Assembly: GCA_964017065.1 (NCBI GenBank)
Contig: OZ024786.1
Span: 228,646-292,645, forward strand
Origin: Haliclona indistincta
Lineage: Eukaryota > Porifera > Demospongiae > Haplosclerida > Chalinidae
Length of the DNA: 64,000 nt
Reading direction: 5' to 3'
A program made the translations under genes and the position numbers. The stretch's first letter is position 1; each line of letters starts with the position of its first letter. The notes under the pieces were generated by a model. It saw nothing but the letters and a program-made list of their open reading frames with translations, did not search any database and had not been told where the DNA came from. This document shows positions 1 to 64,000 of the stretch, piece after piece.

Positions 1-12
1 CTCACGTGCTGG

Positions 13-95
13 TCATGTTACTTTCCCGAGAGTGTTTCTACAGTGGCAATTGGTGTTCGATACTCTTGGTAAGATTATATACTCTTGGTATTACT
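13..95. repeat. Dispersed repeat end, inverted copy at 43640-43725
   Basis: The segment with ACTTTCCCGAGAGTG, GGCAATTGG and two ATACTCTTGGTA boxes reappears as the reverse complement at 43640-43725 with only a few differences. The repeated TACCAAGAGTATA motif looks like the end of a dispersed element. The rest of the element is not identifiable here. Confidence 0.6.
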
Positions 96-109
96 TAATG
101 TAGGTAAGG

Positions 110-246
110 AGACTAGGAGTGCTCTACGTGATTTATGGCACGAGGGGTGTGGTCGAGTGGCTGATAAAGCACGAGGCGAAGCCGAGTGCTTTAATTATCA
201 GACACGAGATCACAGCCCGAGTGCCATAAATCACGTAGAGCACTCC
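110..246. repeat. CGAG-type palindrome 1
   Basis: The arms AGTGCTCTACGTGATTTATG and its complement at the other end form a long imperfect palindrome. The centre is GGCGAAGCC (GAA triloop) flanked on both sides by CGAG in the same orientation (172 and 183). Further CGAG boxes lie at 141, 154, 205 and 218. No coding potential is visible. Confidence 0.8.
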
Positions 247-258
247 TTGCCTATATTA

Positions 259-669
259 AAGGCGCGTTCACATGGAATCCACTTTTTGATGCGCATTCAA
301 TCCCCAAACTCGCCAAAGCGAATTGGAAGCGAATTCAATGCGCATCGCGAGCGTTCACATGTAGCGAATTGGATGCGAATTACGCAGCTATTCGATTTTA
401 AAAAGTCTACATCACGCTCTTCTTAGCCTTCAACGATGCTTTTGTAGCTTTAAACGTCCATTACAAAGCGTTTAGTCCACCAAGCGCCTTGTATCTACTC
501 GCGTCTGCCCACGCACTAAACGCAATTCGCTTTCAATCCACCTCCGGAGGTGGATTGAACGCAATGCGCATTGAATTCGCATCGAGCAGAAGCGGATTCA
601 TGTGAACGCTAACGAACCAGATTGAATGCGCATTCAATCCACTTTGCAGGGTCCATGTGAACGCGCCTT
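259..669. mobile_element. Inverted-repeat MITE, AAGGCGCGTTCACATGGA ends
   Basis: About 18 bp of matching terminal inverted repeat (AAGGCGCGTTCACATGGA at 259 and its complement ending at 669) encloses AT/GC-mixed DNA rich in TGCGCATTCAATCC-like words and their complements. No ORF of note. A related element with AAGGTGTGTCCACAC ends lies at 40393-41020. The termini resemble PIF/Harbinger or ISL2EU ends; superfamily not established. Confidence 0.6.
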
Positions 670-1673
670 AAGTGGTTTAAAGTATATGCCGCGGCTGGCT
701 GTAACGCTATAACCGAGTGAATTCCTTTAGCCGCTTGGCCCGTGCTTTATGGGAATTAAAGCACGTTCAATATGAACGCGATATTGTACGGTGGGCTGGG
801 TTCACGAAATACGTGATTTACAGGAAGCGCGGTGCCTTTGATTCCGCCCACGCATATACTTTAATCTCACTTAACCCTTTAATTACTAAATTATCCAGCT
901 GAAATTTTAACCTCGTAAATGCTGACCACTTCTCTCGTGAATATCTCGTGTGTCTTTTGTGCTACTGGTCTCAAATTTGCGTCCTTTTACCCCAGTGAGT
1001 AGCCGCAACTGCCCACACTCAAGTCGGTCAATATGCCCCTCCCACTTCGAAAGTGAAGCCAAAAAAGTGCAACGACCTCGTCAAATTTTGCTCAAAGTTA
1101 GTAGTTTGGGGCTGGCTGCTGAAAAGTACACACAAATAGCAGTGGTTTTGGTGAGTGCAAAATGTAGCCCAGATCATAGAGAATGCACAAAAATGTGTTT
1201 GCTAGCACCCTGAAGCCACAAAATGTCCAAATTTTCTTGGCAGCCATTTTGTTTTTCCTAAAACGTTGTGAAATTTGCACTGAAGCCATAGAAATGCTAT
1301 CGCCATAATGTTTGGCGCAGGGGGCGCGCCGAAAACCGGTCAATTTTTTGCGGTTATTTGTATTCTTCATTTTGGCTTAATTTTGGGATATTTTAACACT
1401 TTTTGATAAAGTTATGGTGTCTGAAGTATGTATGTCGCCAAAAGGCGACAATAGGGGTTAAAGGGTTAAGGTGGCGGGATACCGTTTTAATTAGATTCAT
1501 GACTTTGCAAGGGGCTATTTCTTTTTAAGCCAAGTCTATCTGTGCAGACGGAGTTGCAGTGTGCGCTTTGTTTGTCTATAGATAGGCATCGATAATAGCA
1601 AGTTTCAGCCACGTAGTGTTCGCCATCACGGAACGACGAGCTCGCCTGTGAAGACTAAACACGATCGAGTTTT
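670..1673. other. Non-coding stretch with an element terminus
   Basis: No supportable gene. GGTGGCGGGATACC at about 1471 is the complement of GGTATCCCGCCACC at 16662, and GTACCCGCCACC recurs at 63730, so this is probably the end of a dispersed element. Short ORFs here show no domain. Confidence 0.5.
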
Positions 1674-1952
1674 TACAATTTTTCTTTAGTTGTGTGAAAA
1701 GTACGAAGCTAAAACTGCTCTTGCAAGCTCATCTTCCATTCGTGGAGGAGCCTGCGTATCGATTTCGCCGAGCAATGCTCGTACGCGATACTGCAGCTAC
1801 GTACTGCCAGACAGTACAGAGTACGCAGCTGTAGTATCGCGTGCGAGCATTGCTCGACGAAATCCATACGCAGGCTCCTCCACAGATAGTAGATGAGCTT
1901 GCATGAGCAGTTTTAGCTTCGTACGTTTCACACAACTAAAGAAAAATTGTAA
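1674..1952. repeat. Near-perfect palindrome, about 135-bp arms
   Basis: ACAATTTTTCTTTAGTTGTG at the left matches the complement at the right end, and the match runs nearly to the centre around 1810 (GCAGCTACGTACTG region). It looks like a foldback MITE inserted at TA. Overlapping short ORFs on both strands encode near mirror-image peptides and are artefacts of the symmetry. Confidence 0.85.
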
Positions 1953-2172
1953 AAAATTAGTTCGCATTTTGTACATAATTACTTGATTCAACTATACAAC
2001 AAGTCTGTTTTATTTACAATTACTGAACCCGCCCACTGATAGTTACAAACCGAGAACCCTAACACCGCACGTGCCGTGAGGGTTCCCGTAATTTCCTAGG
2101 TACCAATCGGGGAAAAGTTTCCGAACCGGGTGGAACTACTGTATGCCTCGTGGCTCCGCCCACCGAGGCATA
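1953..2172. repeat. Spacer with one end of the ATGCCTCGG MITE
   Basis: About 2143-2172 holds the hairpin TATGCCTCG...CGAGGCATA with GTGGCTCCGCCCAC in the middle, the reverse of the left end of the MITE family seen at 11384, 16860, 28483, 41658 and 44452. Only the end is recognisable. It abuts the TRIM fragment. Confidence 0.6.
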
Positions 2173-2340
2173 ATAATAAAGTCAACAGATTATCACCTGT
2201 CCTGTGTGCTGCCAGACCACACAGCAACCCGACAAGGGAAGGGAGTGAGTAGACTCCAGTCGGCCTTCCTCATCAACAACCTCCTGGAGCTCCATCAAAT
2301 GCTAGAGAAGGTGTCTGCATTGGTCCCAGCAGAATAGTTA
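2173..2340 (+). pseudogene. TRIM-NHL fragment (RING end and linker)
   Basis: Translation gives CVLPDHTATRQGKG followed by QSAFLINNLLELHQMLEKVS, nearly the same as residues in the fuller copy at 3960-4080. The second RING C-P-V-C is degraded to C-V-L, and the frame ends at TAG about 2335. No NHL repeats follow. The fragment starts directly after a MITE end, so the upstream exon was probably lost with that insertion or by recombination. It is a dead partial duplicate. Confidence 0.75.
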
Positions 2341-2599
2341 ACTGTGTAGTGGGCATGCCCAGAAAGGCAGGATTTATTGATTTACTGTGCATCTAAAATA
2401 TTCTAATCACATAGTAATAAATGATGCTGTTATAGTGTTTGACAGGGGTGTTGATGTTACATACAGTGCTGGAAACACCAAATTATGCAATAAGATTGAT
2501 GGAAAAAATAAAAATAGCAAAACATATATCAATGAAGCCGAAGCTTAAAATGTCAGTATATAACATGTGACATACTGCATGTGTGACACTCAGTCGTAT
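2341..2599. other. Non-coding spacer
   Basis: AT-rich. 2430-2500 includes GTTTGACAGGGGTGTTGATG and AGTGCTGGAAAC, weakly similar to the small SRCR-gene exon that encodes FDKSLDGxFSAGN, suggesting further decayed SRCR material. Confidence 0.3.
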
Positions 2600-2660
2600 A
2601 GTCCTTTTCAATCTTCTCGTTCTCTAGTGATTCATTAGTTCCTAACAAACCCTTCACAAC
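2600..2660 (-). pseudogene. HDDC3/MESH1-like last-exon relic
   Basis: On the minus strand an AG acceptor (CTGCAG) precedes codons for VVKGLLGTNESLE, the start of the terminal exon of HDDC3-type hydrolases (family pattern VVKGLxGTNxxLE). After LE the sequence is altered and lacks the normal RGLSL ending. No upstream exons are next to it. One of four such relics in the window. Confidence 0.7.
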
Positions 2661-3074
2661 CTGCAGTATATAGATAGTACATATAGAGAGCACAATGAGA
2701 GTATGCTCCACATCTCTACAAACATGTTGGAATGATACTTTATCATGATTACAATTAATTTAGGAAGATTTCCTCCTAAAATTTCAAGCTTTTCTTGTCA
2801 TCAAAATATGTTGCTTGCTTGCTACTCAACAAGACAACACAACGAAAGAGTTTAAAGGTATTGTTTGACTTATGAAAAAAAATTTAATTTTGAAGAAATT
2901 CTCCGTGCACGCGCAGTTACATTTTATTCATGCAGGTGTATAATCAGGGCAAGCTATAGTGGAACACAAGCGCATAGGCATGCAGGGGGGCGGAGGCAGG
3001 GAGAGGCTAAAGGGGAAGATGTCCCCTTTTGTTAGTTCTTGTTATCAGCTGGATATATAGGTATAGTTCAGTGT
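2661..3074. other. Non-coding spacer
   Basis: AT-rich sequence without a supportable gene. No clear terminal repeats seen. Confidence 0.4.
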
Positions 3075-3415
3075 TACTGATGTTGGAAACTGCTGCTGCT
3101 TTTCGACAAAAGAAGCAAACCAACTTAACATAATAGGCCTCTCAGAAAGTAGCCTGGGTATTAATTCATTTATGTTTGCACAATTGTCATCATCTGAAAT
3201 GGCACAGCAATTCAATGTCATGAATACAACTAACAGTCAATCAATCTGTATAAATACACGCATGCAGATATAACAAGCCTACATGCGGATCGACAATCAT
3301 CTCCGATATAGCATGCGTCATGAAGTCAAGTTTCCTTCACCTGAGGGTGCATACATGTGACTGACACATGAACATTGATCAACGGAAGATTGTGAAGAGC
3401 TTGTGGAAATACAGT
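3075..3415 (+). pseudogene. Decayed SRCR exons
   Basis: 3075-3110 reads like the middle of the 140-nt SRCR exon (compare 18618-18660: GATGTTGGAAACTGCTGCTG against the intact copy). 3312-3415 matches the next exon (GAAGTCAAGTTTCC, GAGGGTG, GATTGTGAAGAGCTTGTGG, ATACAGTGT) with indels and stop codons. Order and spacing follow the intact SRCR genes at 18309 and 38652. It is an old, dead copy. Confidence 0.7.
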
Positions 3416-3794
3416 GTATTGAGCCACAATTATGTATTAGTTATTGCCCTCACACGAGGGCAATAAATGATTTATTACATAGTTCATCACTGTGAGCGCA
3501 ATAACATCGCGAATTTTTCAAACTTGCAAAGATGCAACGGTCTGTTGCTATAGAAGACGCTACGCGCGGTCAATAACCTACATTAATGCCCTCGAATAGA
3601 GCAATCCGATTGGTGAAAGATGACGTACTATGTAATAATTTTAGTTAGATCTCAAAAACTGAGTACTTGTAAACTCTGGCAACAATTATTATTGTGCAAT
3701 TTTCAGACAGATTTTAGAATTACAACGGGAAATTTTCGCCGTAGGAACTTTTCGCGAATCAGCGCTATTCACCTCAGTGCATGTACCACCCACA
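3416..3794. other. Partly palindromic spacer
   Basis: TTGCCCTCACACGAGGGCAA at about 3443 is a hairpin, and CATTAATGCCCTCGAATAG near 3580 repeats part of it. ACGCTACGCGCGG at about 3565 resembles the core of the CGAG-type palindromes in decayed form. May be a worn member of that class. It lies just upstream of the TRIM-like reading frame and could include its promoter. Confidence 0.4.
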
Positions 3795-4940
3795 ATGGCT
3801 TCCTCGGCTAATAAGGCTCTTGCTATTCTCGAGCAGCAGCTGACCTGTCCAGTCTGTCTGGATCACTACACTCAGCCCAGGACACTGCCCTGTCTCCACT
3901 CTTTCTGTCACAACTGCCTTGCCCACTTCCGCGTGCAAGTCTAGGGAGGCAAGCACTTTATCACTTGCCCTGTGTGCCGCCAGACCACACAGCAACCCGA
4001 CAAGGGAGTGAGTGGATTCCAGTCTGCCTTCCTCATCAACAACCTCCTGGAGCTCCATCAAGTGCTAGAAAAGGTGTCTGGGTCCCAGCAGAATAACTGT
4101 GTAGAGGTCAAGTCCAGGAGGGCAGGACAGACATTCACTGATCTGTCAAATCCTTCAGGACTTGCTATCACAAAGGAAGGTCACCTCATTGTCGTAGAGT
4201 CTGGCACACATGCCATCACTATTATCGACCCTACTGACGGGAGGAAGATCAGGGGCTTTGGACAGCATGGTAAAAGACAAATAGAATTCAACTATCCAAA
4301 GGGAGTGGCAGTGACTCAAGATGGGCACATTGTTGTAGCTGACTATTATAATCATCGTCTACAAGTGTTGACAGCAGAGGGTGCCTTCATAGCTACAGTG
4401 GGCAGTGAGGGATCTCAACCATTGCAGTTCTGGTGTCCAACAGGTGTAGCTGTTCATCGTAATGGACAAATATTCATCAGTGATCATGATAACTTTCGTG
4501 TCCAGGTTCTCAATGCTGACCTTACTTACTCGCACTGTCTGGGTAGATATGGAACTCAACCTGGGGAGCTCAGATATCCAGGTGGTATAGCTTTTGACGC
4601 TGATGGTATGGTCTATGTAGCTGATAGTCTTAACGACAGAGTTCAGAAGTTCACTCCCGAGGGTAAACTGTTGTCTGTCATCGACAGTAAGGAAGAAGGA
4701 GGAAGTCAACTCATTCGTCCATATGGTCTGTGTGTCGATGCTAATGGCATACTTTATGTGACTGAGATTAACAATAATACAGTGAGTATGTTCAGTAGTA
4801 ACGGCAAGTTTCTTGGATATATCGGTGACAGTGATGGCTCTAGTTTCAAGCATCCTCATTTCATTGTATCTAATCAAACAGGCCGACTGTACATCAGTGA
4901 TGACAATGGATTATTAACCTATACTATATACCTGCAATAG
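3795..4940 (+). pseudogene. TRIM-NHL-type RING/NHL gene with in-frame TAG
   Basis: Translation from ATG 3795 gives a RING finger ([24 protein letters not shown]...CPVC) resembling TRIM E3 ubiquitin ligases, then a short linker and about six NHL repeats forming a beta-propeller (PSGLAIT, PKGVAVTQDG, PTGVAVHRNG, PGGIAFDADG, PYGLCVDANG motifs). TRIM-NHL proteins use the RING for ubiquitin transfer and the propeller to bind RNA or protein. Odd points: TAG at about 3942 interrupts the RING between its third and fourth metal-binding groups. B-box, coiled coil and filamin domains expected in full TRIM-NHL proteins are missing. The whole frame is intronless. The NHL part is otherwise open for 322 codons, so decay is recent or the stop is bypassed. 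Retrocopy or pseudogene is the likely status; a functional NHL-only product is less likely because no good ATG follows the stop. Confidence 0.8.
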
Positions 4941-5472
4941 GTGACCTATTGTTGTACGTTAAGTTATTAACGTTTTTGCTTCAATACATTATTACATGTA
5001 TGTGCAACTATAATTTCTAGTCGCTACGCGTATATATGATCACCAAATTGGTCATAATTCATGCAGGCATATTCAAAACCAGACTTGCATCATACAACTC
5101 ATCACTGCAGCCCCAAAACATAGAAATTCCTGGTAATGGACATTAGCAACAGAGAAGACAACCTCACATACACATGCTAAAATTAGAAGACAAGTTCGCA
5201 TACTTGTGCTAAAATTAGCAGTATTTTGCAGCTCCCTGGAGTTGCGTGATGTATGACCAGAATTGCCCGCAATTTCCACACCTGCATGAAGATATTCTTA
5301 GCTCCTGTATGTACAAAAAGTTTTATTATGCAAGTCTCATTTTAGTGTGCCTGATTTATGCTTGAGCCTTTTTGTAGACAAAATTTATCGTTAGACAGTT
5401 CATGTACATGTAATATTAGTCAATAATATCCTTGATAAGCACGATGATATGAACAAACACATGCACTCAGTC
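4941..5472. other. Non-coding spacer
   Basis: AT-rich; no gene supported. A short imperfect duplication (ACATGCTAAAATTAGAAGACAA, then TTGTGCTAAAATTAGCAG) occurs near 5170-5220. Confidence 0.4.
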
Positions 5473-6031
5473 TTATAATGAAAGCCCTCTTGTATCTAAC
5501 ACGTCTTGAATCTTCTTCTCGAGGGATTTATTAGTTCCCAATAAACCCTTCACACCCTATAGTACATGGCGTATGTAGTAGAGAAGAGCACAATGAAGTT
5601 GGGATCAAAATTTGAGAAAAAGTGCAGGGTTTAATCAAGAGACAAATTTGGAAAGGAGACAACCTGTAATAATATTAAGTGGATTCCTGTAATCAAAAAG
5701 GTTGCTACTCAGCCAAATACACACATACATAAAAACTTTTCTGAAGTAAAGTGAACAAATCTGCATCTACTAACGATAATAGTAGTAGCTAGAACAGCTG
5801 AGATATATTTGCTAGTCTTTCAGTTACTGGTAAAGCAATGCATATCTATAGCTGGTGTATGTGGTTACTGTCCCGGCTGTCCTTTGCTGTCCATTTGAAG
5901 TACTCTTGTACTCTTTCCTCACTCCATCCTTGAGGAGTGCGTCGTGTGAGATCTCTGATGTTATATAGCTTGTCACCTACATGTAGCTTCACTAGCTTAG
6001 CTTTATGACTACAGTGAGGAGCATGAACAAT
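5473..6031 (-). pseudogene. HDDC3/MESH1-like hydrolase, C-terminal two exons
   Basis: HDDC3 (MESH1) is a metal-dependent HD-domain phosphohydrolase acting on ppGpp and NADPH. Minus strand: exon 6031 to about 5860 encodes [36 protein letters not shown] and RVQEYFKW, matching the family core. Exon 5556-5473 encodes GVKGLLGTNKSLEKKIQDVL then DTRGLSL and a stop, with the family's usual RGL ending. Breaks: two residues (HV) are inserted in KL-GDKLYN, and the donor after FKW reads AAGGACAGC where copy 2 (37356) has CAGGTCAG, so the GT is gone. The catalytic HD exon and N-terminus are absent nearby. The last exon is the best preserved of four copies here. Confidence 0.8.
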
Positions 6032-6048
6032 CTGCATATGGGGAGAGA

Positions 6049-6112
6049 GAGAAAGGGGGAGAGGGAGAGCGAGAGAGAAAGGGAGAGAGGGAGAAGGAGA
6101 GAGAGAGGAATT
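6049..6112. repeat. GA-rich microsatellite
   Basis: Imperfect (GA)n/(GGGA)n immediately upstream (minus strand) of the HDDC3-like exon at 6031. Read on the minus strand it is a long pyrimidine tract next to the AG acceptor. The same arrangement recurs at 37503. Confidence 0.9.
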
Positions 6113-7216
6113 TATTGTATACCAATTGTGATAGGTAGTTGATAAATTCACAGGGCGAAAGCGGATATTTGTTTACCTATGCAAATGTAAAGCAAATCAA
6201 TGGTGCATGTCACATTTACTTGTATTTGTCAGTTGGCAAACATAAAGTTAGTATAGATTTACAACTGGCTGTATGTGAGGTCCATATTTGACATATATTT
6301 ACATGGTAAGTAAAAGTGAAGTATATCTAAAGCACCAAAGCTACGCTCCTGCTCTAGAATCCCAGCATTGCCATTCGTATTAATATAACTGTAAATTCCA
6401 TTGAATCAGTTTAAAACACTTTTTCTAAACATACATGTACAACACATAAACCTGTGTATCAGGTAAAGTTATTAAGTAAATAGTCTTTGTCTTGTCAATC
6501 ACACTCTTGAATTTCTTTTTTGAACGAAACCTACATGTAAAAAAGACAGGAAAAAGCACCGGGAAAAAGAACTGATATTGAGTTTTCTTACTATGATTGA
6601 TATCAATTTCACTGAGATCGGTGGTAGGACACGACAAAGACCATTCACCTTATCCAACAAATACCTGGAGGTATGAACATCGATAAAACTGTTAGATAAT
6701 AATGTAATGTCTCACCCATGTAGGTTAGTTGATCATAACCTACATTTAAAAAAGACAGTAAAAAGAAGAGCTGGCTTTGAATCTTCTTACCATGATGGAT
6801 ATTTGACAGAAATATGTAAGACACAACAGAGACCATTCACCTTTTACAACAAAATACCTGGAGGTATGAATATGAATAAAACTACTTTCTACCTTTTACT
6901 AGTCTCTCTCATGTAGGTACAAGAGCTGCAAGGAGATGATAGAATCCAGAAAACATTGTACACATTGTGTGTACCTTGAATATTGTTGTTGCTGTACATT
7001 GTACCCTTAGAAGAAACACAAAAGAGAGAATATAATAACCCATGCATGTGTACGTTTAATGCCGCCAATTTTAAACTATCAAAACAACATGATGCAGAAT
7101 ATTATAAACCTACCTTTATTGGTTTATGAAAGCTCCTCTTCTCTGCGTTTTTAAACGTCGGCACCTATGCATTACCAATAAATAAACTTTCATACTCAAA
7201 GAGGTAACAGACTCAC
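6113..7216. other. Non-coding spacer with internal duplication
   Basis: 6500-6670 and 6730-6860 are diverged direct repeats (CTACATGTAAAAAAGACAGG / CTACATTTAAAAAAGACAGT; GACCATTCACCTT; ATACCTGGAGGTATGAA). No domain-bearing ORF. Introns of the HDDC3-like gene would fall here. Confidence 0.4.
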
Positions 7217-7275
7217 CTGCAAAAGCAGCACAAAGAATCCACGACAGCAATGCAACTGCTGCTCGCTCCCGCCAT
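7217..7275 (-). CDS. Possible first coding exon, minus strand
   Basis: ATG at 7275 (minus strand) opens MAGASSSCIAVVDSLCCFC and reaches a consensus donor (GCAG|GTGAGT) at 7217. The sequence before it is GC-rich for this region and could be a promoter. It lies on the strand and at the distance expected for exon 1 of the HDDC3-like gene at 5473-6031, and the short acidic/small-residue start is compatible with that family, but no second exon confirms it. Tentative. Confidence 0.3.
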
Positions 7276-7752
7276 TCTGATCACGTGATTGACCTTTGTA
7301 TACTTTGTTTTACGTAAGACTTACAAGTCCGGAACTGGAGCACATGGTCTTTTAGGTGAGCCATAATTATTTGTTATTTGCACAGCACATCCAGGGCGTA
7401 TTACATCGGTGCATGCTTTCACCTAGGGTTCAGACAAGCTATGCAAACATTTTTGTGCGTAGGCTTTCCGACTACTTGCCTAGAGTATTGTTTAACTCGT
7501 GAGTAAGACCAGCAAATTCTGGCTGATCTCCGGCCCACAGGCAGCGCTAGCACGTTTATATCCATGTTACATAAATTCTTATGAGATAATTATGTTATAT
7601 AAATTCTTATTGAGATATCTTGTGCATTTTGGTGTTATTTGTCTCCATAAATTAAGTCATGGTCCTCCTTTCTTTAGTTGGTTTGGTCAATCGATCGCCT
7701 CCTCTTTGCTGAGTGGATTCACGTTTTAACACCACTTTTTGAGCATGACTGT
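7276..7752. other. Non-coding spacer
   Basis: No supportable gene. Short direct repeat (TTATATAAATTCTTATGAGATA type) near 7568-7615. Confidence 0.4.
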
Positions 7753-7815
7753 AGCTAAGGAACAGGTATCATCAGACGAAATCACCCTCTGGGGCGTCAA
7801 TGCTGCAGCTAACTT
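7753..7815 (+). pseudogene. Truncated duplicate of the Ig exon
   Basis: CAGGTATCATCAGACGAAAT and neighbouring bases (about 7733-7815) repeat the start of the Ig exon at 8266 and its acceptor region (CCACTTTTT, CATGACT, TAG). It breaks off after GCAGCTAAC, so it encodes only the first fifteen or so residues and then diverges. A failed tandem duplication of the exon. Confidence 0.7.
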
Positions 7816-8158
7816 TTTGAACATTTATTGTATCTAGACCACAACCTAGACTCTGTCAGCTTGCTTCTGACAACCTACCTGCAAAGCGCTGTAAGTAAGC
7901 TATGGACGCTATCTCGATCGATTGTGTATGCTATGCCCTGCACTTGTTTTAGTTTAGTACAGCCATGATTGATCTTTTAGTACAGTGTTAGTTTAAATGT
8001 GAGTGTCTGTCTGTCTGTCTTGTGGGTGCTTTGTTTAGTATACAAAACAAAAAGCCCTCTATTATAAGGTGTTTTAGTTTCACAATGGCTACAGAAAAGG
8101 GTCTATAAAAGACTGATACTGAACATACAAAAATTATGACATTGATCATAAAGTCAAA

Positions 8159-11100
8159 ATGACAATTTTAGTGACTTTTGCCGTTCTCCTGAGCAGCTGC
8201 AGCCTATGCATAGGTAAAAATATCTCCTGTGCTTGTTAACACCACTTTTTTTAACATGACTATAGCCAAAGACCAGGTATCATCAGACAAAATAACCCTC
8301 CTGGCCGTCGATCCGGCAGCTAATGAATCTGCCTGTCCTGGTCAAAACGTCACACTGAATTGCAGTGTGACAAGAACAGTAAGCAACAAAGAAATCCAAC
8401 AACTGCGAATAAGCTGGATATACAATAATGCTTTAACTGTAAATATTATTGAACCAACGAATAAGAACCTACAAGCAGAATTTATTGAACAAAATTATTC
8501 AGTAGTTTCAATCGTAAAAATTATCAATGTGAGACTGATCAATAACATAGAAATTCGCTGCGAAAGCAGTAAGAAATCGCAAAACTTGAGGATCAGTGCT
8601 GCAGGTATAAGCTAGATTTTTATAATCAAGTCAAATGTACATGTACTTTTGCATTTCAGGTGCAGCAAATGCACCAACAAGTATTAAAATTATTGCAACC
8701 AAGGTCCCAGCATCACTAACATGGCTACCTCCTCCTGATGGACCCACAGACTGTGTCTTCAACTACACTATCAATATCACTAACTACAGTAGCTCTAGCT
8801 CGTGCTACAGTACTAGCAACACTGAGTCACTGATACTGACTGATGACCTGATCACTCGTGGACACAACTACTCATTTGCTGTGGCTGTTACTGACAGTAC
8901 AGGACAACATGGACCATGGAGTGATCTCCTCATGGTGACGTATGATGGTATGAACATTCATTCTGTTCAATTTACGCCATGTCTACACATTTTTCTTCAG
9001 TTCCTGGTATTGTGAACCTCATGGCAGCTCAGTCAAAACAAACAAACATTGAAGTGATATGGCAGGTATGACTGCAGTGATATGGCAGGTATGACTGCAG
9101 TGATATGGCAGGTATGACTGCAGTGATATGGCAGGTATGACTGCAGTGATATGGCAGGTATGACTGCAGTGATATGGCAGGTATGACTGCAGTGATATGG
9201 CAGGTATGACTGCAGTGATATGGCAGGTATGACTGCAGTGATATGGCAGGTATGACTGCTTATCAAAATCGTATGATTTACGTTTTGTTGCTTCTTCAGT
9301 CTCCAGCCTTGATAGAATATTTCCCAGTCCTTCACTATGTAGTGTCTTATAATACCAGTGTTAACAGCACACTGATACACACACAAGTGAACTCTTCTAT
9401 GACTAGCTACACAGTGTCTGGTGTACCAGGAGTAACCTACTATATTACTGTGTTTGCTGTGAATGCTCTGGGACCAGGACCTATCAGTAATTACCGTACA
9501 GTGAAAGGTGAATAGTACACATAATGCATGCTGGGAAAGCAAAGGTGCTGTTTTGACACACTTTCGTGTGCTAAAATTCAAAATACATGTCCCCACACAA
9601 CACATGTATCCCACCTCGTGGGCGTATCAAAGGCACCGCCAGGGCAATATATTCCATACTGCCCCAACTGCAGGGCAATATGGAATATATTGCTGCCCTA
9701 GGGCAATATGGAATATATTGCCCGGGGCCACGATATGGTGCAGATATTGTCTGAAGGAACAGACAATATCTGCTGAAAGGGCAAGTAGCCCAAAAAATTT
9801 TTAACGTGGTACAGTGTTGACCACGTGGTAGAAAAATAGTGGTAGGGCAAGCCCTACCGGAAGGTACAGAGCACTATTGCGTTCGCTTTATATACCTCTT
9901 AAGCTTCCTTATGCTAGTGGGTTCCATTGTGGTCTTTTTACTATAGCACGTGTGATACTAAACATAGCACAAGTGATACTAAAAACAGTACAATGCAGTG
10001 GGATACGCCCACGAGGTGCGATACAAACACGTTAAACAGCGGTCCCTCGGGCAGTATGGAATATCCACTCGTGCAATCCAATTAGACCCCTCGGGCTGCG
10101 CCCTCGGGCTCTAATTGGATTGCCCTCGTGTATATTCCATACTGCCCTCGGACCGTTGTTTAACTAGTACATGTGCTGTTTGGCATTGCGTGCTGTTCCA
10201 AAAAACTAATATGTATATGGCCAGGAGCTCCGTATGCTGAATTCAATATGCCAGGAAGTAAGTGCGCTAAATCAGCAAATACAGTATCTAAGAGGCAAAA
10301 TCAGCACGTTGTCATGTGCCGTTTTGACAAGCATAGTGTTGTTTCTCAGCTCACAATTCACAGCCTAAAATTAATAGCACACCACTTTTCCTGTGTATTT
10401 TATTAGACTTAACTATTAATATTTATTTTAACAGTGTTTCTGATGCCCACAATTACTCCGTCATATAACCCTACTCTGAACACTACTCTGAACACTACTC
10501 TGAACACCACTCCGAACACTCCTCAAAATAGTTCCACTGCTCAAAATATCCCCACTCCAGGTTAGTCCAAAACATGATAGCACAATAAAACTGCCGAATT
10601 AAACATTACTTTTAACAAAAATGTAAAATGATTTACGGTTGATGAATTACAGAGAACAAGATTGGAATAGTGTAATGATAGTAGCCATAATGCTGCCTCC
10701 CTTGTAAATGAATCACACTAGATTAATTTAGGGCGGTAGCATTGGGCCATACAAAGTAGATTAGAGACATTTAGATTTACACGTTTTTGACCTGGACGTG
10801 TACGCGTAACGTGTAGATGATCACGTGAGCACCGCCCACTCACGCTACACGGTCGAGCACACGTCAATTTTCCCCGTTCTTAACGTGTAGGACCCCTTCT
10901 ACAGGTCGGCCGTTTCCCTGTAGTTCCTGTTGCTCAAGATTCCGTCAGCTCCACGTTTGTTATAGCTAAAAATGTAGCTTGATGCCTGCTCTATATGTTC
11001 GACTAGTTAAAGCGCTGATACGTGCTGTCTGTCACCTGCAGCACTCGACAGAAGAGAAGTAACCATAGATTCACTTACCGCTCGCTATCCACTGCACTGC

Positions 11101-14100
11101 TGGAAGCTCATCTGTGGCAGCAAACTTGTGCTGGCAGTTGTTTATAGCGTTTGAAATCTGTTTCAAGCCATGTCTTGGTGCAAAACCTGGAAGTTTGTAG
11201 CCGCCTCGCCACAAGTAAAAACCACACCTGTAGAATCTAAATCGCCACTGGAATTTCCCCTGTAACGTGAAACGCGAGTTACAGTTTACAGGTTACACGT
11301 TACGCGTAAAACGTGTAAATCTAAAGGTCTCTATTGTTAGTTTCTCGTCACCTCCCGCACAGATAAAATACCCGCATACTAGTTATGCCTCGGTGGGTGG
11401 AGCCACGAGGCATACAGTAGTCGTGGTGTCAGTCATTCTGTCGCAACGATTTCTCGTAGCTCGCTGAAAACTAATTGCTGAAACAAGCAACAGTGGTAGA
11501 AATCGATATTTGCTCGGATTTGAATTTTAAGAAGTTTGATTTTAAAGCTTAGTGCGTAAGTTACCATGTGAATAGCTCACCTGGATGGCTGTTGGTGGTG
11601 TTATAGACTTCTCTGGAGACAAAGTTGTCTACAGCTGGCTGCCTTGCAGCCAGTGAGTTTGTGAACAGCGTAGCAGACTTCTCCCTGCTGTCGCGAAGCT
11701 ACAAGACCGACCATCGCGAGCTTGGAGATGTTGCTCTCCATTTTGTGTGCCGCAGTTTTTCTACTTCTATGTGAATCGTAGCGGGCCAAGAACTCTTCAG
11801 TGTGTTCATCTATCGTATCTCCAGGTATTCAAGGATCCGATTTGCTGCGCGCTTCTCGAGTGCAGAGCTAGCGACGCTTGCTCATGGCTGTTTGGCGTTC
11901 AATCGTGTATCTAACGAACAAAAGAGAGATATCGAAAAAGCATCCTTGAAGTCCTAGATCCTGGGGTGGTAAGCGTGCTCATGTAGCTGTAAGCTCTTCG
12001 TTTAGCATCCTCGCGATGGCCGGTCTTGTAGCTTTGCGACGGCGGGGAGCATAGGCTCGAAACTTACATTAATCAGGTCCTAGAGACAGCGCGAGTAAGA
12101 CTGAGTGCAAAAAGCAGCCACCAAGTTCAGTCTTGTAGTGAAAATAACAGTATCCAGTTGTAGTAAACGCAGACTACTGGGCACCCTACTGAACAACTCT
12201 TAACAATCACTTGTACTTGTATTACTGTTTCTATTGTATCATGTCAGTCACTATATAAGCCCTGGTGGCCCATCTCTCATCATGCCATGCCATGCTATGT
12301 TCAGTCTGCCTGTCAATAATCATTTGCTGCACAGAGGTTGATTCTCTGTTACAATCACTCTGTCATCTGCTGCGTTAGCTGGCGTTACTACACGCGTATT
12401 CTGGCGACGAGGATGGCGACGTATGGTTCCATTGGAGAGTTTGACTCTGAGAAAGAAGAATGGATTCCATACATCGAGCGGTTGGACGAGTACTTCATCG
12501 CTAACGGTGTTGAAGACGAGACCAAGAAGAGGGCAATTCTTCTTAGCAGTTGTGGACACAGTACTTACCAAATTGCTCGCCGACTGTTCGCTCCAACCAA
12601 GCTCAATACCCAAACCTACGGAAAGGTTGTGGAAAGTCTAAGCGCACACTTCTCTCCAAAGCCGAAAGACATGGTGCAACGTTGCAAATTCAACGCTCGA
12701 GTGCGGCAACCTGGAGAAAGTATCTCGACCTTCTGTGCAGAGCTTCGCAGCCTTGCCGAGCATTGCAATTTCGAAGACGCCGCTCTAGAAAATATGCTAA
12801 GAGACAGACTGGTGTGCGGTATTTCAGACAGAGCAATGCAGCAGAGACTGTTGAGTGAGCCTAACCTGACCTTCAAGAAGGCTTACGACCTCGCTGTGCT
12901 AATGGAATCAGTGAGGAAGGACACCAGTCAGCTACAATCAAAGCCTCAAGGTGCTGACATACATTTTGTTCGTGGTGGTGATGCTGGTAAACAAAAAGCT
13001 ACGCCACGTGGCCATGGTCCACCGCTAAATCCATGCTACCGCTGTGGTGGACGACACAAGTCTTCTGTTTGCAAATTTAAAGAAGAGAACTGCCACTTCT
13101 GTGGTAAAAGAGGACACATTTCTCGTGTTTGTCGCAGTCGTCAGCGTCAGCAGCATCCTAAGTCTCGTCCGTCTGGAGCCAAGCCTGAACACGATGTGAA
13201 ACATGTCGACGTCAAGGACGCGGACACTTCCACGGTGCCGTCTGGTTCTACTGAGCAGCCTACTGATTCATCCGTTGTTGAAGATCCAGTCTACTGGACA
13301 TTTCAGCTGTCGAAACAGGGAACTGATCCACTATTGGTGACTCTCAGCGCTGACCAAGCAGACCTACAAATGGAGATCGACACTGGTGCTTCCGTCTCTG
13401 TTATCAGCGAGGAAACCTACCTGTCTGTTTGGCCTGAAGACCAACGCCCTGTTCTGCAGAAGTCCACTGCTCAGCTGCGTACCTACTCTGGAGAACTAAT
13501 GCATGTCTGTGGTTCAATTACTGTTTGTGTTTCCTACAGACAACAACAGAAGACACTACCTCTACTCGTGGTCAGAGGAGCTGGTCGACCCTTGTTTGGA
13601 CGAGATTGGATGAAGGAGATAAAGTTAGACTGGAAACTGCTACAGTCACTGCACTCTGTCAACAAGGTGGACGATCAGCTGCAATCACTCCTGGAGAACC
13701 ATGCTGAAGTGTTCAGAGATGAGTTGGGGTCATTGAAAGATGTTAAAGTAACATTGCAGATCTCTCCTGATGCACAACCATGTTATCACAGACCACGTCC
13801 TATACCCTATGCTCTACGCTCAAGAGTGGAGGATGAGCTGACTAGACTGGAGGAGGATGGCGTGATCGAACCTGTTGCTCACTCGGACTGGGCTGCACCT
13901 ATCGTGCCTGTCGTAAAGAGAGATGGGGCGATTCGAATCTGTGGAGACTTCAAAGTCACTGTCAACAAAGCCGCAAAGAGAGATATGTACCCTCTTCCCA
14001 AAGTTGAAGACCTCCTGTCTACTCTCGCTGGAGGAAAGTCATTCTCAAAACTAGATCTGAGTCACGCCTATCAACAGCTCCACCTCTCTGAAGAATCCAA

Positions 14101-16846
14101 GCCGCTAGTGACTATCAACACTACCAAGGGGCTCTATCAATACACTCGATTGCCATTTGGCGTCTCTGCAGCACCATCCATTTTCCAGCGCACAATGGAG
14201 AATTTGCTGAAGGGAATCCCCAATGTTGTAACCTATCTAGACGATATCCTAGTGACGGGGAAGACTGATGCTGATCACCTCAAGAATCTCCAGCAAGTGC
14301 TACAGAGATTGCAAGAGTCAGGGATGAGATTGAAGAGATCTAAATGCAGCTTCATGCTACCCAAAGTGACCTATCTGGGCTACGTCATCTCATCAGAGGG
14401 TATTCACCCAGCACCTGAGAAAGTGAGGGCGATCAGAAACGCTCCGAGACCGACTAATCTATCTCAACTGAAATCATTCTTGGGTCTTCTCAATTTCTAC
14501 AGTCGTTTTCTGCCCAATCAGTCCACCCTATTGGCTCCGCTGCATCGTCTTCTCAGAAACAACACAAGCTGGGAATGGGGTCCAGAACAGCAGAGAGCAT
14601 TTGACGCAGCAAGATTCTCTCTCTCTTCATCTTCTTTCCTAATCCATTTCAACCCCAATTTACCTCTCGTTGTTTCTGCAGATGCATCTTCTTATGGAGT
14701 GGGAGCAGTACTCACCCATCAGCTAAAGGACGGTACCGAGCAGCCGGTTGCCTTCTCATCTCGAACATTATCCCCAGCAGAAAAAAACTATGCACAAATC
14801 GATAAGGAGGGACTGGCCATTATTTTTGCTGTCACGAAGTTCCGACAGTACCTCTTGGGACGTTCGTTCGAACTGAAGACTGATCACAAGCCACTGACTG
14901 AACTGTTTGCACCTGATCGAGCAATATCTCAGATGTCGTCAGCTCGTATCCAGCGATGGAATCTGATCCTCAGCAGTTTTGATTACACCATTCAGTACAA
15001 GAAGGGTTGTGAGAATGTAGAAGCTGATACTCTAAGTCGTTTGCCTTTGCCTGAAACTCCTATTGATGTTCCCCTTCCAGGTGAAACAGTGCTGCTACTT
15101 CAGAGTCTCCAGCAATCACCTATCACTGCTACCCAGATCAAGCTCTGGACTGACAAAGACCCTCTCCTGCTTCAAGTTAGAAACTTCGTGTCGAACGGTT
15201 GGCCGTATTCGGTGTCAGAAGAGATCCAACCGTATTTTCGTCGTCGATCAGAGCTGACTCTACTTGACGGTTGTCTCATGTGGGGCAGTCGTGTCATCAT
15301 TCCTGCAGCTGGACGCTCAGCAACACTTGATGAGCTACACATCGCTCACCCTGGAATTTCCCGGATGAAAGGATTGGCACGTAGCTACCTCTGGTGGCCT
15401 GGTGTTGACACTGATCTCGAAACCAAAGTCAAGTCATGTTCAGAATGTCAACTCCATCAAAATTCTCCTGCAAAAGCTCCCCTCCATCCATGGGAATGGC
15501 CTGAGAGACCATGGGCTCGATTACATATTGACTTTGCCGGACCGTGTTTTGGAGACAAAACCTTCTTAGTCATTGTGGATGCTCACTCCAAGTGGTTAGA
15601 GATCATCGAGTCAAGACAAACAGCTGAATCTACCATCCGCCACTTGCAGACGCTGTTCTCAACTCATGGTCTACCTGAGATTATTGTCTCTGATAATGGT
15701 CCAGCATTCCGTAGTGAGGAGTTCAAGGACTATTTGTCTTCCAATGGAATTCGACATATTCAGTCAGCGCCATATCACCCTGCATCTAATGGTCTGGCTG
15801 AACGAGCTGTCCAATCATTCAAGCGCTCCATGAAAAAATCCACTGGTTCTCTCGCTGTCCAGCTGAATGAGTTTCTCTTCAGATATCGTATTACACCTCA
15901 CACAACCACGGGGAGAACTCCAGCAGAGCTACTAATGGGGAGGAGGCTTAGGTCTCGGTTATCCTTGTTGTTGCCCAATGCAGCATCAAAGGTACACAAA
16001 GCACAGGAAGCTCAGAGAAAGACCCATGACCATCATACCAAGCTGAGAACATTCTCCATCTCTGATCCTGTGTTTGTCCGCAATTTCAACAACAAGACCC
16101 CTCTATGGTTGAGTGGACATATCAAAGAAAAAACTGGTCCTCTCTCGTACAAGGTTTCTCTGGACGATGGACGCATCATTAGACGTCATGTGGACCATAT
16201 TCGCCACAGAACTGCTACCAGAGAACCTGCAGGTGTTGACAATCAATTTGATCTGATTCCATCACAACCCACTATTGTACATGTACCACCTGTTTCATCT
16301 CCTCCTCAACCAGTTCAGAGATTACCTCTTCGACGTTCTAATAGGAACCGTCGTCCTCCTGACAGATATTCTCCAAGCAAAGAAGGGAGGAATATGTAGT
16401 AAACGCAGACTACTGGGCACCCTACTGAACAACTCTTAACAATCACTTGTACTTGTATTACTGTTTCTATTGTATCATGTCAGTCACTATATAAGCCCTG
16501 GTGGCCCATCTCTCATCATGCCATGCCATGCTATGTTCAGTCTGCCTGTCAATAATCATTTGCTGCACAGAGGTTGATTCTCTGTTACAATCACTCTGTC
16601 ATCTGCTGCGTTAGCTGGCGTTACTACACCAGTAAAATCATGAATATCATTAATTTTGGTATCCCGCCACCTTGAATTGTCTTCCTTTCACCATATTAGG
16701 TTATCCTACTCTTAAATCAGATGCTGACGATATCATTGCAGTAAGTCCATTCATTGATTATGTGTAATGTTATTCATATGCTATTCCAGGTCAGTGATGT
16801 GACCAATCATATTCTAGAACTGCTGCCAAAACAGTGCCCAGTATAG
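8159..16846 (+). CDS. Ig/FN3 cell-surface or secreted protein
   Basis: Exons inferred from splice sites and phase: 8159-8213 (signal peptide MTILVTFAVLLSSC), 8266-8604 (Ig-like: C...W...C with ITLLAVDPAANESACPG), 8660-8947 (FN3: SLTWLPPPDGP, YSFAVAVTD), 9001-9065 and 9300-9507 (second FN3 in two exons; YTVSGVPGVTYYITVFAVNA), 10435-10560 (Thr/Pro-rich stalk with repeated TLNT), 16700-16740 and 16790-16846 (ending VSDVTNHILELLPKQCPV and TAG). Most introns are phase 1, typical of shuffled extracellular modules. As assembled it is secreted; a phase-1 transmembrane exon at 25235 could replace the last two exons. The intron after 10560 holds a MITE and a whole gypsy element. Likely adhesion or recognition; ligand unknown. 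The first six exons are well supported and the last two less so. Confidence 0.65.
9054..9260 (+). repeat. 23-bp tandem repeat across an exon-intron junction, 9 copies
   Basis: Nine units of 23 bp (each GTGATATGGCAG then GTATGACTGCA; 207 bp) start in the last bases of the FN3 exon ending at 9065 and run into the intron. Every unit repeats the donor CAG|GTATGA. Using any donor but the first puts GTA TGA in frame, a stop. Confidence 0.95.
9508..10030. repeat. Intronic inverted repeats (ATATTCCATA family)
   Basis: 9640-9725 holds several copies of GGGCAATATGGAATATATTG and complement. GCAGATATTGTCTG at about 9739 pairs with CAGACAATATCTGC. ACCTCGTGGGCGTATC (9613) is inverted at 10003. These fold on each other and with the palindrome at 10031. 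No gene. Confidence 0.7.
10031..10164. repeat. CGAG-type palindrome 2
   Basis: The arms (GTTAAACAGCGGTCC to its complement) enclose six CTCG boxes, all in one orientation, at 10047, 10069, 10090, 10103, 10125 and 10147 (spacings 22, 21, 13, 22, 22). The core GGGCTGCGCCC is, on the other strand, a GCA triloop hairpin. Confidence 0.9.
10762..11333. mobile_element. Inverted-repeat MITE, TAGAGAC ends
   Basis: TAGAGACATTTAGATTTACA at 10762 pairs with the complement ending 11333 (TIR about 26 bp, one mismatch). The interior has further inverted ACACGTTACGCG words and no ORF. It lies in the intron of the Ig/FN3 gene. Confidence 0.8.
11384..12153. mobile_element. ATGCCTCGG MITE, left part
   Basis: Starts with the hairpin TATGCCTCGGTGGG/CCACGAGGCATA and continues in the order seen in the family at 16860 and 28483 (CTCGCTGAAAACTAA, GGTAGAAATCGATATTTGCT). 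The usual right end (GCACCTTCGGTGCC) is not found before the gypsy insertion at 12159. The rest (11800-12153) is unassigned. Confidence 0.65.
12159..12392 (+). repeat. Gypsy 5' LTR
   Basis: 234 bp, TG...CA, by eye identical to 16395-16628. Contains TATATAAGCC as a possible TATA box (about 12253). Flanked on the left by the 5-bp target duplication CCAGT (12154-12158). The following CGCGTATTCTGGCGACGAGG would include the primer binding site; the primer tRNA is not assigned. Confidence 0.97.
12413..16399 (+). CDS. Gypsy Gag-Pol polyprotein
   Basis: 1328 codons from ATG 12413; the frame stays open upstream into the LTR, but this ATG opens MATYGSIGEFDSEKEEW, a typical Gag start. Order: Gag capsid-like region (residues 1-190), two CCHC zinc knuckles (208-235; CYRCGGRHKSSVC, CHFCGKRGHISRVC), aspartic protease (DTGAS at 323), reverse transcriptase (YLDD at 608), RNase H (DASSYGVG at 757), integrase HHCC zinc domain and D1040, D1094, E1130 core (HIDFAG, VSDNG, NGLAERA). 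Gag and Pol share one frame with no frameshift. The stop TAG lies inside the 3' LTR. No disabling change is visible, so it may be active. The Pol order places it in Ty3/gypsy; the clade is not assigned. Confidence 0.97.
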   Translation: MATYGSIGEFDSEKEEWIPYIERLDEYFIANGVEDETKKRAILLSSCGHSTYQIARRLFAPTKLNTQTYGKVVESLSAHFSPKPKDMVQRCKFNARVRQPGESISTFCAELRSLAEHCNFEDAALENMLRDRLVCGISDRAMQQRLLSEPNLTFKKAYDLAVLMESVRKDTSQLQSKPQGADIHFVRGGDAGKQKATPRGHGPPLNPCYRCGGRHKSSVCKFKEENCHFCGKRGHISRVCRSRQRQQHPKSRPSGAKPEHDVKHVDVKDADTSTVPSGSTEQPTDSSVVEDPVYWTFQLSKQGTDPLLVTLSADQADLQMEIDTGASVSVISEETYLSVWPEDQRPVLQKSTAQLRTYSGELMHVCGSITVCVSYRQQQKTLPLLVVRGAGRPLFGRDWMKEIKLDWKLLQSLHSVNKVDDQLQSLLENHAEVFRDELGSLKDVKVTLQISPDAQPCYHRPRPIPYALRSRVEDELTRLEEDGVIEPVAHSDWAAPIVPVVKRDGAIRICGDFKVTVNKAAKRDMYPLPKVEDLLSTLAGGKSFSKLDLSHAYQQLHLSEESKPLVTINTTKGLYQYTRLPFGVSAAPSIFQRTMENLLKGIPNVVTYLDDILVTGKTDADHLKNLQQVLQRLQESGMRLKRSKCSFMLPKVTYLGYVISSEGIHPAPEKVRAIRNAPRPTNLSQLKSFLGLLNFYSRFLPNQSTLLAPLHRLLRNNTSWEWGPEQQRAFDAARFSLSSSSFLIHFNPNLPLVVSADASSYGVGAVLTHQLKDGTEQPVAFSSRTLSPAEKNYAQIDKEGLAIIFAVTKFRQYLLGRSFELKTDHKPLTELFAPDRAISQMSSARIQRWNLILSSFDYTIQYKKGCENVEADTLSRLPLPETPIDVPLPGETVLLLQSLQQSPITATQIKLWTDKDPLLLQVRNFVSNGWPYSVSEEIQPYFRRRSELTLLDGCLMWGSRVIIPAAGRSATLDELHIAHPGISRMKGLARSYLWWPGVDTDLETKVKSCSECQLHQNSPAKAPLHPWEWPERPWARLHIDFAGPCFGDKTFLVIVDAHSKWLEIIESRQTAESTIRHLQTLFSTHGLPEIIVSDNGPAFRSEEFKDYLSSNGIRHIQSAPYHPASNGLAERAVQSFKRSMKKSTGSLAVQLNEFLFRYRITPHTTTGRTPAELLMGRRLRSRLSLLLPNAASKVHKAQEAQRKTHDHHTKLRTFSISDPVFVRNFNNKTPLWLSGHIKEKTGPLSYKVSLDDGRIIRRHVDHIRHRTATREPAGVDNQFDLIPSQPTIVHVPPVSSPPQPVQRLPLRRSNRNRRPPDRYSPSKEGRNM
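16395..16628 (+). repeat. Gypsy 3' LTR
   Basis: 234 bp copy of 12159-12392, followed by target duplication CCAGT at 16629-16633. Confidence 0.97.
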
Positions 16847-16859
16847 CTGTCATGATTAT

Positions 16860-17708
16860 TATGCCTCGGTGGGTGGAGCCACGAGGCATACAGTAGTCGT
16901 GTTGTGTGCGTGTCTGTCCGTTGCCGGCATAGCGCATCGCACGCTAAAAACTAAGCGCTGATATCAGCAACACCGGTAGAAATCGCTATTTGCTCGGAAC
17001 TGTATTGATAGATTGTTGGTTCTAAAGCTCCGTTCGTGAGATGCGTACCTCGATGGTTGTTCCGGCTATCTGGACTCCTCTAAAGACAAAAGAGTTTACA
17101 GCTGACTGCCTTACAGCTAGTGAGTTCGTTTGTACTACAAAACAGCTTTGTAGGTCCAGCGAAATTCTCTCGAAGGCCTATACAGCTCGAGCTTGAGCTC
17201 GCCGGCTTGAGCTACAGTAGTTGCTGATGATCTAGAGTTCTCCGTAGACAAAACTATCCACAGTTGACTGCCTAGAAACTGATAAGTCACAGGATAGCAG
17301 CGTAGGACGCTATCTCGCCGTGTATATGTGCTGTGCCGTGCTCTGCACTTGAATTGAACTTTATAGACACGCCCAGTTGAATTAGTGGTCAGCACTGATT
17401 GGCTTCTGATTACATAGTTGCAACAAGCTAGCTTATTCTGCAAACAGTGCTGTATTGCAGCTTGTTGCAGCGCTCTTCAGCTTTAATTTCATCATACAGG
17501 AATTGCATTGCATAACTATTATACTGCATTGTGATTGCTGTACAGCAAGGTATAACAGCTGCAGTTTGTTGCTGTGTATGTGAAATGGTTGCATTTCTTA
17601 CTGTACAGGAATTGTGCTATAGCTTGTATAATAGATGGAGTTTACTGTAGCTAGTCCAGTGCTGTGTACAATGGAATTCCACCGAGGCATCAGCACCTTT
17701 GGTGCCTA
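16860..17708. mobile_element. ATGCCTCGG MITE, full copy
   Basis: Begins TTATGCCTCGGTGGG and ends CCACCGAGGCAT...GCACCTTTGGTGCC. Each end is a hairpin. The body (about 850 bp) has no ORF. Aligns with the copy at 28483-30136 that carries a LINE. Boundaries with the TA target are accurate to a few bases. Confidence 0.8.
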
Positions 17709-18308
17709 GTTATGAGCTGTGATCATTATTATTCATGTATTATTATTATAGTATTAATAGCTATATTTTATTGTGACCTACTGCACATTGTGAAATCCGT
17801 TTTTATTGAGTGAAAGTGCATGTCAACCAACAACTGTATAGAGCAGACCATGTTGAAGCAGAGAGTGGTAATGTAAGATCCACAATAACTTGTAGCCAGG
17901 TCATAGCCCGCGGGTCATATGAGACGCCAACTGGGCAATCTGATTGGTCAAACACTCTTAGCTATGCATTATAGCTAGCTATAGTTGTATAGATTTGATA
18001 TTTATTGGGTGTATATAATGGATAGCTAATGTTACCGTTATTATGGTTCCTAGAATTTGGCTTCACTCCTATAAGCAGCATTATGTGAATAAACTACAAT
18101 AATGAATAATTACAGTCGCGACTTTAATTGATTCATCATTTATATGATTTTCTTTGAAGTGTATATCATATGCCCTTTTGTGTGGTTTCCTCAGCTGAAA
18201 TAAAGCTGTGAGCCAGCTGAAATAAAGCTGTGAGCCACCTGTTATTTAGTTCAGTACCATGCAGTACCGGTACTACAATTTCTAATCAGTTTGTCAGTGC
18301 AGCTGTGT
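17709..18308. other. Spacer upstream of SRCR copy A
   Basis: AT-rich. A 24-bp tandem duplication (AATAAAGCTGTGAGCCA type) at about 18195-18240. Could hold the promoter of the SRCR gene; no defined element seen. Confidence 0.4.
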
Positions 18309-18935
18309 ATGGAGCTGATCGTGGGGCTATGCTTTGCTATCACCTGCATCTTTGCACAAGGTATAATGCCAATTCTGTAATGCGCTATGTTATCATGCAA
18401 TGTAACTTATGTATTTCTTACAAGTGAGAGCACAAACACCAGATTTTGAAGGTAATGTTCAACTTTCGTTTGATGGCAATGTCAACTATGAAGGAATTCT
18501 GCAGGTAAGCTAGACTGCTATAATTTATTATAGTTAACTTAACTTCTGCATGTATACAGGTATATACTCAGGGCAAGTGGAATGTTGTATGTTATCAGAT
18601 GAATGGTACAATAGTGACCAATGTTGGAGCAGCTGCTGCTGCTTGCAGACAAAAGAAACATACTACCTTCACAAAATGGGGCTCAGCAACCAGATTGGGG
18701 TAAAATTAATTTTACTAACTATTTCATGCATCATGCATGGATGGCAATATCAATCTACATGTTGTGTGCAGGTATAATGACCCTGCCGATCTACAGCCAA
18801 CAGCTATCACTGGTATACGGTGCCCTGAGGTCAAGTTCCCTTCTACTGAGGGTGACATATTTCTCTTGAGGTGTGACAACAGTGATGAACTAATTCCAAA
18901 GGAGGGTTGTGAAGAGTTTGTGGGAATTCAGTGTA
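18309..18935 (+). pseudogene. SRCR receptor copy A, exons 1-4, 3' half lost
   Basis: Exons: 18309-18360 (signal peptide MELIVGLCFAITCIFA), 18425-18504, 18560-18699 (140 nt) and 18772-18935. Together they encode one SRCR domain starting FEGNVQLSFDGNVNYEGIL and ending EEFVGIQC, with VYTQGKWNVVCYQ as the typical second strand. SRCR domains are disulfide-rich extracellular ligand-binding modules. All splice sites are canonical and phases agree with copy C (38652). The next exon begins (CAG|GTACTGT at about 19005) but after eight bases turns into CAAGAGTACATTACCTAAG, shared with 34047. The second SRCR and TM exons are missing. They may be the minus-strand piece ending at 34047, separated by an inversion. 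As it stands the gene cannot make a full receptor. Confidence 0.85.
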
Positions 18936-19050
18936 GTAAGCTTAAAAACATCATGCTTCTTAATATTATAGTCATTGTCTTAATTGCTGCTTCAATAACT
19001 GTACAGGTACTGTCAAGAGTACATTACCTAAGAGTATGCAACCGTCAATA

Positions 19051-19256
19051 TACCCCCTAGGACGGCGTTTGACATTTTCTACGTCACAAGTTTATACAGC
19101 AGAAAGCATTAGGGCTGCTATGCTAATGATATTCACAACAGCTGTAATGATAATCATCACTCTGTGGTAGTGCTATCATCACTGAGCCTGACTGAGGTTG
19201 GCTTGGTTGTGTAAACTTGTGACGTAGAAAATGTCAAACGCCGTCCTAGGGGGTAT
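19051..19256. mobile_element. Foldback MITE, ACCCCCTAGGACGG ends
   Basis: About 46-bp perfect arms: ACCCCCTAGGACGGCGTTTG at 19053 and its complement ending near 19254, flanked by TAT/ATA. 206 bp, non-coding. Lies directly after the SRCR breakpoint. Confidence 0.9.
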
Positions 19257-19268
19257 ATGTAATAGTTA

Positions 19269-19398
19269 ACTCCCGGTCTCTGAGGCGATACGGGATATAT
19301 ACCGAGGTGGTTAATTATGCTGTCCGAGGGCGGAGCCCGAGGATGGCATAATTAACCACCGAGGTATTATCCCGATCGCCGAAGAGACCGGGAGTTAA
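19269..19398. repeat. CGAG-type palindrome 3
   Basis: GTTAACTCCCGGTCTCT arms. CGAG (or one-base variants) in one orientation at 19281, 19303, 19325, 19338, 19360 and 19380 (spacings 22, 22, 13, 22, 20). Core GGGCGGAGCCC, a GGA triloop. Confidence 0.9.
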
Positions 19399-19904
19399 CT
19401 GACTTGTACCCCACCACCAGCCTTCTCGTGGTGTTTGTAGCTTCTCGTGGTGTTTGTAGCTGCTCGTAGCTGTTCTGTAGCTTGTAAGCGAAGATCTACG
19501 AGCGATGGGAGCCCAGGGCACTCGCCTCCAAGCGCACACTCGCCAGGTCTATAATGGCGAACGCCCGTGTTCAAGTTGGGTGACAAACGGCGAACGCCCG
19601 TGTTCATGTTGGGCGACAAACGAAGCCTGGCGTCAACTTTTGTGCAGCTAAACGCACGGTTTCAGGCAGCAATGCTGGCTGACCTTTCCCAAAGGTTAAC
19701 ACGTGCGCCAAAAATTTATTGATAATTTATTGACGATAGCCCACTAGTATCTGCTATTTTGTGGGGTATAAAGCTCGACTCATTTTCGCCGGGTGGGCAG
19801 GTGTGGACTAGGGACCAGTGCCACTTTGCCACTTCCTGGAAAATATCCATATTTGCCTGTTTTAACTTTAATATCCTGGAAAATATCCATATTTTCCTGT
19901 GTAT
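19399..19904. other. Non-coding spacer with short direct repeats
   Basis: CTTCTCGTGGTGTTTGTAGC is repeated in tandem at 19423-19462, and GGCGAACGCCCGTGTTCA twice at 19556-19605. TATCCTGGAAAATATCCAT repeats near 19835-19890. No gene. Confidence 0.6.
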
Positions 19905-21125
19905 TAGGGAGACACGGTAGTGTCTCCCTATGTAGGGTTGAACGAGAAAACAAGATGGCGGCTACATACAATGTATTAGCGTTCAAACGCTGATATTTCG
20001 CCAGGTGGTGAATTGTATACGTCCAAGGACACTTAGATCTGCTATCTGGCGTTGCCCCATCTTACAGTAGCAAGGAGAGCGCTCTACACTGTTACTAAAG
20101 TGACGAACCTAGAAACGGTGAAAATCGAGTTTCGTCATCTTCGTTTTCTTCTTCTTCTTTCTTTCTTTCTTCAGCGCGCCTAGCGCCTTTACGCGAGCAG
20201 TGCCGAGACCAAAACACCCACGAACAGTCGTGAAATTCTCCTGGCAGGTGCCTTTTGAACTTTGTTTTTAGCGAAACGGCGATATACATTCCGCGAGTTC
20301 TCGATCGTGATCCATTGTCAGCTAAGTGTTAGACGCCATTATTGTGATTGCGCAATGCGCACGTGACCAAGCAGTGGTTAGCGCACGTGACCAAGCACTA
20401 CCTTGAGTATCTCCGCGCCGTATAGATCACGGAGAAGACATATCTGTCTGGAGTCTTCAACGGTAAGGTCGTCTGATCACCATTCTGCGCTTGCCAGATA
20501 ATTATAACCGCCGTACAGATCTACAAACTAGTGTGGGCGGGGCTCGTATGCACTTCATATGCATGCATGTATGCGTAGGCGTGCTGATTATTATGTACAG
20601 CATAACAATTATTATTTTTAGCTACAAGTTTAAAATTGTTAATAATGAAGAAAAGCCATCAACAACAGGAAAACTAAATCAATGGTGGAAACAAAGACGG
20701 CTCAGTATGTTCATGATATTGAACTGCACTTCACTAAAAAGTAAAAAGGACACAAACAAGAAATTAAAAAGATTTCTATCGAAATCAAAAGGATGTAGGG
20801 TTGTGAAATCTACCACTGGTTCACAATATAAACTAACAAGGAACAAGCATGCATGGAATGGTAACACGATTGACTTGCTAACAGACCATAGATCCCTACA
20901 TCAGTGGCTGTGCACAAGCTGAATGCACGTCAGGTGTTAGCAGTCAACAGCAACTAGGTCAACCACAGCAGCCACTGATGTAGGGATCTATGGTCTGTTA
21001 GCAAGTCAATCGTGTTACCATTCCATGCATGCTTGTTCCTTGTTAGTTTACATTGTGAACCAGTGGTAGATTTCACAACCCTACATCCTTTTGATTTCGA
21101 TAGAAATCTTTTTATTTTCTTGTGT
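19905..21125. mobile_element. Composite element, copy 1 (GGGAGACACGG start)
   Basis: Starts GGGAGACACGGTAGTGTCTCCC, runs through AACAAGATGGCGGCTACATA and ends with a foldback unit at 20757-21124 (arms about 150 bp: AGATTTCTATCGAAATC to its complement). The same series occurs at 26856-30216. The ORF at 20491-20922 is not supported by any domain. Probably a non-autonomous DNA transposon family. Confidence 0.7.
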
Positions 21126-21135
21126 AATATATAAA

Positions 21136-21300
21136 CCATGGCTTGGAGGTGTGTATGCCGAATATACCACTCGAGGTCAGAGGAAGTTTGCAGCCGAGAT
21201 AAACCCCGAGCGAAGCGAGGGGTTTATCGAGGCTGCAAACTTCCGATGACCGAGACCGAGAGTGGTATATTCGGCATACACACCGACAAGCCATGGTTCA
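21136..21300. repeat. CGAG-type palindrome 4
   Basis: Arms AACCATGGCTTG to CAAGCCATGGTT. CGAG at 21172, 21195, 21207, 21216, 21228, 21251 and 21257, all one orientation; spacing is symmetric about the centre (23, 12, 9, 12, 23). Core GCGAAGC (GAA triloop). Confidence 0.9.
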
Positions 21301-21721
21301 TATGTTATATACCTTAGTGTGTGGGCGTCGCTTTTTGCTCGTGCTCGCGTGGATCTCGATTTAGCGGTGAGTCACGGGCCGAGAGGAGGCCCCAAGTGTG
21401 TACGCGTACCTGAGTAGAGTGTGTGGCAAAGACTTGGACAGCTTTGTGCTTCTAGAGCGAAAGAGCGATCGCCAAGTTTTCTTGTATTCATTGCAATATT
21501 CAACATGACTTGGGCGGGGTTTGTCACATGCTTGCCAATTTAATACCCACTAGTGTCAGGATGATTGTACACTATAAATCTCAGCCACTTCTGCGCATCT
21601 TCGTCCTGCAACTGGGTGCTGCTAGTTGCAAGGCGAACAACTGTCCGAGGATGCCCTCTGGCAACCTCAACCTGGTCACGTGACCAGGGAACACCTCTTG
21701 GTTAACCCCTAGAGGAGTGTA
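21301..21721. other. Non-coding spacer
   Basis: No domain-bearing ORF. GCTGAGCC/GGTTAACC-rich; nothing further recognised. Confidence 0.4.
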
Positions 21722-21812
21722 TTTCTCATATACCACCATGGTGGTATATATCGCATAATCTCCATGGTGGATTATGCGATATATACCACCATGGTGGAAT
21801 ATGAGAAATATA
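21722..21812. repeat. Palindrome built of CCACCATGGTGG words
   Basis: TATTTCTCATATACCACC at the left pairs with the right end. The centre ATCTCCATGGTGGATTATGC and the flanking ACCACCATGGTGGTATATAT are themselves palindromes, so there are palindromes inside a palindrome. Non-coding. Confidence 0.85.
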
Positions 21813-21867
21813 CCACCTGTGCCTTGTATTGGGACGCCCACACTCTATGGTATATATACGTATATAC

Positions 21868-22007
21868 CCCAGGCTAGCTGCTGAGCCCAATTTTTGGACA
21901 GCAGTGTGTTTTATTTGTCTGCAAGCAGCGGTTGCAGCTTCCTTGTTGGTCACTATTGTACCATTCAACTCATAGCACACTGCATTCCAATTGCCCTGAG
22001 AATATAC
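21868..22007 (-). pseudogene. Solitary SRCR exon (140 nt)
   Basis: Minus strand: acceptor CTTCAG, then VYSQGNWNAVCYELNG, then EAATAACRQIKHTAVQKLGS, then donor GGG|GTATAT. Length is exactly 140 nt, as in the equivalent exons at 18560 and 41113, with intact splice sites and no stop. No partner exons lie on either side. It is an orphan of a fourth or fifth SRCR gene copy, in inverted orientation. Confidence 0.85.
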
Positions 22008-22571
22008 CTGAAGTAGTAAAATTTACTTTAAAATTTTCTGATGACAAAGTTTTCCTATTTCTAGTGTATATACATGTAAAAGTTTTGATATACGTAATGA
22101 GCTGTCCAAATGTAATGTTTCGCCACACACCTCAGTGTATAAAAATTGCCATGTTATAATAATTATTATTATAAATAATTTTGTAACATACATAATAACA
22201 CTAAGGTGTAAGGAAAGGGACACAAAGAAAACAACTAAACTAACAGAGGTAAACAAGAAAAAAAACAATAATGCACTTATTGGAATTATTTAAAACTGAA
22301 CTTTCTCTATCTGGATTCATAGTTGTTATCAGATCAGATCAGCAATGATATTTCAGTAGTAAAATAATGTTCATGAATAATCTTATGAATAATATTTTAT
22401 TGTTCTCCTGATAGGCCTTGTCGACGTTCTGATAAGCTAAACTGTATTGTATGTACTACACGTTTGTATAACTTATCTAATGTAGATATTACTATGGCTA
22501 TGCAGTATAATGCATGCCTCTAGTGCAATGCAGCTTTGTTGGATAGTATACAGTATAGTATAGATATAAGT
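22008..22571. other. Non-coding AT-rich spacer
   Basis: No supportable gene or element ends. Confidence 0.4.
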
Positions 22572-22703
22572 TAGACGACGAGGCCATGGGATCTACGCTG
22601 TTTAGAAACCGAGGCGGGTTTGTTGTGACGACCGAGCGTAGCGAGGTCGTTACATAACCCGGCCGAGGTTTCTAAACCGCGTAGATCCCATTGGCCGAGG
22701 CGT
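22572..22703. repeat. CGAG-type palindrome 5
   Basis: Arms TTAGACG...GGATCTACGC to the complement. CGAG at 22579, 22610, 22633, 22642, 22664 and 22696, one orientation (31, 23, 9, 22, 32; symmetric). Core GCGTAGC (GTA triloop). Confidence 0.9.
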
Positions 22704-22711
22704 CTAACTAT

Positions 22712-23320
22712 TTTAGAGTATAGCCACGAGTAGCTAAGCAACACTCACACGACGGATTTTGTAAACAAAGAAATGGCGTCTGTTTTTGAAAAGACGAGGC
22801 GTGCTAAAGTTGTTTCTTACGTAGTTCTGAACAGAGAAAGTGCAATCTTCGATGGCGAACAATACTCAGCAGTACTCTTACACAAACGTTAATGTTTTGG
22901 TAAGTCAAGCGCCTCTAGCATCATAAACTGTCCACACAGAAGCTCTTTGGGTCACCAGCCATGCATGTGCGCCACTATAACAAACTCTACCCTGGCTTTT
23001 GAAACTCCTCCCCTGCCACGGCATGCTTGTGCGCACTGTACTGCGGACTCGCGACTAACGATCGAAAGCGAGCAACATGTCTAGCTCGCCTCCACTCGTC
23101 TATCTGCGCTACGTGTCAACTAGTCGTCGCTCTTCTTTATGATAGTCTTTTCGTTATGCAGAGAGAATGAATCCAACAATTTCTGTACTGATTCAAGTTG
23201 GCTTCTAAGTAGCGCGGCTTGGATACTAAGTGCGCGGTTTGGATACTAAGCTATTTAGAGTCCAAGCTGTAGTCAATCTCATTGGTCAATATCACTAGAC
23301 TATACTCTAAATATAATTAT
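22712..23320. mobile_element. Inverted-repeat element, TTTAGAGTATAG ends
   Basis: TTTTAGAGTATAG at 22714 pairs with CTATACTCTAAATA at about 23306. Near 22772 an ATG opens 39 codons (MASVFEKTRRAKVVSYVVLN...) of no known family. Short TIR, so moderate confidence. Confidence 0.5.
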
Positions 23321-23607
23321 ACAGTACAGTATTTAATGCACAATAGTTGTCTTAATTATTTTTACTTTGTGCATGAATCGAGATAGCTCAGTATACTGAG
23401 CCAAATGAACAACGCGGCAGCCTAGAATATTGCGGTCTACTGAAGTGAATTAAGTGTATAATTTATTCTACATGCATGTACAGATAGCTAATAATATTAT
23501 TAATAGTGTTATTATGATCTTGCCTCTAGAATTCCTTCATAATCTTGGTTTCCTGTGGTGTCGAACACAAGACGGACATTGCCTTCAAAATCGACAGTTT
23601 GCGCTAT
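23321..23607. other. Spacer ending in a retro-insertion target duplication
   Basis: No gene seen. ACAGTTTGCGCTAT at 23594-23607 is the left target duplication of the LINE tail. Confidence 0.5.
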
Positions 23608-23894
23608 ATAAGCCTTATAACACTGGAGCCTTATAACACTGTCTTGTGCTGGCTGCGTTGTCACATTTCCTTCTCTCTTCTACGCTCCTCAATTCAAGCT
23701 ATTCGTGGAGCACGATCATCTTGTGGACATGCCATCAGAATCCCCAAAGTGATTGACTTGGTCACATCAGAATGTCAAATTTCTTGAACTACTTTTGTCT
23801 TCCAAACTTTGCCTTGTATTTTTTTGCCTTGTATTACTATATATTATTACCCACCCCTATGGGGCTCTAAAAAAAAAAAAAAAAAAAAAAAAAA
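23608..23894 (+). mobile_element. 5'-truncated LINE tail with poly(A)
   Basis: A 287-bp insert ending in about 27 A residues (23869-23895) and flanked by the 14-bp duplication ACAGTTTGCGCTAT. Frame at 23638-23786 gives VLCWLRCHISFSLLRSSIQA and IRGARSSC, the RCxLSFSLLRSAxxxIRG pattern at the end of some LINE reverse transcriptases (from memory). Classic target-primed integration of a short 3' end. Confidence 0.8.
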
Positions 23895-24152
23895 ACAGTT
23901 TGCGCTATCACAGCTGCAGATCAGTATAAATGCATTACTGCGCATTAGCTAGTACACTATGTACATGTAATTTAAAGACTATTCAGGCCGATTCAGGCAT
24001 TATATTTAGCATGCATTTACTGAGCTACTGACCTTGCACAACAAAGACAGAAAAACACAACCTTACAATAAACGAACTCATCAGTTCTTGTCCGTGAAAT
24101 TCTGCCAGGGTTAATACGACCGATCGTGAGTCCGATGCGTATTTTAGGAATC

Positions 24153-24511
24153 GCATTATGTACCGAGAAGCCCCGACCGGAAGTCACGTGCGCGAGCCGC
24201 CTTCGGCGGCTTTTATTATATACGCGCGCGCACGTATAGAAGCACTATAAGGGCTTGTTTGGTGGATTGAACAGCCAACAGGTTTCGGTGGATCAGCGGT
24301 TTAGTGCGTGGTTTGTAGTGCATACGCTCTGGGCCGAAGGCCCGGGTTAGGACACCCTCCCGACTTTGCACAGTTAGGAGAAGGTTTTTAGGTTTTTAGG
24401 GTTTAGGATTTAGTTGTTAGGCTAATGTTTCCTAGTGTGTGCTCAGACTAGAGTCCATATTTATCACGTGATTGCCATGGCAACCAATCGGGGCTTCTCG
24501 GTACATAATGC
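24153..24511. mobile_element. tRNA-cassette element a
   Basis: TIRs GCATTATGTACCGAGAAGCC and complement enclose, in order, a tRNA-like box (GTGGATCAGCGGTTTAGTGC), a hairpin with GGGCCGAAGGCCC, CCTCCCGACTTTGCACAGTT and AGGTTTTTAGGGTTTAGG. The same cassette occurs in four other elements with different TIRs (40032, 41310, 44940, 46354). GCCGCCTTCGGCGGC near the left end is another small hairpin. Confidence 0.8.
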
Positions 24512-25234
24512 CGTTCGTATTTTAGTATTCTGAGTATATCACGTGTACATTCGTTTTTGTAGAATACTAATAAATCTCCATATAGAACACTGTTGGATAG
24601 TATAGAGTTGAGCACATGGTGAAAATGAAAGCATTTGTGAACTCATCCAATGCAGTCTTGCTTGATCGAGTGAGCACGTTGCATGCCTGCATCACAGTTA
24701 TATTATGACAGGCTTGCCTAGAACCTCTGAAAAACCCGGGCCCACAAAGAGTCCGATGGAGTTGCCTGCTGGTCAACCAATGCCAGAGGGCTGCTCAGTG
24801 ACATCTCATGACATGTATAAAAAGTGCAGATTTAAGATATTCACCAAAATATTTAATTCGCGTAAGACATTTTATTGTAGTTTTGACCGGTCTTTGCTAA
24901 CTATAATTATCATTATAATCACTATACCAGACACTGCTTTTGTTTATTCAGTGCAATTTTTAGTGATGGAGTAACATAAAATAGCCTGATCCAATCTGAA
25001 ATTATGGTTGTGAATATCGGACTTGTGAATCTTATTACATGTAGTACTATGAATAACAATTGGCTTTGTTCACTACAAATGTATCTGCATCATTTATGTT
25101 CTAAAACAAATTCACTAATTCCGAACAGTTCTTAGAACAGAACAGTTTATAACTATTATGGTTAAATTGTTAACTAAATAAACTGTTTGTATTATCATAA
25201 TAATGTCATGTTATTGTGGTCTTTCTACATGCAG
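24512..25234 (+). other. Spacer with a possible Pro/Thr-rich exon
   Basis: At 24712 an AG acceptor is followed in phase 1 by GLPRTSEKPGPTKSPMELPA and GQPMPEG, a stalk-like sequence, but no phase-matching donor is visible. The rest is AT-rich without features. Confidence 0.3.
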
Positions 25235-25440
25235 GATCAACTAATGTACCACTTGAGATAGTTGGTGGTGTGACTGGAGGACTATCATTAGTGATATTGC
25301 TACTAGTGTGTACGATAGTGTTCTTGCTCTGCTGTCGGCACAATGATAACAATGGTCCACAACAACAGCCCTTCCATACACGATGCTGGCGACGAAGATA
25401 TGGAGCAGTGGACAATCAGCACAACTGTGCCGAAAACTGA
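25235..25440 (+). CDS. Terminal exon: transmembrane helix and short tail
   Basis: After acceptor TACATGCAG the phase-1 reading is STNVPLEIVGGVTGG, then a hydrophobic helix LSLVILLLVCTIVFLLCC, then a 40-residue cytoplasmic tail rich in Gln/Arg (NGPQQQPFHTRCWRRRYGAV) ending in TGA. It is a typical last exon of a single-pass receptor. Phase 1 matches the end of the Thr/Pro stalk exon at 10560 in the Ig/FN3 gene, so it could be that gene's membrane-form exon across a very long intron containing SRCR copy A. Alternatively it belongs to a gene whose other exons are lost. Confidence 0.6.
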
Positions 25441-25869
25441 TCACATGATATGACACAATATACATTATGTCAGTTTTACTATAATTATTATAACACCTTC
25501 ACTATGACAACCATTTCATTCCATACATTGACTATCGCACTATAGAGCTATTACAAACAAGTTTCAGTTTGAACAGCTGCATGGAACCATTGTTGTACCG
25601 TGAATTATAATTTTTTTTGTTGCACACCCCATTGCAGCGCATGGACTTTTTCATATGTCATCAGTGTACAGTGCATGTGTGTCATGCTATCCAGAATGTG
25701 GACTCAGCAAGTGCAGACCTCATCATATTGCGAGATAATGAGAGTTGCAAGCCTACAATGACATTCACGTTTACTGTATTTATGGTTGCAAACTCTAAAA
25801 GCTCATGTAAGCAATTCTTCGTGGTTAGGAGCACCCAAATATGAACAATATGTTGACATGCAACATACG
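25441..25869. other. 3' flank, no gene seen
   Basis: AT-rich. Contains no supportable ORF or element ends. Confidence 0.4.
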
Positions 25870-26829
25870 TAGTAAGGGAGGGCGGGGTAATTCCGCCCAC
25901 ACTTCCGTGTTTCCAACTTAAGAGCTGCTTTACTCCAGCTGAGAACAATCTTTCCAACAACCAATAGCAGGATCTTGTAGGTCAATCTAAGTACTCTTAG
26001 TGGTTGCAACTAGAGCAAGTCACTATCACCGTTAATAATAACAGCAGCTTGACTTTCCTAATTACTGAGAAAATTCCAAAATTATTTTTTCGGGGTAATT
26101 CCGCCCACCACGTTTTTTCTATTGTACAGAGGAATTGCTAGTGGAAACGGTTTCTAGCCGTGAAAGAAAGGTTCTACACTATTTCCCAATAATCTCTGAA
26201 AGTATTCGTGCTCAATCATGTGAGTGAGCAGCCAATTATTCGTGGAATATGACAATGAAATCAGAATGCTGAATAAACATGGATGAATAAGTGATGAGTC
26301 ATAGAAAACCGAGTTCCAGTTGTTGTGAGTAACAATCATGTCGCTCACAGAAGTCACAGAGCCATTCTTCCTCCTCGCTCAGCATACTTTTCAAAACATT
26401 CATTTCCTGTCGTCATTTCAGCAAGCCACACCTCTTAAAAATCCCTTCCTCGTCAGTGCGCACCAAGGCCGCTTGCAGTCAGAGATCTGGAGTGTCTGAG
26501 CATCCCAAACTGTTTTAATAGTATTATTGACTGTTAATAATTCATTCTATGCTTACACGAGGCTATGAGTATAAAGCATGATTGAGCTAAGTAAGTTTTA
26601 GGAAGTTTTTTGTATTTTTCGTCTACCGTGATGAATAGATATTAATTTTTTATCAAAAGAAAGCAAGCTCATGTGCTTGCTTCAGCAGTTCAGTATAGCT
26701 ATATAGTGTAGCTATTTATTCAGCACTTTGCTGCTGCCGTTCGCTTGCTTGTTTGCAGGCATCAGGTGCTGGAACTTGGAATGAGCGGAATTACCCCGTG
26801 GGCGAAATTACCCCGCCCCCCTTACTATA
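25870..26829. mobile_element. MITE with GGGGTAATTCCGCCCAC ends
   Basis: TAGTAAGGGAGGGCGGGGTA at 25870 pairs with the complement ending near 26829. The TIR core is repeated inside at about 26093 and 26783. Flanked by TA. Non-coding, about 960 bp. Confidence 0.8.
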
Positions 26830-26880
26830 CATGTAGCTATTAGGGAGGCACGGTATTAGGGAGGCACGGTAGTGCCTCCC

Positions 26881-27648
26881 CAGAGGAGGTTGGAAGCATT
26901 AATATTCAGTCATGTGACTTGTGGCTTGTAAATTCTCTCCAAATCAGCGAATCTTAGTTGTCAATTTTACGCTATTCTCTGGACAGAATTTAACGACTTT
27001 AGTATGAATCGAAAGCTCTTGCACAGCAGATTACAAATATGCGATCTACCCGATCCAACCCAGGGGTTCCTGAGCTGCTATGGGCGAGAAAGTAGTGACG
27101 ATTCTTAACTGTGGAAAACACTACAGTTATTGTTCGTGCAAGCAATCAGCTTATTGACAAGCCTACTACAGACGTCCTGAAGCAAAATCTTGGCGTTTAA
27201 AACGGCGAGCGAAGAGACAGCTCCATTGTTATCTGCAAAACCCAGTATACAGCTGACGAGACCTGGTCAGAGCTAGAACTAAGAAAGTTGCTTAAATTTA
27301 AGCTGTTTCACAGAAGAAAGATTCCTGAATCCAGCACAAGTGTGCTGTATACTGGAGTTGTGCTACTTCTTCCTAGATTTCCGACATACAAAGCTCAGAA
27401 ACTGGTGTGCAGTGCACTATGCAAATAGCTAAACCAATTATTCTAAGATCATATCTTTAAGTAAGACCAGTAATCAAGCTCTACGCAATACCATTTTAGA
27501 AAGAATCCACGAATGAGTTCTAGTGCTGTATGCTAGCGCCATTGAGCCACGCCTCACGATGGAACGTTAGCTATGCTCATTCGAAATCACGTGCGCATAA
27601 TAACATCCTACAATCACGTGCGCATACTAATGCTTCCAACCTCCTCTG
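26881..27648. mobile_element. MITE with CAGAGGAGGTTGG ends, 9-bp TSD
   Basis: TIR CAGAGGAGGTTGGAAGCATT at both ends; flanked by GTGCCTCCC duplicated at 26872 and 27649. A 9-bp duplication is usual for Mutator-like elements. No transposase. Confidence 0.9.
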
Positions 27649-28482
27649 GTGCCTCCCTATGTAGGGTTGAACGAGAAAACAAGATGGCGGCTACATACAA
27701 TGTATTAGCGTTCAAACGCTGATATTTCGCCTGGTGATGAATCTTATACGTCCAAAGACACTTAACTCTGCTATCTGGCGTTGCCCCATCTTACAGTAGC
27801 AAGGAGATTGCTCGAGATTGTTACTAAAGTGACGAACCTGGAAATCGAGTTTCGTCATCTTCGTTTTCTTCTGTCCTCTTCTTTCTTCTTTCTTTATCCC
27901 ACTCGCCATCACCATTCTGCCTTGCCAGATAATTATAACCGCCGTAAACAAGTGTGGGCGGGGCTCGTATGCACTGTATTTATGCATAATATCTATGATT
28001 TATGCATGCATGGCGAGCTGGTATCTACAGCATAAGAATTATTTAGCTACAAGTTTTATTGTTATTAATAAAGAAAAGCCATCAACAACAGGAAAACCAA
28101 ACCAATGGTGGAAACAAAGATGGCACAGTAATTGCATGATATTGAACTGCACTTCACTGAAAAAGAAAAAAGGACACAAAAAAGAAAATAAAAAGATTTC
28201 TATCAAAATCAAAAGGATGTAGGGTTGTGAAATCTACCACTGGTCAACAATGTAAATTAACAAGGAACAAGCATGGAATGGTAACACGATTGACTAACTA
28301 ACAGACCATAGATCCCTACATCAGTGGCTGTACATAAGCTGTCACAAGCTGAAGGCACGCCAGGTGTCAGTCAACAGCAACTAGCCGAACTAGCTATAGC
28401 CAACCACACCAGCCACTGATGTAGGGATCTATGGTCTGTTAGCAAGTCAATCGTGTTACAATTCCATGCTTGTTCCTTGTTA

Positions 28483-30136
28483 ATTATGCCTCGGTGGGCG
28501 GAGCCACGGGGCATACAGTAGTCGTGTTGTGTATCTGTGTATCTGTCTGTCTGTCTGTCGGCAGGATTTCTCGTCGCTCGCTAAAAACTAAGCGCTGAAA
28601 CGTGCAACACAGGCTAAAGTCGATATTTGCTTGAAAATGAATTGTAAGGATTTTGGCTATAAGGCTCTGTTCGTGAGATATAGCGTGATTACTTACTCGC
28701 GATCGCCGGCTGGCGATCTAGTTGCTGATGTAAAGACAAATTTGTCTATTGCTGGCTGCCTTACATCTAGTGAGTCCGCCTTTACTTCAGAACAGCACGG
28801 CAGACTTGTATATGAAGCTGCGTTCTAGAGTTATGGCGTCACTATCACTTCCAACTTCTCCTGGTCTAAACATTATGACACTATCTGTTCCTCAGCCTAC
28901 TATTCCTTGTACTTAATAAGAAGAAACATCTCTACACTGATTCCAGTCCACATCAAATGACTCTTGTATCTAACATTGGTTCGATCAAAGCTATCATATT
29001 GTTCGCAAGTGTGGAGGCCTTATCAGATATGTGACATATCCCGACTTGAACGAGTGCAACGTAAAGCCACCAAATATATACTTGGTCCTACAACTGCCTC
29101 TTACAAAGACAGATTGGTTTCACTGAAAATTCTTCCTTTGATGCAGTGGTTTGAGCTTCTCGATATTCTGTTCCTTGTAAAGTGCATCAAAAACCCTCCA
29201 GATAATTTCTCCCTCTCAGACTATTTCACTTTCACTTCTGGTCCCACACGTTCAACCTCTAATTTCAAACTAAAACATACCTTTTCGAGATTTTCGGTTA
29301 CTCGGCATTTCTATTTTAATCGAATCCCAAGACTATGGAATTCTCTTCCTCCCATTGACACAACTAAATCTATTCAAACTATCAAATATGACTTAATAAA
29401 TTTTCTTTGGTCAAATTTCTTAAAATCTTTTAATCCATCTAATCCTTGTTCTTTCCATTTCTTGTGTCCGTGTAATAAGTGTGTTCCTGTAGGTTTCTCC
29501 ACATATTCTTTTGTATAAGCCGTGTATAAGCATGTAATTTCTTCTTTTTTTTTTCTTCTTTTCCATTCAGCTGTATATATTTTTATGTACAGTCTGTCAG
29601 TCACTCAATCAAATTTATCTCATCATTATTTTATTTCTCATCCTTTTGTGACTGTAAAGCAATAATATGAATATGAATATGAATATAGCTTTGCTTACCT
29701 AGCGATCGATGCCGATGGCCGTTGCTGGCGATCTAGAGTTCTCCGTAGACAAAACTATCCACAGTTGACTGCCTAGAAGCTGATAGGTTACTAAAGAAAT
29801 TGTGTAAGCAAGCTATGGACGCTAACTCGCTCGTTGTACGTGCTGTGCCCTGAACAATATAGACACGCCCAGTTGAATTAGTGGTCAGCACTGATTGGCT
29901 TCTAATTGCATAACTATTATACTGCATTGTGATTGCTCTACAGAAAGGTACAACTGCTGCAGTTTAACTTTAGTGTGTATGTTTGTAACAGCAACTGCTA
30001 AATAATAAGCTCAAGATCATGTTCAACTAGCAACAGCAGACTTTCAGTACTGCTTGTGTATTTCAGTTCAGCGTATTTAGTCAGACAGACATGTATGCAT
30101 AACATTCCACCGAGGCATAAGCACCTTCGGTGCCTA
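28483..30136. mobile_element. ATGCCTCGG MITE carrying a LINE
   Basis: Left hairpin TTATGCCTCGGTGGG, right hairpin GCACCTTCGGTGCC. The body matches 16860-17708 on both sides of a LINE fragment (CTAGAGTTCTCCGTAGACAA at 29731 and 17231). Inserted in composite element copy 2. Confidence 0.85.
28870..29690 (+). pseudogene. 5'-truncated LINE reverse transcriptase C-terminus
   Basis: The 184-codon frame from 28964 reads LYLTLVRSKLSYCSQVWRPY, LERVQRKATKYILGP, SLKILPLMQWFELLDILFL, ending FHFLCPCNKC. This is the thumb/C-terminal region common to CR1/L2/Jockey-like non-LTR reverse transcriptases. Coding similarity continues upstream (NISTLIPVHIK) past a TGA at 28958, so it is mutated as well as truncated. 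The 3' end is a short AATATG repeat (29661-29687), a typical LINE tail. No endonuclease or RT catalytic core remains. It sits inside a MITE. Confidence 0.9.
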
Positions 30137-30216
30137 GTTTACATTGTTGACCAGTGGTAGATTTCACAACCCTACATCCTTTTGATTTCGATAGAAATCT
30201 TTTTAATTTTCTTGTA

Positions 30217-30902
30217 CAGAATGGTGTTATTGTGATATATCACAATTCTGCCATTAGCCTGTATGCTACTAGCTTGAACTGATAAGTCATCATTATACAA
30301 CTTATACTACAGTTCAATGTAATTCTAGAATCTGATTGGTCAGTTGGAGGATAATAAATCACGTATTCTTCCGCGGGAACTCGTATTTTTCCGCTGGAAC
30401 TCATATTTTTCTGCTGGAACTCATAGTCATGTTTTCCTTTGTCATGAGTTTCTTTTGTACAGGTAATAGCTTTGGTAGTTACTGGGCCAGTACGTGTTGT
30501 GTTTGCTTCTGGCATGGGCAGCACAGCGTCTATAGACCCGGGTACTTGGCTACGATCGATGCCGGCAACGATTGACTTGTTGTGCATGAAAAACGTAAGA
30601 AAGCAAGTAACTCACCACGTTTTGCTGTTCACAGCTTAAACATTGCCTAATAAACGCACACAGCACGTACAAAAGACTGCTGGACTCTAGTAACTATCGT
30701 TCTAACCGTTCGTTGGAGTCCAAGTTCAGCCATGTAACGCAAAGTGGCGTTTGTGGGTGTGGCAGCCGGGTCACAGCACGTGTTTTCGAGCAAGAAGAAA
30801 CGCTCATGCTGCAAGAACTCAGCAGCTTTGGGACGGTCATCAACCATTGTTTTTCAAAAATTATCTGCGTCAGTTTGTTGCCATGTAGCTGTAGTATAAA
30901 TA
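30217..30902. other. Non-coding spacer with 20-bp triplicate
   Basis: CGTATTTTTCCGCTGGAACT occurs three times in a row with variation at 30361-30425. Otherwise no supportable gene. Confidence 0.5.
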
Positions 30903-31049
30903 CCTTAGACGACGAATCATCGGCAACTACAGGATTTAGAGCGCCTTGGCAACCAAAATAGACGCCCTCGCGCTACGCGCTCGGAACGTCTATACATCGG
31001 TTCCCGCGGCACTCTAAATCCCGTAGTTGCCTCGATCCGTCGTCTAACC
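30903..31049. repeat. CGAG-type palindrome 6
   Basis: TTAGACGACG...AGACG arms. Core, read on the minus strand, is CGAGCGCGTAGCGCGAGG: CGAG boxes 13 bp apart in one orientation around a GTA triloop hairpin (plus-strand CTCG at 30967 and 30980). Confidence 0.85.
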
Positions 31050-31106
31050 TATATTTATAATACATGTTTCAGTGGATCATATGTGCTCTTCTCTCTACCA
31101 ATACAG

Positions 31107-31151
31107 GTTGTTAAGGGTTTGTTAGGAACTTATGAATCACTAGAGCAGAAG
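31107..31151 (+). pseudogene. HDDC3/MESH1-like last-exon relic
   Basis: Acceptor AATACAG followed by VVKGLLGTYESLEQKIQ and a stop where the better copy (5473) continues DVLDTRGLSL. Plus strand, convergent with the SRCR pseudogene at 31239-34047, the same 3'-to-3' arrangement as 36096/36469. Confidence 0.8.
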
Positions 31152-31238
31152 ATTCAATAAGTGTTACAGACTGCACTGATATCAATAATGTGCTAAGTTG
31201 TATGCACTATTATAATTATGTGTTACTAGGTTCACTGA

Positions 31239-34047
31239 TTATTTGGACGCTGACCATGCATTTGGATCATTTGGATCATCAGGATGAGCAGGAACAGCAG
31301 GATCAACAAGATCATTGCCATCGTAATTAATACCCGCATATCCATTGCGGCGTTGTTGGCGTACTTTATTGATGCAAAATAGGATGCCAATCACTGCCCC
31401 TATTAATGTGATGAATCCCAATATTATCATTGCTGCTATACCAGCATCTTGAAGAGCCTGGCTTTTTTCTGTAAACAAGTTGAATAAACTGTAACAAAAT
31501 ATGTCATTAATTAACCAGCTCGATAAGTGCATAAATTAAATTAAATTTATTTCCAGCACTAAAAATACCATCAAGACTCTTGTCAAACCCTAAGCGAAGC
31601 ACATCAGGTAAAATAGTATTCTGAGGATCTGACATGCACTTACGGCAGACTGCAACTGAACTCAAAAAAAACTATAGATGCTTGTAAATGTTTACTTTGA
31701 AGAAATTGGAGGTTGACTGGAGCTAGTGAATCCTAACTGACGGCATGCTGAATCAGCAGAACTGTTCGACATGTACGATTTGTTCCGCGCATTCTAGGAA
31801 TTTGCGCATTCTATAGAATGCGTTGCGCTTTCTAGGAATTCCTAGAATGCGTGCCATTCTATAGAATGGCGGGCGTTCTATAGAAAGCGCAACGCATTCT
31901 ATAGAATGCGTAATCTACAGAATGCGCAAGGAACTTGCTCATTCTGTAGAGTGCAGCAAACACGCGGAGTTATGTCTGAGAGTATTCCCCTACACTAACT
32001 TGCAGCGATGAGCTTAGTAATAAGTCCAGTCAGCGAGGCTATGATAATCGATCAGTGCTGACTCGGAACCATCGTATCTTTCACTGAATCAGTCTCCGGC
32101 AACGGTGCACCGTTGCATGAGACTGATTCCTGTTTAGAGAGCGCAATTTCTAAACGTTGACCATGCTAGAGAACAAGGTTGATACTGTATGAAATTTACA
32201 ATGATAACAAACAACTAGACAAGAGTATGCACGATTGTGTTGACACACTTTTGCAGTGATGATACACAACTAGAATGATTTTTGCTTGAGTTGTCACTCT
32301 CACACCATTAAGTAATCTATACGAGCTGCTAGTCCATCTCCCGCTCGATTAACTGTCATTTTTACAAGAAGGTGGAGCTACGTACAGTGTGGGAATGTTG
32401 CATGATAGCGGTCAGGGAGAATTATAGGTACAATTGTAAAACAAGACAGGACAGCAATGGGATTGAATGTGGTGTGTTCACTATCATGGTATTTAAATTG
32501 ATTTTATGCACGGCAGCTGATCTAGCTGGACATGTATGACATCATGATTGTCTTTGCAATTGCATAAGTATTACAGTAAATTTAGTGTAATGCTTATGTA
32601 ATTGCAAAGACATGATGATAAGCTTATCATACTGAATTATGCTAAGCTGATGACAATGATGGTTGCAAAGTAGCTGCAAAGACATGATGATAGTGCCTTT
32701 GCAGCCATACCTTATCATCATCAATAGCATTAGCCACTTCTTTACAGCTAAGCCACACAATTGATGATGAGTCTTTATTTACAGCCCTGTTATGGTCGAA
32801 CACATAATAATCACTATAATGAGACTATAAATATTTACCATGGGCAAGGACGCCCAAGTGCATGCTGTATGAGCAAATTGAGCCCTAGTGAGCAATTACA
32901 CACAAAAACTCAGTGCATGCCAGTTGTTTCAGTGCTGAAGGTATGTGTTCACCTTGTGCTTGACCTATTTTGATAGTAGTAAACAAAACACACAGCAGTG
33001 ATGTAGGTGCATGTAAAACTCATACGCAGTCTGTGATAATTAGTGTTATCTACCATCGTATTTGTGGCATGTCAGCCTAGATAAACCAAAAGTGGTCATT
33101 TTGTTCACATACTGTTTTGAAATCATGGTCAGCATCACAAACCTTGTACAGTCCATACTACTAGGTGATAGTAATGATACATGTCCAGCTAGATCAGCTG
33201 CCGTGCATAAATTAATTTAATTCCATGATAGTGAACACATGCACCACATTCAATCCCATTGCTGTCCTGTCTTGTTTTACAATTGTACCTATAATTCTCC
33301 CTGACCGCTATCATGCAACATCCCCACACTGTAGCTCCACATTCTTGTAAAAATGACAGTTAATCGAGCTGGAGATGGACTAACACCTATAGATTACTTA
33401 ATGGTGTGAGAGTGACAACTCAAGCAAAAATCGTTCTAGTTGTGTATCATCACTGCAAAAGTGCATGTGTCAACACAATCGTGCATACTCTTGTCTAGTT
33501 GTTTGTTATCATTGTAAATTTACAGTATCAACCTTGTTCTCTAGCATGGTCAACTTTTAGAAATTGCGCTCTCTAAACAGGAATCAGTCTCAACGGTGCA
33601 CCGTTGAGACTGATTCAGTAAAGATACGATGGTTCCGAGTCAGCACTGATCGATTATCATAGCCTCGCTGACTGGACTTATTACTAAGCTCATCGCTGCA
33701 AGTTAGTGTAGGGGAATGCTCTCAGACATAACTCCGCGTGTTTGCTGCACTCTACAGAATGAGCAAGTTCCTTGCGCATTCTGTAGATTACGCATTCTAT
33801 AGAATGCGTTGGGCTTTCTATAGAATGCCCGCCATTCTATAGAATGGCACGCATTCTAGGAATTCCTAGAAAGCGCAACGCATTCTATAGAATGCGCAAA
33901 TTCCTAGAATGCGCGGAACATATTTAGTGCACACTGTTAACCATGTTTTATCAAAGTTAATCTGTAACAGTTCAGTACGATCACCGCTACTATCTTCAAT
34001 CCTGCGGATCTGACCATTGTATTGCTGATCACCAGAATCAACAGTAC
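31239..34047 (-). pseudogene. SRCR receptor copy, 3' half, inverted and broken
   Basis: Minus strand. 34047 down to about 33920 and 31781 down to about 31700 are two halves of the second SRCR domain's first exon (GDQQYNGQIRRIEDSS..., ...SACRQLGFT) split by a 2.1-kb foldback element. The following exon is almost entirely deleted (only GTCTGCC|GTAAGTG remains near 31645). FDKSLDGIFSAGNK has an 8-nt insertion (about 31545). The last exon 31468-31239 is open: a TM helix (GIAAMIILGFITLIGAVIGILF as two adjoining stretches) and a longer acidic tail (DGNDLVDPAVPAHPDD) than copies B and C. The signal and first SRCR exons are absent. The break at 34047 is at the same exon position as the break in copy A. 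Confidence 0.85.
31782..33919. mobile_element. 2.1-kb foldback transposon with palindromic end arrays
   Basis: Arms of about 750 bp (31782-32540 and 33176-33919) are inverted copies with few differences. Each outer end has a run of 16-bp palindromes of the GCATTCTATAGAATGC type and variants. The 630-bp loop contains a smaller inverted repeat (TTGCAATTGCATAAG near 32552). No transposase. Inserted in an SRCR exon; AAAT-like bases on both sides may be the target duplication. Confidence 0.9.
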
Positions 34048-34740
34048 ATTACCTAAGAGTATGCAACCGTCATTGTACCCCACCACACCCATAGATCAAA
34101 GGAAAATGGCATGGTATATATCCCATATATACACCTCTGGACAAGAATACGAGTGAACATCAAGTTGCAAATTGTTTTTTTTTCCTGCTTTTAGAGGCAC
34201 GAAGCACCGGAATTACTAAAGGACCGACATGCAGTGCCACGGTGGTCTCTAGCTCTCGTCTAGTCGTCTGCAGTACGACGTAGAAGCACACGCTGACCTG
34301 GCAACGCTCGGTCGGTTCCTACGTCTAGACAATCACCACAAACGGTTCCTACGTCTAGACAATCACCACAAACCTTAGATCGTTCCTCTCAGTACTAGCA
34401 CACCTCGAGCAAGACAACTGAAATCGACATCAGCGTCTTCGAGCAAGCCTTACACTAGCGATAGGTGGCTTCAACAAAACTAAGGCATCTAAACTGAAAC
34501 TACTGCTACCTGAAACGCTAACTAAAGGAGTACAACGCCTGTAGACACCACAGCAGAGAGATGGAAGTGGATCCCTAGCTGCTCCAAATCGTCACCATAT
34601 TTTCATGCTGAGCATGTGCTGACCTACTGCGCATGCTCAGTAAATGAAACAAAATGGCGGACGACTAGTAGCGCATGAATCTCAGTACGAATTATATCTC
34701 ATATAGCTAGCCTCGTCCCCAGGCTCTCGATATAGAGCCT
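34048..34740. other. Spacer beginning with breakpoint repeat
   Basis: 34046-34073 shares GTACATTACCTAAGAGTATG and following bases with 19013. CGGTTCCTACGTCTAGACAA is directly repeated at 34314-34365. No gene supported. Confidence 0.6.
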
Positions 34741-34883
34741 GGTACACATTGTACGCGCATGCGTTAATTATGTCCAAATATGGCATGATCAATTGAATGG
34801 CATGATTGGGCAAATTCAACTGATTCGGTGAAAAATCATGCCTTATTTGGACATAATTAACGCATGCGCATACAATGTGTACC
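34741..34883. mobile_element. Foldback MITE, GGTACACATTGTACGC ends
   Basis: About 47-bp arms (GGTACACATTGTACGCGCAT; TTAATTATGTCCAAATATGG) with a short loop. Nested in a second, shorter inverted repeat (GTCCCCAGGCTC / GAGGCGGGGCCTGAGGAC). Confidence 0.85.
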
Positions 34884-34954
34884 AGGCCCTCTCCTCAGCT
34901 TTGGGAGGCGGGGCCTGAGGACGAGGCTACTCATATAGCATGATTCATCGGTCT

Positions 34955-35088
34955 ATATACTGTATATAAACCTGCAAGTCGGCCAATTTGGAAACATATC
35001 GCCCTCGGGCCTGCGGCCCTCGGGCGATATCTTTCCAATTGGCCTCCTTGCAGGTTTATATAATGTATATAGACCTCTGAATCATGCT
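34955..35088. repeat. CGAG-type palindrome 7
   Basis: Arms TAGCATGATTCATCGGTCTA to complement. On the minus strand the core is CGAGGGCCGCAGGCCCGAGG: CGAG boxes 15 bp apart around a GCA triloop hairpin (plus-strand CTCG at 35004 and 35019). It lies about 75 bp before the first exon of SRCR copy B. Confidence 0.9.
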
Positions 35089-35163
35089 ATATCATATACA
35101 TATATATATTATAATTTAAAGTATTGCACATCAACTGTATATATAATAATTATGTCTGTGCAG

Positions 35164-36096
35164 ATATAGCTTTCCAGATAATAATCATCCAAAACTAGCT
35201 ATAACTGGTATAAAATGTCCTGAGGTCAAGTTTCCAACAACTGAGGGTGACATATTCCTGATGAGGTGTGACAACAGTGCTCAACTGATTCCAACTGAGG
35301 ATTGCAAACAGCTTGTGGGAATTCAGTGTTGTAAGCTTGAAAACAACGTGCTTCCATAGTTAATTTGTGCTTCAATAACTGTACAGGTACTGTTAATTCT
35401 GGTGATCAACCTTACAATGGACAGATCCGTAGAATCAAAGACAGTGATGGTGATCGTACTGAACTGTTACAGATTAATTTTGATAACACATGGTTGCCAG
35501 TGTGCACTAAATATAATATGTCAAAATATATTAGTTCTGCTGATTCAGCATGCCGCCAAATAGGATTCACTGGCTCTAGTCAACCACCAATTTCTTCAAA
35601 GTAAACATTATAGCATATTATGTTCGAATTTAGTTGTATTTTTATAGCAACCAGAAAAAGTCATGGAAGATTGATGATCTGTCAGCTTGTGATGTATCTT
35701 ATCCATGTTTCACTGATTGCTTCAAGCAATCATCAGTCACATTAGTGGAGCACTGTGATGAAAACCAGTATGAAGTTTTCTGTGGTAAGTGCATGTCGTC
35801 ACAGAATATTAATATGCTCTTAGGGTTTGACAAGAGCCTTGATGGTATTTTTAGTGCTGGAAATAAATACATATGCACCTATCAAGCTGGTAATAAGCTC
35901 ATCAATAATTATTTTTAATTTAGTACTATCTATTTTGTTTACAGAAAAAAGTACGGCTCTTCAAGATGTTGGCATTGCAGCAATAGTAATATTGGCATTG
36001 GTCATAGTAATAGGGCCAGTGATCTGCATTGTAATTGGCATTAAATCTCACAAACACGGCCGCCGTCATGGATACAATGGTCCAAATAAAAACTAG
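35164..36096 (+). CDS. SRCR receptor copy B, exons 4-8 (5' truncated)
   Basis: Exons: 35164-35330, 35387-35600, 35648-35784, 35824-35889, 35945-36096. They encode the second half of SRCR domain 1 (CPEVKFPTTEGDIFLMRC ... VGIQC), all of SRCR domain 2 (YNGQIRRIKDSDGDRTELLQ ... ACRQIGF ... SWKIDDLSACD ... VFCG), a juxtamembrane piece (FDKSLDGIFSAGNKYICTYQ) and a TM helix (GIAAIVILALVIVIGPVICI) with a short basic tail. Sites and phases are all intact and there is no stop. The signal peptide and first SRCR exons are not found upstream; palindromes and a breakpoint occupy that place. Either the 5' exons are lost or they must come from a distant copy. Lengths match copy C exon by exon. Confidence 0.8.
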
Positions 36097-36202
36097 TAGA
36101 AAAATGTATTGTGCATACAACTTACCACATTGACTTGTTCCATAGATATAGAACAATCTTACTTAATTGTTTCATGTGTTAATGATGTGTTATGTATGTA
36201 TA

Positions 36203-36332
36203 CAGTGGAACCTCTTTATAACGGACAAGTTGAGCAAGTGATTTTGTCTGTTATGGAGGTTCAATCTGTATTGTTATGTACATTAGCAAATTGTCCGTTA
36301 TATGGAGGTGTCCGTTAAGAGTGGTACCACTG
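36203..36332. mobile_element. Pogo/Tigger-like MITE, copy 1
   Basis: CAGTGGAACCTCTTTATAAC ... GGTACCACTG with TA on both sides; 130 bp. This terminus resembles pogo/Tigger elements. A second copy lies at the same place after SRCR copy C (42951), so the insertion predates the duplication. Confidence 0.85.
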
Positions 36333-36592
36333 TAGTCAATATTAACTAACTCTTGTTTATTCTCACTTAAAATTAATCATACATGAAATAAATTATTATT
36401 GACACTGGTCACATGACATGAACAAACACATCCACACAAACTCAGTCGTATAATGATAGTCCTCTCATCTATAACACATCTTCAATCTTCTGCTCTAGTG
36501 ATTCATTAGTTCCTAACAAACCCTTCACAACCTGCAGTATGTAGAGATAAGAGTACATTATAATCCACATTCTTCAGAAACAAGGAGCGTAT

Positions 36593-36782
36593 TAGGGGAA
36601 GGAGCATTCATCTGCCGTACTCGCTACAGTAATATTGAAGTCTAAAGACTGCCGCCGTGCGCTGTTGCTACTTGGAACTTGGGCCTTAAAAAGTGAGTGT
36701 TCAGCCAGAGCCATGATCGGCTGTCTAATTATGCGGCGGACTTTAGATTTCGTTATCCACATTTGAACACTCCTTCCCCTTA
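36593..36782. mobile_element. Short MITE, TAGGGGAAGGAG ends
   Basis: TAGGGGAAGGAGCATTCA and GAACACTCCTTCCCCTTA pair. 190 bp. A diverged relative ends at about 37256 (GAACGCTCCTTCCCCTCC) in the same HDDC3 intron. Confidence 0.75.
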
Positions 36783-37502
36783 CACTATGATAGATCAGGA
36801 TACTGGTATGATGTTTTTATTCCAAGTAGCATACATCTAAAAGCAGAATTTATCACTATTTATCAGAAACAGCATTATCATAATTATGTGATACTATCGA
36901 TATGTATCACTTATTTCCAGTTATAAAAAAATTCTGTATAGCTACATAGTGTTGAATGCCATATTATACATATTTGGGTGCTCCCAAGCAAGAGCGTACA
37001 AAAAACAAGCATCCAACTGCTATATTGCTCGTACAAATATCGAAAACTACAGTCCGGCGCTATGTGCTGTTGAACTTGGGGCTGTCTTAGTGCATTATTT
37101 CCTACCTTTACGATTCTTAATGCTCATCTCCAGCTAAAACAAAGAGCGGTAAGCCAGAGCCACAATCGCCATCTTATGCAGCTTGCACTTAAAAGGAAGG
37201 TTTTTGCATCACATACAGCGGACTTTACCGCATGAGTTGAACGCTCCTTCCCCTCCTGGTGCTCCTATAGAGTGATACCACCTAGTTTAATTTACATGAT
37301 GTTTATCAGGAGACTATTATAGTGTACATGAAGTGTGGGTGTGTCACTTTCTGACCTGTGCTGCCCATTTGAAGTACTCCTGTACTCTCTCCTCACTCCA
37401 TCCCTGAGGAGTGCATCGTGTGAGATCTCTGATGTTATATAGCTTGTCACCTAGCTTCACTAGCTTGGCTTTATGATTACATTGAGCAGCATGAACAATC
37501 TG

Positions 37503-37653
37503 GGGAGAGAGAGAGTATGTGTGAGTGTGTGTGTGGGACAGAGAGAGGGGAGAGAGAAAGGGGAGAGAGAGAGAGGGAGAGGGAGGGAGGGAGGGAGGGA
37601 GGGAGGGAGGGAAAGAGGGAGAGAGAGAGAGCCGAAAGAGAGAGAGGGGAATT
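37503..37653. repeat. GA/GGGA microsatellite
   Basis: Long purine tract next to the minus-strand acceptor of the HDDC3-like exon at 37499, where it serves as pyrimidine tract. Shadow Arg/Glu-rich and Ser/Leu-rich ORFs here are artefacts. Confidence 0.9.
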
Positions 37654-38014
37654 TAACATTATACCAATTATGATAGGTAGTGTCTTTCTCATCAAATTCA
37701 GTAATATCTCAAAACTTTCTATATCTCAAAACCTTCTATAAGTAACTTTCTATACATGTAGTCATGTAGTACTGTTATAAGTACTGTAAATCAGCTGTGA
37801 ATTTAGAAATTTTGTGATTTAAAAAATTCACGTTTTTTGTCTAGACGGCTGGATTTTTATTTTCAAGAGTAAAATTTTGTTCCTCAAATCAAAAATATAT
37901 GGGATTATCATCGCTCATCTCATCCACCATTCCTCTCACCTCTGGTCCAAACCTATCACCAATCTCATCCAGTGAGGTATGTGTGTCCTCCACTGTATCA
38001 TGGAGCAAAGCTGC

Positions 38015-38651
38015 CTGTAATATACACATACACTGACCACACCCATTGATTCATCAATACGTCATACTAGTCTACAGTAAGTTATTGCTGATCAAAACTG
38101 TAGAGTGCATGCACTAATGTGTTCAGTCTCTGATCATCCTCCATCATGTGAATAAAGACAACAGTGACTACAGAGACTGAACACATTAGTGCATGAAGGT
38201 GACACTCTAAACTTTCACTTCAGCATTGCGGCAAGAGTGTGGAGAGAGGAGGAGCCCCTTCCCAACACACCTGTAGAAGGTGTGTATTTCTGGTCCACAT
38301 ACAAGCGCTGCTGTAGAAGCAGTATAGTGGGTATACTGAGCTGACCAAAACGGTCCCGATGCGCATTCAATTCGCATCGATAGTGAACAGTTCCCAATCA
38401 GGTGCCAATGCGCATCATAACCGACTCTAGTGTGAACACGACTTCAATCATGCAAGACTGCATTGGATGAGGTCACGAATGCTTTCATTTTCACCATGTG
38501 CGCAACCGACACTATATATCCATCAGTGGTTCAATAGTGAATCATCGGTTGATTCAGAGACTTATCTGCGCTGCAGAATATACGTCAGTGATCAGTGCTA
38601 CGTGTGCAGTTGTGCGCCAACCCACAGAATACAGAATTTCACCGGACAAGA
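38015..38651. other. Spacer upstream of SRCR copy C
   Basis: CACTAATGTGTTCAGTCTCT (38111) is inverted at about 38175, a small foldback. GATGCGCATTCAATTCGCAT near 38357 resembles the interior of the MITE at 259. The end of this stretch should hold the promoter of copy C. Confidence 0.5.
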
Positions 38652-41600
38652 ATGATTGCAAGGTTTTGTCTTTCTATCTTTGTTGTACAAGGTCAGTATC
38701 TAATTCAGGCTAAATGCCTGAATTGCACTATAATTAATTTTGTGCGTTACATGATGCTTGCATTGATCTGCAGCTGTGATTGCGCAAACAGTGGATTTTG
38801 AAGGCAATGTCCGTTTAGCGTTTGACACTACGGGAAACGAAAATTATGAAGGAATTCTAGAGGCAAGATCATAATAATAATGTCTGTAAAAAATAATATG
38901 CTTTACTTATATGCACGCATTATTCATGATTCATTATAACTCAGTATAGTATACGTAGAAGCTGCATTACTGGTATACTGCATTGCCTTATAACTACGTA
39001 CTAGTTGAAACACTCGAAACGGCGCTTTAACTGGTTGAAATTGTGACCTAGCCGAAACTATAGCCCGGAGCCGATCACTACGCGAACAAGTTTTCTCGAG
39101 CCTGAGTATATAGTTGCCCCCCCCCGCCTCGACTAGTGCTCCAGCGTCTTTGAACTTGTATGTATCCGCACACTTTAAATAATGATGTACATACAATACT
39201 ATTAGATAAGTTATACAAACGTGTAGTACTATTATAATACATATTTGCTTATCACCCTATTGTGTAGCTTAACTTAGTCAGTGATGCATGTTTGTAATAA
39301 TTATCAGGCCTAGGAGGGCAATGATGTTATGATAAATAACAATGAACAAAATAATACTACATATCTTTGCTGAGCGGCAATGATAACAAATGGGATATAG
39401 CGATACATGCTGCTAGCTGGAAATACATGTAAATGAAAAGATTGAAAACCATAAAAAATCAAGAACTACATCTAGATTATAATAATTATCGACCGCAGCA
39501 ACGACAGAGAGAAGTGATTGGGCAGAGAATCAACTCTGTGCAGCAATATCAAATAGTGACAAACTGAACTGAACTGAACTGAATGAGAGATGGGCCATCA
39601 TTTCTTTGTAATGATGTAATAATGATTAAATAATGAGTGAGACTGTGTAAGCCCTGATGGCCCATCAGGGCTTACACAATGATTATGTACTATGAGTGAC
39701 AGCAATGTTGATAGGTACAAAAATGATTGTTCAGTTTTGTGCCATCGGTCTGTTTACCGATGGCAATGGTATTACAATATTACCAACGAATGTATGATGG
39801 GCAGTACTATAGTAGATAACACCTGCAGTGACTACAGTGCTTTTCAAAGGCTCCTGGTTCCAGCACATACACAAAAAATGATAATGCCTTGCACATGCAT
39901 GATCTAGGACATTTTACATGTTACCTGAATGCATGCTACTAATAATCTTATTTGTGAAGTTATTTTTAACGCTGTGTCTACAGTGCCGGTACCGGCATCC
40001 GAAAATTTAACCTTAAATTGCCGGTACCGGCAATTTAGGCAAAAATTGAACGATGCCACGTAACCTATAAAGCCTGGTTTGTAGCATTGATCGGCCAGTA
40101 GGTTCCGGTGGTTCAGTGGTTTAGCACGGTGGCTTGTAATAGAATCGTTCAGGGTTCGATTCTTGCTGTATGCATGTCTTTTTTTAAGTTTTTTTTAGCA
40201 GAAAACTAAGTTTAGCTGATCGCTCGACAATCCTTAGGCTTAGCAAGGGCCGAAGGCCCGGTTTATAATTAGGACGACCCTTCTGACTTTGCGCAGTTGA
40301 GAAAAAGGGTTTAGGGTTTGGTTTAGGGATTACTAGTAGTAGAGAGACTAAGTCGAAAGTGCGTCCATACCGGCATCGTTCAATTTTTGCTTAAGGTGTG
40401 TCCACACTATGTAGTGAATGCGCATTCGATCCGGATCGAATGCGCATTCACTGCGTCCACACCTAATGCGCATTGGCTAATCCGGATTCAGCTCAATCCA
40501 CCTCCAGAGGTGGTTTCGATCCGGATCGCGCAATTGCGCTTTGCGCATACGGCCAGAAACGAGGTGCGGTTTGCTCTATCATGTGACTGATCGAGGCGGA
40601 GTTGTCTGCCAGTCTATCTACTTGCTACTAGTCAGCCAGACTGCCACGAATACTGGGCACTGTTAGGTCCATACTGGGCGCTGTTAGGCGAATACTGGGC
40701 GCTGTAGTATGCTTACGTTCGTCTTCTCCGTGCTCGTGCATGAGCTCTTTCCCTCAGCATCCTACGCGAAACATTGGACGTTCGAGTGCGCCTGAGATCT
40801 AGAGCCATCCATTGAAAGAACAGCACAGCTAGTGCAGTTCGCGGTACCGCCATCCTGTGTTGGTATACGCGTGACTATCATGTGCAAACATGCATGTTGA
40901 AACCGCTTCGTCAGTAGTAGTGTGGACGCGATGAATGCGCATTGAATGCGATTTCGATTCGCATCGATCAATTCGGTTTGCAAACCGGTTCGAATCCAGT
41001 TCAGGTGTGGACACACCTTTAAAGTGCCGGTACCGGCAATGTAAGGTTAAATTTTTGGATGCCGGTACCGGCACTGTAGACACAGCGTATTTTTAATTTA
41101 CTACATCAGCAGGTATATTCTCAGGGCGATTGGAACGCAGTATGCTTTGAGTTGAATGGTACAAACGTGACCAACTATGGAGCTGCAGTCGCTGCTTGCA
41201 GACAAAAGAAACACGCTGCTGCTGACAGCTTCGGCTCAGCGACTAAACTGGGGTATATTATTATACATTGTAGTTGTATAGATTTTGTTTTGTATAATAG
41301 TATCTAATCGGGTGTATGGAAAAGAAGGAAACGGAAAACTGAAACGGACGGCGGAAACGGACGACGGAAAATGGGCGTGGTCTCGCACTAAAAACTAAAC
41401 CCAAGACCCTAAAACCTTCGCCGCTAACTGTGCAAAGTCGGGAGGGTATCCTAACCCGGGCCTTCGGCCCTTGGTAAGCCTAAGGATCGTCGGGAGGGTC
41501 GTCCTAACCCGGGCCTTCGGCCCTTGCTAAGGGTTTTGGGGTCTTGAGTGCGAGACCACGCCCATTTTCCGTCGTCCGTTTCCGTTTCCGCCGTCCGTTT

Positions 41601-42804
41601 CAGTTTTCCGTTTCCTTCTTTTCCATACTCCCTATCTAATCACATCACGCAATACTTATGCCTCGGTGGGCGGAGCCACGAGGCATACTGTGTGGTGTGT
41701 GTGTGTGTGTGTGTGTGTGCGTGCGTGCGTGCGTGTGTGTTTCATTCATGCAGCTGTATGTATGTGTGCATGCACTGTATGATAATCAAATTGCAATCCG
41801 TACAGATATAGCTTTCCAGATAATCAACCGCAGCCAAAACGAGCTATTGCAGGTATAAGATGTCCTGAGGTCAAGTTCCCTGCTTCTGAGGGTGATATAT
41901 TTCTGATGAGATGTAATAACAGTGATCAACTGATTCCATCACAGCAATGTGATGAGTTTGTGGGAATAAAGTGTAGTAAGTCTACAGCTATTTTTGTGAA
42001 CGTTGTGTGATGTGCTTCTTGACAACGTTATATAAGATTCCTTCATCTATGTTGCAGGTACTGAACCCTCTAGTGATCTACCATACAATGGGCAGATCCG
42101 TAGAACCAAAGATAGTGATGGTGATCGTACTGAACTGCTGCAGATTAACTTTGATAACACATGGTTACCAGTTTGTACAAAATATATGTCAAACTTTTCA
42201 GCTGACGCAGTATGCCGCCAGTTAGGATTCACTGGCATAAGCCAGTCTCCAATTCCTTCAACGTAAGTAATTAATTAAAAGGAAATAATCTGTATGTGCT
42301 ATTGGTTGCTTGATGTAGCAACAAGGACCTAAGGTCATGGAAAATTGATGATCTGTCAGCTTGTACTACCTCCTTTCCATGTTTTACTGATTGTATACAG
42401 CCAACAGCTGGTCACACTTTGGTAGAGCACTGTGATGAATACCAGTATGAAGTTTTCTGCCGTAAGTGCATGTCTGATCACAGAATACTATTTTACTGAA
42501 TATGTTCTGTATAGAGTTTGACAAGAGTCTTGATGGTGTTTTTAGTGCTGGGAATAAATACATATGCAACTATCAAGCTGGTAATAAGCTCATCAATTTT
42601 TTTATTTTGTACTGTCTATTTTTGTTTACAGAAAAAAGCATGGCTCTTCAAGATGTTGGCATTGCAGCAATAGCAATATTGGCATTGACCATAGCAATAG
42701 GGCCAGTGATCTGCATTCTAATTGGCATTAAATCTTACCAATGCGGCCACCGCCATGGATACAAACAATTGGATCTGCCAAACGATCAAGCCAAGTGTAT
42801 ATAA
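38652..42804 (+). CDS. SRCR receptor copy C, complete (341 aa)
   Basis: Eight exons: 38652-38691, 38774-38862, 41113-41252, 41806-41975, 42058-42262, 42319-42461, 42515-42580, 42632-42804; sum 1026 nt, open throughout. Signal peptide MIARFCLSIFVVQAVIAQ; SRCR domain 1 (FEGNVRLAFDTTGNENYEGI, VCFELNG, VAACRQKKH, CPEVKFPASEGD, FVGIKC); SRCR domain 2 (YNGQIRRTKDSDGDRTELLQ, AVCRQLGFTG, LVEHCDEYQYEVFC); juxtamembrane FDKSLDGVFSAGNKYICNYQ; TM helix GIAAIAILALTIAIGPVICI; 30-residue tail. A single-pass membrane protein for extracellular binding; ligand unknown. Odd: intron 2 begins GC (GAG|GCAAGA) where copy A has GT. That intron is 2.25 kb and holds the 39970-41087 element. Intron 3 holds the 41310 element and a MITE end. 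Only full-length member in the window. Confidence 0.85.
40032..40390. mobile_element. tRNA-cassette element b
   Basis: TIRs GCAAAAATTGAACGATGCC and complement enclose the best tRNA-like head of the set: A-box-like TGGTTCAGTGGTTTAGCAC, B-box GGGTTCGATTC, then CTTAGCAAGGGCCGAAGGCC, CTTCTGACTTTGCGCAGTT and GGGTTTAGGGTTTGG. About 359 bp, the same size as element a. Confidence 0.8.
40393..41020. mobile_element. Nested MITE, AAGGTGTGTCCACAC ends
   Basis: AAGGTGTGTCCACACTATG ... GTGTGGACACACCTT. Interior repeats TCCGGATCGAATGCGCATTC. Related in plan to the element at 259-669. Confidence 0.75.
41310..41632. mobile_element. tRNA-cassette element c, 9-bp TSD
   Basis: TIRs of about 90 bp (GGGTGTATGGAAAAGAAGGA...) flanked by TATCTAATC at 41301 and 41633. 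The centre is the cassette body in reverse (CTAACTGTGCAAAGTCGGGA, GGGCCTTCGGCCC twice, AAGGATCGTCGGGAGGGTCG); the tRNA-like head is missing. In an SRCR intron. Confidence 0.9.
41658..41745. repeat. ATGCCTCGG MITE end and GT repeat
   Basis: Hairpin TATGCCTCGGTGGGCGG/CCACGAGGCATA followed by (GT)n/(GTGC)n at about 41697-41740. Only the MITE end is present, in SRCR intron 3. Confidence 0.85.
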
Positions 42805-42950
42805 TTATATACTCTTGATCTAGCCTAAGATTGAAAATTAGAAAAATACATTGTGCATACATGTACAACTTACCAAATTGACTTGTTCCATAGATATAGA
42901 ACAATCTCACTTAATTGTTTCATGTATTAATGGTGTGTTATGCATGTATG

Positions 42951-43081
42951 CAGTGGAACCTCTTTATAACGGACAAGTTGAGCAAGTGCTTTTTGTCTGT
43001 TATGGAGGTTCAATCTGTATTGTTATGTACATTAGCAAATTGTCTGTTATATGGAGGTGTCCGTTAAGAGTGGTACCACTG
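42951..43081. mobile_element. Pogo/Tigger-like MITE, copy 2
   Basis: Same element and same site relative to the SRCR gene as 36203-36332, TA on both sides. Confidence 0.85.
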
Positions 43082-43111
43082 TAGTCAATATTAAATGAAC
43101 AGCCTTCACAA

Positions 43112-43629
43112 AACCCTCGGCGTGTTGCACATTGCAGATTTAGCTCTTTAGTATGTTTTGCAGCTAAAGCCAACCTGCTTGCTATTGAAACTGCACTGCT
43201 AACCAGAAGACAGCGAAGTGCTGACCACAACCTAGACAAGGTGTGTCAAGTGGGCGTGACCGTGAACACTGAGTAGATAGCCATTGCTCTTGGCTTTGAT
43301 AGGCTTTTTCTTGAGATGTCTACGCACCCCCAGAGCTGTCCTGCTGTTTAGATGGAATCTAAAAGTACCTAGATAGTCATCTATGGGCGCGTTTGTAGTC
43401 AGAGAGGTCCAAGATGGCCGTAAAGGTGAGCCAGCCATACATAACTCGAGAACCAAAGCACTTTAGCAAAATCCACGAGTCACATTGCAAGCCATAGTCA
43501 TGCTAAGCCTGTTTATACCTTTACCGAGTTTCAGAAGTGAGCGATGGTCTCTGCAGCTCGATGGACAGAACGAATGAACGAATGAACGACAAACTAAGTA
43601 CCGTAACCCTCGCGCATGCGCCGAGGGTT
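43112..43629. mobile_element. Element with AACCCTCGGCG ends
   Basis: AACCCTCGGCG at 43112 pairs with CGCCGAGGGTT ending at 43629; TAA on both sides. In copy B this sequence is missing (TCAATATTAACTAACTCTTG is continuous at 36340), so it inserted after the B/C duplication. Non-coding; two GAACGAAT repeats near 43570. Confidence 0.65.
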
Positions 43630-43639
43630 AATAACTCTT

Positions 43640-43725
43640 GTTTTATGTATTACCAAGAGTATATAATCTTACCAAGAGTATCGAACGCCAATTGCCACTG
43701 TAGAAACACTCTCGGGAAAGTAACG
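43640..43725. repeat. Inverted copy of 13-95
   Basis: TACCAAGAGTATATAATCTT, CCAATTGCC and CTCGGGAAAGT match the complement of 13-95. Dispersed element end. Confidence 0.6.
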
Positions 43726-44141
43726 TGACAGAAACGTGATCTGATGACGTAACGCCTACACTGCAGGCTAGCCATTGACGTCATCGACGTTCAGCAACGA
43801 TGCTAGCCAAGCTTTTTGGATGATCATTGGACTGTTGCGAGAATATAGCGATGTAGACACGACAAATGCTGAGAAAAACAGAAACACGTGCTAGTTATGC
43901 TTTTTAATCGAAGAATAAAAGCAGCAGCGGGCTCGGTCCGTCAGAGCGCATTCGTCTACAAAAATCACATTGTTGATGTTGAGCGACTAACGAACGCCTG
44001 CTTGTTAGAGGTAGCTTGTCAATAAAGAGCCCTGAGTAGCTGTATTTTCCATCATGGGCGCTTGCTTCCTGCAGGACACGCCTTTGTTGTGACGTAGTCG
44101 TGGATTTGTGCAACACGCTTTCGTCACAATGCGTAAAATAT
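43726..44141. other. Non-coding spacer up to the gap
   Basis: No supportable gene. Sequence stops at the assembly gap. Confidence 0.4.
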
Positions 44142-44341
44142 NNNNNNNNNNNNNNNNNNNNNNNNNNNNNNNNNNNNNNNNNNNNNNNNNNNNNNNNNNN
44201 NNNNNNNNNNNNNNNNNNNNNNNNNNNNNNNNNNNNNNNNNNNNNNNNNNNNNNNNNNNNNNNNNNNNNNNNNNNNNNNNNNNNNNNNNNNNNNNNNNNN
44301 NNNNNNNNNNNNNNNNNNNNNNNNNNNNNNNNNNNNNNNNN
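44142..44341. other. Assembly gap (200 N)
   Basis: A run of exactly 200 N, a placeholder or estimated gap. Any ORF across it is meaningless. Confidence 1.
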
Positions 44342-44482
44342 ATAGCGATTTCTACCTGTGTTGCTGATATCAGCGCTTAGTTTTTAGCGTGCGATGCGCT
44401 ATGCCGGCAACGGACAGAGTGACACACACACACACACAACACGACTACCGTATGCCTCGTGGCTCCGCCCACCGAGGCATAT
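44342..44482. mobile_element. ATGCCTCGG MITE end (reverse)
   Basis: Reverse complement of the first 140 bp of the family: hairpin TATGCCTCGTGGCTCC/CGAGGCATA, (AC)n, GCCGGCAACGGACAG, CTAAAAACTAAGCGCTGA reversed. The rest lies in the gap. Confidence 0.8.
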
Positions 44483-44499
44483 TGATACTCTGAGTCTTA

Positions 44500-44929
44500 C
44501 AGCGTTTTTCAGGAGCGTTGCAGCATCTAATTTAGCGATTGTCATCTTAGTCACGTGATACTTTTATGGCGTATCACGTGATAAATTCTATAGAAGATGC
44601 CAAAAGCCTTTTTAGCTGATCTCCGTTGGAGAATTATGTTGCTTCGTCTTTACAAGGGGCTGAAGTGCAAAACTATTGCTGAGCTGATTGTGTCCATACC
44701 TCAACTGTGAGCCGAGTTGTTTCACGATACAACACAGTGCTGTAGCTGTATCGGTAAACCCGCGGCTTGAAGTCAGTCTTCGCAACAGCAATGCTGTGAC
44801 CTGTGAAAACGCGGCATCATCTACTAAAATCACGCACCCACCACATGACCAAAGAAATCTGATTGGGCAGTTTCTCACGTGATGACATTGCACATTGCAC
44901 TTTGAATGCAACTTTCCTGAAAAACGCTG
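44500..44929 (+). mobile_element. Tc1-like deletion derivative
   Basis: TIR CAGCGTTTTTCAGGA at both ends with TA on each side; 430 bp. It retains the start of a transposase frame (44597-44764), so it is an internally deleted copy of an autonomous transposon. Confidence 0.8.
44597..44764 (+). pseudogene. Transposase N-terminal helix-turn-helix remnant
   Basis: ATG 44597 reads MPKAFLADLRWRIMLLRLYK then GLKCKTIAELI; after a one-base frameshift near 44690 it continues CVHTSTVSRVVSRYNTVL and a stop. The pattern (LRWRxxxLxxYKGLxxxxIAxLxxVxxSTVSRVVxRYN) is the homeodomain-like DNA-binding start of Tc1/IS630-type DDE transposases. The catalytic domain is absent. Confidence 0.7.
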
Positions 44930-44939
44930 TATTATGAAT

Positions 44940-45553
44940 GGGATTGGCTTTGTTCACTCAATCCCAGGTCCGGATGTATTACGTCACACTCGTTGCTATG
45001 GTATTCACGTGCTAAACAAAACTAAATACTAAACCCAAGACCTTAAAAAACTTCGCCTAACTGCGCAAAGTCGGGAGGGTCTTCCTAACTAACTAAGGAT
45101 CGTCGGGAGGGTCTTCCTAACTAAGGATCGTCGGGAGTGTCTTCCTAACTAAGGATCGTCGGGAGTGTCTTCCTAACTAAGGATCGTCGGGAGTGTCTTC
45201 CTAACTAAGGATCGTCGGGAGTGTCTTCCTAACTAAGGATCGTCGGGAGTGTCTTCCTAACTAAGGATCGTCGGGAGTGTCTTCCTAACTAAGGATCGTC
45301 GGGAGTGTCTTCCTAACTAAGGATCGTCGGGAGGCTAACGTCTGAATAACAGTTTTTATTAGTGAATAAAAAAAAGAAAAAAAAGTAGCACTTGCTGAGG
45401 GATTGAACCCAGCACACCACACTGCCATACACACCACCTACCCACTGAGCCACCGAGACCTGATGCTTGCTTTGCCTTGGAACGAGGCTTTATAGTAATA
45501 TTCTTTTATAGTACACGTGCGGGACCTGGGATTGAGTGAACAAAGACAATCCC
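44940..45553. mobile_element. tRNA-cassette element d, 10-bp TSD
   Basis: TIR GGGATTGGCTTTGTTCACTC with small internal palindrome; flanked by TATTATGAAT (44930, 45554). Contains the cassette reversed: CTAAACCCAAGACC, GCGCAAAGTCGGGAGGGT, about nine tandem 28-bp units of the CTAAGGATCGTCGGGAGTGT type (45090-45335), then a tRNA-like head on the minus strand (TGGCTCAGTGGGTAGGTGG and GGGTTCAATCCC, 45395-45475). Confidence 0.9.
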
Positions 45554-45827
45554 TATTATGAATAGCAAAGTGCTACTCCTACTAACATACATGCAATTGT
45601 CATAACACTGCCGGTTCCGTCTTTTGTCCTGTTTAGATAGACTGGTAGCAAGAGTAAATATTTAGTCTTGCTGGTAGTGCATGGATCGTAGTTTAGTCTT
45701 GCCAGGAGCGCATAAAAGGAAGGAACGTTCCACTCCATGCAATCGCGCGTGTAGTAATATTATTAGTCTGGCCGCTGCCCCTCCCCGCCTATTGAGTGGG
45801 TGGTGGACGGCGTGTACTATTATTCTC
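45554..45827. other. Spacer
   Basis: Between target duplication and element X; no gene. Confidence 0.4.
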
Positions 45828-46353
45828 GTCCCCAGACCACACCCCCTCGCTTAATTGCTCGTGAGAGGGTCTGGTGGCTTTAGTTGCACTTTCCTGGGCT
45901 TTTCGTGTGCAAGAGTTACGTAACACTAATGAATCCGTATAAAATTAATGTTGGAATTTGCACCTGCAATGCAAGTGTCTAGTATGTACTTGCGCGTTAG
46001 ACGAGGGAGACAGTCTACGAAGGCGAAGACGTCTAGACAGCAGGTATAGACTCTAGCGTTCTCCAGTCGGGAGGCCGACGAAAACGTCTTTACCTTGACA
46101 AACTCAGGTAAGAGCAAGACGCACGCTGATTGTCTGTCAGACTTTCATAACCGATGCTGACAAATGCAGCTCTGATAGCACGGTCGAGAACGTCAGGCAA
46201 AAGGCTACAGTCATATCTTCAATGCCATCATTCTATTATCGATGTGGGTTAATTGTATTACGTAAGACTTGGCCTTCTGACCAATCAGATTCTATCCCAG
46301 ACATTCCGGGGAAAAAGTTACTTCCTGGCCCAAGAAAATCGACTAAAGCCACC

Positions 46354-48321
46354 AGACGGGTCCGGCTTTGTTCACCCCCTTTGAAACGAATGACGTCATC
46401 TCGTCCCGCCCTCCAATAATTATTATCAGTACACACTGTACAAGTAATTACTGCAGCTACAGTAACGACTAAACCCTAAACCCTAAACCTTAAAAACCTT
46501 CTCCTAACTGTGCAAAGTCGGGAGGGTGTCCTAACCCGGGCCTTCGGCCCTTGGTAAGCCTAAGGATCGTCGGGAGGGTCGTCCTAACCCGGGCCTTCGG
46601 CCCTTGGTAAACCTAAGGATCGTCAGGAGGGTCGTTCTAAGGGTCTAGGGCCCTCACTAAGCCTAAGGATCGTCGAGAAAGTTTCTAAAAGACTTGTGGC
46701 TAACATTGGCTGGAAAAAAAATAAAAAAGCTATTGCTCACGTGGGAATCGAACCTACGCACCACATATGGCAAGCCAAAGGGGACAATATTATAAAACAC
46801 AATATTTTCATGGTCAAAATTTGATTATTGCATGGGTAAATTCATTTGTGCATGGGCAAAATCATTTTTAGCATGGGCAATTTGATTTGACCATGGGAAG
46901 AGTCTTTCTTGGCATGGGCAAATTGATTTGACCATGGGCAATTAGATTTGAGCATGAGCAAATTCATTGTTAGCATTGGCAACTTATTTGAGCATGGGCA
47001 ACTCATTGGTGCATGGTCACATTCATTACATTTACATTGGCAATTCAGTTTATTTTCATGCGCAAAATAATGATCGCTCATTGGTATGCGCAAATCCCAG
47101 CAACATTATTGCATGCGCAAACGTTTTTTTGCATGGGCAAAAATTCGTTTTCATGGTCAAAATTCGCTCAGACTCGTCAACACGTTGGTCACACCCCCAA
47201 GAGCTTTATGGCTGGTAACAAAGCAGCACACTCCAGGCTCAAGCAGAGACCGCTAACCAGCTATACTACTTGCAAGTACTATCTAAGGCAATCCTGTAGT
47301 TGGACAGTTTAATTTTTGCTCATGACACTGCTTGCTGACGCTACGAGACGCCTACTCGAACTTAGTAACTGTCCGCTAGGACGAAGTCGGGCATTGTAAG
47401 CAGTGCTAGGAGCAAGAAACTGCTACAGACAAGTACCATTCAATCATGGTAATTCTGTAGAGGACAGTTTCTTGCTCCTTGCAATGCCCTAGCGAACAGT
47501 TACTATTTACTAAGTTCGAGTAGGCGTCTCGGTCTCTCGGAGCGTCAGCAAGCAGTGTCATGAGCAAAAAATTAAACTGTCAGTGTCCAACTACAGAATT
47601 GCCTTAGATAGTACTTGCAAGTAGTATAGCTGGTTAGCGGTCTCTGCTTGAGCCTGGAGTATGCTGCTTTGTTACCAGCCATAAAGCTCTTGGGGGTGTG
47701 ACCAACGTGTTGACGAGCCTGAGCGAATTTTGACCATGAAAACGAATTTATGCCCATGCAAAAAAAGGTTTGCGCATGCAATAATGTTGCTGGGTTTGCG
47801 CATACCAATGAGCGATCATTATTTTGCGCATGAAAATAAACTGAATTGCCAATGTAAATGTAATGAATGTGTGAGTTGCCCATGCTCAAGTAAGTTGCCA
47901 ATGCTAACAATGAATTTGCTCATGCTCAAATCTAATTGCCCATGCTCAAATCAATTTGCCCATGCCAAGAAAGACTTTTCCCATGGTCAAATCAAATTGC
48001 CCATGATAAAATGATTTTGCCCATGCACAAATGAATTTACCCATGCAATAATCAAATTTTGACCATGAAAATATTGTGTTTCATAATATTGTCCCCTTTG
48101 GCTTGCCATACACCACAACTCCTACCACTGAAGCACCACTGCGTTCACCTCTGGACTACCGCTGCTACACCGTCCAGTCAACTTTATTTCGCCTTACTTA
48201 TAGAGCGGTAAATGCGTGGGCATTATAGACAGATCATTTATTGTTATAATATTATTCATTACTGTGACGTATTAACATCCTGTTTCAAAGGGGGTGAACA
48301 AAGCCAAACCCCCACCGGGCC
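46354..48321. mobile_element. tRNA-cassette element e
   Basis: TIR GGCTTTGTTCACCCCCTTTG and complement (46363; 48285). Contains CTAAACCCTAAACC, CTGTGCAAAGTCGGGAGGGT, GGGCCTTCGGCCC, AAGGATCGTCGGGAGGG units and, on the minus strand, a tRNA-like head (B-box GGTTCGATTCCC at 46745; A-box side CTTCAGTGGTAGGAG at about 48117) split by the palindrome at 46768. Flanks CCACCAGAC and CCACCGGGC may be a worn 9-bp TSD. Confidence 0.8.
46768..48108. mobile_element. 1.34-kb near-perfect foldback with subterminal array
   Basis: TGGCAAGCCAAAGGGGACAA at both ends (inverted), TA on each side. Arms of about 650 bp meet near 47440. Outer 370 bp of each arm is an array of roughly 20-bp units centred on GCATGGGCAA/GACCATGGGC. 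Long ORFs on both strands (46842-47093, 47572-48014) are by-products of the array and show no domain. Confidence 0.95.
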
Positions 48322-48367
48322 CTCTCACGAGCAATTAAGCGAGGGGGTGTGGTCTGTGGACGAGACT

Positions 48368-49041
48368 AGGCGTGCACAGCACTACATGTACGTCCATTGA
48401 CTAGTTATCACGTGATTGCTATGGTAATGGATCGAAACTGGGTGAACGGAGTGCTTCCCCAGTATGTAGTCCTCGGGACGTATCGTACTGAAATTACATA
48501 ACTGTATCGTGCGTGTACAATAATAAATGATATTTAAAAAATCCTTTATCATTTATTTTTCACTCTTTGTATTATCATTAAATTCTTGTTTATAGGGTAA
48601 AAAAATACAAACGTGTTAACTGTTGTGTATCGGGAACGAATGCCAACTTGCTCGTATCGATTGTCTTTTTTTTTTTTTTTTTATAATAGTTTAGCAAATT
48701 GCATGGACACACACAAATAGCAATGCATGCTAATGCAAGGTGTGTACCCAAATGAATAAACAAGTTTTCAGAGCTGATACAGAGATAATAAATAATGTAG
48801 AATAGCATGAGATACGTGAAAGAAGTCACCGATCAGTAGCCACAAGTATAGGTGAATGGTTAGAAGAGGTCAGCCACGAATGTAGTAATAGTAGAAAGGT
48901 AGAATCAAATATAGTTAAGTGAACAGGTCAGTAAACAAGAGAACAGTAGATTGAGCAAGAGGTCAACAAGTACAGGCTTAGGAAGAGGTCACAACAAGTA
49001 CAGGCTTAGTAGAGTTTAGAAAGCGATGAGGGCAGGAACTT
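48368..49041. other. Non-coding spacer
   Basis: Poly(T) at 48668-48683. AGGTCAACAAGTACAGGCTTAG is tandemly repeated near 48960-49010. No gene supported. Confidence 0.5.
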
Positions 49042-49494
49042 TCAATGAAGAGAAAGAATTAGAATAAAAGATAAAAGCAGAGAAAAAATCAGAGAGGCGT
49101 GAGAGAATGCTCGAGAAGAAGTGAGAGGGTTAGATAGAGGAGCAGGAGGAGTAGGAAGAAGAAAAGGAGGGCGTCTCATGTGTGGCTTCCGAGGCATCGA
49201 ATTAGACTCAGATAGACACGGTGATACACGTTGCGGCGACTTAGAAGGACAAGAGAGAGAAGTAGTAGACCGCTGGCTTTGAGGCGAGCCCTGACAGCTA
49301 GGAGACCGACTCCGAGCAAGACTGGGCGCGGGTGACCTGGAGGAGGCACTTTCTTCATAAGTACCATGGACCTCCTTGTTACCACCAGCTAGGCGTGCAC
49401 TCCTCCGAGGCACAGCCACCAAGGCCGCAGTCCCTCCGCCACGACTCCTTCTGCCACCGCCACCAGCGCTACGCGTCCGCGCCATGTTAATCAA
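49042..49494 (-). CDS. Hypothetical basic, Ser/Arg-rich protein
   Basis: Minus-strand frame of 150 codons. MARTRSAGGGGRRSRGGG, VPRRSARLAGG, then SRSPAP/RSRSPS-rich sequence, PPFLLPTPPAPL, and a hydrophobic end (FSLLLSFILILSL). PRRSARLA-like motifs occur in transposon and nuclear proteins. A similar start (MASSKRGRSRGGGTTKK) is at 63800. Composition argues for chance or a repeat-derived exon as much as for a gene; function unknown. Confidence 0.3.
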   Translation of the reverse strand: MINMARTRSAGGGGRRSRGGGTAALVAVPRRSARLAGGNKEVHGTYEESASSRSPAPSLARSRSPSCQGSPQSQRSTTSLSCPSKSPQRVSPCLSESNSMPRKPHMRRPPFLLPTPPAPLSNPLTSSRAFSHASLIFSLLLSFILILSLH

Positions 49495-49807
49495 CCTGGC
49501 AAGCAGCAGAACCGGTGATACTTGGAACTCACCATGTCGATTATTGGCTGTGTACCATTATTACCCAGGTTATTATTACTACCTGATTATTACCATACGA
49601 GCGCGAACAGACACACCTTAAACATCATAAACCACGCCCCAAGTTTCGCATGCAACTTCACATTATTATTTTTTATTGTTGGAGACTATTGACTAGAACT
49701 AATTATACTAGGTATACTTACAGCATGTATTTGCCTCGCACGGAAATAAAATTCATTAACAATAATAATGCATGGTACCAACTAAAAGAAAAGACAAACA
49801 ACATAAG
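49495..49807. other. Non-coding spacer
   Basis: AT-rich; nothing recognised. Confidence 0.4.
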
Positions 49808-50046
49808 TTACTTGATTAAATTAGATCGATAGCCACAAATATCTCTCTTGAAAACAGAGAGGGATGAAGCGGAGACAATCTGCTGCAGGGACAATCTCAT
49901 GATCAGCAGGTTCCATAGTTTAACAGTGTCATAAGGAGGAGTCACAGAAAAAGGAGGAGTCATAAGCATGAAATGTCTTAGCATTGAGTCAAGAATCATA
50001 ACCTGTTCTTCAGTTTCTGTAGACAGTCTTTTGTTAGCCCTTTCAC
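49808..50046 (-). pseudogene. Possible LINE reverse transcriptase tail
   Basis: Minus strand: RERANKRLSTETEEQVMI, then TVKLWNLLIMRLSLQQIVSA, SSLSVFKRDI. The LWNxLxxxxxxAxSLSxFKRDI pattern is common at the C-terminus of LINE polyproteins. Short and weak; a host fragment is possible. Confidence 0.35.
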
Positions 50047-50706
50047 GAATTCGAAGGTGTGAAAGTCTGTAAATACAGCGCGGGATTATGTTTTTACCGA
50101 GTAGCAGTGGTGTCTCTCTTCAAGTTCACACTGTCTGCGCTTCCCCTCCCGCGCCAAAGCCCTTGTTCTTGCTGCAGCATCAGTCACAGTATCGCTTATG
50201 AGGGAAAGCGAGATGGGAAGGCGAATCGTCCATTTTGTAGTCGAGTTATGAAAGAACGTCGAGTAGTTATGAAAGAACGTGCAATCCCGGGGGCTTGCAA
50301 TTGCTGCCCTCGTGGCCCTCGCATACAATACTACAGTATGGGCCTCGCCATATGGACTGATTGCATTCCTAAGCGTGACATATATACATATATACAAACA
50401 TACAATTTCGACACAGTACTCCGCGATTACATGCCTCGCGCTAAGGCGCTCGGCAATTACTACATTTATTCATCATTGTAATCACGTGATATAATCAATC
50501 TGATTCAGACTGTGTCGGACAGTGTGCATGTGTTAGTAGAGAGTTATCCGAGCGCATCCCAGTCAAGAGACAACAGTCCTCTACATGGTCCACCGAACCT
50601 GATATTCAAGACTGCCATTCCTCTCTGACTCAATTCTTCGACCTGTGTGAGTCGATCTACTGTAAGCAGTGCAAGAAGAAAAAACAACTCCAATTAACGC
50701 GCACCG
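50047..50706. other. Region upstream of BEL gag
   Basis: Would contain the BEL 5' LTR and primer site (ATGGTCCACCGAACC at about 50586 is a candidate), but with the 3' end lost no LTR pair can be matched. TGCCTCGCGCTAAGGCGCTC at 50431 resembles the CGAG-palindrome core. Confidence 0.4.
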
Positions 50707-52057
50707 ATGGCAGAACTCGCAAAGAAAAAGAAGGAACGCGCTAAGCATCGCTCAACCAAGTCCCGTCTACTCTCAAGCGTTAACGAGGAACTAGCAGCAT
50801 CACCTATTGACGAAGACAAGATCGCCCAATTACGCATGAGTCTCGGTGAGAAGTTAAAGGTACTCCGCGAGACAATCGATGAAGAAATTCTAGGGATGAC
50901 CAGCGAGGAAGGTGACCTCGATCGCGAAATAGAGCAAGCTGACGTAATCAAAGAAGAGGTTCATTTAGCACTCGTTCGTCTTGATAAAGCATTACGAAGA
51001 GCCACAGCCAGTACTCTAACCCCAGCAGCTCCAGTATTACCACCAGTAGCTGCTACACCAACAGTTACACGTGCTGCTGTCAAGCTCCCACACCTGACAT
51101 TACAACAGTTTGATGGAGAACTCATGAATTGGATACCGTTTTGGGACTCCTACAAGGCTGCGGTCCATGACAATGGCACTCTATCCGAAGTAGAAAAATT
51201 CAACTACCTCAGAGGTCTACTACGGAATACAGCACTCGACTCCATCACAGGTTTAGCCCTCACAGCAGCAAATTATGGTCAAGCAATTTCAATTTTGGAG
51301 AAACGCTTTGGTAGCAAACCCCAGATCGTAGCCAAACACATGGACGTCCTGATTTATGCTGACCCTGTCACAACATCACAAAACATCAAGGGACTTCGTC
51401 GTCTGTACGACCTTGTAGAGTCGAATGTTCGAAGCCTAGCTTCGCTGGGAGTAGAGTCAAATTCTTACGGTGCACTACTTGCATCCGTACTCATTTCTAA
51501 GTTACCTCAAGAGCTACAGTTGATTGCGACCAGGAAATTAGGCGACAGGGACTGGAATTTGGATGAGTTGATGACGACCTTTGAAGATGAGCTCAAGGCC
51601 CGAGAACGAGCGACAATGGTACTTGCTAACACCCCTCGGAAAAGTTTCAAGGAACCACCCTCAGGAATTTCACTGTTTACTGGAGGTGGAAGCGTCACAT
51701 GCTCTTATACCGCGTTTACACTTGCACTTTTAACCGTGCCAGCACGGTTCGGTTCAGACCAGCACGGTTCGGTTCGCCAGTGTAAACGCGTCCAAACCGT
51801 GCCGTGCCGTGCTGGCCCAGCACGCATCCACTCACGAGGGCTGGCACGGCACGGCACGGTTGTAGCGGCCAGTGTAAACGCTAACCGTGCTAGTTACAGG
51901 GCTCTTTGCTGTGGGCGTCACCGTCTTCCTCATCGCTAGCACTTGCTGCTCAGCTGATCGCCAGGTTTTGGCGCCGATCGTGCGATAGCATGCAGGCGCA
52001 AAGGCTAGGTTAGCTTAGCAACAACTTGACGCACACAATAGCAGATGCAAGTTAGTG

Positions 52058-52935
52058 ATGGCGCAGCCTTGGAGCGACGTAGAAACAAGGAGGCTAATCC
52101 AGCTATGGGGCGAAGATGACGTGCAGTGTCAGCTAGAGGGCTGCAAGCGCAACAAAGCAATTTACGAGCGACTAGCAAGAAGCATGCTGCCGGACTACGA
52201 GAGGAACGGGAGCCAGTGTCGAGAAAAGATTAAGAAATTGAAGGCAGAGTATAAAAAGATCAAGGACAAGAATGGGAAAACTGGAAGAGGAAGAAAGACG
52301 ATGAAGTTCTACGATGAACTAAATGACATACTAGGAACTAGACCAGCAACCAGGCCTGCAGTTCTGGTGGACTCCAGTGCCAGCACTGTAGCTACAGATG
52401 CAGCTCAGCCTGGTGTCACTGAGCCTACTGAGGGCAATGATGCTAATAGTAATGCTACACCAGCGACCGCTACAGGCAATGGTGCTGCAGAGGAGACTGG
52501 GCCCAGTGCTTCGGCAGAAGAACCCGCAGCTCCTGAGAAGACCAAGCAGCAGCAGATCGGCAAGAAAAGGGCTCTGAAAGAGGAGCAATTCGAGAGAGCA
52601 ATGGATACTGCCATAAAGAAATTAAATGCAGCAAATGAGGAGAGTGATTCTAAGTACTTCGAATTGGAGGAAAAGAGGCTAAAACTGGAGGAGAGAGCCA
52701 TGGAGACTCAGATGCAGCAGCGTCAAGAATTTCAGCAAATGGTGTGTTGTGCATTTTTACAAACATTCAGTTCAACACCTTTACTGTTTATGTATATTCC
52801 TTGACTCAGATGCTACAAGTACTAACACGACTCTCCTCGTACCCACCAGCTCCACCCACTCCAGCTCCCATTGGCAACTATTACTCAGCAAGCAATGGTA
52901 GCCAGTACGAGCAGTGGACTGGTGACCTAAGCTAG
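52058..52935 (+). CDS. Harbinger Myb/SANT-like DNA-binding protein
   Basis: Two exons, 52058-52741 and 52810-52935 (ATG|GTGTGT donor, ACTCAG acceptor, same frame). N-terminal Myb/SANT-like domain (PWSDVETRRLIQLWGEDDVQ, NKAIYERLARSMLPDYERNG, QCREKIKKLKAEYKKIKDKN), an Ala/Thr-rich linker, then a charged coiled coil (DSKYFELEEKRLKLEERAME) and a Pro/Tyr-rich tail. In Harbinger elements this second protein imports the transposase to the nucleus and binds the element ends. Start chosen at the ATG before AQPWSD. No damage seen. Confidence 0.9.
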
Positions 52936-53056
52936 ATAGTCTGACGCTGAAGTACTGTTGTTTGCATACATTGTATATACCAGTATAATATTATTATAAT
53001 AATTATAATACAATGTATCGCTACACATACTGATCTAGACATGTGTATAGTATTGT

Positions 53057-54533
53057 TTAGTGTGCGCTCAAGTACTGGACAAGTGCATCCCTAATTTCTG
53101 CTGATTCGGTTGTAGTGTTCTGGCTGGTTGTAGTTGAAGTAGGCTGCGTTTGGCTGCATGTGGTGGAAGCATCACTTTCAAGCCATGAATCAACGAAATG
53201 ATTGCCGGCGTGAATTTCACACACATTGTGCAATATGCAACATGCAACAACAACATTTGGAACATGGTGAGCTTCCATATCGTTTTGCTTCATCAGCCTT
53301 CTCCATCTAGCCTTCAATCGTCCAAACGCATTTTCTGACACAATCCGAGCACGAGATAACCTATAGTTGAAATTTTTTTGGTTGTCCGTCAGAGTAGTAG
53401 CATAGGGAAATGGTTTCATAAGCCAAGAACTCAATGGGTATGCAGAATCTCCCACAAGGAAAGGGAAGACAGTTTTGCCCAATATCACACGGCTGCATGA
53501 GTTCAAAATTTCCTTATCTTGAGCTTTTTGATATAACGAAGAGTTCGCAAAGACTCTAGCATCATGAACGCTTCCAGGCCAGCCAACATTAATATCCCTG
53601 AAAAGGTATTCATGATCTACCACTGCCTGCAATATCATAGAATACCAACCTTTACGGTTGTAAAAATCCGTGTGATTTAAAGCAGGTGGTCGAACAGGAA
53701 TGTGACTGCCGTCTATCGCACCTGCACATTGTACCATGTTCCATTTTTCCTCAAATCCTTTAACTGTTTTTTCTAAATCTTCACCGTTTGGGAATTTAAT
53801 GTATTGGTCGAGCAATACAGTAACAATGGCAGCACAAGTATCATGTACGATTACACATACAGTGCACCTTGCCACGCCAAAAAGATGTCCGATGGTACGG
53901 TATTCCGCACACGTGGACAGGCACCAAAGAGTTATTGCTAATCGGTGTTCAACACTTATGGGTTCTCGGAGCCGTGTGCTTTTACGTTGGATCCATGGCC
54001 TCAATTGTGTGCATAGATAATCGAATGTTTCTCGATTCATCCTAAAGTTTTCAATCCAATTTTCTTGTGTGAACGTCACCAATACAATGTGATTCCAAAA
54101 GTACATAGACCTGTATGTTGTGCAGGTAATTGCATAATAATATTTATGTAGTCACACTGAGTTATTCAAGCTCATGCATGCTGAGATAATACAAGATGCT
54201 GATTGTATACAAGACAAGCCACAAAACAAGCTCATGTAAGCAACACTACAAGCCGGTATTTAAAGGCTCGGAATATCGTTAAAATTCCTATTATTGAGGT
54301 ACAGCTTACCTTGGAACAGTCCACAAGGTACGTGGAGCAGGAGCAAAACTGGCTGCAACTGCTATCGCTGTAAGCAGCACCAATACAACTCTCCTGCGAG
54401 ACCTCCGCCGCCTGAGTTCATTCAGTCTCCTTCGAGAAGCTGCCAGTCTCCCTGTCAATGAGCTCTGAGAAGAGCTAGGAGACAGCAACGCTGTTGCAGC
54501 AAGCACTCCACAAAGGTACGGGTTGGTCGCCAT
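53057..54533 (-). CDS. Harbinger DDE transposase
   Basis: Minus strand, two exons: 54533-54310 (MATNPYLCGVLAATALLSPS..., basic stretch) and 54110-53057, joined CCAAG|GTAAGC to CATACAG|GTCT, which gives PRSMYFWNHIV. Domain HARBI1/DDE_4: NFRMNRETFDYLC, then D in GAIDGSHIP, D in VGDSAYPL and E in ENAFGRLKARWR, the catalytic triad. C-terminal ILHNVCE. About 426 aa, intact. It cuts and pastes the element at TTA/TAA sites with the Myb partner encoded opposite. Probably functional unless missense changes exist. Confidence 0.93.
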
Positions 54534-57500
54534 TCGCAAATCGATCGCTACTAACCGCCTAAAACGCATACTACCACGTGATTGGATTGCGTAATCCCCG
54601 CCCCCTCGTGAATAGTTCTAGCACGGTTGCAGAACTCGCAGTGTAAACGCGAGCCAGCACGCATTCTCAGCACGGTTCTCGAACTGTGCTGGCCTGGCAC
54701 GGTTTAGTTGTGCGAGTGTAAACACGGTATTATACTGCCAAGGAAATCACCCTTCAAACTCATGTACTGTTGTCACACAACCTGATGCACGTAAGCAGAT
54801 ACTGCAAAAGGCTGGAAGGTGTTTCATTTGCCTGCGAAAGGGGCATGTAAGTCGAGCATGTAAATTTCGGAAATCTTGTCCTAAATGCAATGGTCGACAT
54901 CACATCAGTATCTGCTCGTACGGAACTCAACCCCCTAAGCATCCTGCTCAACCTGAACCTACCGAAACCGAACCAGGAAAGACGAGTACTCCATCAGATC
55001 CATCTTCACGACCGCCTAAACAAGATTCCGGTCTCAACTTCAAGGCGCCTGCGTTCAAACACCGCACAACCAATCTTTGGATTAACTCAGATCAAGTCGT
55101 ACTTCTTCAAACAGCACAGACTCGAAGCCTTCAATCCAAGCTCCCACAAGCATTCACAACTAGTAAGAATTGTCCTTGACAGTGGAAGCCAAAGATCTTA
55201 CGTGACGGATAGAGTCGCCAGAAGGCTCTCACTCAAATCAGATGGTAAACAATCAATGACGGTGATGACATTCGGGTCAAGTGTTGAACAATCCCACGTT
55301 AGTAGTCTAGTAAAACTCGACATCGCCTTGAAGAATGGTCAGACGGAGCAGCTAAACCTTCTCACAGTTCCTCTTATTTGCGAGCCTATTTCAAGCCAAC
55401 CTGTTACTCTTTGTCAGGATACCTTTGACCACATCGTGGATCTAGACCTGGCTGACCCTGTTGACGGCTGCTCACAACTAGATGTTGATATTTTGATCGG
55501 ATCAGACCAGTACTGGAGTCTTGCTACAGGGAAGACGCTACGTGGATCTAAAGGACCCACTGCAATTGAGACAAGACTGGGCTGGGTATTGTCTGGACCT
55601 GCACCGACTAATGGGTTATCTCATCACTCCTTCCTGACTACAACTCACGTTCTCAAGATTGGTTCGCCAACGCTCAGTAACGAACAAGACTCGCTAGAAG
55701 AGCTACTACAATCATTCTGGGACTTTGAGTCCATAGGAATCACTGGCAGAGAGAAAACACTCTACGATGACTTCTGCGACACCGTCACAACCCGAGATGG
55801 TCGATACGAGGTATCACTACCCTGGATGGAGACTCATAGACCTCTTCCTGACAACTATCTACTGAGTTTCAAGAGATTGCAGAGTCTACTGCGTCGCCTA
55901 CGTCAGAGTCCAGACTTGCTACACCAGTTAGTATGACAACGTCATCAAGGATCAGCTCAAACAAGGTATCATAGAGCCATGCACTAGTAATGATTCCAAA
56001 TTGGGTACATGCCACTACCTCCCACACCATGCGGTAGTGCGTCAAGATAAATCCACCACCAAATTGCGAATAGTGTATGATGCTTCTGCAAGAGCTGCAA
56101 ACATGCCTGCCTTGAACAACTGCTTAAAAAAGGGTCCCAAGTTTCATCAATTTGTGTTCGATATCCTGTTGCGCTTCCGCAAATTCAAGGTAGCCCTCAC
56201 AGCTGATCTCGAAAAGGCATTTTTTGCAAATTTCTGTAACTGAACACGACCGTGACTACCTTCGCTTCCTTTGGGTAGAAGATGCTACCAAGGTAAATTC
56301 AGAGATCAAGATGTACCGGTTTGCCAGGGTAGTATTTGGTCTATCTCCCAGTCCCTTTTTACTAAATGCAACAATCAAGCATCACTTAGAAGGGTATCTG
56401 TGCTCTCATCCGGAGATTTCCCGCCTACTTGAATCCATCTATGTAGACGATATTATAACAGGTGCTGAAACAGAAGATGAGGCCTTTCAGCTGTACCGAA
56501 GTTCCAAGATGATCTTTCAAGATGCATCATTCAATCTTCGGAAGTTTTGCACTAACTCCACCAAGTTGCAGCAAAGAATTGACCTACTTGAGAAGCCACA
56601 AGATTTGACCTTATCGCAAGCCGTCAATGAAGTTCAATGTCTTGACGAGACGTATGTCGAGTCTACTCTGGGAGAAACACTCAGCGTAGGACCTGATGAC
56701 CAGAAGGTACTGGGCATGTGCTGGAGACCAAGTGAAGACACATTGTTGTTTGATATTTCAGCAATCCGTGAGGTCACTGAAAGGTGGCAACCAACGAAAC
56801 GCAATGTTATCAGCATCATCGGCAGATTCTACGACCCCCTGGGATTTCTCTCTCCTGTGATCATACAATTTAAAATATTCTTCCAGCAAGTTTGACGCAG
56901 CGAGATCGGCTGGGATCAACCACTCACCTCAAAGCTAGCCCAACAATGGTGTTTACTGATCAGTTATCTCAACAACGACACACCAATATCCATTCCCAGG
57001 AACTACACTTGTTATACTACTAACGAGATCACCTCCCGCTCTCTTTGTGGGTTCTGCGATGCATCAAACAAGGCTTACGCAGCTGTCATCTACCTCGTCT
57101 CTGGTACTCAACTAACTGCAAACGTCAGTTTTGTGGCTGCAAAGACTAGAGTGACTCCACTTCAAACGGTGACAATACCACGCCTTGAACTGCTATCAGC
57201 CTTACTTCTTACCCGATTGATGACCACAGTAGTCAACAGCCTTCAGTTCTCAGAAATTGATATAAAGTGCTTCACAGATTCACAAGTAGCATTGTATTGG
57301 ATTCAAGGTACGGGAAACCTTTTGTCCAAAATCGTGTTGCTGAGATAAGAGAAAAGCTTCCACCTAGCCTTTGGAACCATTGTCCAGGAATAGAAAATCC
57401 TGCCGACCTGCCATCAAGAGGTACTTCATTATCTGAACTGTCTACTAGTGAATTATGGAAACATGGCCCAGACTGGTTACCAGAGGTAGCGCTTACTAAT

Positions 57501-59122
57501 CAAGGAGGTCACGAAGCTTCACCCCAAGACATGCCAGTGGAGTGTACGCCAGAACTGAAGGTTAGCACACACAATCTACTCACAACAACCTCACAGCCAT
57601 TGATCAGTAAAGTCATAGACTGTGAGAACTATGGAAGTCTCTTACGACTTGTTAGAACAACCGCTCAAGTCCTACGCGCTGTGAAAAGATTCAAGAGAGA
57701 GCATATCCCAAAGCCCACCCATCCTACCCTACTGACCACGGCTGAGTTATCAGACGCTGAAAGATTATGGATCTCTGAAGCCCAGCGTACGCTCACCAAC
57801 AGCAAGAATTTCAATTCTTGGCGGACAGAATTTGGTATCTTCCTTGACGATGATGGTCTTTTCCGTTGTGGTGGACGACTGACTAATGCAAACATATTAT
57901 CGTATTCAGCCAAACATCCAGTGTTTCTACCTCAAGACCATCACTTCACCGTGCTAATTGTTAAGGATGCTCACCATCGAGTAGGACATGACGGCGTCAA
58001 GGAGACACTAACTGAGATCAGAAGGAAATTCTGGGTGGTGAAAGGAAGAAGTCTAGTAAGTCGTATCATCCATCATTGTGTCCTTTGCAGAAGGTTTGAA
58101 GGAAGACACTTTCAAGTACCACCAGCCCCGCCACTACCAGCTTTTCGAGTTACAGAAGACCCTCCCTTCTCGTACACTGGTGTTGATTTTGCTGGCCCAC
58201 TTTATGTTCGCACCTTTGGACTCATGAAATCAAACAAGGTCTGGATCTGCCTCTTCACATGCCTGGTAACGCGTGCAGTACACCTCGACATAGTGACTGA
58301 TTTGACAACCGAGACATTCATGCGATGCTTGAAGCGGTTTGCTGGTCGGAGGGGTCTGCCACGAATGTTCTTGTCTGACAACGGTAAGACTTTCAAAGCA
58401 GCAGCTCAGTTCATCGACACTGTGTTTAAAGATGCGACAGTCCAGGAATACCTAGCCGGGCAAGGTGTCGAGTGGAAATTCAACATTGAGAAGACACCAT
58501 GGTGGGGCGGAGCATTTGAAAGATTAGTGAAGTCCACAAAGCGTTGCTTGAGGAAGATGGTGAGACGCTCCAAGTTGTCATTTGATGAACTACAAACTCT
58601 TCTTGTTGAGGTGGAAGCGATAATTAATTCTCGACCACTCTCGTACGTTTCTGCCACTGACATTGAAGAACCGCTCACTCCATCACACTTATTAATGGGC
58701 AGAAGAGTACTCAGCTTACCAGATAATCTTGGGCATGCAGTTGACCTTGATTATGAAGATTTCAACCCGCTCACATCAACTCAACTTGAAACACGACTGA
58801 AACGCCTGAATGAATCCTTGAACTATTTCTGGACACGCTGGCGCGATGAATATCTGGCCGAACTACGGGACACTCATCGTCAACACATAAGCAGTACTTC
58901 ACAACCAAAGATCTCTGAAGGTGACATTGTAGTGATTCACGATGAGGACTTACCTAGAGGATTTTGGAAGTTTGGTAGAGTGAAGAGCCTTATCGTGGGT
59001 CGAGACAAGCAGATCAGGGCTCGGTCACACTGCGATAACGACAACGACAATTTTGGCGTTAACGTACGTTCGCGCGCCGCGCACGATTGTGTGCTAGCGA
59101 ACACGTGCGCTCAAACTCAAAG

Positions 59123-60996
59123 ATGGATCCCGGGCTGCTGTTTACTGTGTCATGCGTCATGTCCTCTACTGCTTCGCTACTGGATATAACACAGCATTCA
59201 AGCCACTCGAAAACACGTCTCCATCTCCCGAAGCGCCTCTCCGGCTCAGCTGCTCGACGTCGGCGAAACACGGCAGGCCTCATCGTTCTGTTGTTGCCTG
59301 AGTTTCAAAAGTTGGTCAGTTCTTTTCGAAGCCCACGGCGTTTTTGGGCAGCACCAAGAGGTAAAGGATTTTGGGAGAATGAAGTGAAGTGGAACTGGGT
59401 GAACATGGGAGAGCAATTTCCCGATTATGAAGAAGCACAGTACATCAACCATTACAGAATGACCAAGGGGACATTTCAGTTTCTTTGTGAGAGGTATGGA
59501 AAAATGCTAAAAAAGCAAACAACTCGGCTGCGCCAACCTATTCCCTACCCAAAAAGGCTTGCAATAGTCATACACTGGATGGCTCATTGTCTTACCTTTA
59601 CACAATTGGCAGCATTGTATGCTATTGCTAAGTCTACTGCTATAGCAATTGTACATGAAGGGATCACTGTATTGCATAAAGAACTTGTACCTGAATCAAT
59701 TAGACTCCCCACTGGTTCTGAGTTTGACCAGGTTATGTACGATTTTAAGTCTCTGTGTGGGTTGCCTCTTTGCGCTGGTGCACTGGATGGAACATTCACG
59801 AGGATACGGAAGCCATCGGTATTAATTTTGGTGACACATACTACTGTTACAAACGCTTCACTGCCATCATTGTACTAGGTTGTGTTGATGCTCGTGGGGT
59901 GTTCACTTATGTTAATTCTGGTAGACCAGGCTCTGTAGGAGATTCATATACCTTCAGGCACTGCTTACTCGGCAAGAAGATACGAGACAAAGAATGGCTC
60001 AATAATGATCCCAAAAGAATAGAAGGAGTAGATGTACAGCCCTACATAGTTGCAGACTCAGCGTTCCGTCTTTCCAGTAGTGTTATGAAGTGTTTCGATG
60101 AATCTCATGGTATACTAAGTCGTCGTAAACGGAGCTTCAACTATGCTTTAATTCGTACCCGTCGTGTTGTAGAACAGGCATTTGGGCGTTTGAAAGGGAG
60201 ATGGAAGATAATGGATGGATGCAATCTGAATGACCCAACATTTGCTAGTCGTGTTGCGGTAGTGTGTTGTGCCCTTCACAATGTTTGTGAGAGATATCAA
60301 TGCCCCTTAGTCTCGCGGGCCAGACGTTCTGGGGGAACGTCTGGTCACTAAGGCCAGGTTTCTGTGAGCGACGCCAACATTCCGGCGCGCCCTCATAAGC
60401 AATCAATTGCGTGGGTTTTCACGTGACTACGGGGCGCGATTGCGCATGAAGCTGTTTACAGAGCTTTTTAGCTGACAAAACTGGCGTGTTTGTTGTGAAA
60501 AGTCCCACAAGCGACGGCTAATGCCTGCTACTCGTTGTTCTCGATGCTGCTGACGGTATATTCTACGTGATTCATGTTCGCAAGCAATGGTTCTCTTGTT
60601 GAATCGTGACTGCTCCAGCGATCATGACTCGCGAGTTATAGCTAACCAGGTTGGTATTGCTCTAGGAAGAGTTTTAGCATGCTAGAAGCCTGTTAACATG
60701 CTACACGCTTGCTAACTAGACTAGTGACGTCGACTAAAGCACGTGATTTCAAACGTGACGTGTCGTTTGATTACATTCCATTGTGCCACGAATACCTGGC
60801 CTTAGTGACCAGACGTTCCCCAGAACGTCTGGCCCGCGAGACTAAATGCCCCTTTGAGAGTTCTTGGTTGCCTAACAGTAGTGCATACACTGATCGTGGA
60901 GCAACTACATCTCAAAAATCTCCTAGTGTACAATCAGCATTAATCAGAGATGCTCTTTCAAAGTATGTACATCGCACCCACCCTGCTCCTCACTAA
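59123..60996 (+). pseudogene. Harbinger 2 transposase, frameshifted and split
   Basis: ATG 59123 reads MDPGLLFTVSCVMSS, RFWAAPRGKGFWENEVKWNW, YRMTKGTFQFLCERYG, then CAGALDGTFTRIRKP (first catalytic D). A one-base frameshift near 59817 is followed by FGDTYYCYKRFTAIIVLGCV, VADSAFRL (second D), RRVVEQAFGRLKGRW (E) and CALHNVCERYQCP. A MITE (60308-60844) then splits the C-terminus, which resumes CPFESSWLPNSSAYTDRG and ends at 60996. All catalytic residues remain, but the frame is broken twice. It is intronless where Harbinger 1 has an intron. Confidence 0.9.
60308..60844. mobile_element. MITE with TAGTCTCGCGGGCC ends, 9-bp TSD
   Basis: TAGTCTCGCGGGCCAGACGT and complement at the ends, with a further hairpin (AGACGTTC..GAACGTCT); target duplication AATGCCCCT at 60299 and 60845. 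537 bp. Splits the Harbinger 2 transposase exactly. Confidence 0.95.
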
Positions 60997-61089
60997 CATT
61001 CGCTTAATTGTAACTCATAATCAATAACATTGTAATAATAATACTTGTTGTTATTATTAAATCAGAATTGATAATTACGTTTTGTAGTG

Positions 61090-61977
61090 CTAGCTATTAT
61101 AGCTAGAATTATTATTAGTCTTTTTTCTGGTCAAACAGCATTTTGAAGAGCTGCGCTTGGAAATCTGATTTTGCTGACTCATCTGCTGCTGAAACAGCTG
61201 CGAGGACTGCTGCAGTCGTTGTGACGTCTCAGATTCAAATCTGAGACGGTCTTGTTCAAGCTTCGCTTGAAATTCTAGAGCTTCTTCTTGCATTTTCTTC
61301 TCGTGTTGAATCTGGGACTCCTGTGATGACTGCTGAATAGCAGTGAATGCCGCCAAGAATTCAGACTGAGATCCAGCACTTTTTTGTTTATTAATTGCAC
61401 GAGAGACCTTTCCCTTTTTCTTCTTCTCCACAGGAGGCAAAACAAACTCGTTATCAGAATCTACATCATCATCTTCATCTTCAGAGCACAATATGTACCT
61501 ATCTCCTGGTGACTCTGGAGTTGCTGGTGTAGCAGGTGAAGGTGCTGATGACGAAGAAGGTGTTGATGACGAAGATAATGTTGGTGTAGATGATGAGGAA
61601 GGTGTTGATGATGAAGACTCTGGTGTCGCTGCAGGAGATGTCTGAAGAGAGATGGTATCCTCAACTGATGTGGATGCTCCAAGAGATGGATGGTTCTTAA
61701 AGCAGTGGTAGAATACACCAAAGTTGGGCCAGACTGATTTAGCAGCTTCCAGGTCGAGTTCAATGTCTTGGTCATCCAACTTTTTCCCAGTCCTCCGATA
61801 AGTTGAGTAGAACTGCTTCCCTTTTCGAAGGATAGAGTCTATCTTATTGTGCACATCTTTACTGTATAATTCGACTCCGCTTCTGTTAACAACTCGTTTA
61901 GCCTCGTTGTTGCCTGCATCTCTCTCTTCTTCCTTGTCAGCATCAGTCCGTCCGTCTCTACTAGTACATCTGTCCAT
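61090..61977 (-). CDS. Harbinger 2 accessory (Myb-like) protein
   Basis: Minus-strand frame of 295 codons, convergent with the transposase. DVHNKIDSILRKGKQFYSTY, RRTGKKLDDQD, WPNFGVFYHCFKNHPSLG resemble the second half of the Myb/SANT-like domain seen in 52058-52300. Then a Ser/Thr/Pro-rich linker with SSSTPSSS repeats, an acidic run (EDEDDDVDSDNE), KKKKGK and a coiled coil (EKKMQEEALEFQAKLEQDRL). The N-terminus looks short for this family, so an upstream exon may be missing. Frame open; role inferred from position. Confidence 0.7.
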   Translation of the reverse strand: MDRCTSRDGRTDADKEEERDAGNNEAKRVVNRSGVELYSKDVHNKIDSILRKGKQFYSTYRRTGKKLDDQDIELDLEAAKSVWPNFGVFYHCFKNHPSLGASTSVEDTISLQTSPAATPESSSSTPSSSSTPTLSSSSTPSSSSAPSPATPATPESPGDRYILCSEDEDDDVDSDNEFVLPPVEKKKKGKVSRAINKQKSAGSQSEFLAAFTAIQQSSQESQIQHEKKMQEEALEFQAKLEQDRLRFESETSQRLQQSSQLFQQQMSQQNQISKRSSSKCCLTRKKTNNNSSYNS

Positions 61978-61999
61978 ATCTAGGGATTACAGACTCGAT

Positions 62000-64000
62000 G
62001 CGCATGCGCATAATCCATTCTGTATTGGAACAATGGTAGTGTCGAGTCGTCTCAGCAAAACGATTGTTGCTGGATGTAGAAACAACGTATGCAATCGACT
62101 TATACTTTATTCGAAAGGTCTTGAGCAGGTCTGTCTCGTTGTTACACTTTCGTGTTCACTGCATAAATGTTTATACACATAAAAATTGTTATATTCGGTG
62201 TGTTTTGCGTACAGTATGAATCAGATCAGATACGATCGTCGACGTGGCAGAGATGGATTTAGCCGAGACATTGCCCGTTACTAGTGTGACTGGTTTCCGT
62301 GCACCAAGTCCTCTCTTCAAGCACCATTGGAAATCATGGACGGGACCGATCTTGAACAGCAAAAATCCAAGCATTCAGCATATCAGAGACAGCTACATAC
62401 CTCTAAACGTTTGCTGTAATATGTAGAAGCATCAATACTGAATTTTAAGCTGTCAAAATATTTTTGATGTATAATATTATTCAGTTTATTTGCAGTAGTT
62501 AGTGCAATACAATTCACATTGGTTCAAGTACGTTAGTGCAGTTTTGTACTTCTGAACTGCTTGTAAGAATGTCTATTTTATTGTGAAAACAACGAGACAT
62601 AAGCCACTGTAATCGGTTGGGTAGAATTCGAGATACAGCTTGTCGAGATGACCAGCTCCACCCACTAAACGTGGTTTCAGAATACCGTTTTTCTTATTAG
62701 AACGTGTCAGAAAAATATTGCCAAATAGGAAACTTGCTGCGCTTGTATCTCTGTTTCTGCAGAACGGATTTTGCTGAAGAAAGTATCGTTCGGATCGCAA
62801 AAGGCAGGCGAAACTGATAAAAACATCTAGAAACGTTGGTGTTTAAAATTGTATTTTCTTCTGGAATCGCTACCATATCTCAATCAGTCTTCTCTCCGCT
62901 TCGGGATCCCATCGGGTCCTGGTACGCTTAGCTTGATTTGGCCATAGGCGGCGTTTACACTACGCCGATTGGCTGAAAAACGTTTCAAATAGTACTGATG
63001 CGCTTTCTGTTTACACGGGAAAATCGTCACGCGGTTAAGGGGGCGGGTACACGTATTTTTGCCGTTTTGTACAGTTTTTAAAATATGCATAAAACGCTTA
63101 TTTCTAAAGCTTTGCTAAAGAACTAAAGTTTTAATGAAATATAACACATCAGTGCATGTTTAGCGCGATTTTGTCCAGGTACAGATTTGTATGTGCATAG
63201 TTATCATACATTTTAAGAATATTATGATTTAACGTTTTCTTTCTACAGGAAATGTTTGCAGATGCTGAAATTTCGCCAGTAGCAATAGATTACCTATGTC
63301 CAAAAACGGTTGGATGGATTTGGCGTGCAGTTGCGCTGAAGCATTTTTGTCGCTATAATAGCTATTATTTTGTTTTACTTGCAACTGTTAGCATTCATAT
63401 AATACAAACTCTGTAAGATCGGGCCAAACGGATCCAACCGATTGTGGTACACATACTTATGATGCTGCAGCCAGACTTTTGATAGCTAAAACTGTTGCAA
63501 ACGAAAGTAAAACGTAAAATATGTAGCGTGTGTAAAGCTGAGTTAATTTCTGTGGTTTGTGGTCGTGCGCCGCAAGATGTGACGTCAGCGTTGCAATCAC
63601 GTGATACAAGAATACATGTCTGAGCCCATGGCTATAGCTAAGTGACGCAATTCTACGCAGAGGCTGCGTTTACACTAGCGCATTTTTGTGGTGACCACAG
63701 ATTATGAATATTATGCATATTAATTAGCGTACCCGCCACCTTAAATCAAAACGATTGCATTTACTTGTGCAGGCGTGGTTATCTGGACACGTGATCATAA
63801 TGGCGAGTAGTAAGCGTGGACGCTCTCGTGGTGGAGGAACAACCAAGAAAACCAAGGAAAGGACTCTAGAGGACCATCAGGACGCTAGAGAGGAACAACA
63901 GTACAGTAGCAGTATAGGGATCCATTTTGCTGCAAGCTTTGTCACGTGACAAGTCACGCGACGACCCCCGTATCCAGTATTCTGGAAACGATTTTGCTGT
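62000..64000. other. Right flank, element ends and short unassigned ORFs
   Basis: 62244-62426 (plus) and 62573-62800 (minus; RYFLQQNPFCRNRDTSAASF...) are open but of no known family. GGCGGCGTTTACACTACGCC at 62949 and GGCTGCGTTTACACTAGCGC at 63663 look like PIF/Harbinger-type termini in direct orientation. GTACCCGCCACC at 63730 matches 16662. At 63800 a frame starts MASSKRGRSRGGGTTKK and ends at 63949. No gene can be affirmed. Confidence 0.4.

Follow-up and report, generated by a model that had tools for sequence, protein, structure and literature searches.

Palindromes of a sponge genome that share tandem G·A pairs and GNA triloops on one strand, read as candidate hairpin ends of small mobile elements

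Seven long palindromes in a 64,000-nucleotide stretch of the Haliclona indistincta genome (hereafter the window) differ in the sequence of their arms and agree in the fold of one strand. In each of them the strand that reads CGAG places CGAG boxes opposite one another as tandem G·A pairs and closes on a C-GNA-G triloop, and the same core recurs hundreds of times across the assembly. We lean towards the reading that these palindromes are the hairpin end of small non-autonomous elements working like Helitron2/Helentron-type rolling-circle transposons, with the folded strand being what is recognised. The kept G·A pairs, together with the restriction of the loop polarity to one strand, suggest that what has been preserved is the shape of a single folded DNA strand.

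Fold of the CGAG strand in the window

The seven palindromes listed in the initial annotation are real, with edges that were off by a few to about 40 bases, and two direct boxes around a short hairpin are seen in every one of them. At the reference score the window holds 15 hairpins, compared to 0 in one mononucleotide shuffle of it, and the density of the class is uneven, with 7 palindromes in the 64-kb window vs. 1 in five 10-kb stretches elsewhere. The plus strand shows CGAG in four palindromes and CTCG (CGAG on the minus strand) in W10031, W30903, and W34955. The CGAG:CTCG counts on the plus strand are 6:0 for W110, 0:6 for W10031, 4:0 for W19269, 7:1 for W21136, 6:0 for W22572, 0:3 for W30903, and 0:2 for W34955.

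When the CGAG strand is aligned arm to arm, each palindrome forms one long hairpin (about 130–180 nt across the class) with the central boxes opposed in 7 of 7. In antiparallel alignment CGAG/CGAG gives C-G, G·A, A·G, and G-C. The boxes once described as breaking the symmetry are thus tandem G·A pairs, non-Watson-Crick but facing each other in the folded strand, and that part of the description has to be given up. The further claim of same-orientation boxes at mirror positions in the arms survives for most of them; one CGAG of W21136 lies in a bulge, and the outer boxes of W30903 are weak. All seven loops are C-GNA-G (Table 1). The complement of the CGAG strand carries T·C mismatches at the boxes and TNC at the loops, and ViennaRNA assigns the lower energy to the CGAG strand in all seven palindromes under both RNA and DNA parameters (one of the DNA differences being only 0.1).

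The arms had been reported to lack mutual similarity. This holds among the seven, which form seven separate 10-mer clusters over their central 123 nt, and it does not extend to the genome, since four of them (W19269, W21136, W22572, and W30903) have relatives among the fetched loci and thus represent repeat families.

Table 1. Hairpins, element bodies and inverted copies located in the window
Feature	Positions	Strand	Basis and remarks
Hairpin W110, loop GAA, three tandem G·A boxes	95..259	+	fold; TAATAC on the minus strand just outside, as 3' end signal
Inverted copy of W110 inner-side sequence, 14-nt core of an 18-nt match; probably the element's far end	656..669	-	
Hairpin W10031, loop GCA	10016..10179	-	fold; TAGTAC just outside
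Inverted copy of W10031 inner-side sequence, 14-nt core of a 17-nt match	9612..9625	+	
Hairpin W19269, loop GGA, two CGAG/CGAG boxes plus TGAG/CGAA	19250..19412	+	TATTAC outside; family B (L009, L016, L022)
Family B element body starting with hairpin W19269	19413..19910	+	88–93% match to L009, L016, L022; the family's far end is unaligned here
Hairpin W21136, loop GAA; tandem G·A at five sites, of which two (GGAG/CGAC and AGAG/CGAT) have paired neighbours other than CGAG	21125..21307	+	fold; TATTAC outside
Element starting with hairpin W21136	21133..21862	+	second copy in L028; 92.7% and 91.7% matches
11-nt inverted copy of W21136 inner side	from 21833		
Hairpin W22572, loop GTA, three tandem G·A boxes	22554..22722	+	without TANTAC; relative in L019
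12-nt inverted copy of W22572 inner side	23300..23311	+	
Hairpin W30903, loop GTA, central CGAG/CGAG, other boxes weak	30890..31064	-	TAATAC outside; relative in L033
Hairpin W34955, loop GCA; tandem G·A at three sites, of which two have paired neighbours other than CGAG	34933..35108	-	without TANTAC

Several other repeats lie in the same window. An inverted repeat at 20756–21123 with 155-nt arms, 99% complementary, ends just before the element of W21136 and is a young palindrome of a different kind. Those at 1670–1955 (136-nt arms, 92%) and 28255–28485 (76-nt arms, 96%) are without mirrored CGAG boxes, and two similar inverted repeats based on GCATTCTATAGAATGCG stand about 2 kb apart at 31802–31913 and 33788–33899. 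Long frames at 12338–16399 and 50707–59189 are LTR retrotransposon-like as judged by reading (gag, protease, reverse transcriptase, integrase), those at 53057–54106 and 59087–60351 resemble PIF/Harbinger-type transposases, and positions 44142–44341 are a run of 200 N.

Genome-wide cores, stem composition and covariation

Pattern counts were made over the whole 144-Mb assembly, with the pattern read backwards or the reversed loop as controls. The core CGAGGGC-NNN-GCCCGAG has 560 matches (275+285) against none (0+0) when read backwards, and among 100 matches listed, 96 have GNA loops with all four bases at N, the rest being GCT twice, GAG, and ACA. The form CGAGNNC-GNA-GNNCGAG has 884 matches (454+430) vs. 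9 (8+1) backwards. The reversed-loop core CGAGNNC-TNC-GNNCGAG occurs once (1+0), so that the loop polarity is 884:1. Genome-wide counts of the boxed centre, a check that had been proposed, are thus far above control. The figure of 884 is a minimum for cores of one layout, and any copy number above it is extrapolation. A first genome pattern, which was badly designed, gave 108+113 matches vs. 334+304 backwards and was discarded.

The boxes themselves were left free in the pattern CNNGGGCNNNGCCCNNG, which has 757 sites vs. 6 in the control; 560 of the 757 are GA/GA. Among 50 of these sites listed, 34 are GA/GA and 16 have other forms (e.g., CAAG..CGAG or CGCG..CAAG), some of which could be products of CpG decay, and none of the 50 has Watson-Crick pairs at both box positions. 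With longer inserts, CGAGGGC-N(4-9)-GCCCGAG has 69 matches, of which 64 extend the stem and retain the GNA tip and 5 do not, with none having an insert of exactly 4 nt (table read by eye). The looser CGAGNNC-NNNN-GNNCGAG gives 476 vs. 413 in the control, and among the 79 of its matches with letters shown, 25 are CGAGCGC-CTTA-GCGCGAG. The copies read of this CTTA-loop repeat are short hairpins in which neither a long palindrome nor an inverted subterminal copy was detected. The repeat carries the G·A box, which means that the box is not bound to GNA alone and that GNA is a rule for 3-nt tips rather than for all tips. A short hairpin of this kind, with facing CGAG boxes and a 4-nt CTTA loop, lies on the minus strand of the window at 50435–50452, with TACTAC following on the plus strand and a variant in L032. 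In IMG/VR viral contigs the 17-nt GNA core occurs in 74 stretches and the reversed-loop core in 15, possibly due to base composition or short hairpins; at a stem score of 30, none of 75 GNA-core matches there is a long relative (best score 24, from a script that misjudges short stems).

Among the fetched sequences, 42 C-GNA-G centres reach a stem score of at least 30 (one copy being counted twice through the overlap of L017 and L018). They fall into 14 clusters, 13 of which belong to this class: the seven window palindromes occupy seven different clusters, cluster 9 is W30903 with its box split by the alignment, and cluster 7 is the sole unrelated one. When every cluster of the 14 is represented by its best member, 30 of 42 two-by-two internal loops are GA/GA, and the neighbours are paired in all 30: CGAG/CGAG in 24, GGAG/CGAC in 2, AGAG/CGAT in 2, TGAG/CGAA in 1, and CGAA/TGAG in 1, so that 6 of the 30 tandem G·A sites have paired neighbours other than CGAG/CGAG. 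At the central box a first base other than C is found in 16 cores genome-wide (scoring that base only), vs. 560 exact CGAGGGC-NNN-GCCCGAG. CGAG is strongly preferred at the central box, and the tandem G·A is the feature common to all.

The behaviour of the stem under divergence was followed in an alignment (A2) of seven copies of two related families, D and E, with 58 stem pairs. Here 98.5% of cells are paired, against 31–46% when the partner is slid by 1–3 columns, and both sides have changed in 16 of the 58 pairs (43 cells). Compared to 500 shuffles, a treatment that takes no account of kinship among the copies, the paired cells, the both-side-changed cells, and the covariation score all lie above every shuffle; 20 of the 500 shuffles reach the observed number of both-side-changed pairs and 487 the number of pair types, so these last two measures add nothing. 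The central box is GA/GA in 7 of 7 copies. At the second box the outer G·A is kept in 7 of 7 and the inner in 5 of 7, with A·A in the other two, and the pair beside this box went from G-C to A-T, turning CGAG/CGAG into CGAA/TGAG. The copies of family A (alignment A1, 12 copies, 72 pairs) show 3 pairs changed on both sides, a number reached by 10 of 500 shuffles, with the central G·A in 12 of 12 and the next box in all 11 copies that have letters there. Conversion from arm to arm could also maintain pairing, but it should erase the G·A mismatches, and these stayed. The earlier proposal of a class defined by architecture, with box positions retained as the arms diverge, is therefore borne out by the covarying pairs and the lasting boxes.

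Element anatomy and the search for a Rep-helicase partner

In the multi-copy families the palindrome is one end of an element of about 340–970 bp. It stands at one end in all 12 aligned copies of family A (about 337 bp), which read as unique flank, GTATTAG (ATATTAG in one copy), hairpin, about 170 bp, ACTATGTAATAA, and unique flank. On the inner side TTATTACATAGT adjoins the hairpin, inverted relative to the other end, and a corresponding inverted far-end copy inside the hairpin is found in family B (TTGTACCC), family C (TTTAGACC), family D (TTGTATCATAG), and family E (TTGTACCATAG against TTGTATCATAG). The longest exact inverted inner-side copies in the window measure 18 nt for W110, 17 for W10031, 12 for W22572, 11 for W21136, W30903, and W34955, and 8 for W19269. 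Of 1902 random window places, 156 have an inverted copy of at least 11 nt and 92 one of 14; such lengths are reached at random since the window is rich in inverted repeats. On the outer side, two window elements have inverted matches of 29 and 18 nt beside neighbouring repeats, and an automated exact-match test on ten locus elements found copies of at least 11 nt for three of the inner sides and two of the outer sides. The automated test being weak, the plan of inverted copies rests on the family alignments.

The motif TANTAC is present at the outer end of 5 of 7 window elements and 3 of 10 locus elements, vs. 313 of 5000 random 51-nt windows; by family, it is present in A, B, and D and missing in C and E. 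Flanking target duplications, which had been named as a point to examine, are absent at the two readable sites, L009 and L011, which lie inside a 20-bp tandem array and have flanks that rejoin without loss or duplication (compared by eye). The 5' end of family A is constant and its flanks are variable. In family C, TTTAG at both ends makes the absence of a target duplication ambiguous. Six pairs of neighbours are arranged head to tail, five of them complete (starts 368 or 372 bp apart) and the sixth with a partial copy, and the two pairs read have direct junctions. Canonical Helitron1 ends (5'-TC, CTRR-3', insertion between A and T) were not found, the ends being TTRT... and ...TAC or ...ATTA. 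The cut-and-paste MITE plan of terminal inverted repeats at both ends plus a target duplication was not found either, as the inverted copy is asymmetric and duplication is lacking.

The genome has 86 Helitron_like_N matches, about 40 of them in open frames above 2100 aa, and two copies, L056 and L057, are 99.9% identical over 8.6 kb. From these long frames and near-identical copies, Helitrons look recently active in this genome. Among the 3' sides of 13 loci (8 type A, 3 type B, and 2 of a third group), none belongs to a Rep-helicase element ending in a G·A hairpin. A hairpin of the G·A class is present at two of the eight type-A loci (L058, L060–L062, and L066–L069). The one at L058 terminates a separate 377-bp element that has copies in dozens of other places, and at L060 a 10/12 inverted copy at L060:834 suggests that the hairpin element starts there and is probably separate as well, so both were rejected as the autonomous partner. 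The 3' end shared by type A, …GCACCTTCGGTGCCTAGTT, is a short hairpin without a box, whose loop on the coding strand is TTC (GAA on the other strand) in three places and TTT in two; where GAA stands on the non-coding strand, the loop polarity is the same as in the boxed palindromes. Type B (L056, L057, and L059) and the third group (L159 and L160) have no G·A-class hairpin in the stretches examined.

Comparison with known systems and reading of the mechanism

The nearest counterparts of these elements are the non-autonomous Helitron2/Helentron elements (HINE, DINE-1), which likewise have an inverted copy of one terminus beside a hairpin at the other end in an asymmetric plan, no target duplication, and tandem copies (PMC3627910, PMC4067079, PMC5148889). 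The features shared with Helitron2/HINE are the inverted terminal copy inside the hairpin, the hairpin at the 3' end, the lack of duplication, and the head-to-tail copies. The sponge elements differ from HINE in that their hairpins are far longer than the 5–10-bp palindromes published for HINE (PMC4067079), and in the tandem G·A and GNA on one strand. The 5' hairpins of the Fusarium Helitron2 elements FoHeli1 and FoHeli2 have C-GAA-G loops, as here, on short stems, and no G·A boxes are mentioned in the sections of that account available (PMC5148889). Outside eukaryotes, Streptomyces telomere palindromes also fold back as DNA with GCA, GGA, and other GNA loops, which are attributed to sheared purine pairing, some of the loops being CTTG (PMC7205883). 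Those are, unlike the present palindromes, bacterial chromosome ends and not mobile elements.

The choice of strand in integron attC sites is linked to extrahelical bases, and the mark in the sponge hairpins is instead the opposed G·A. What the two have in common is that the palindromes are set by structure over sequence, with only the bottom strand of attC being used (PMC2727003). Published work also describes GAA as the most stable DNA loop known, owing to its sheared G-A pair (PMC9828363), and closing interactions common to the DNA d(GNA) triloop and the RNA GNRA tetraloop (PMC5815330). In the literature searched, which excludes most subscription journals, titles and abstract openings contain no description of a tandem G·A code in transposon ends.

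CGAG/CGAG in DNA forms sheared pairs, and the G·A pairs here are probably sheared, judging from their sequence context. The CGAG strand is predicted to fold into a rod in which tandem G·A and the C-GNA-G triloop replace the Watson-Crick pairs of the palindrome, with the complement left with T·C and TNC. In the multi-copy families the far terminus recurs, inverted, on the inner side of the hairpin, which extends nearly to the end of the element. The simplest reading has the elements going through a single-stranded DNA stage in which an enzyme or the replication machinery meets one strand of the hairpin. Tandem G·A and GNA would then give a tight fold to one strand and less of one to the other, a strand mark that may survive change in the arms, and a folded single DNA strand, rather than RNA or duplex, would be the target of selection. 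A Rep-helicase acting in trans might read this strand as an end or stop signal. In the Helitron orientation the folding strand would belong to the template at the 3' end, and a tight hairpin there could halt strand displacement; with the opposite polarity of transfer, the folding strand would be the transferred one, with the hairpin at its left end.

Several observations count against the Helitron2 reading, besides the long hairpins and the lack of a Rep-helicase partner among the 13 loci read. In the Helitron orientation the strand that folds tightly is complementary to the one usually regarded as transferred; TANTAC is missing from families C and E as well as from 2 of the 7 elements of the window; and the box also occurs in the CTTA-loop repeat. 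An alternative that we regard as unlikely is another form of single-strand DNA transposition, in which the CGAG strand is transferred and the hairpin, as its left end, is recognised through its structure by an enzyme of the HUH Y1 or tyrosine-recombinase type, comparable to IS200/IS605 or attC. The fold specific to the CGAG strand, with its loop polarity, the lack of duplication at two sites, and the lack of a Rep-helicase partner among the 13 loci read all agree with it, and the TTTAG of family C, present at each end and in a single copy at tandem junctions, would be compatible with a short site of crossover or cleavage. The inverted subterminal copy beside the hairpin is, however, the Helitron2 plan, and TTAT follows the hairpin end in only 5 of 12 family A copies. 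No Rep-helicase element with a G·A hairpin end was found among the 13 loci read, so these elements are candidate rather than assigned members of Helitron2/Helentron, despite the matching anatomy.

Tandem G·A is a common RNA motif, and RNA parameters also favour the CGAG strand in all seven palindromes, so the hairpins might act as folded transcripts whose tandem G·A shields them from RNA enzymes or presents them to these. We hold this to be improbable: the GNA triloop at their tips is favoured in DNA and corresponds to the GNRA tetraloop of RNA (PMC5815330), Rfam models at gathering scores have 0 matches in window positions 1–36000, and the anatomy is that of DNA elements. If the palindromes were ordinary foldback elements or MITEs mobilised by a cut-and-paste transposase, and CGAG a site bound by protein in the duplex, this would account for a central box that is nearly always CGAG, and they would be at home among the many other inverted repeats of the window. 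This explanation is very improbable in our estimation, given that the palindrome makes up just one end of the element and that family A has no target duplication; it also leaves the GNA polarity and the 6 of 30 tandem G·A sites with paired non-CGAG neighbours unexplained. Of the initial interpretation, then, the class defined by architecture stands, with counts far over control and seven palindromes that do not align to one family, and the exception to symmetry falls; the position at one end of a larger element and the same-strand GNA triloop had been missed.

A bolder possibility, to which we give a low probability, is that an animal genome contains at least a thousand mobile elements that are recognised in the form of one folded DNA strand, by a G·A and GNA code independent of the arms, a eukaryotic counterpart of attC or of IS200/IS605 ends with the CGAG strand transferred, perhaps by an enzyme not yet known. 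If the findings are confirmed, it would become testable how a Helitron-like end hairpin is read without conserved sequence. Non-Watson-Crick DNA pairs would then have been written by selection hundreds of times on one strand only, giving direct sequence evidence for a folded single DNA strand as a working form of these elements, and the strand-specific tandem G·A with a GNA loop would serve as a search key for folded single-strand DNA in other genomes.
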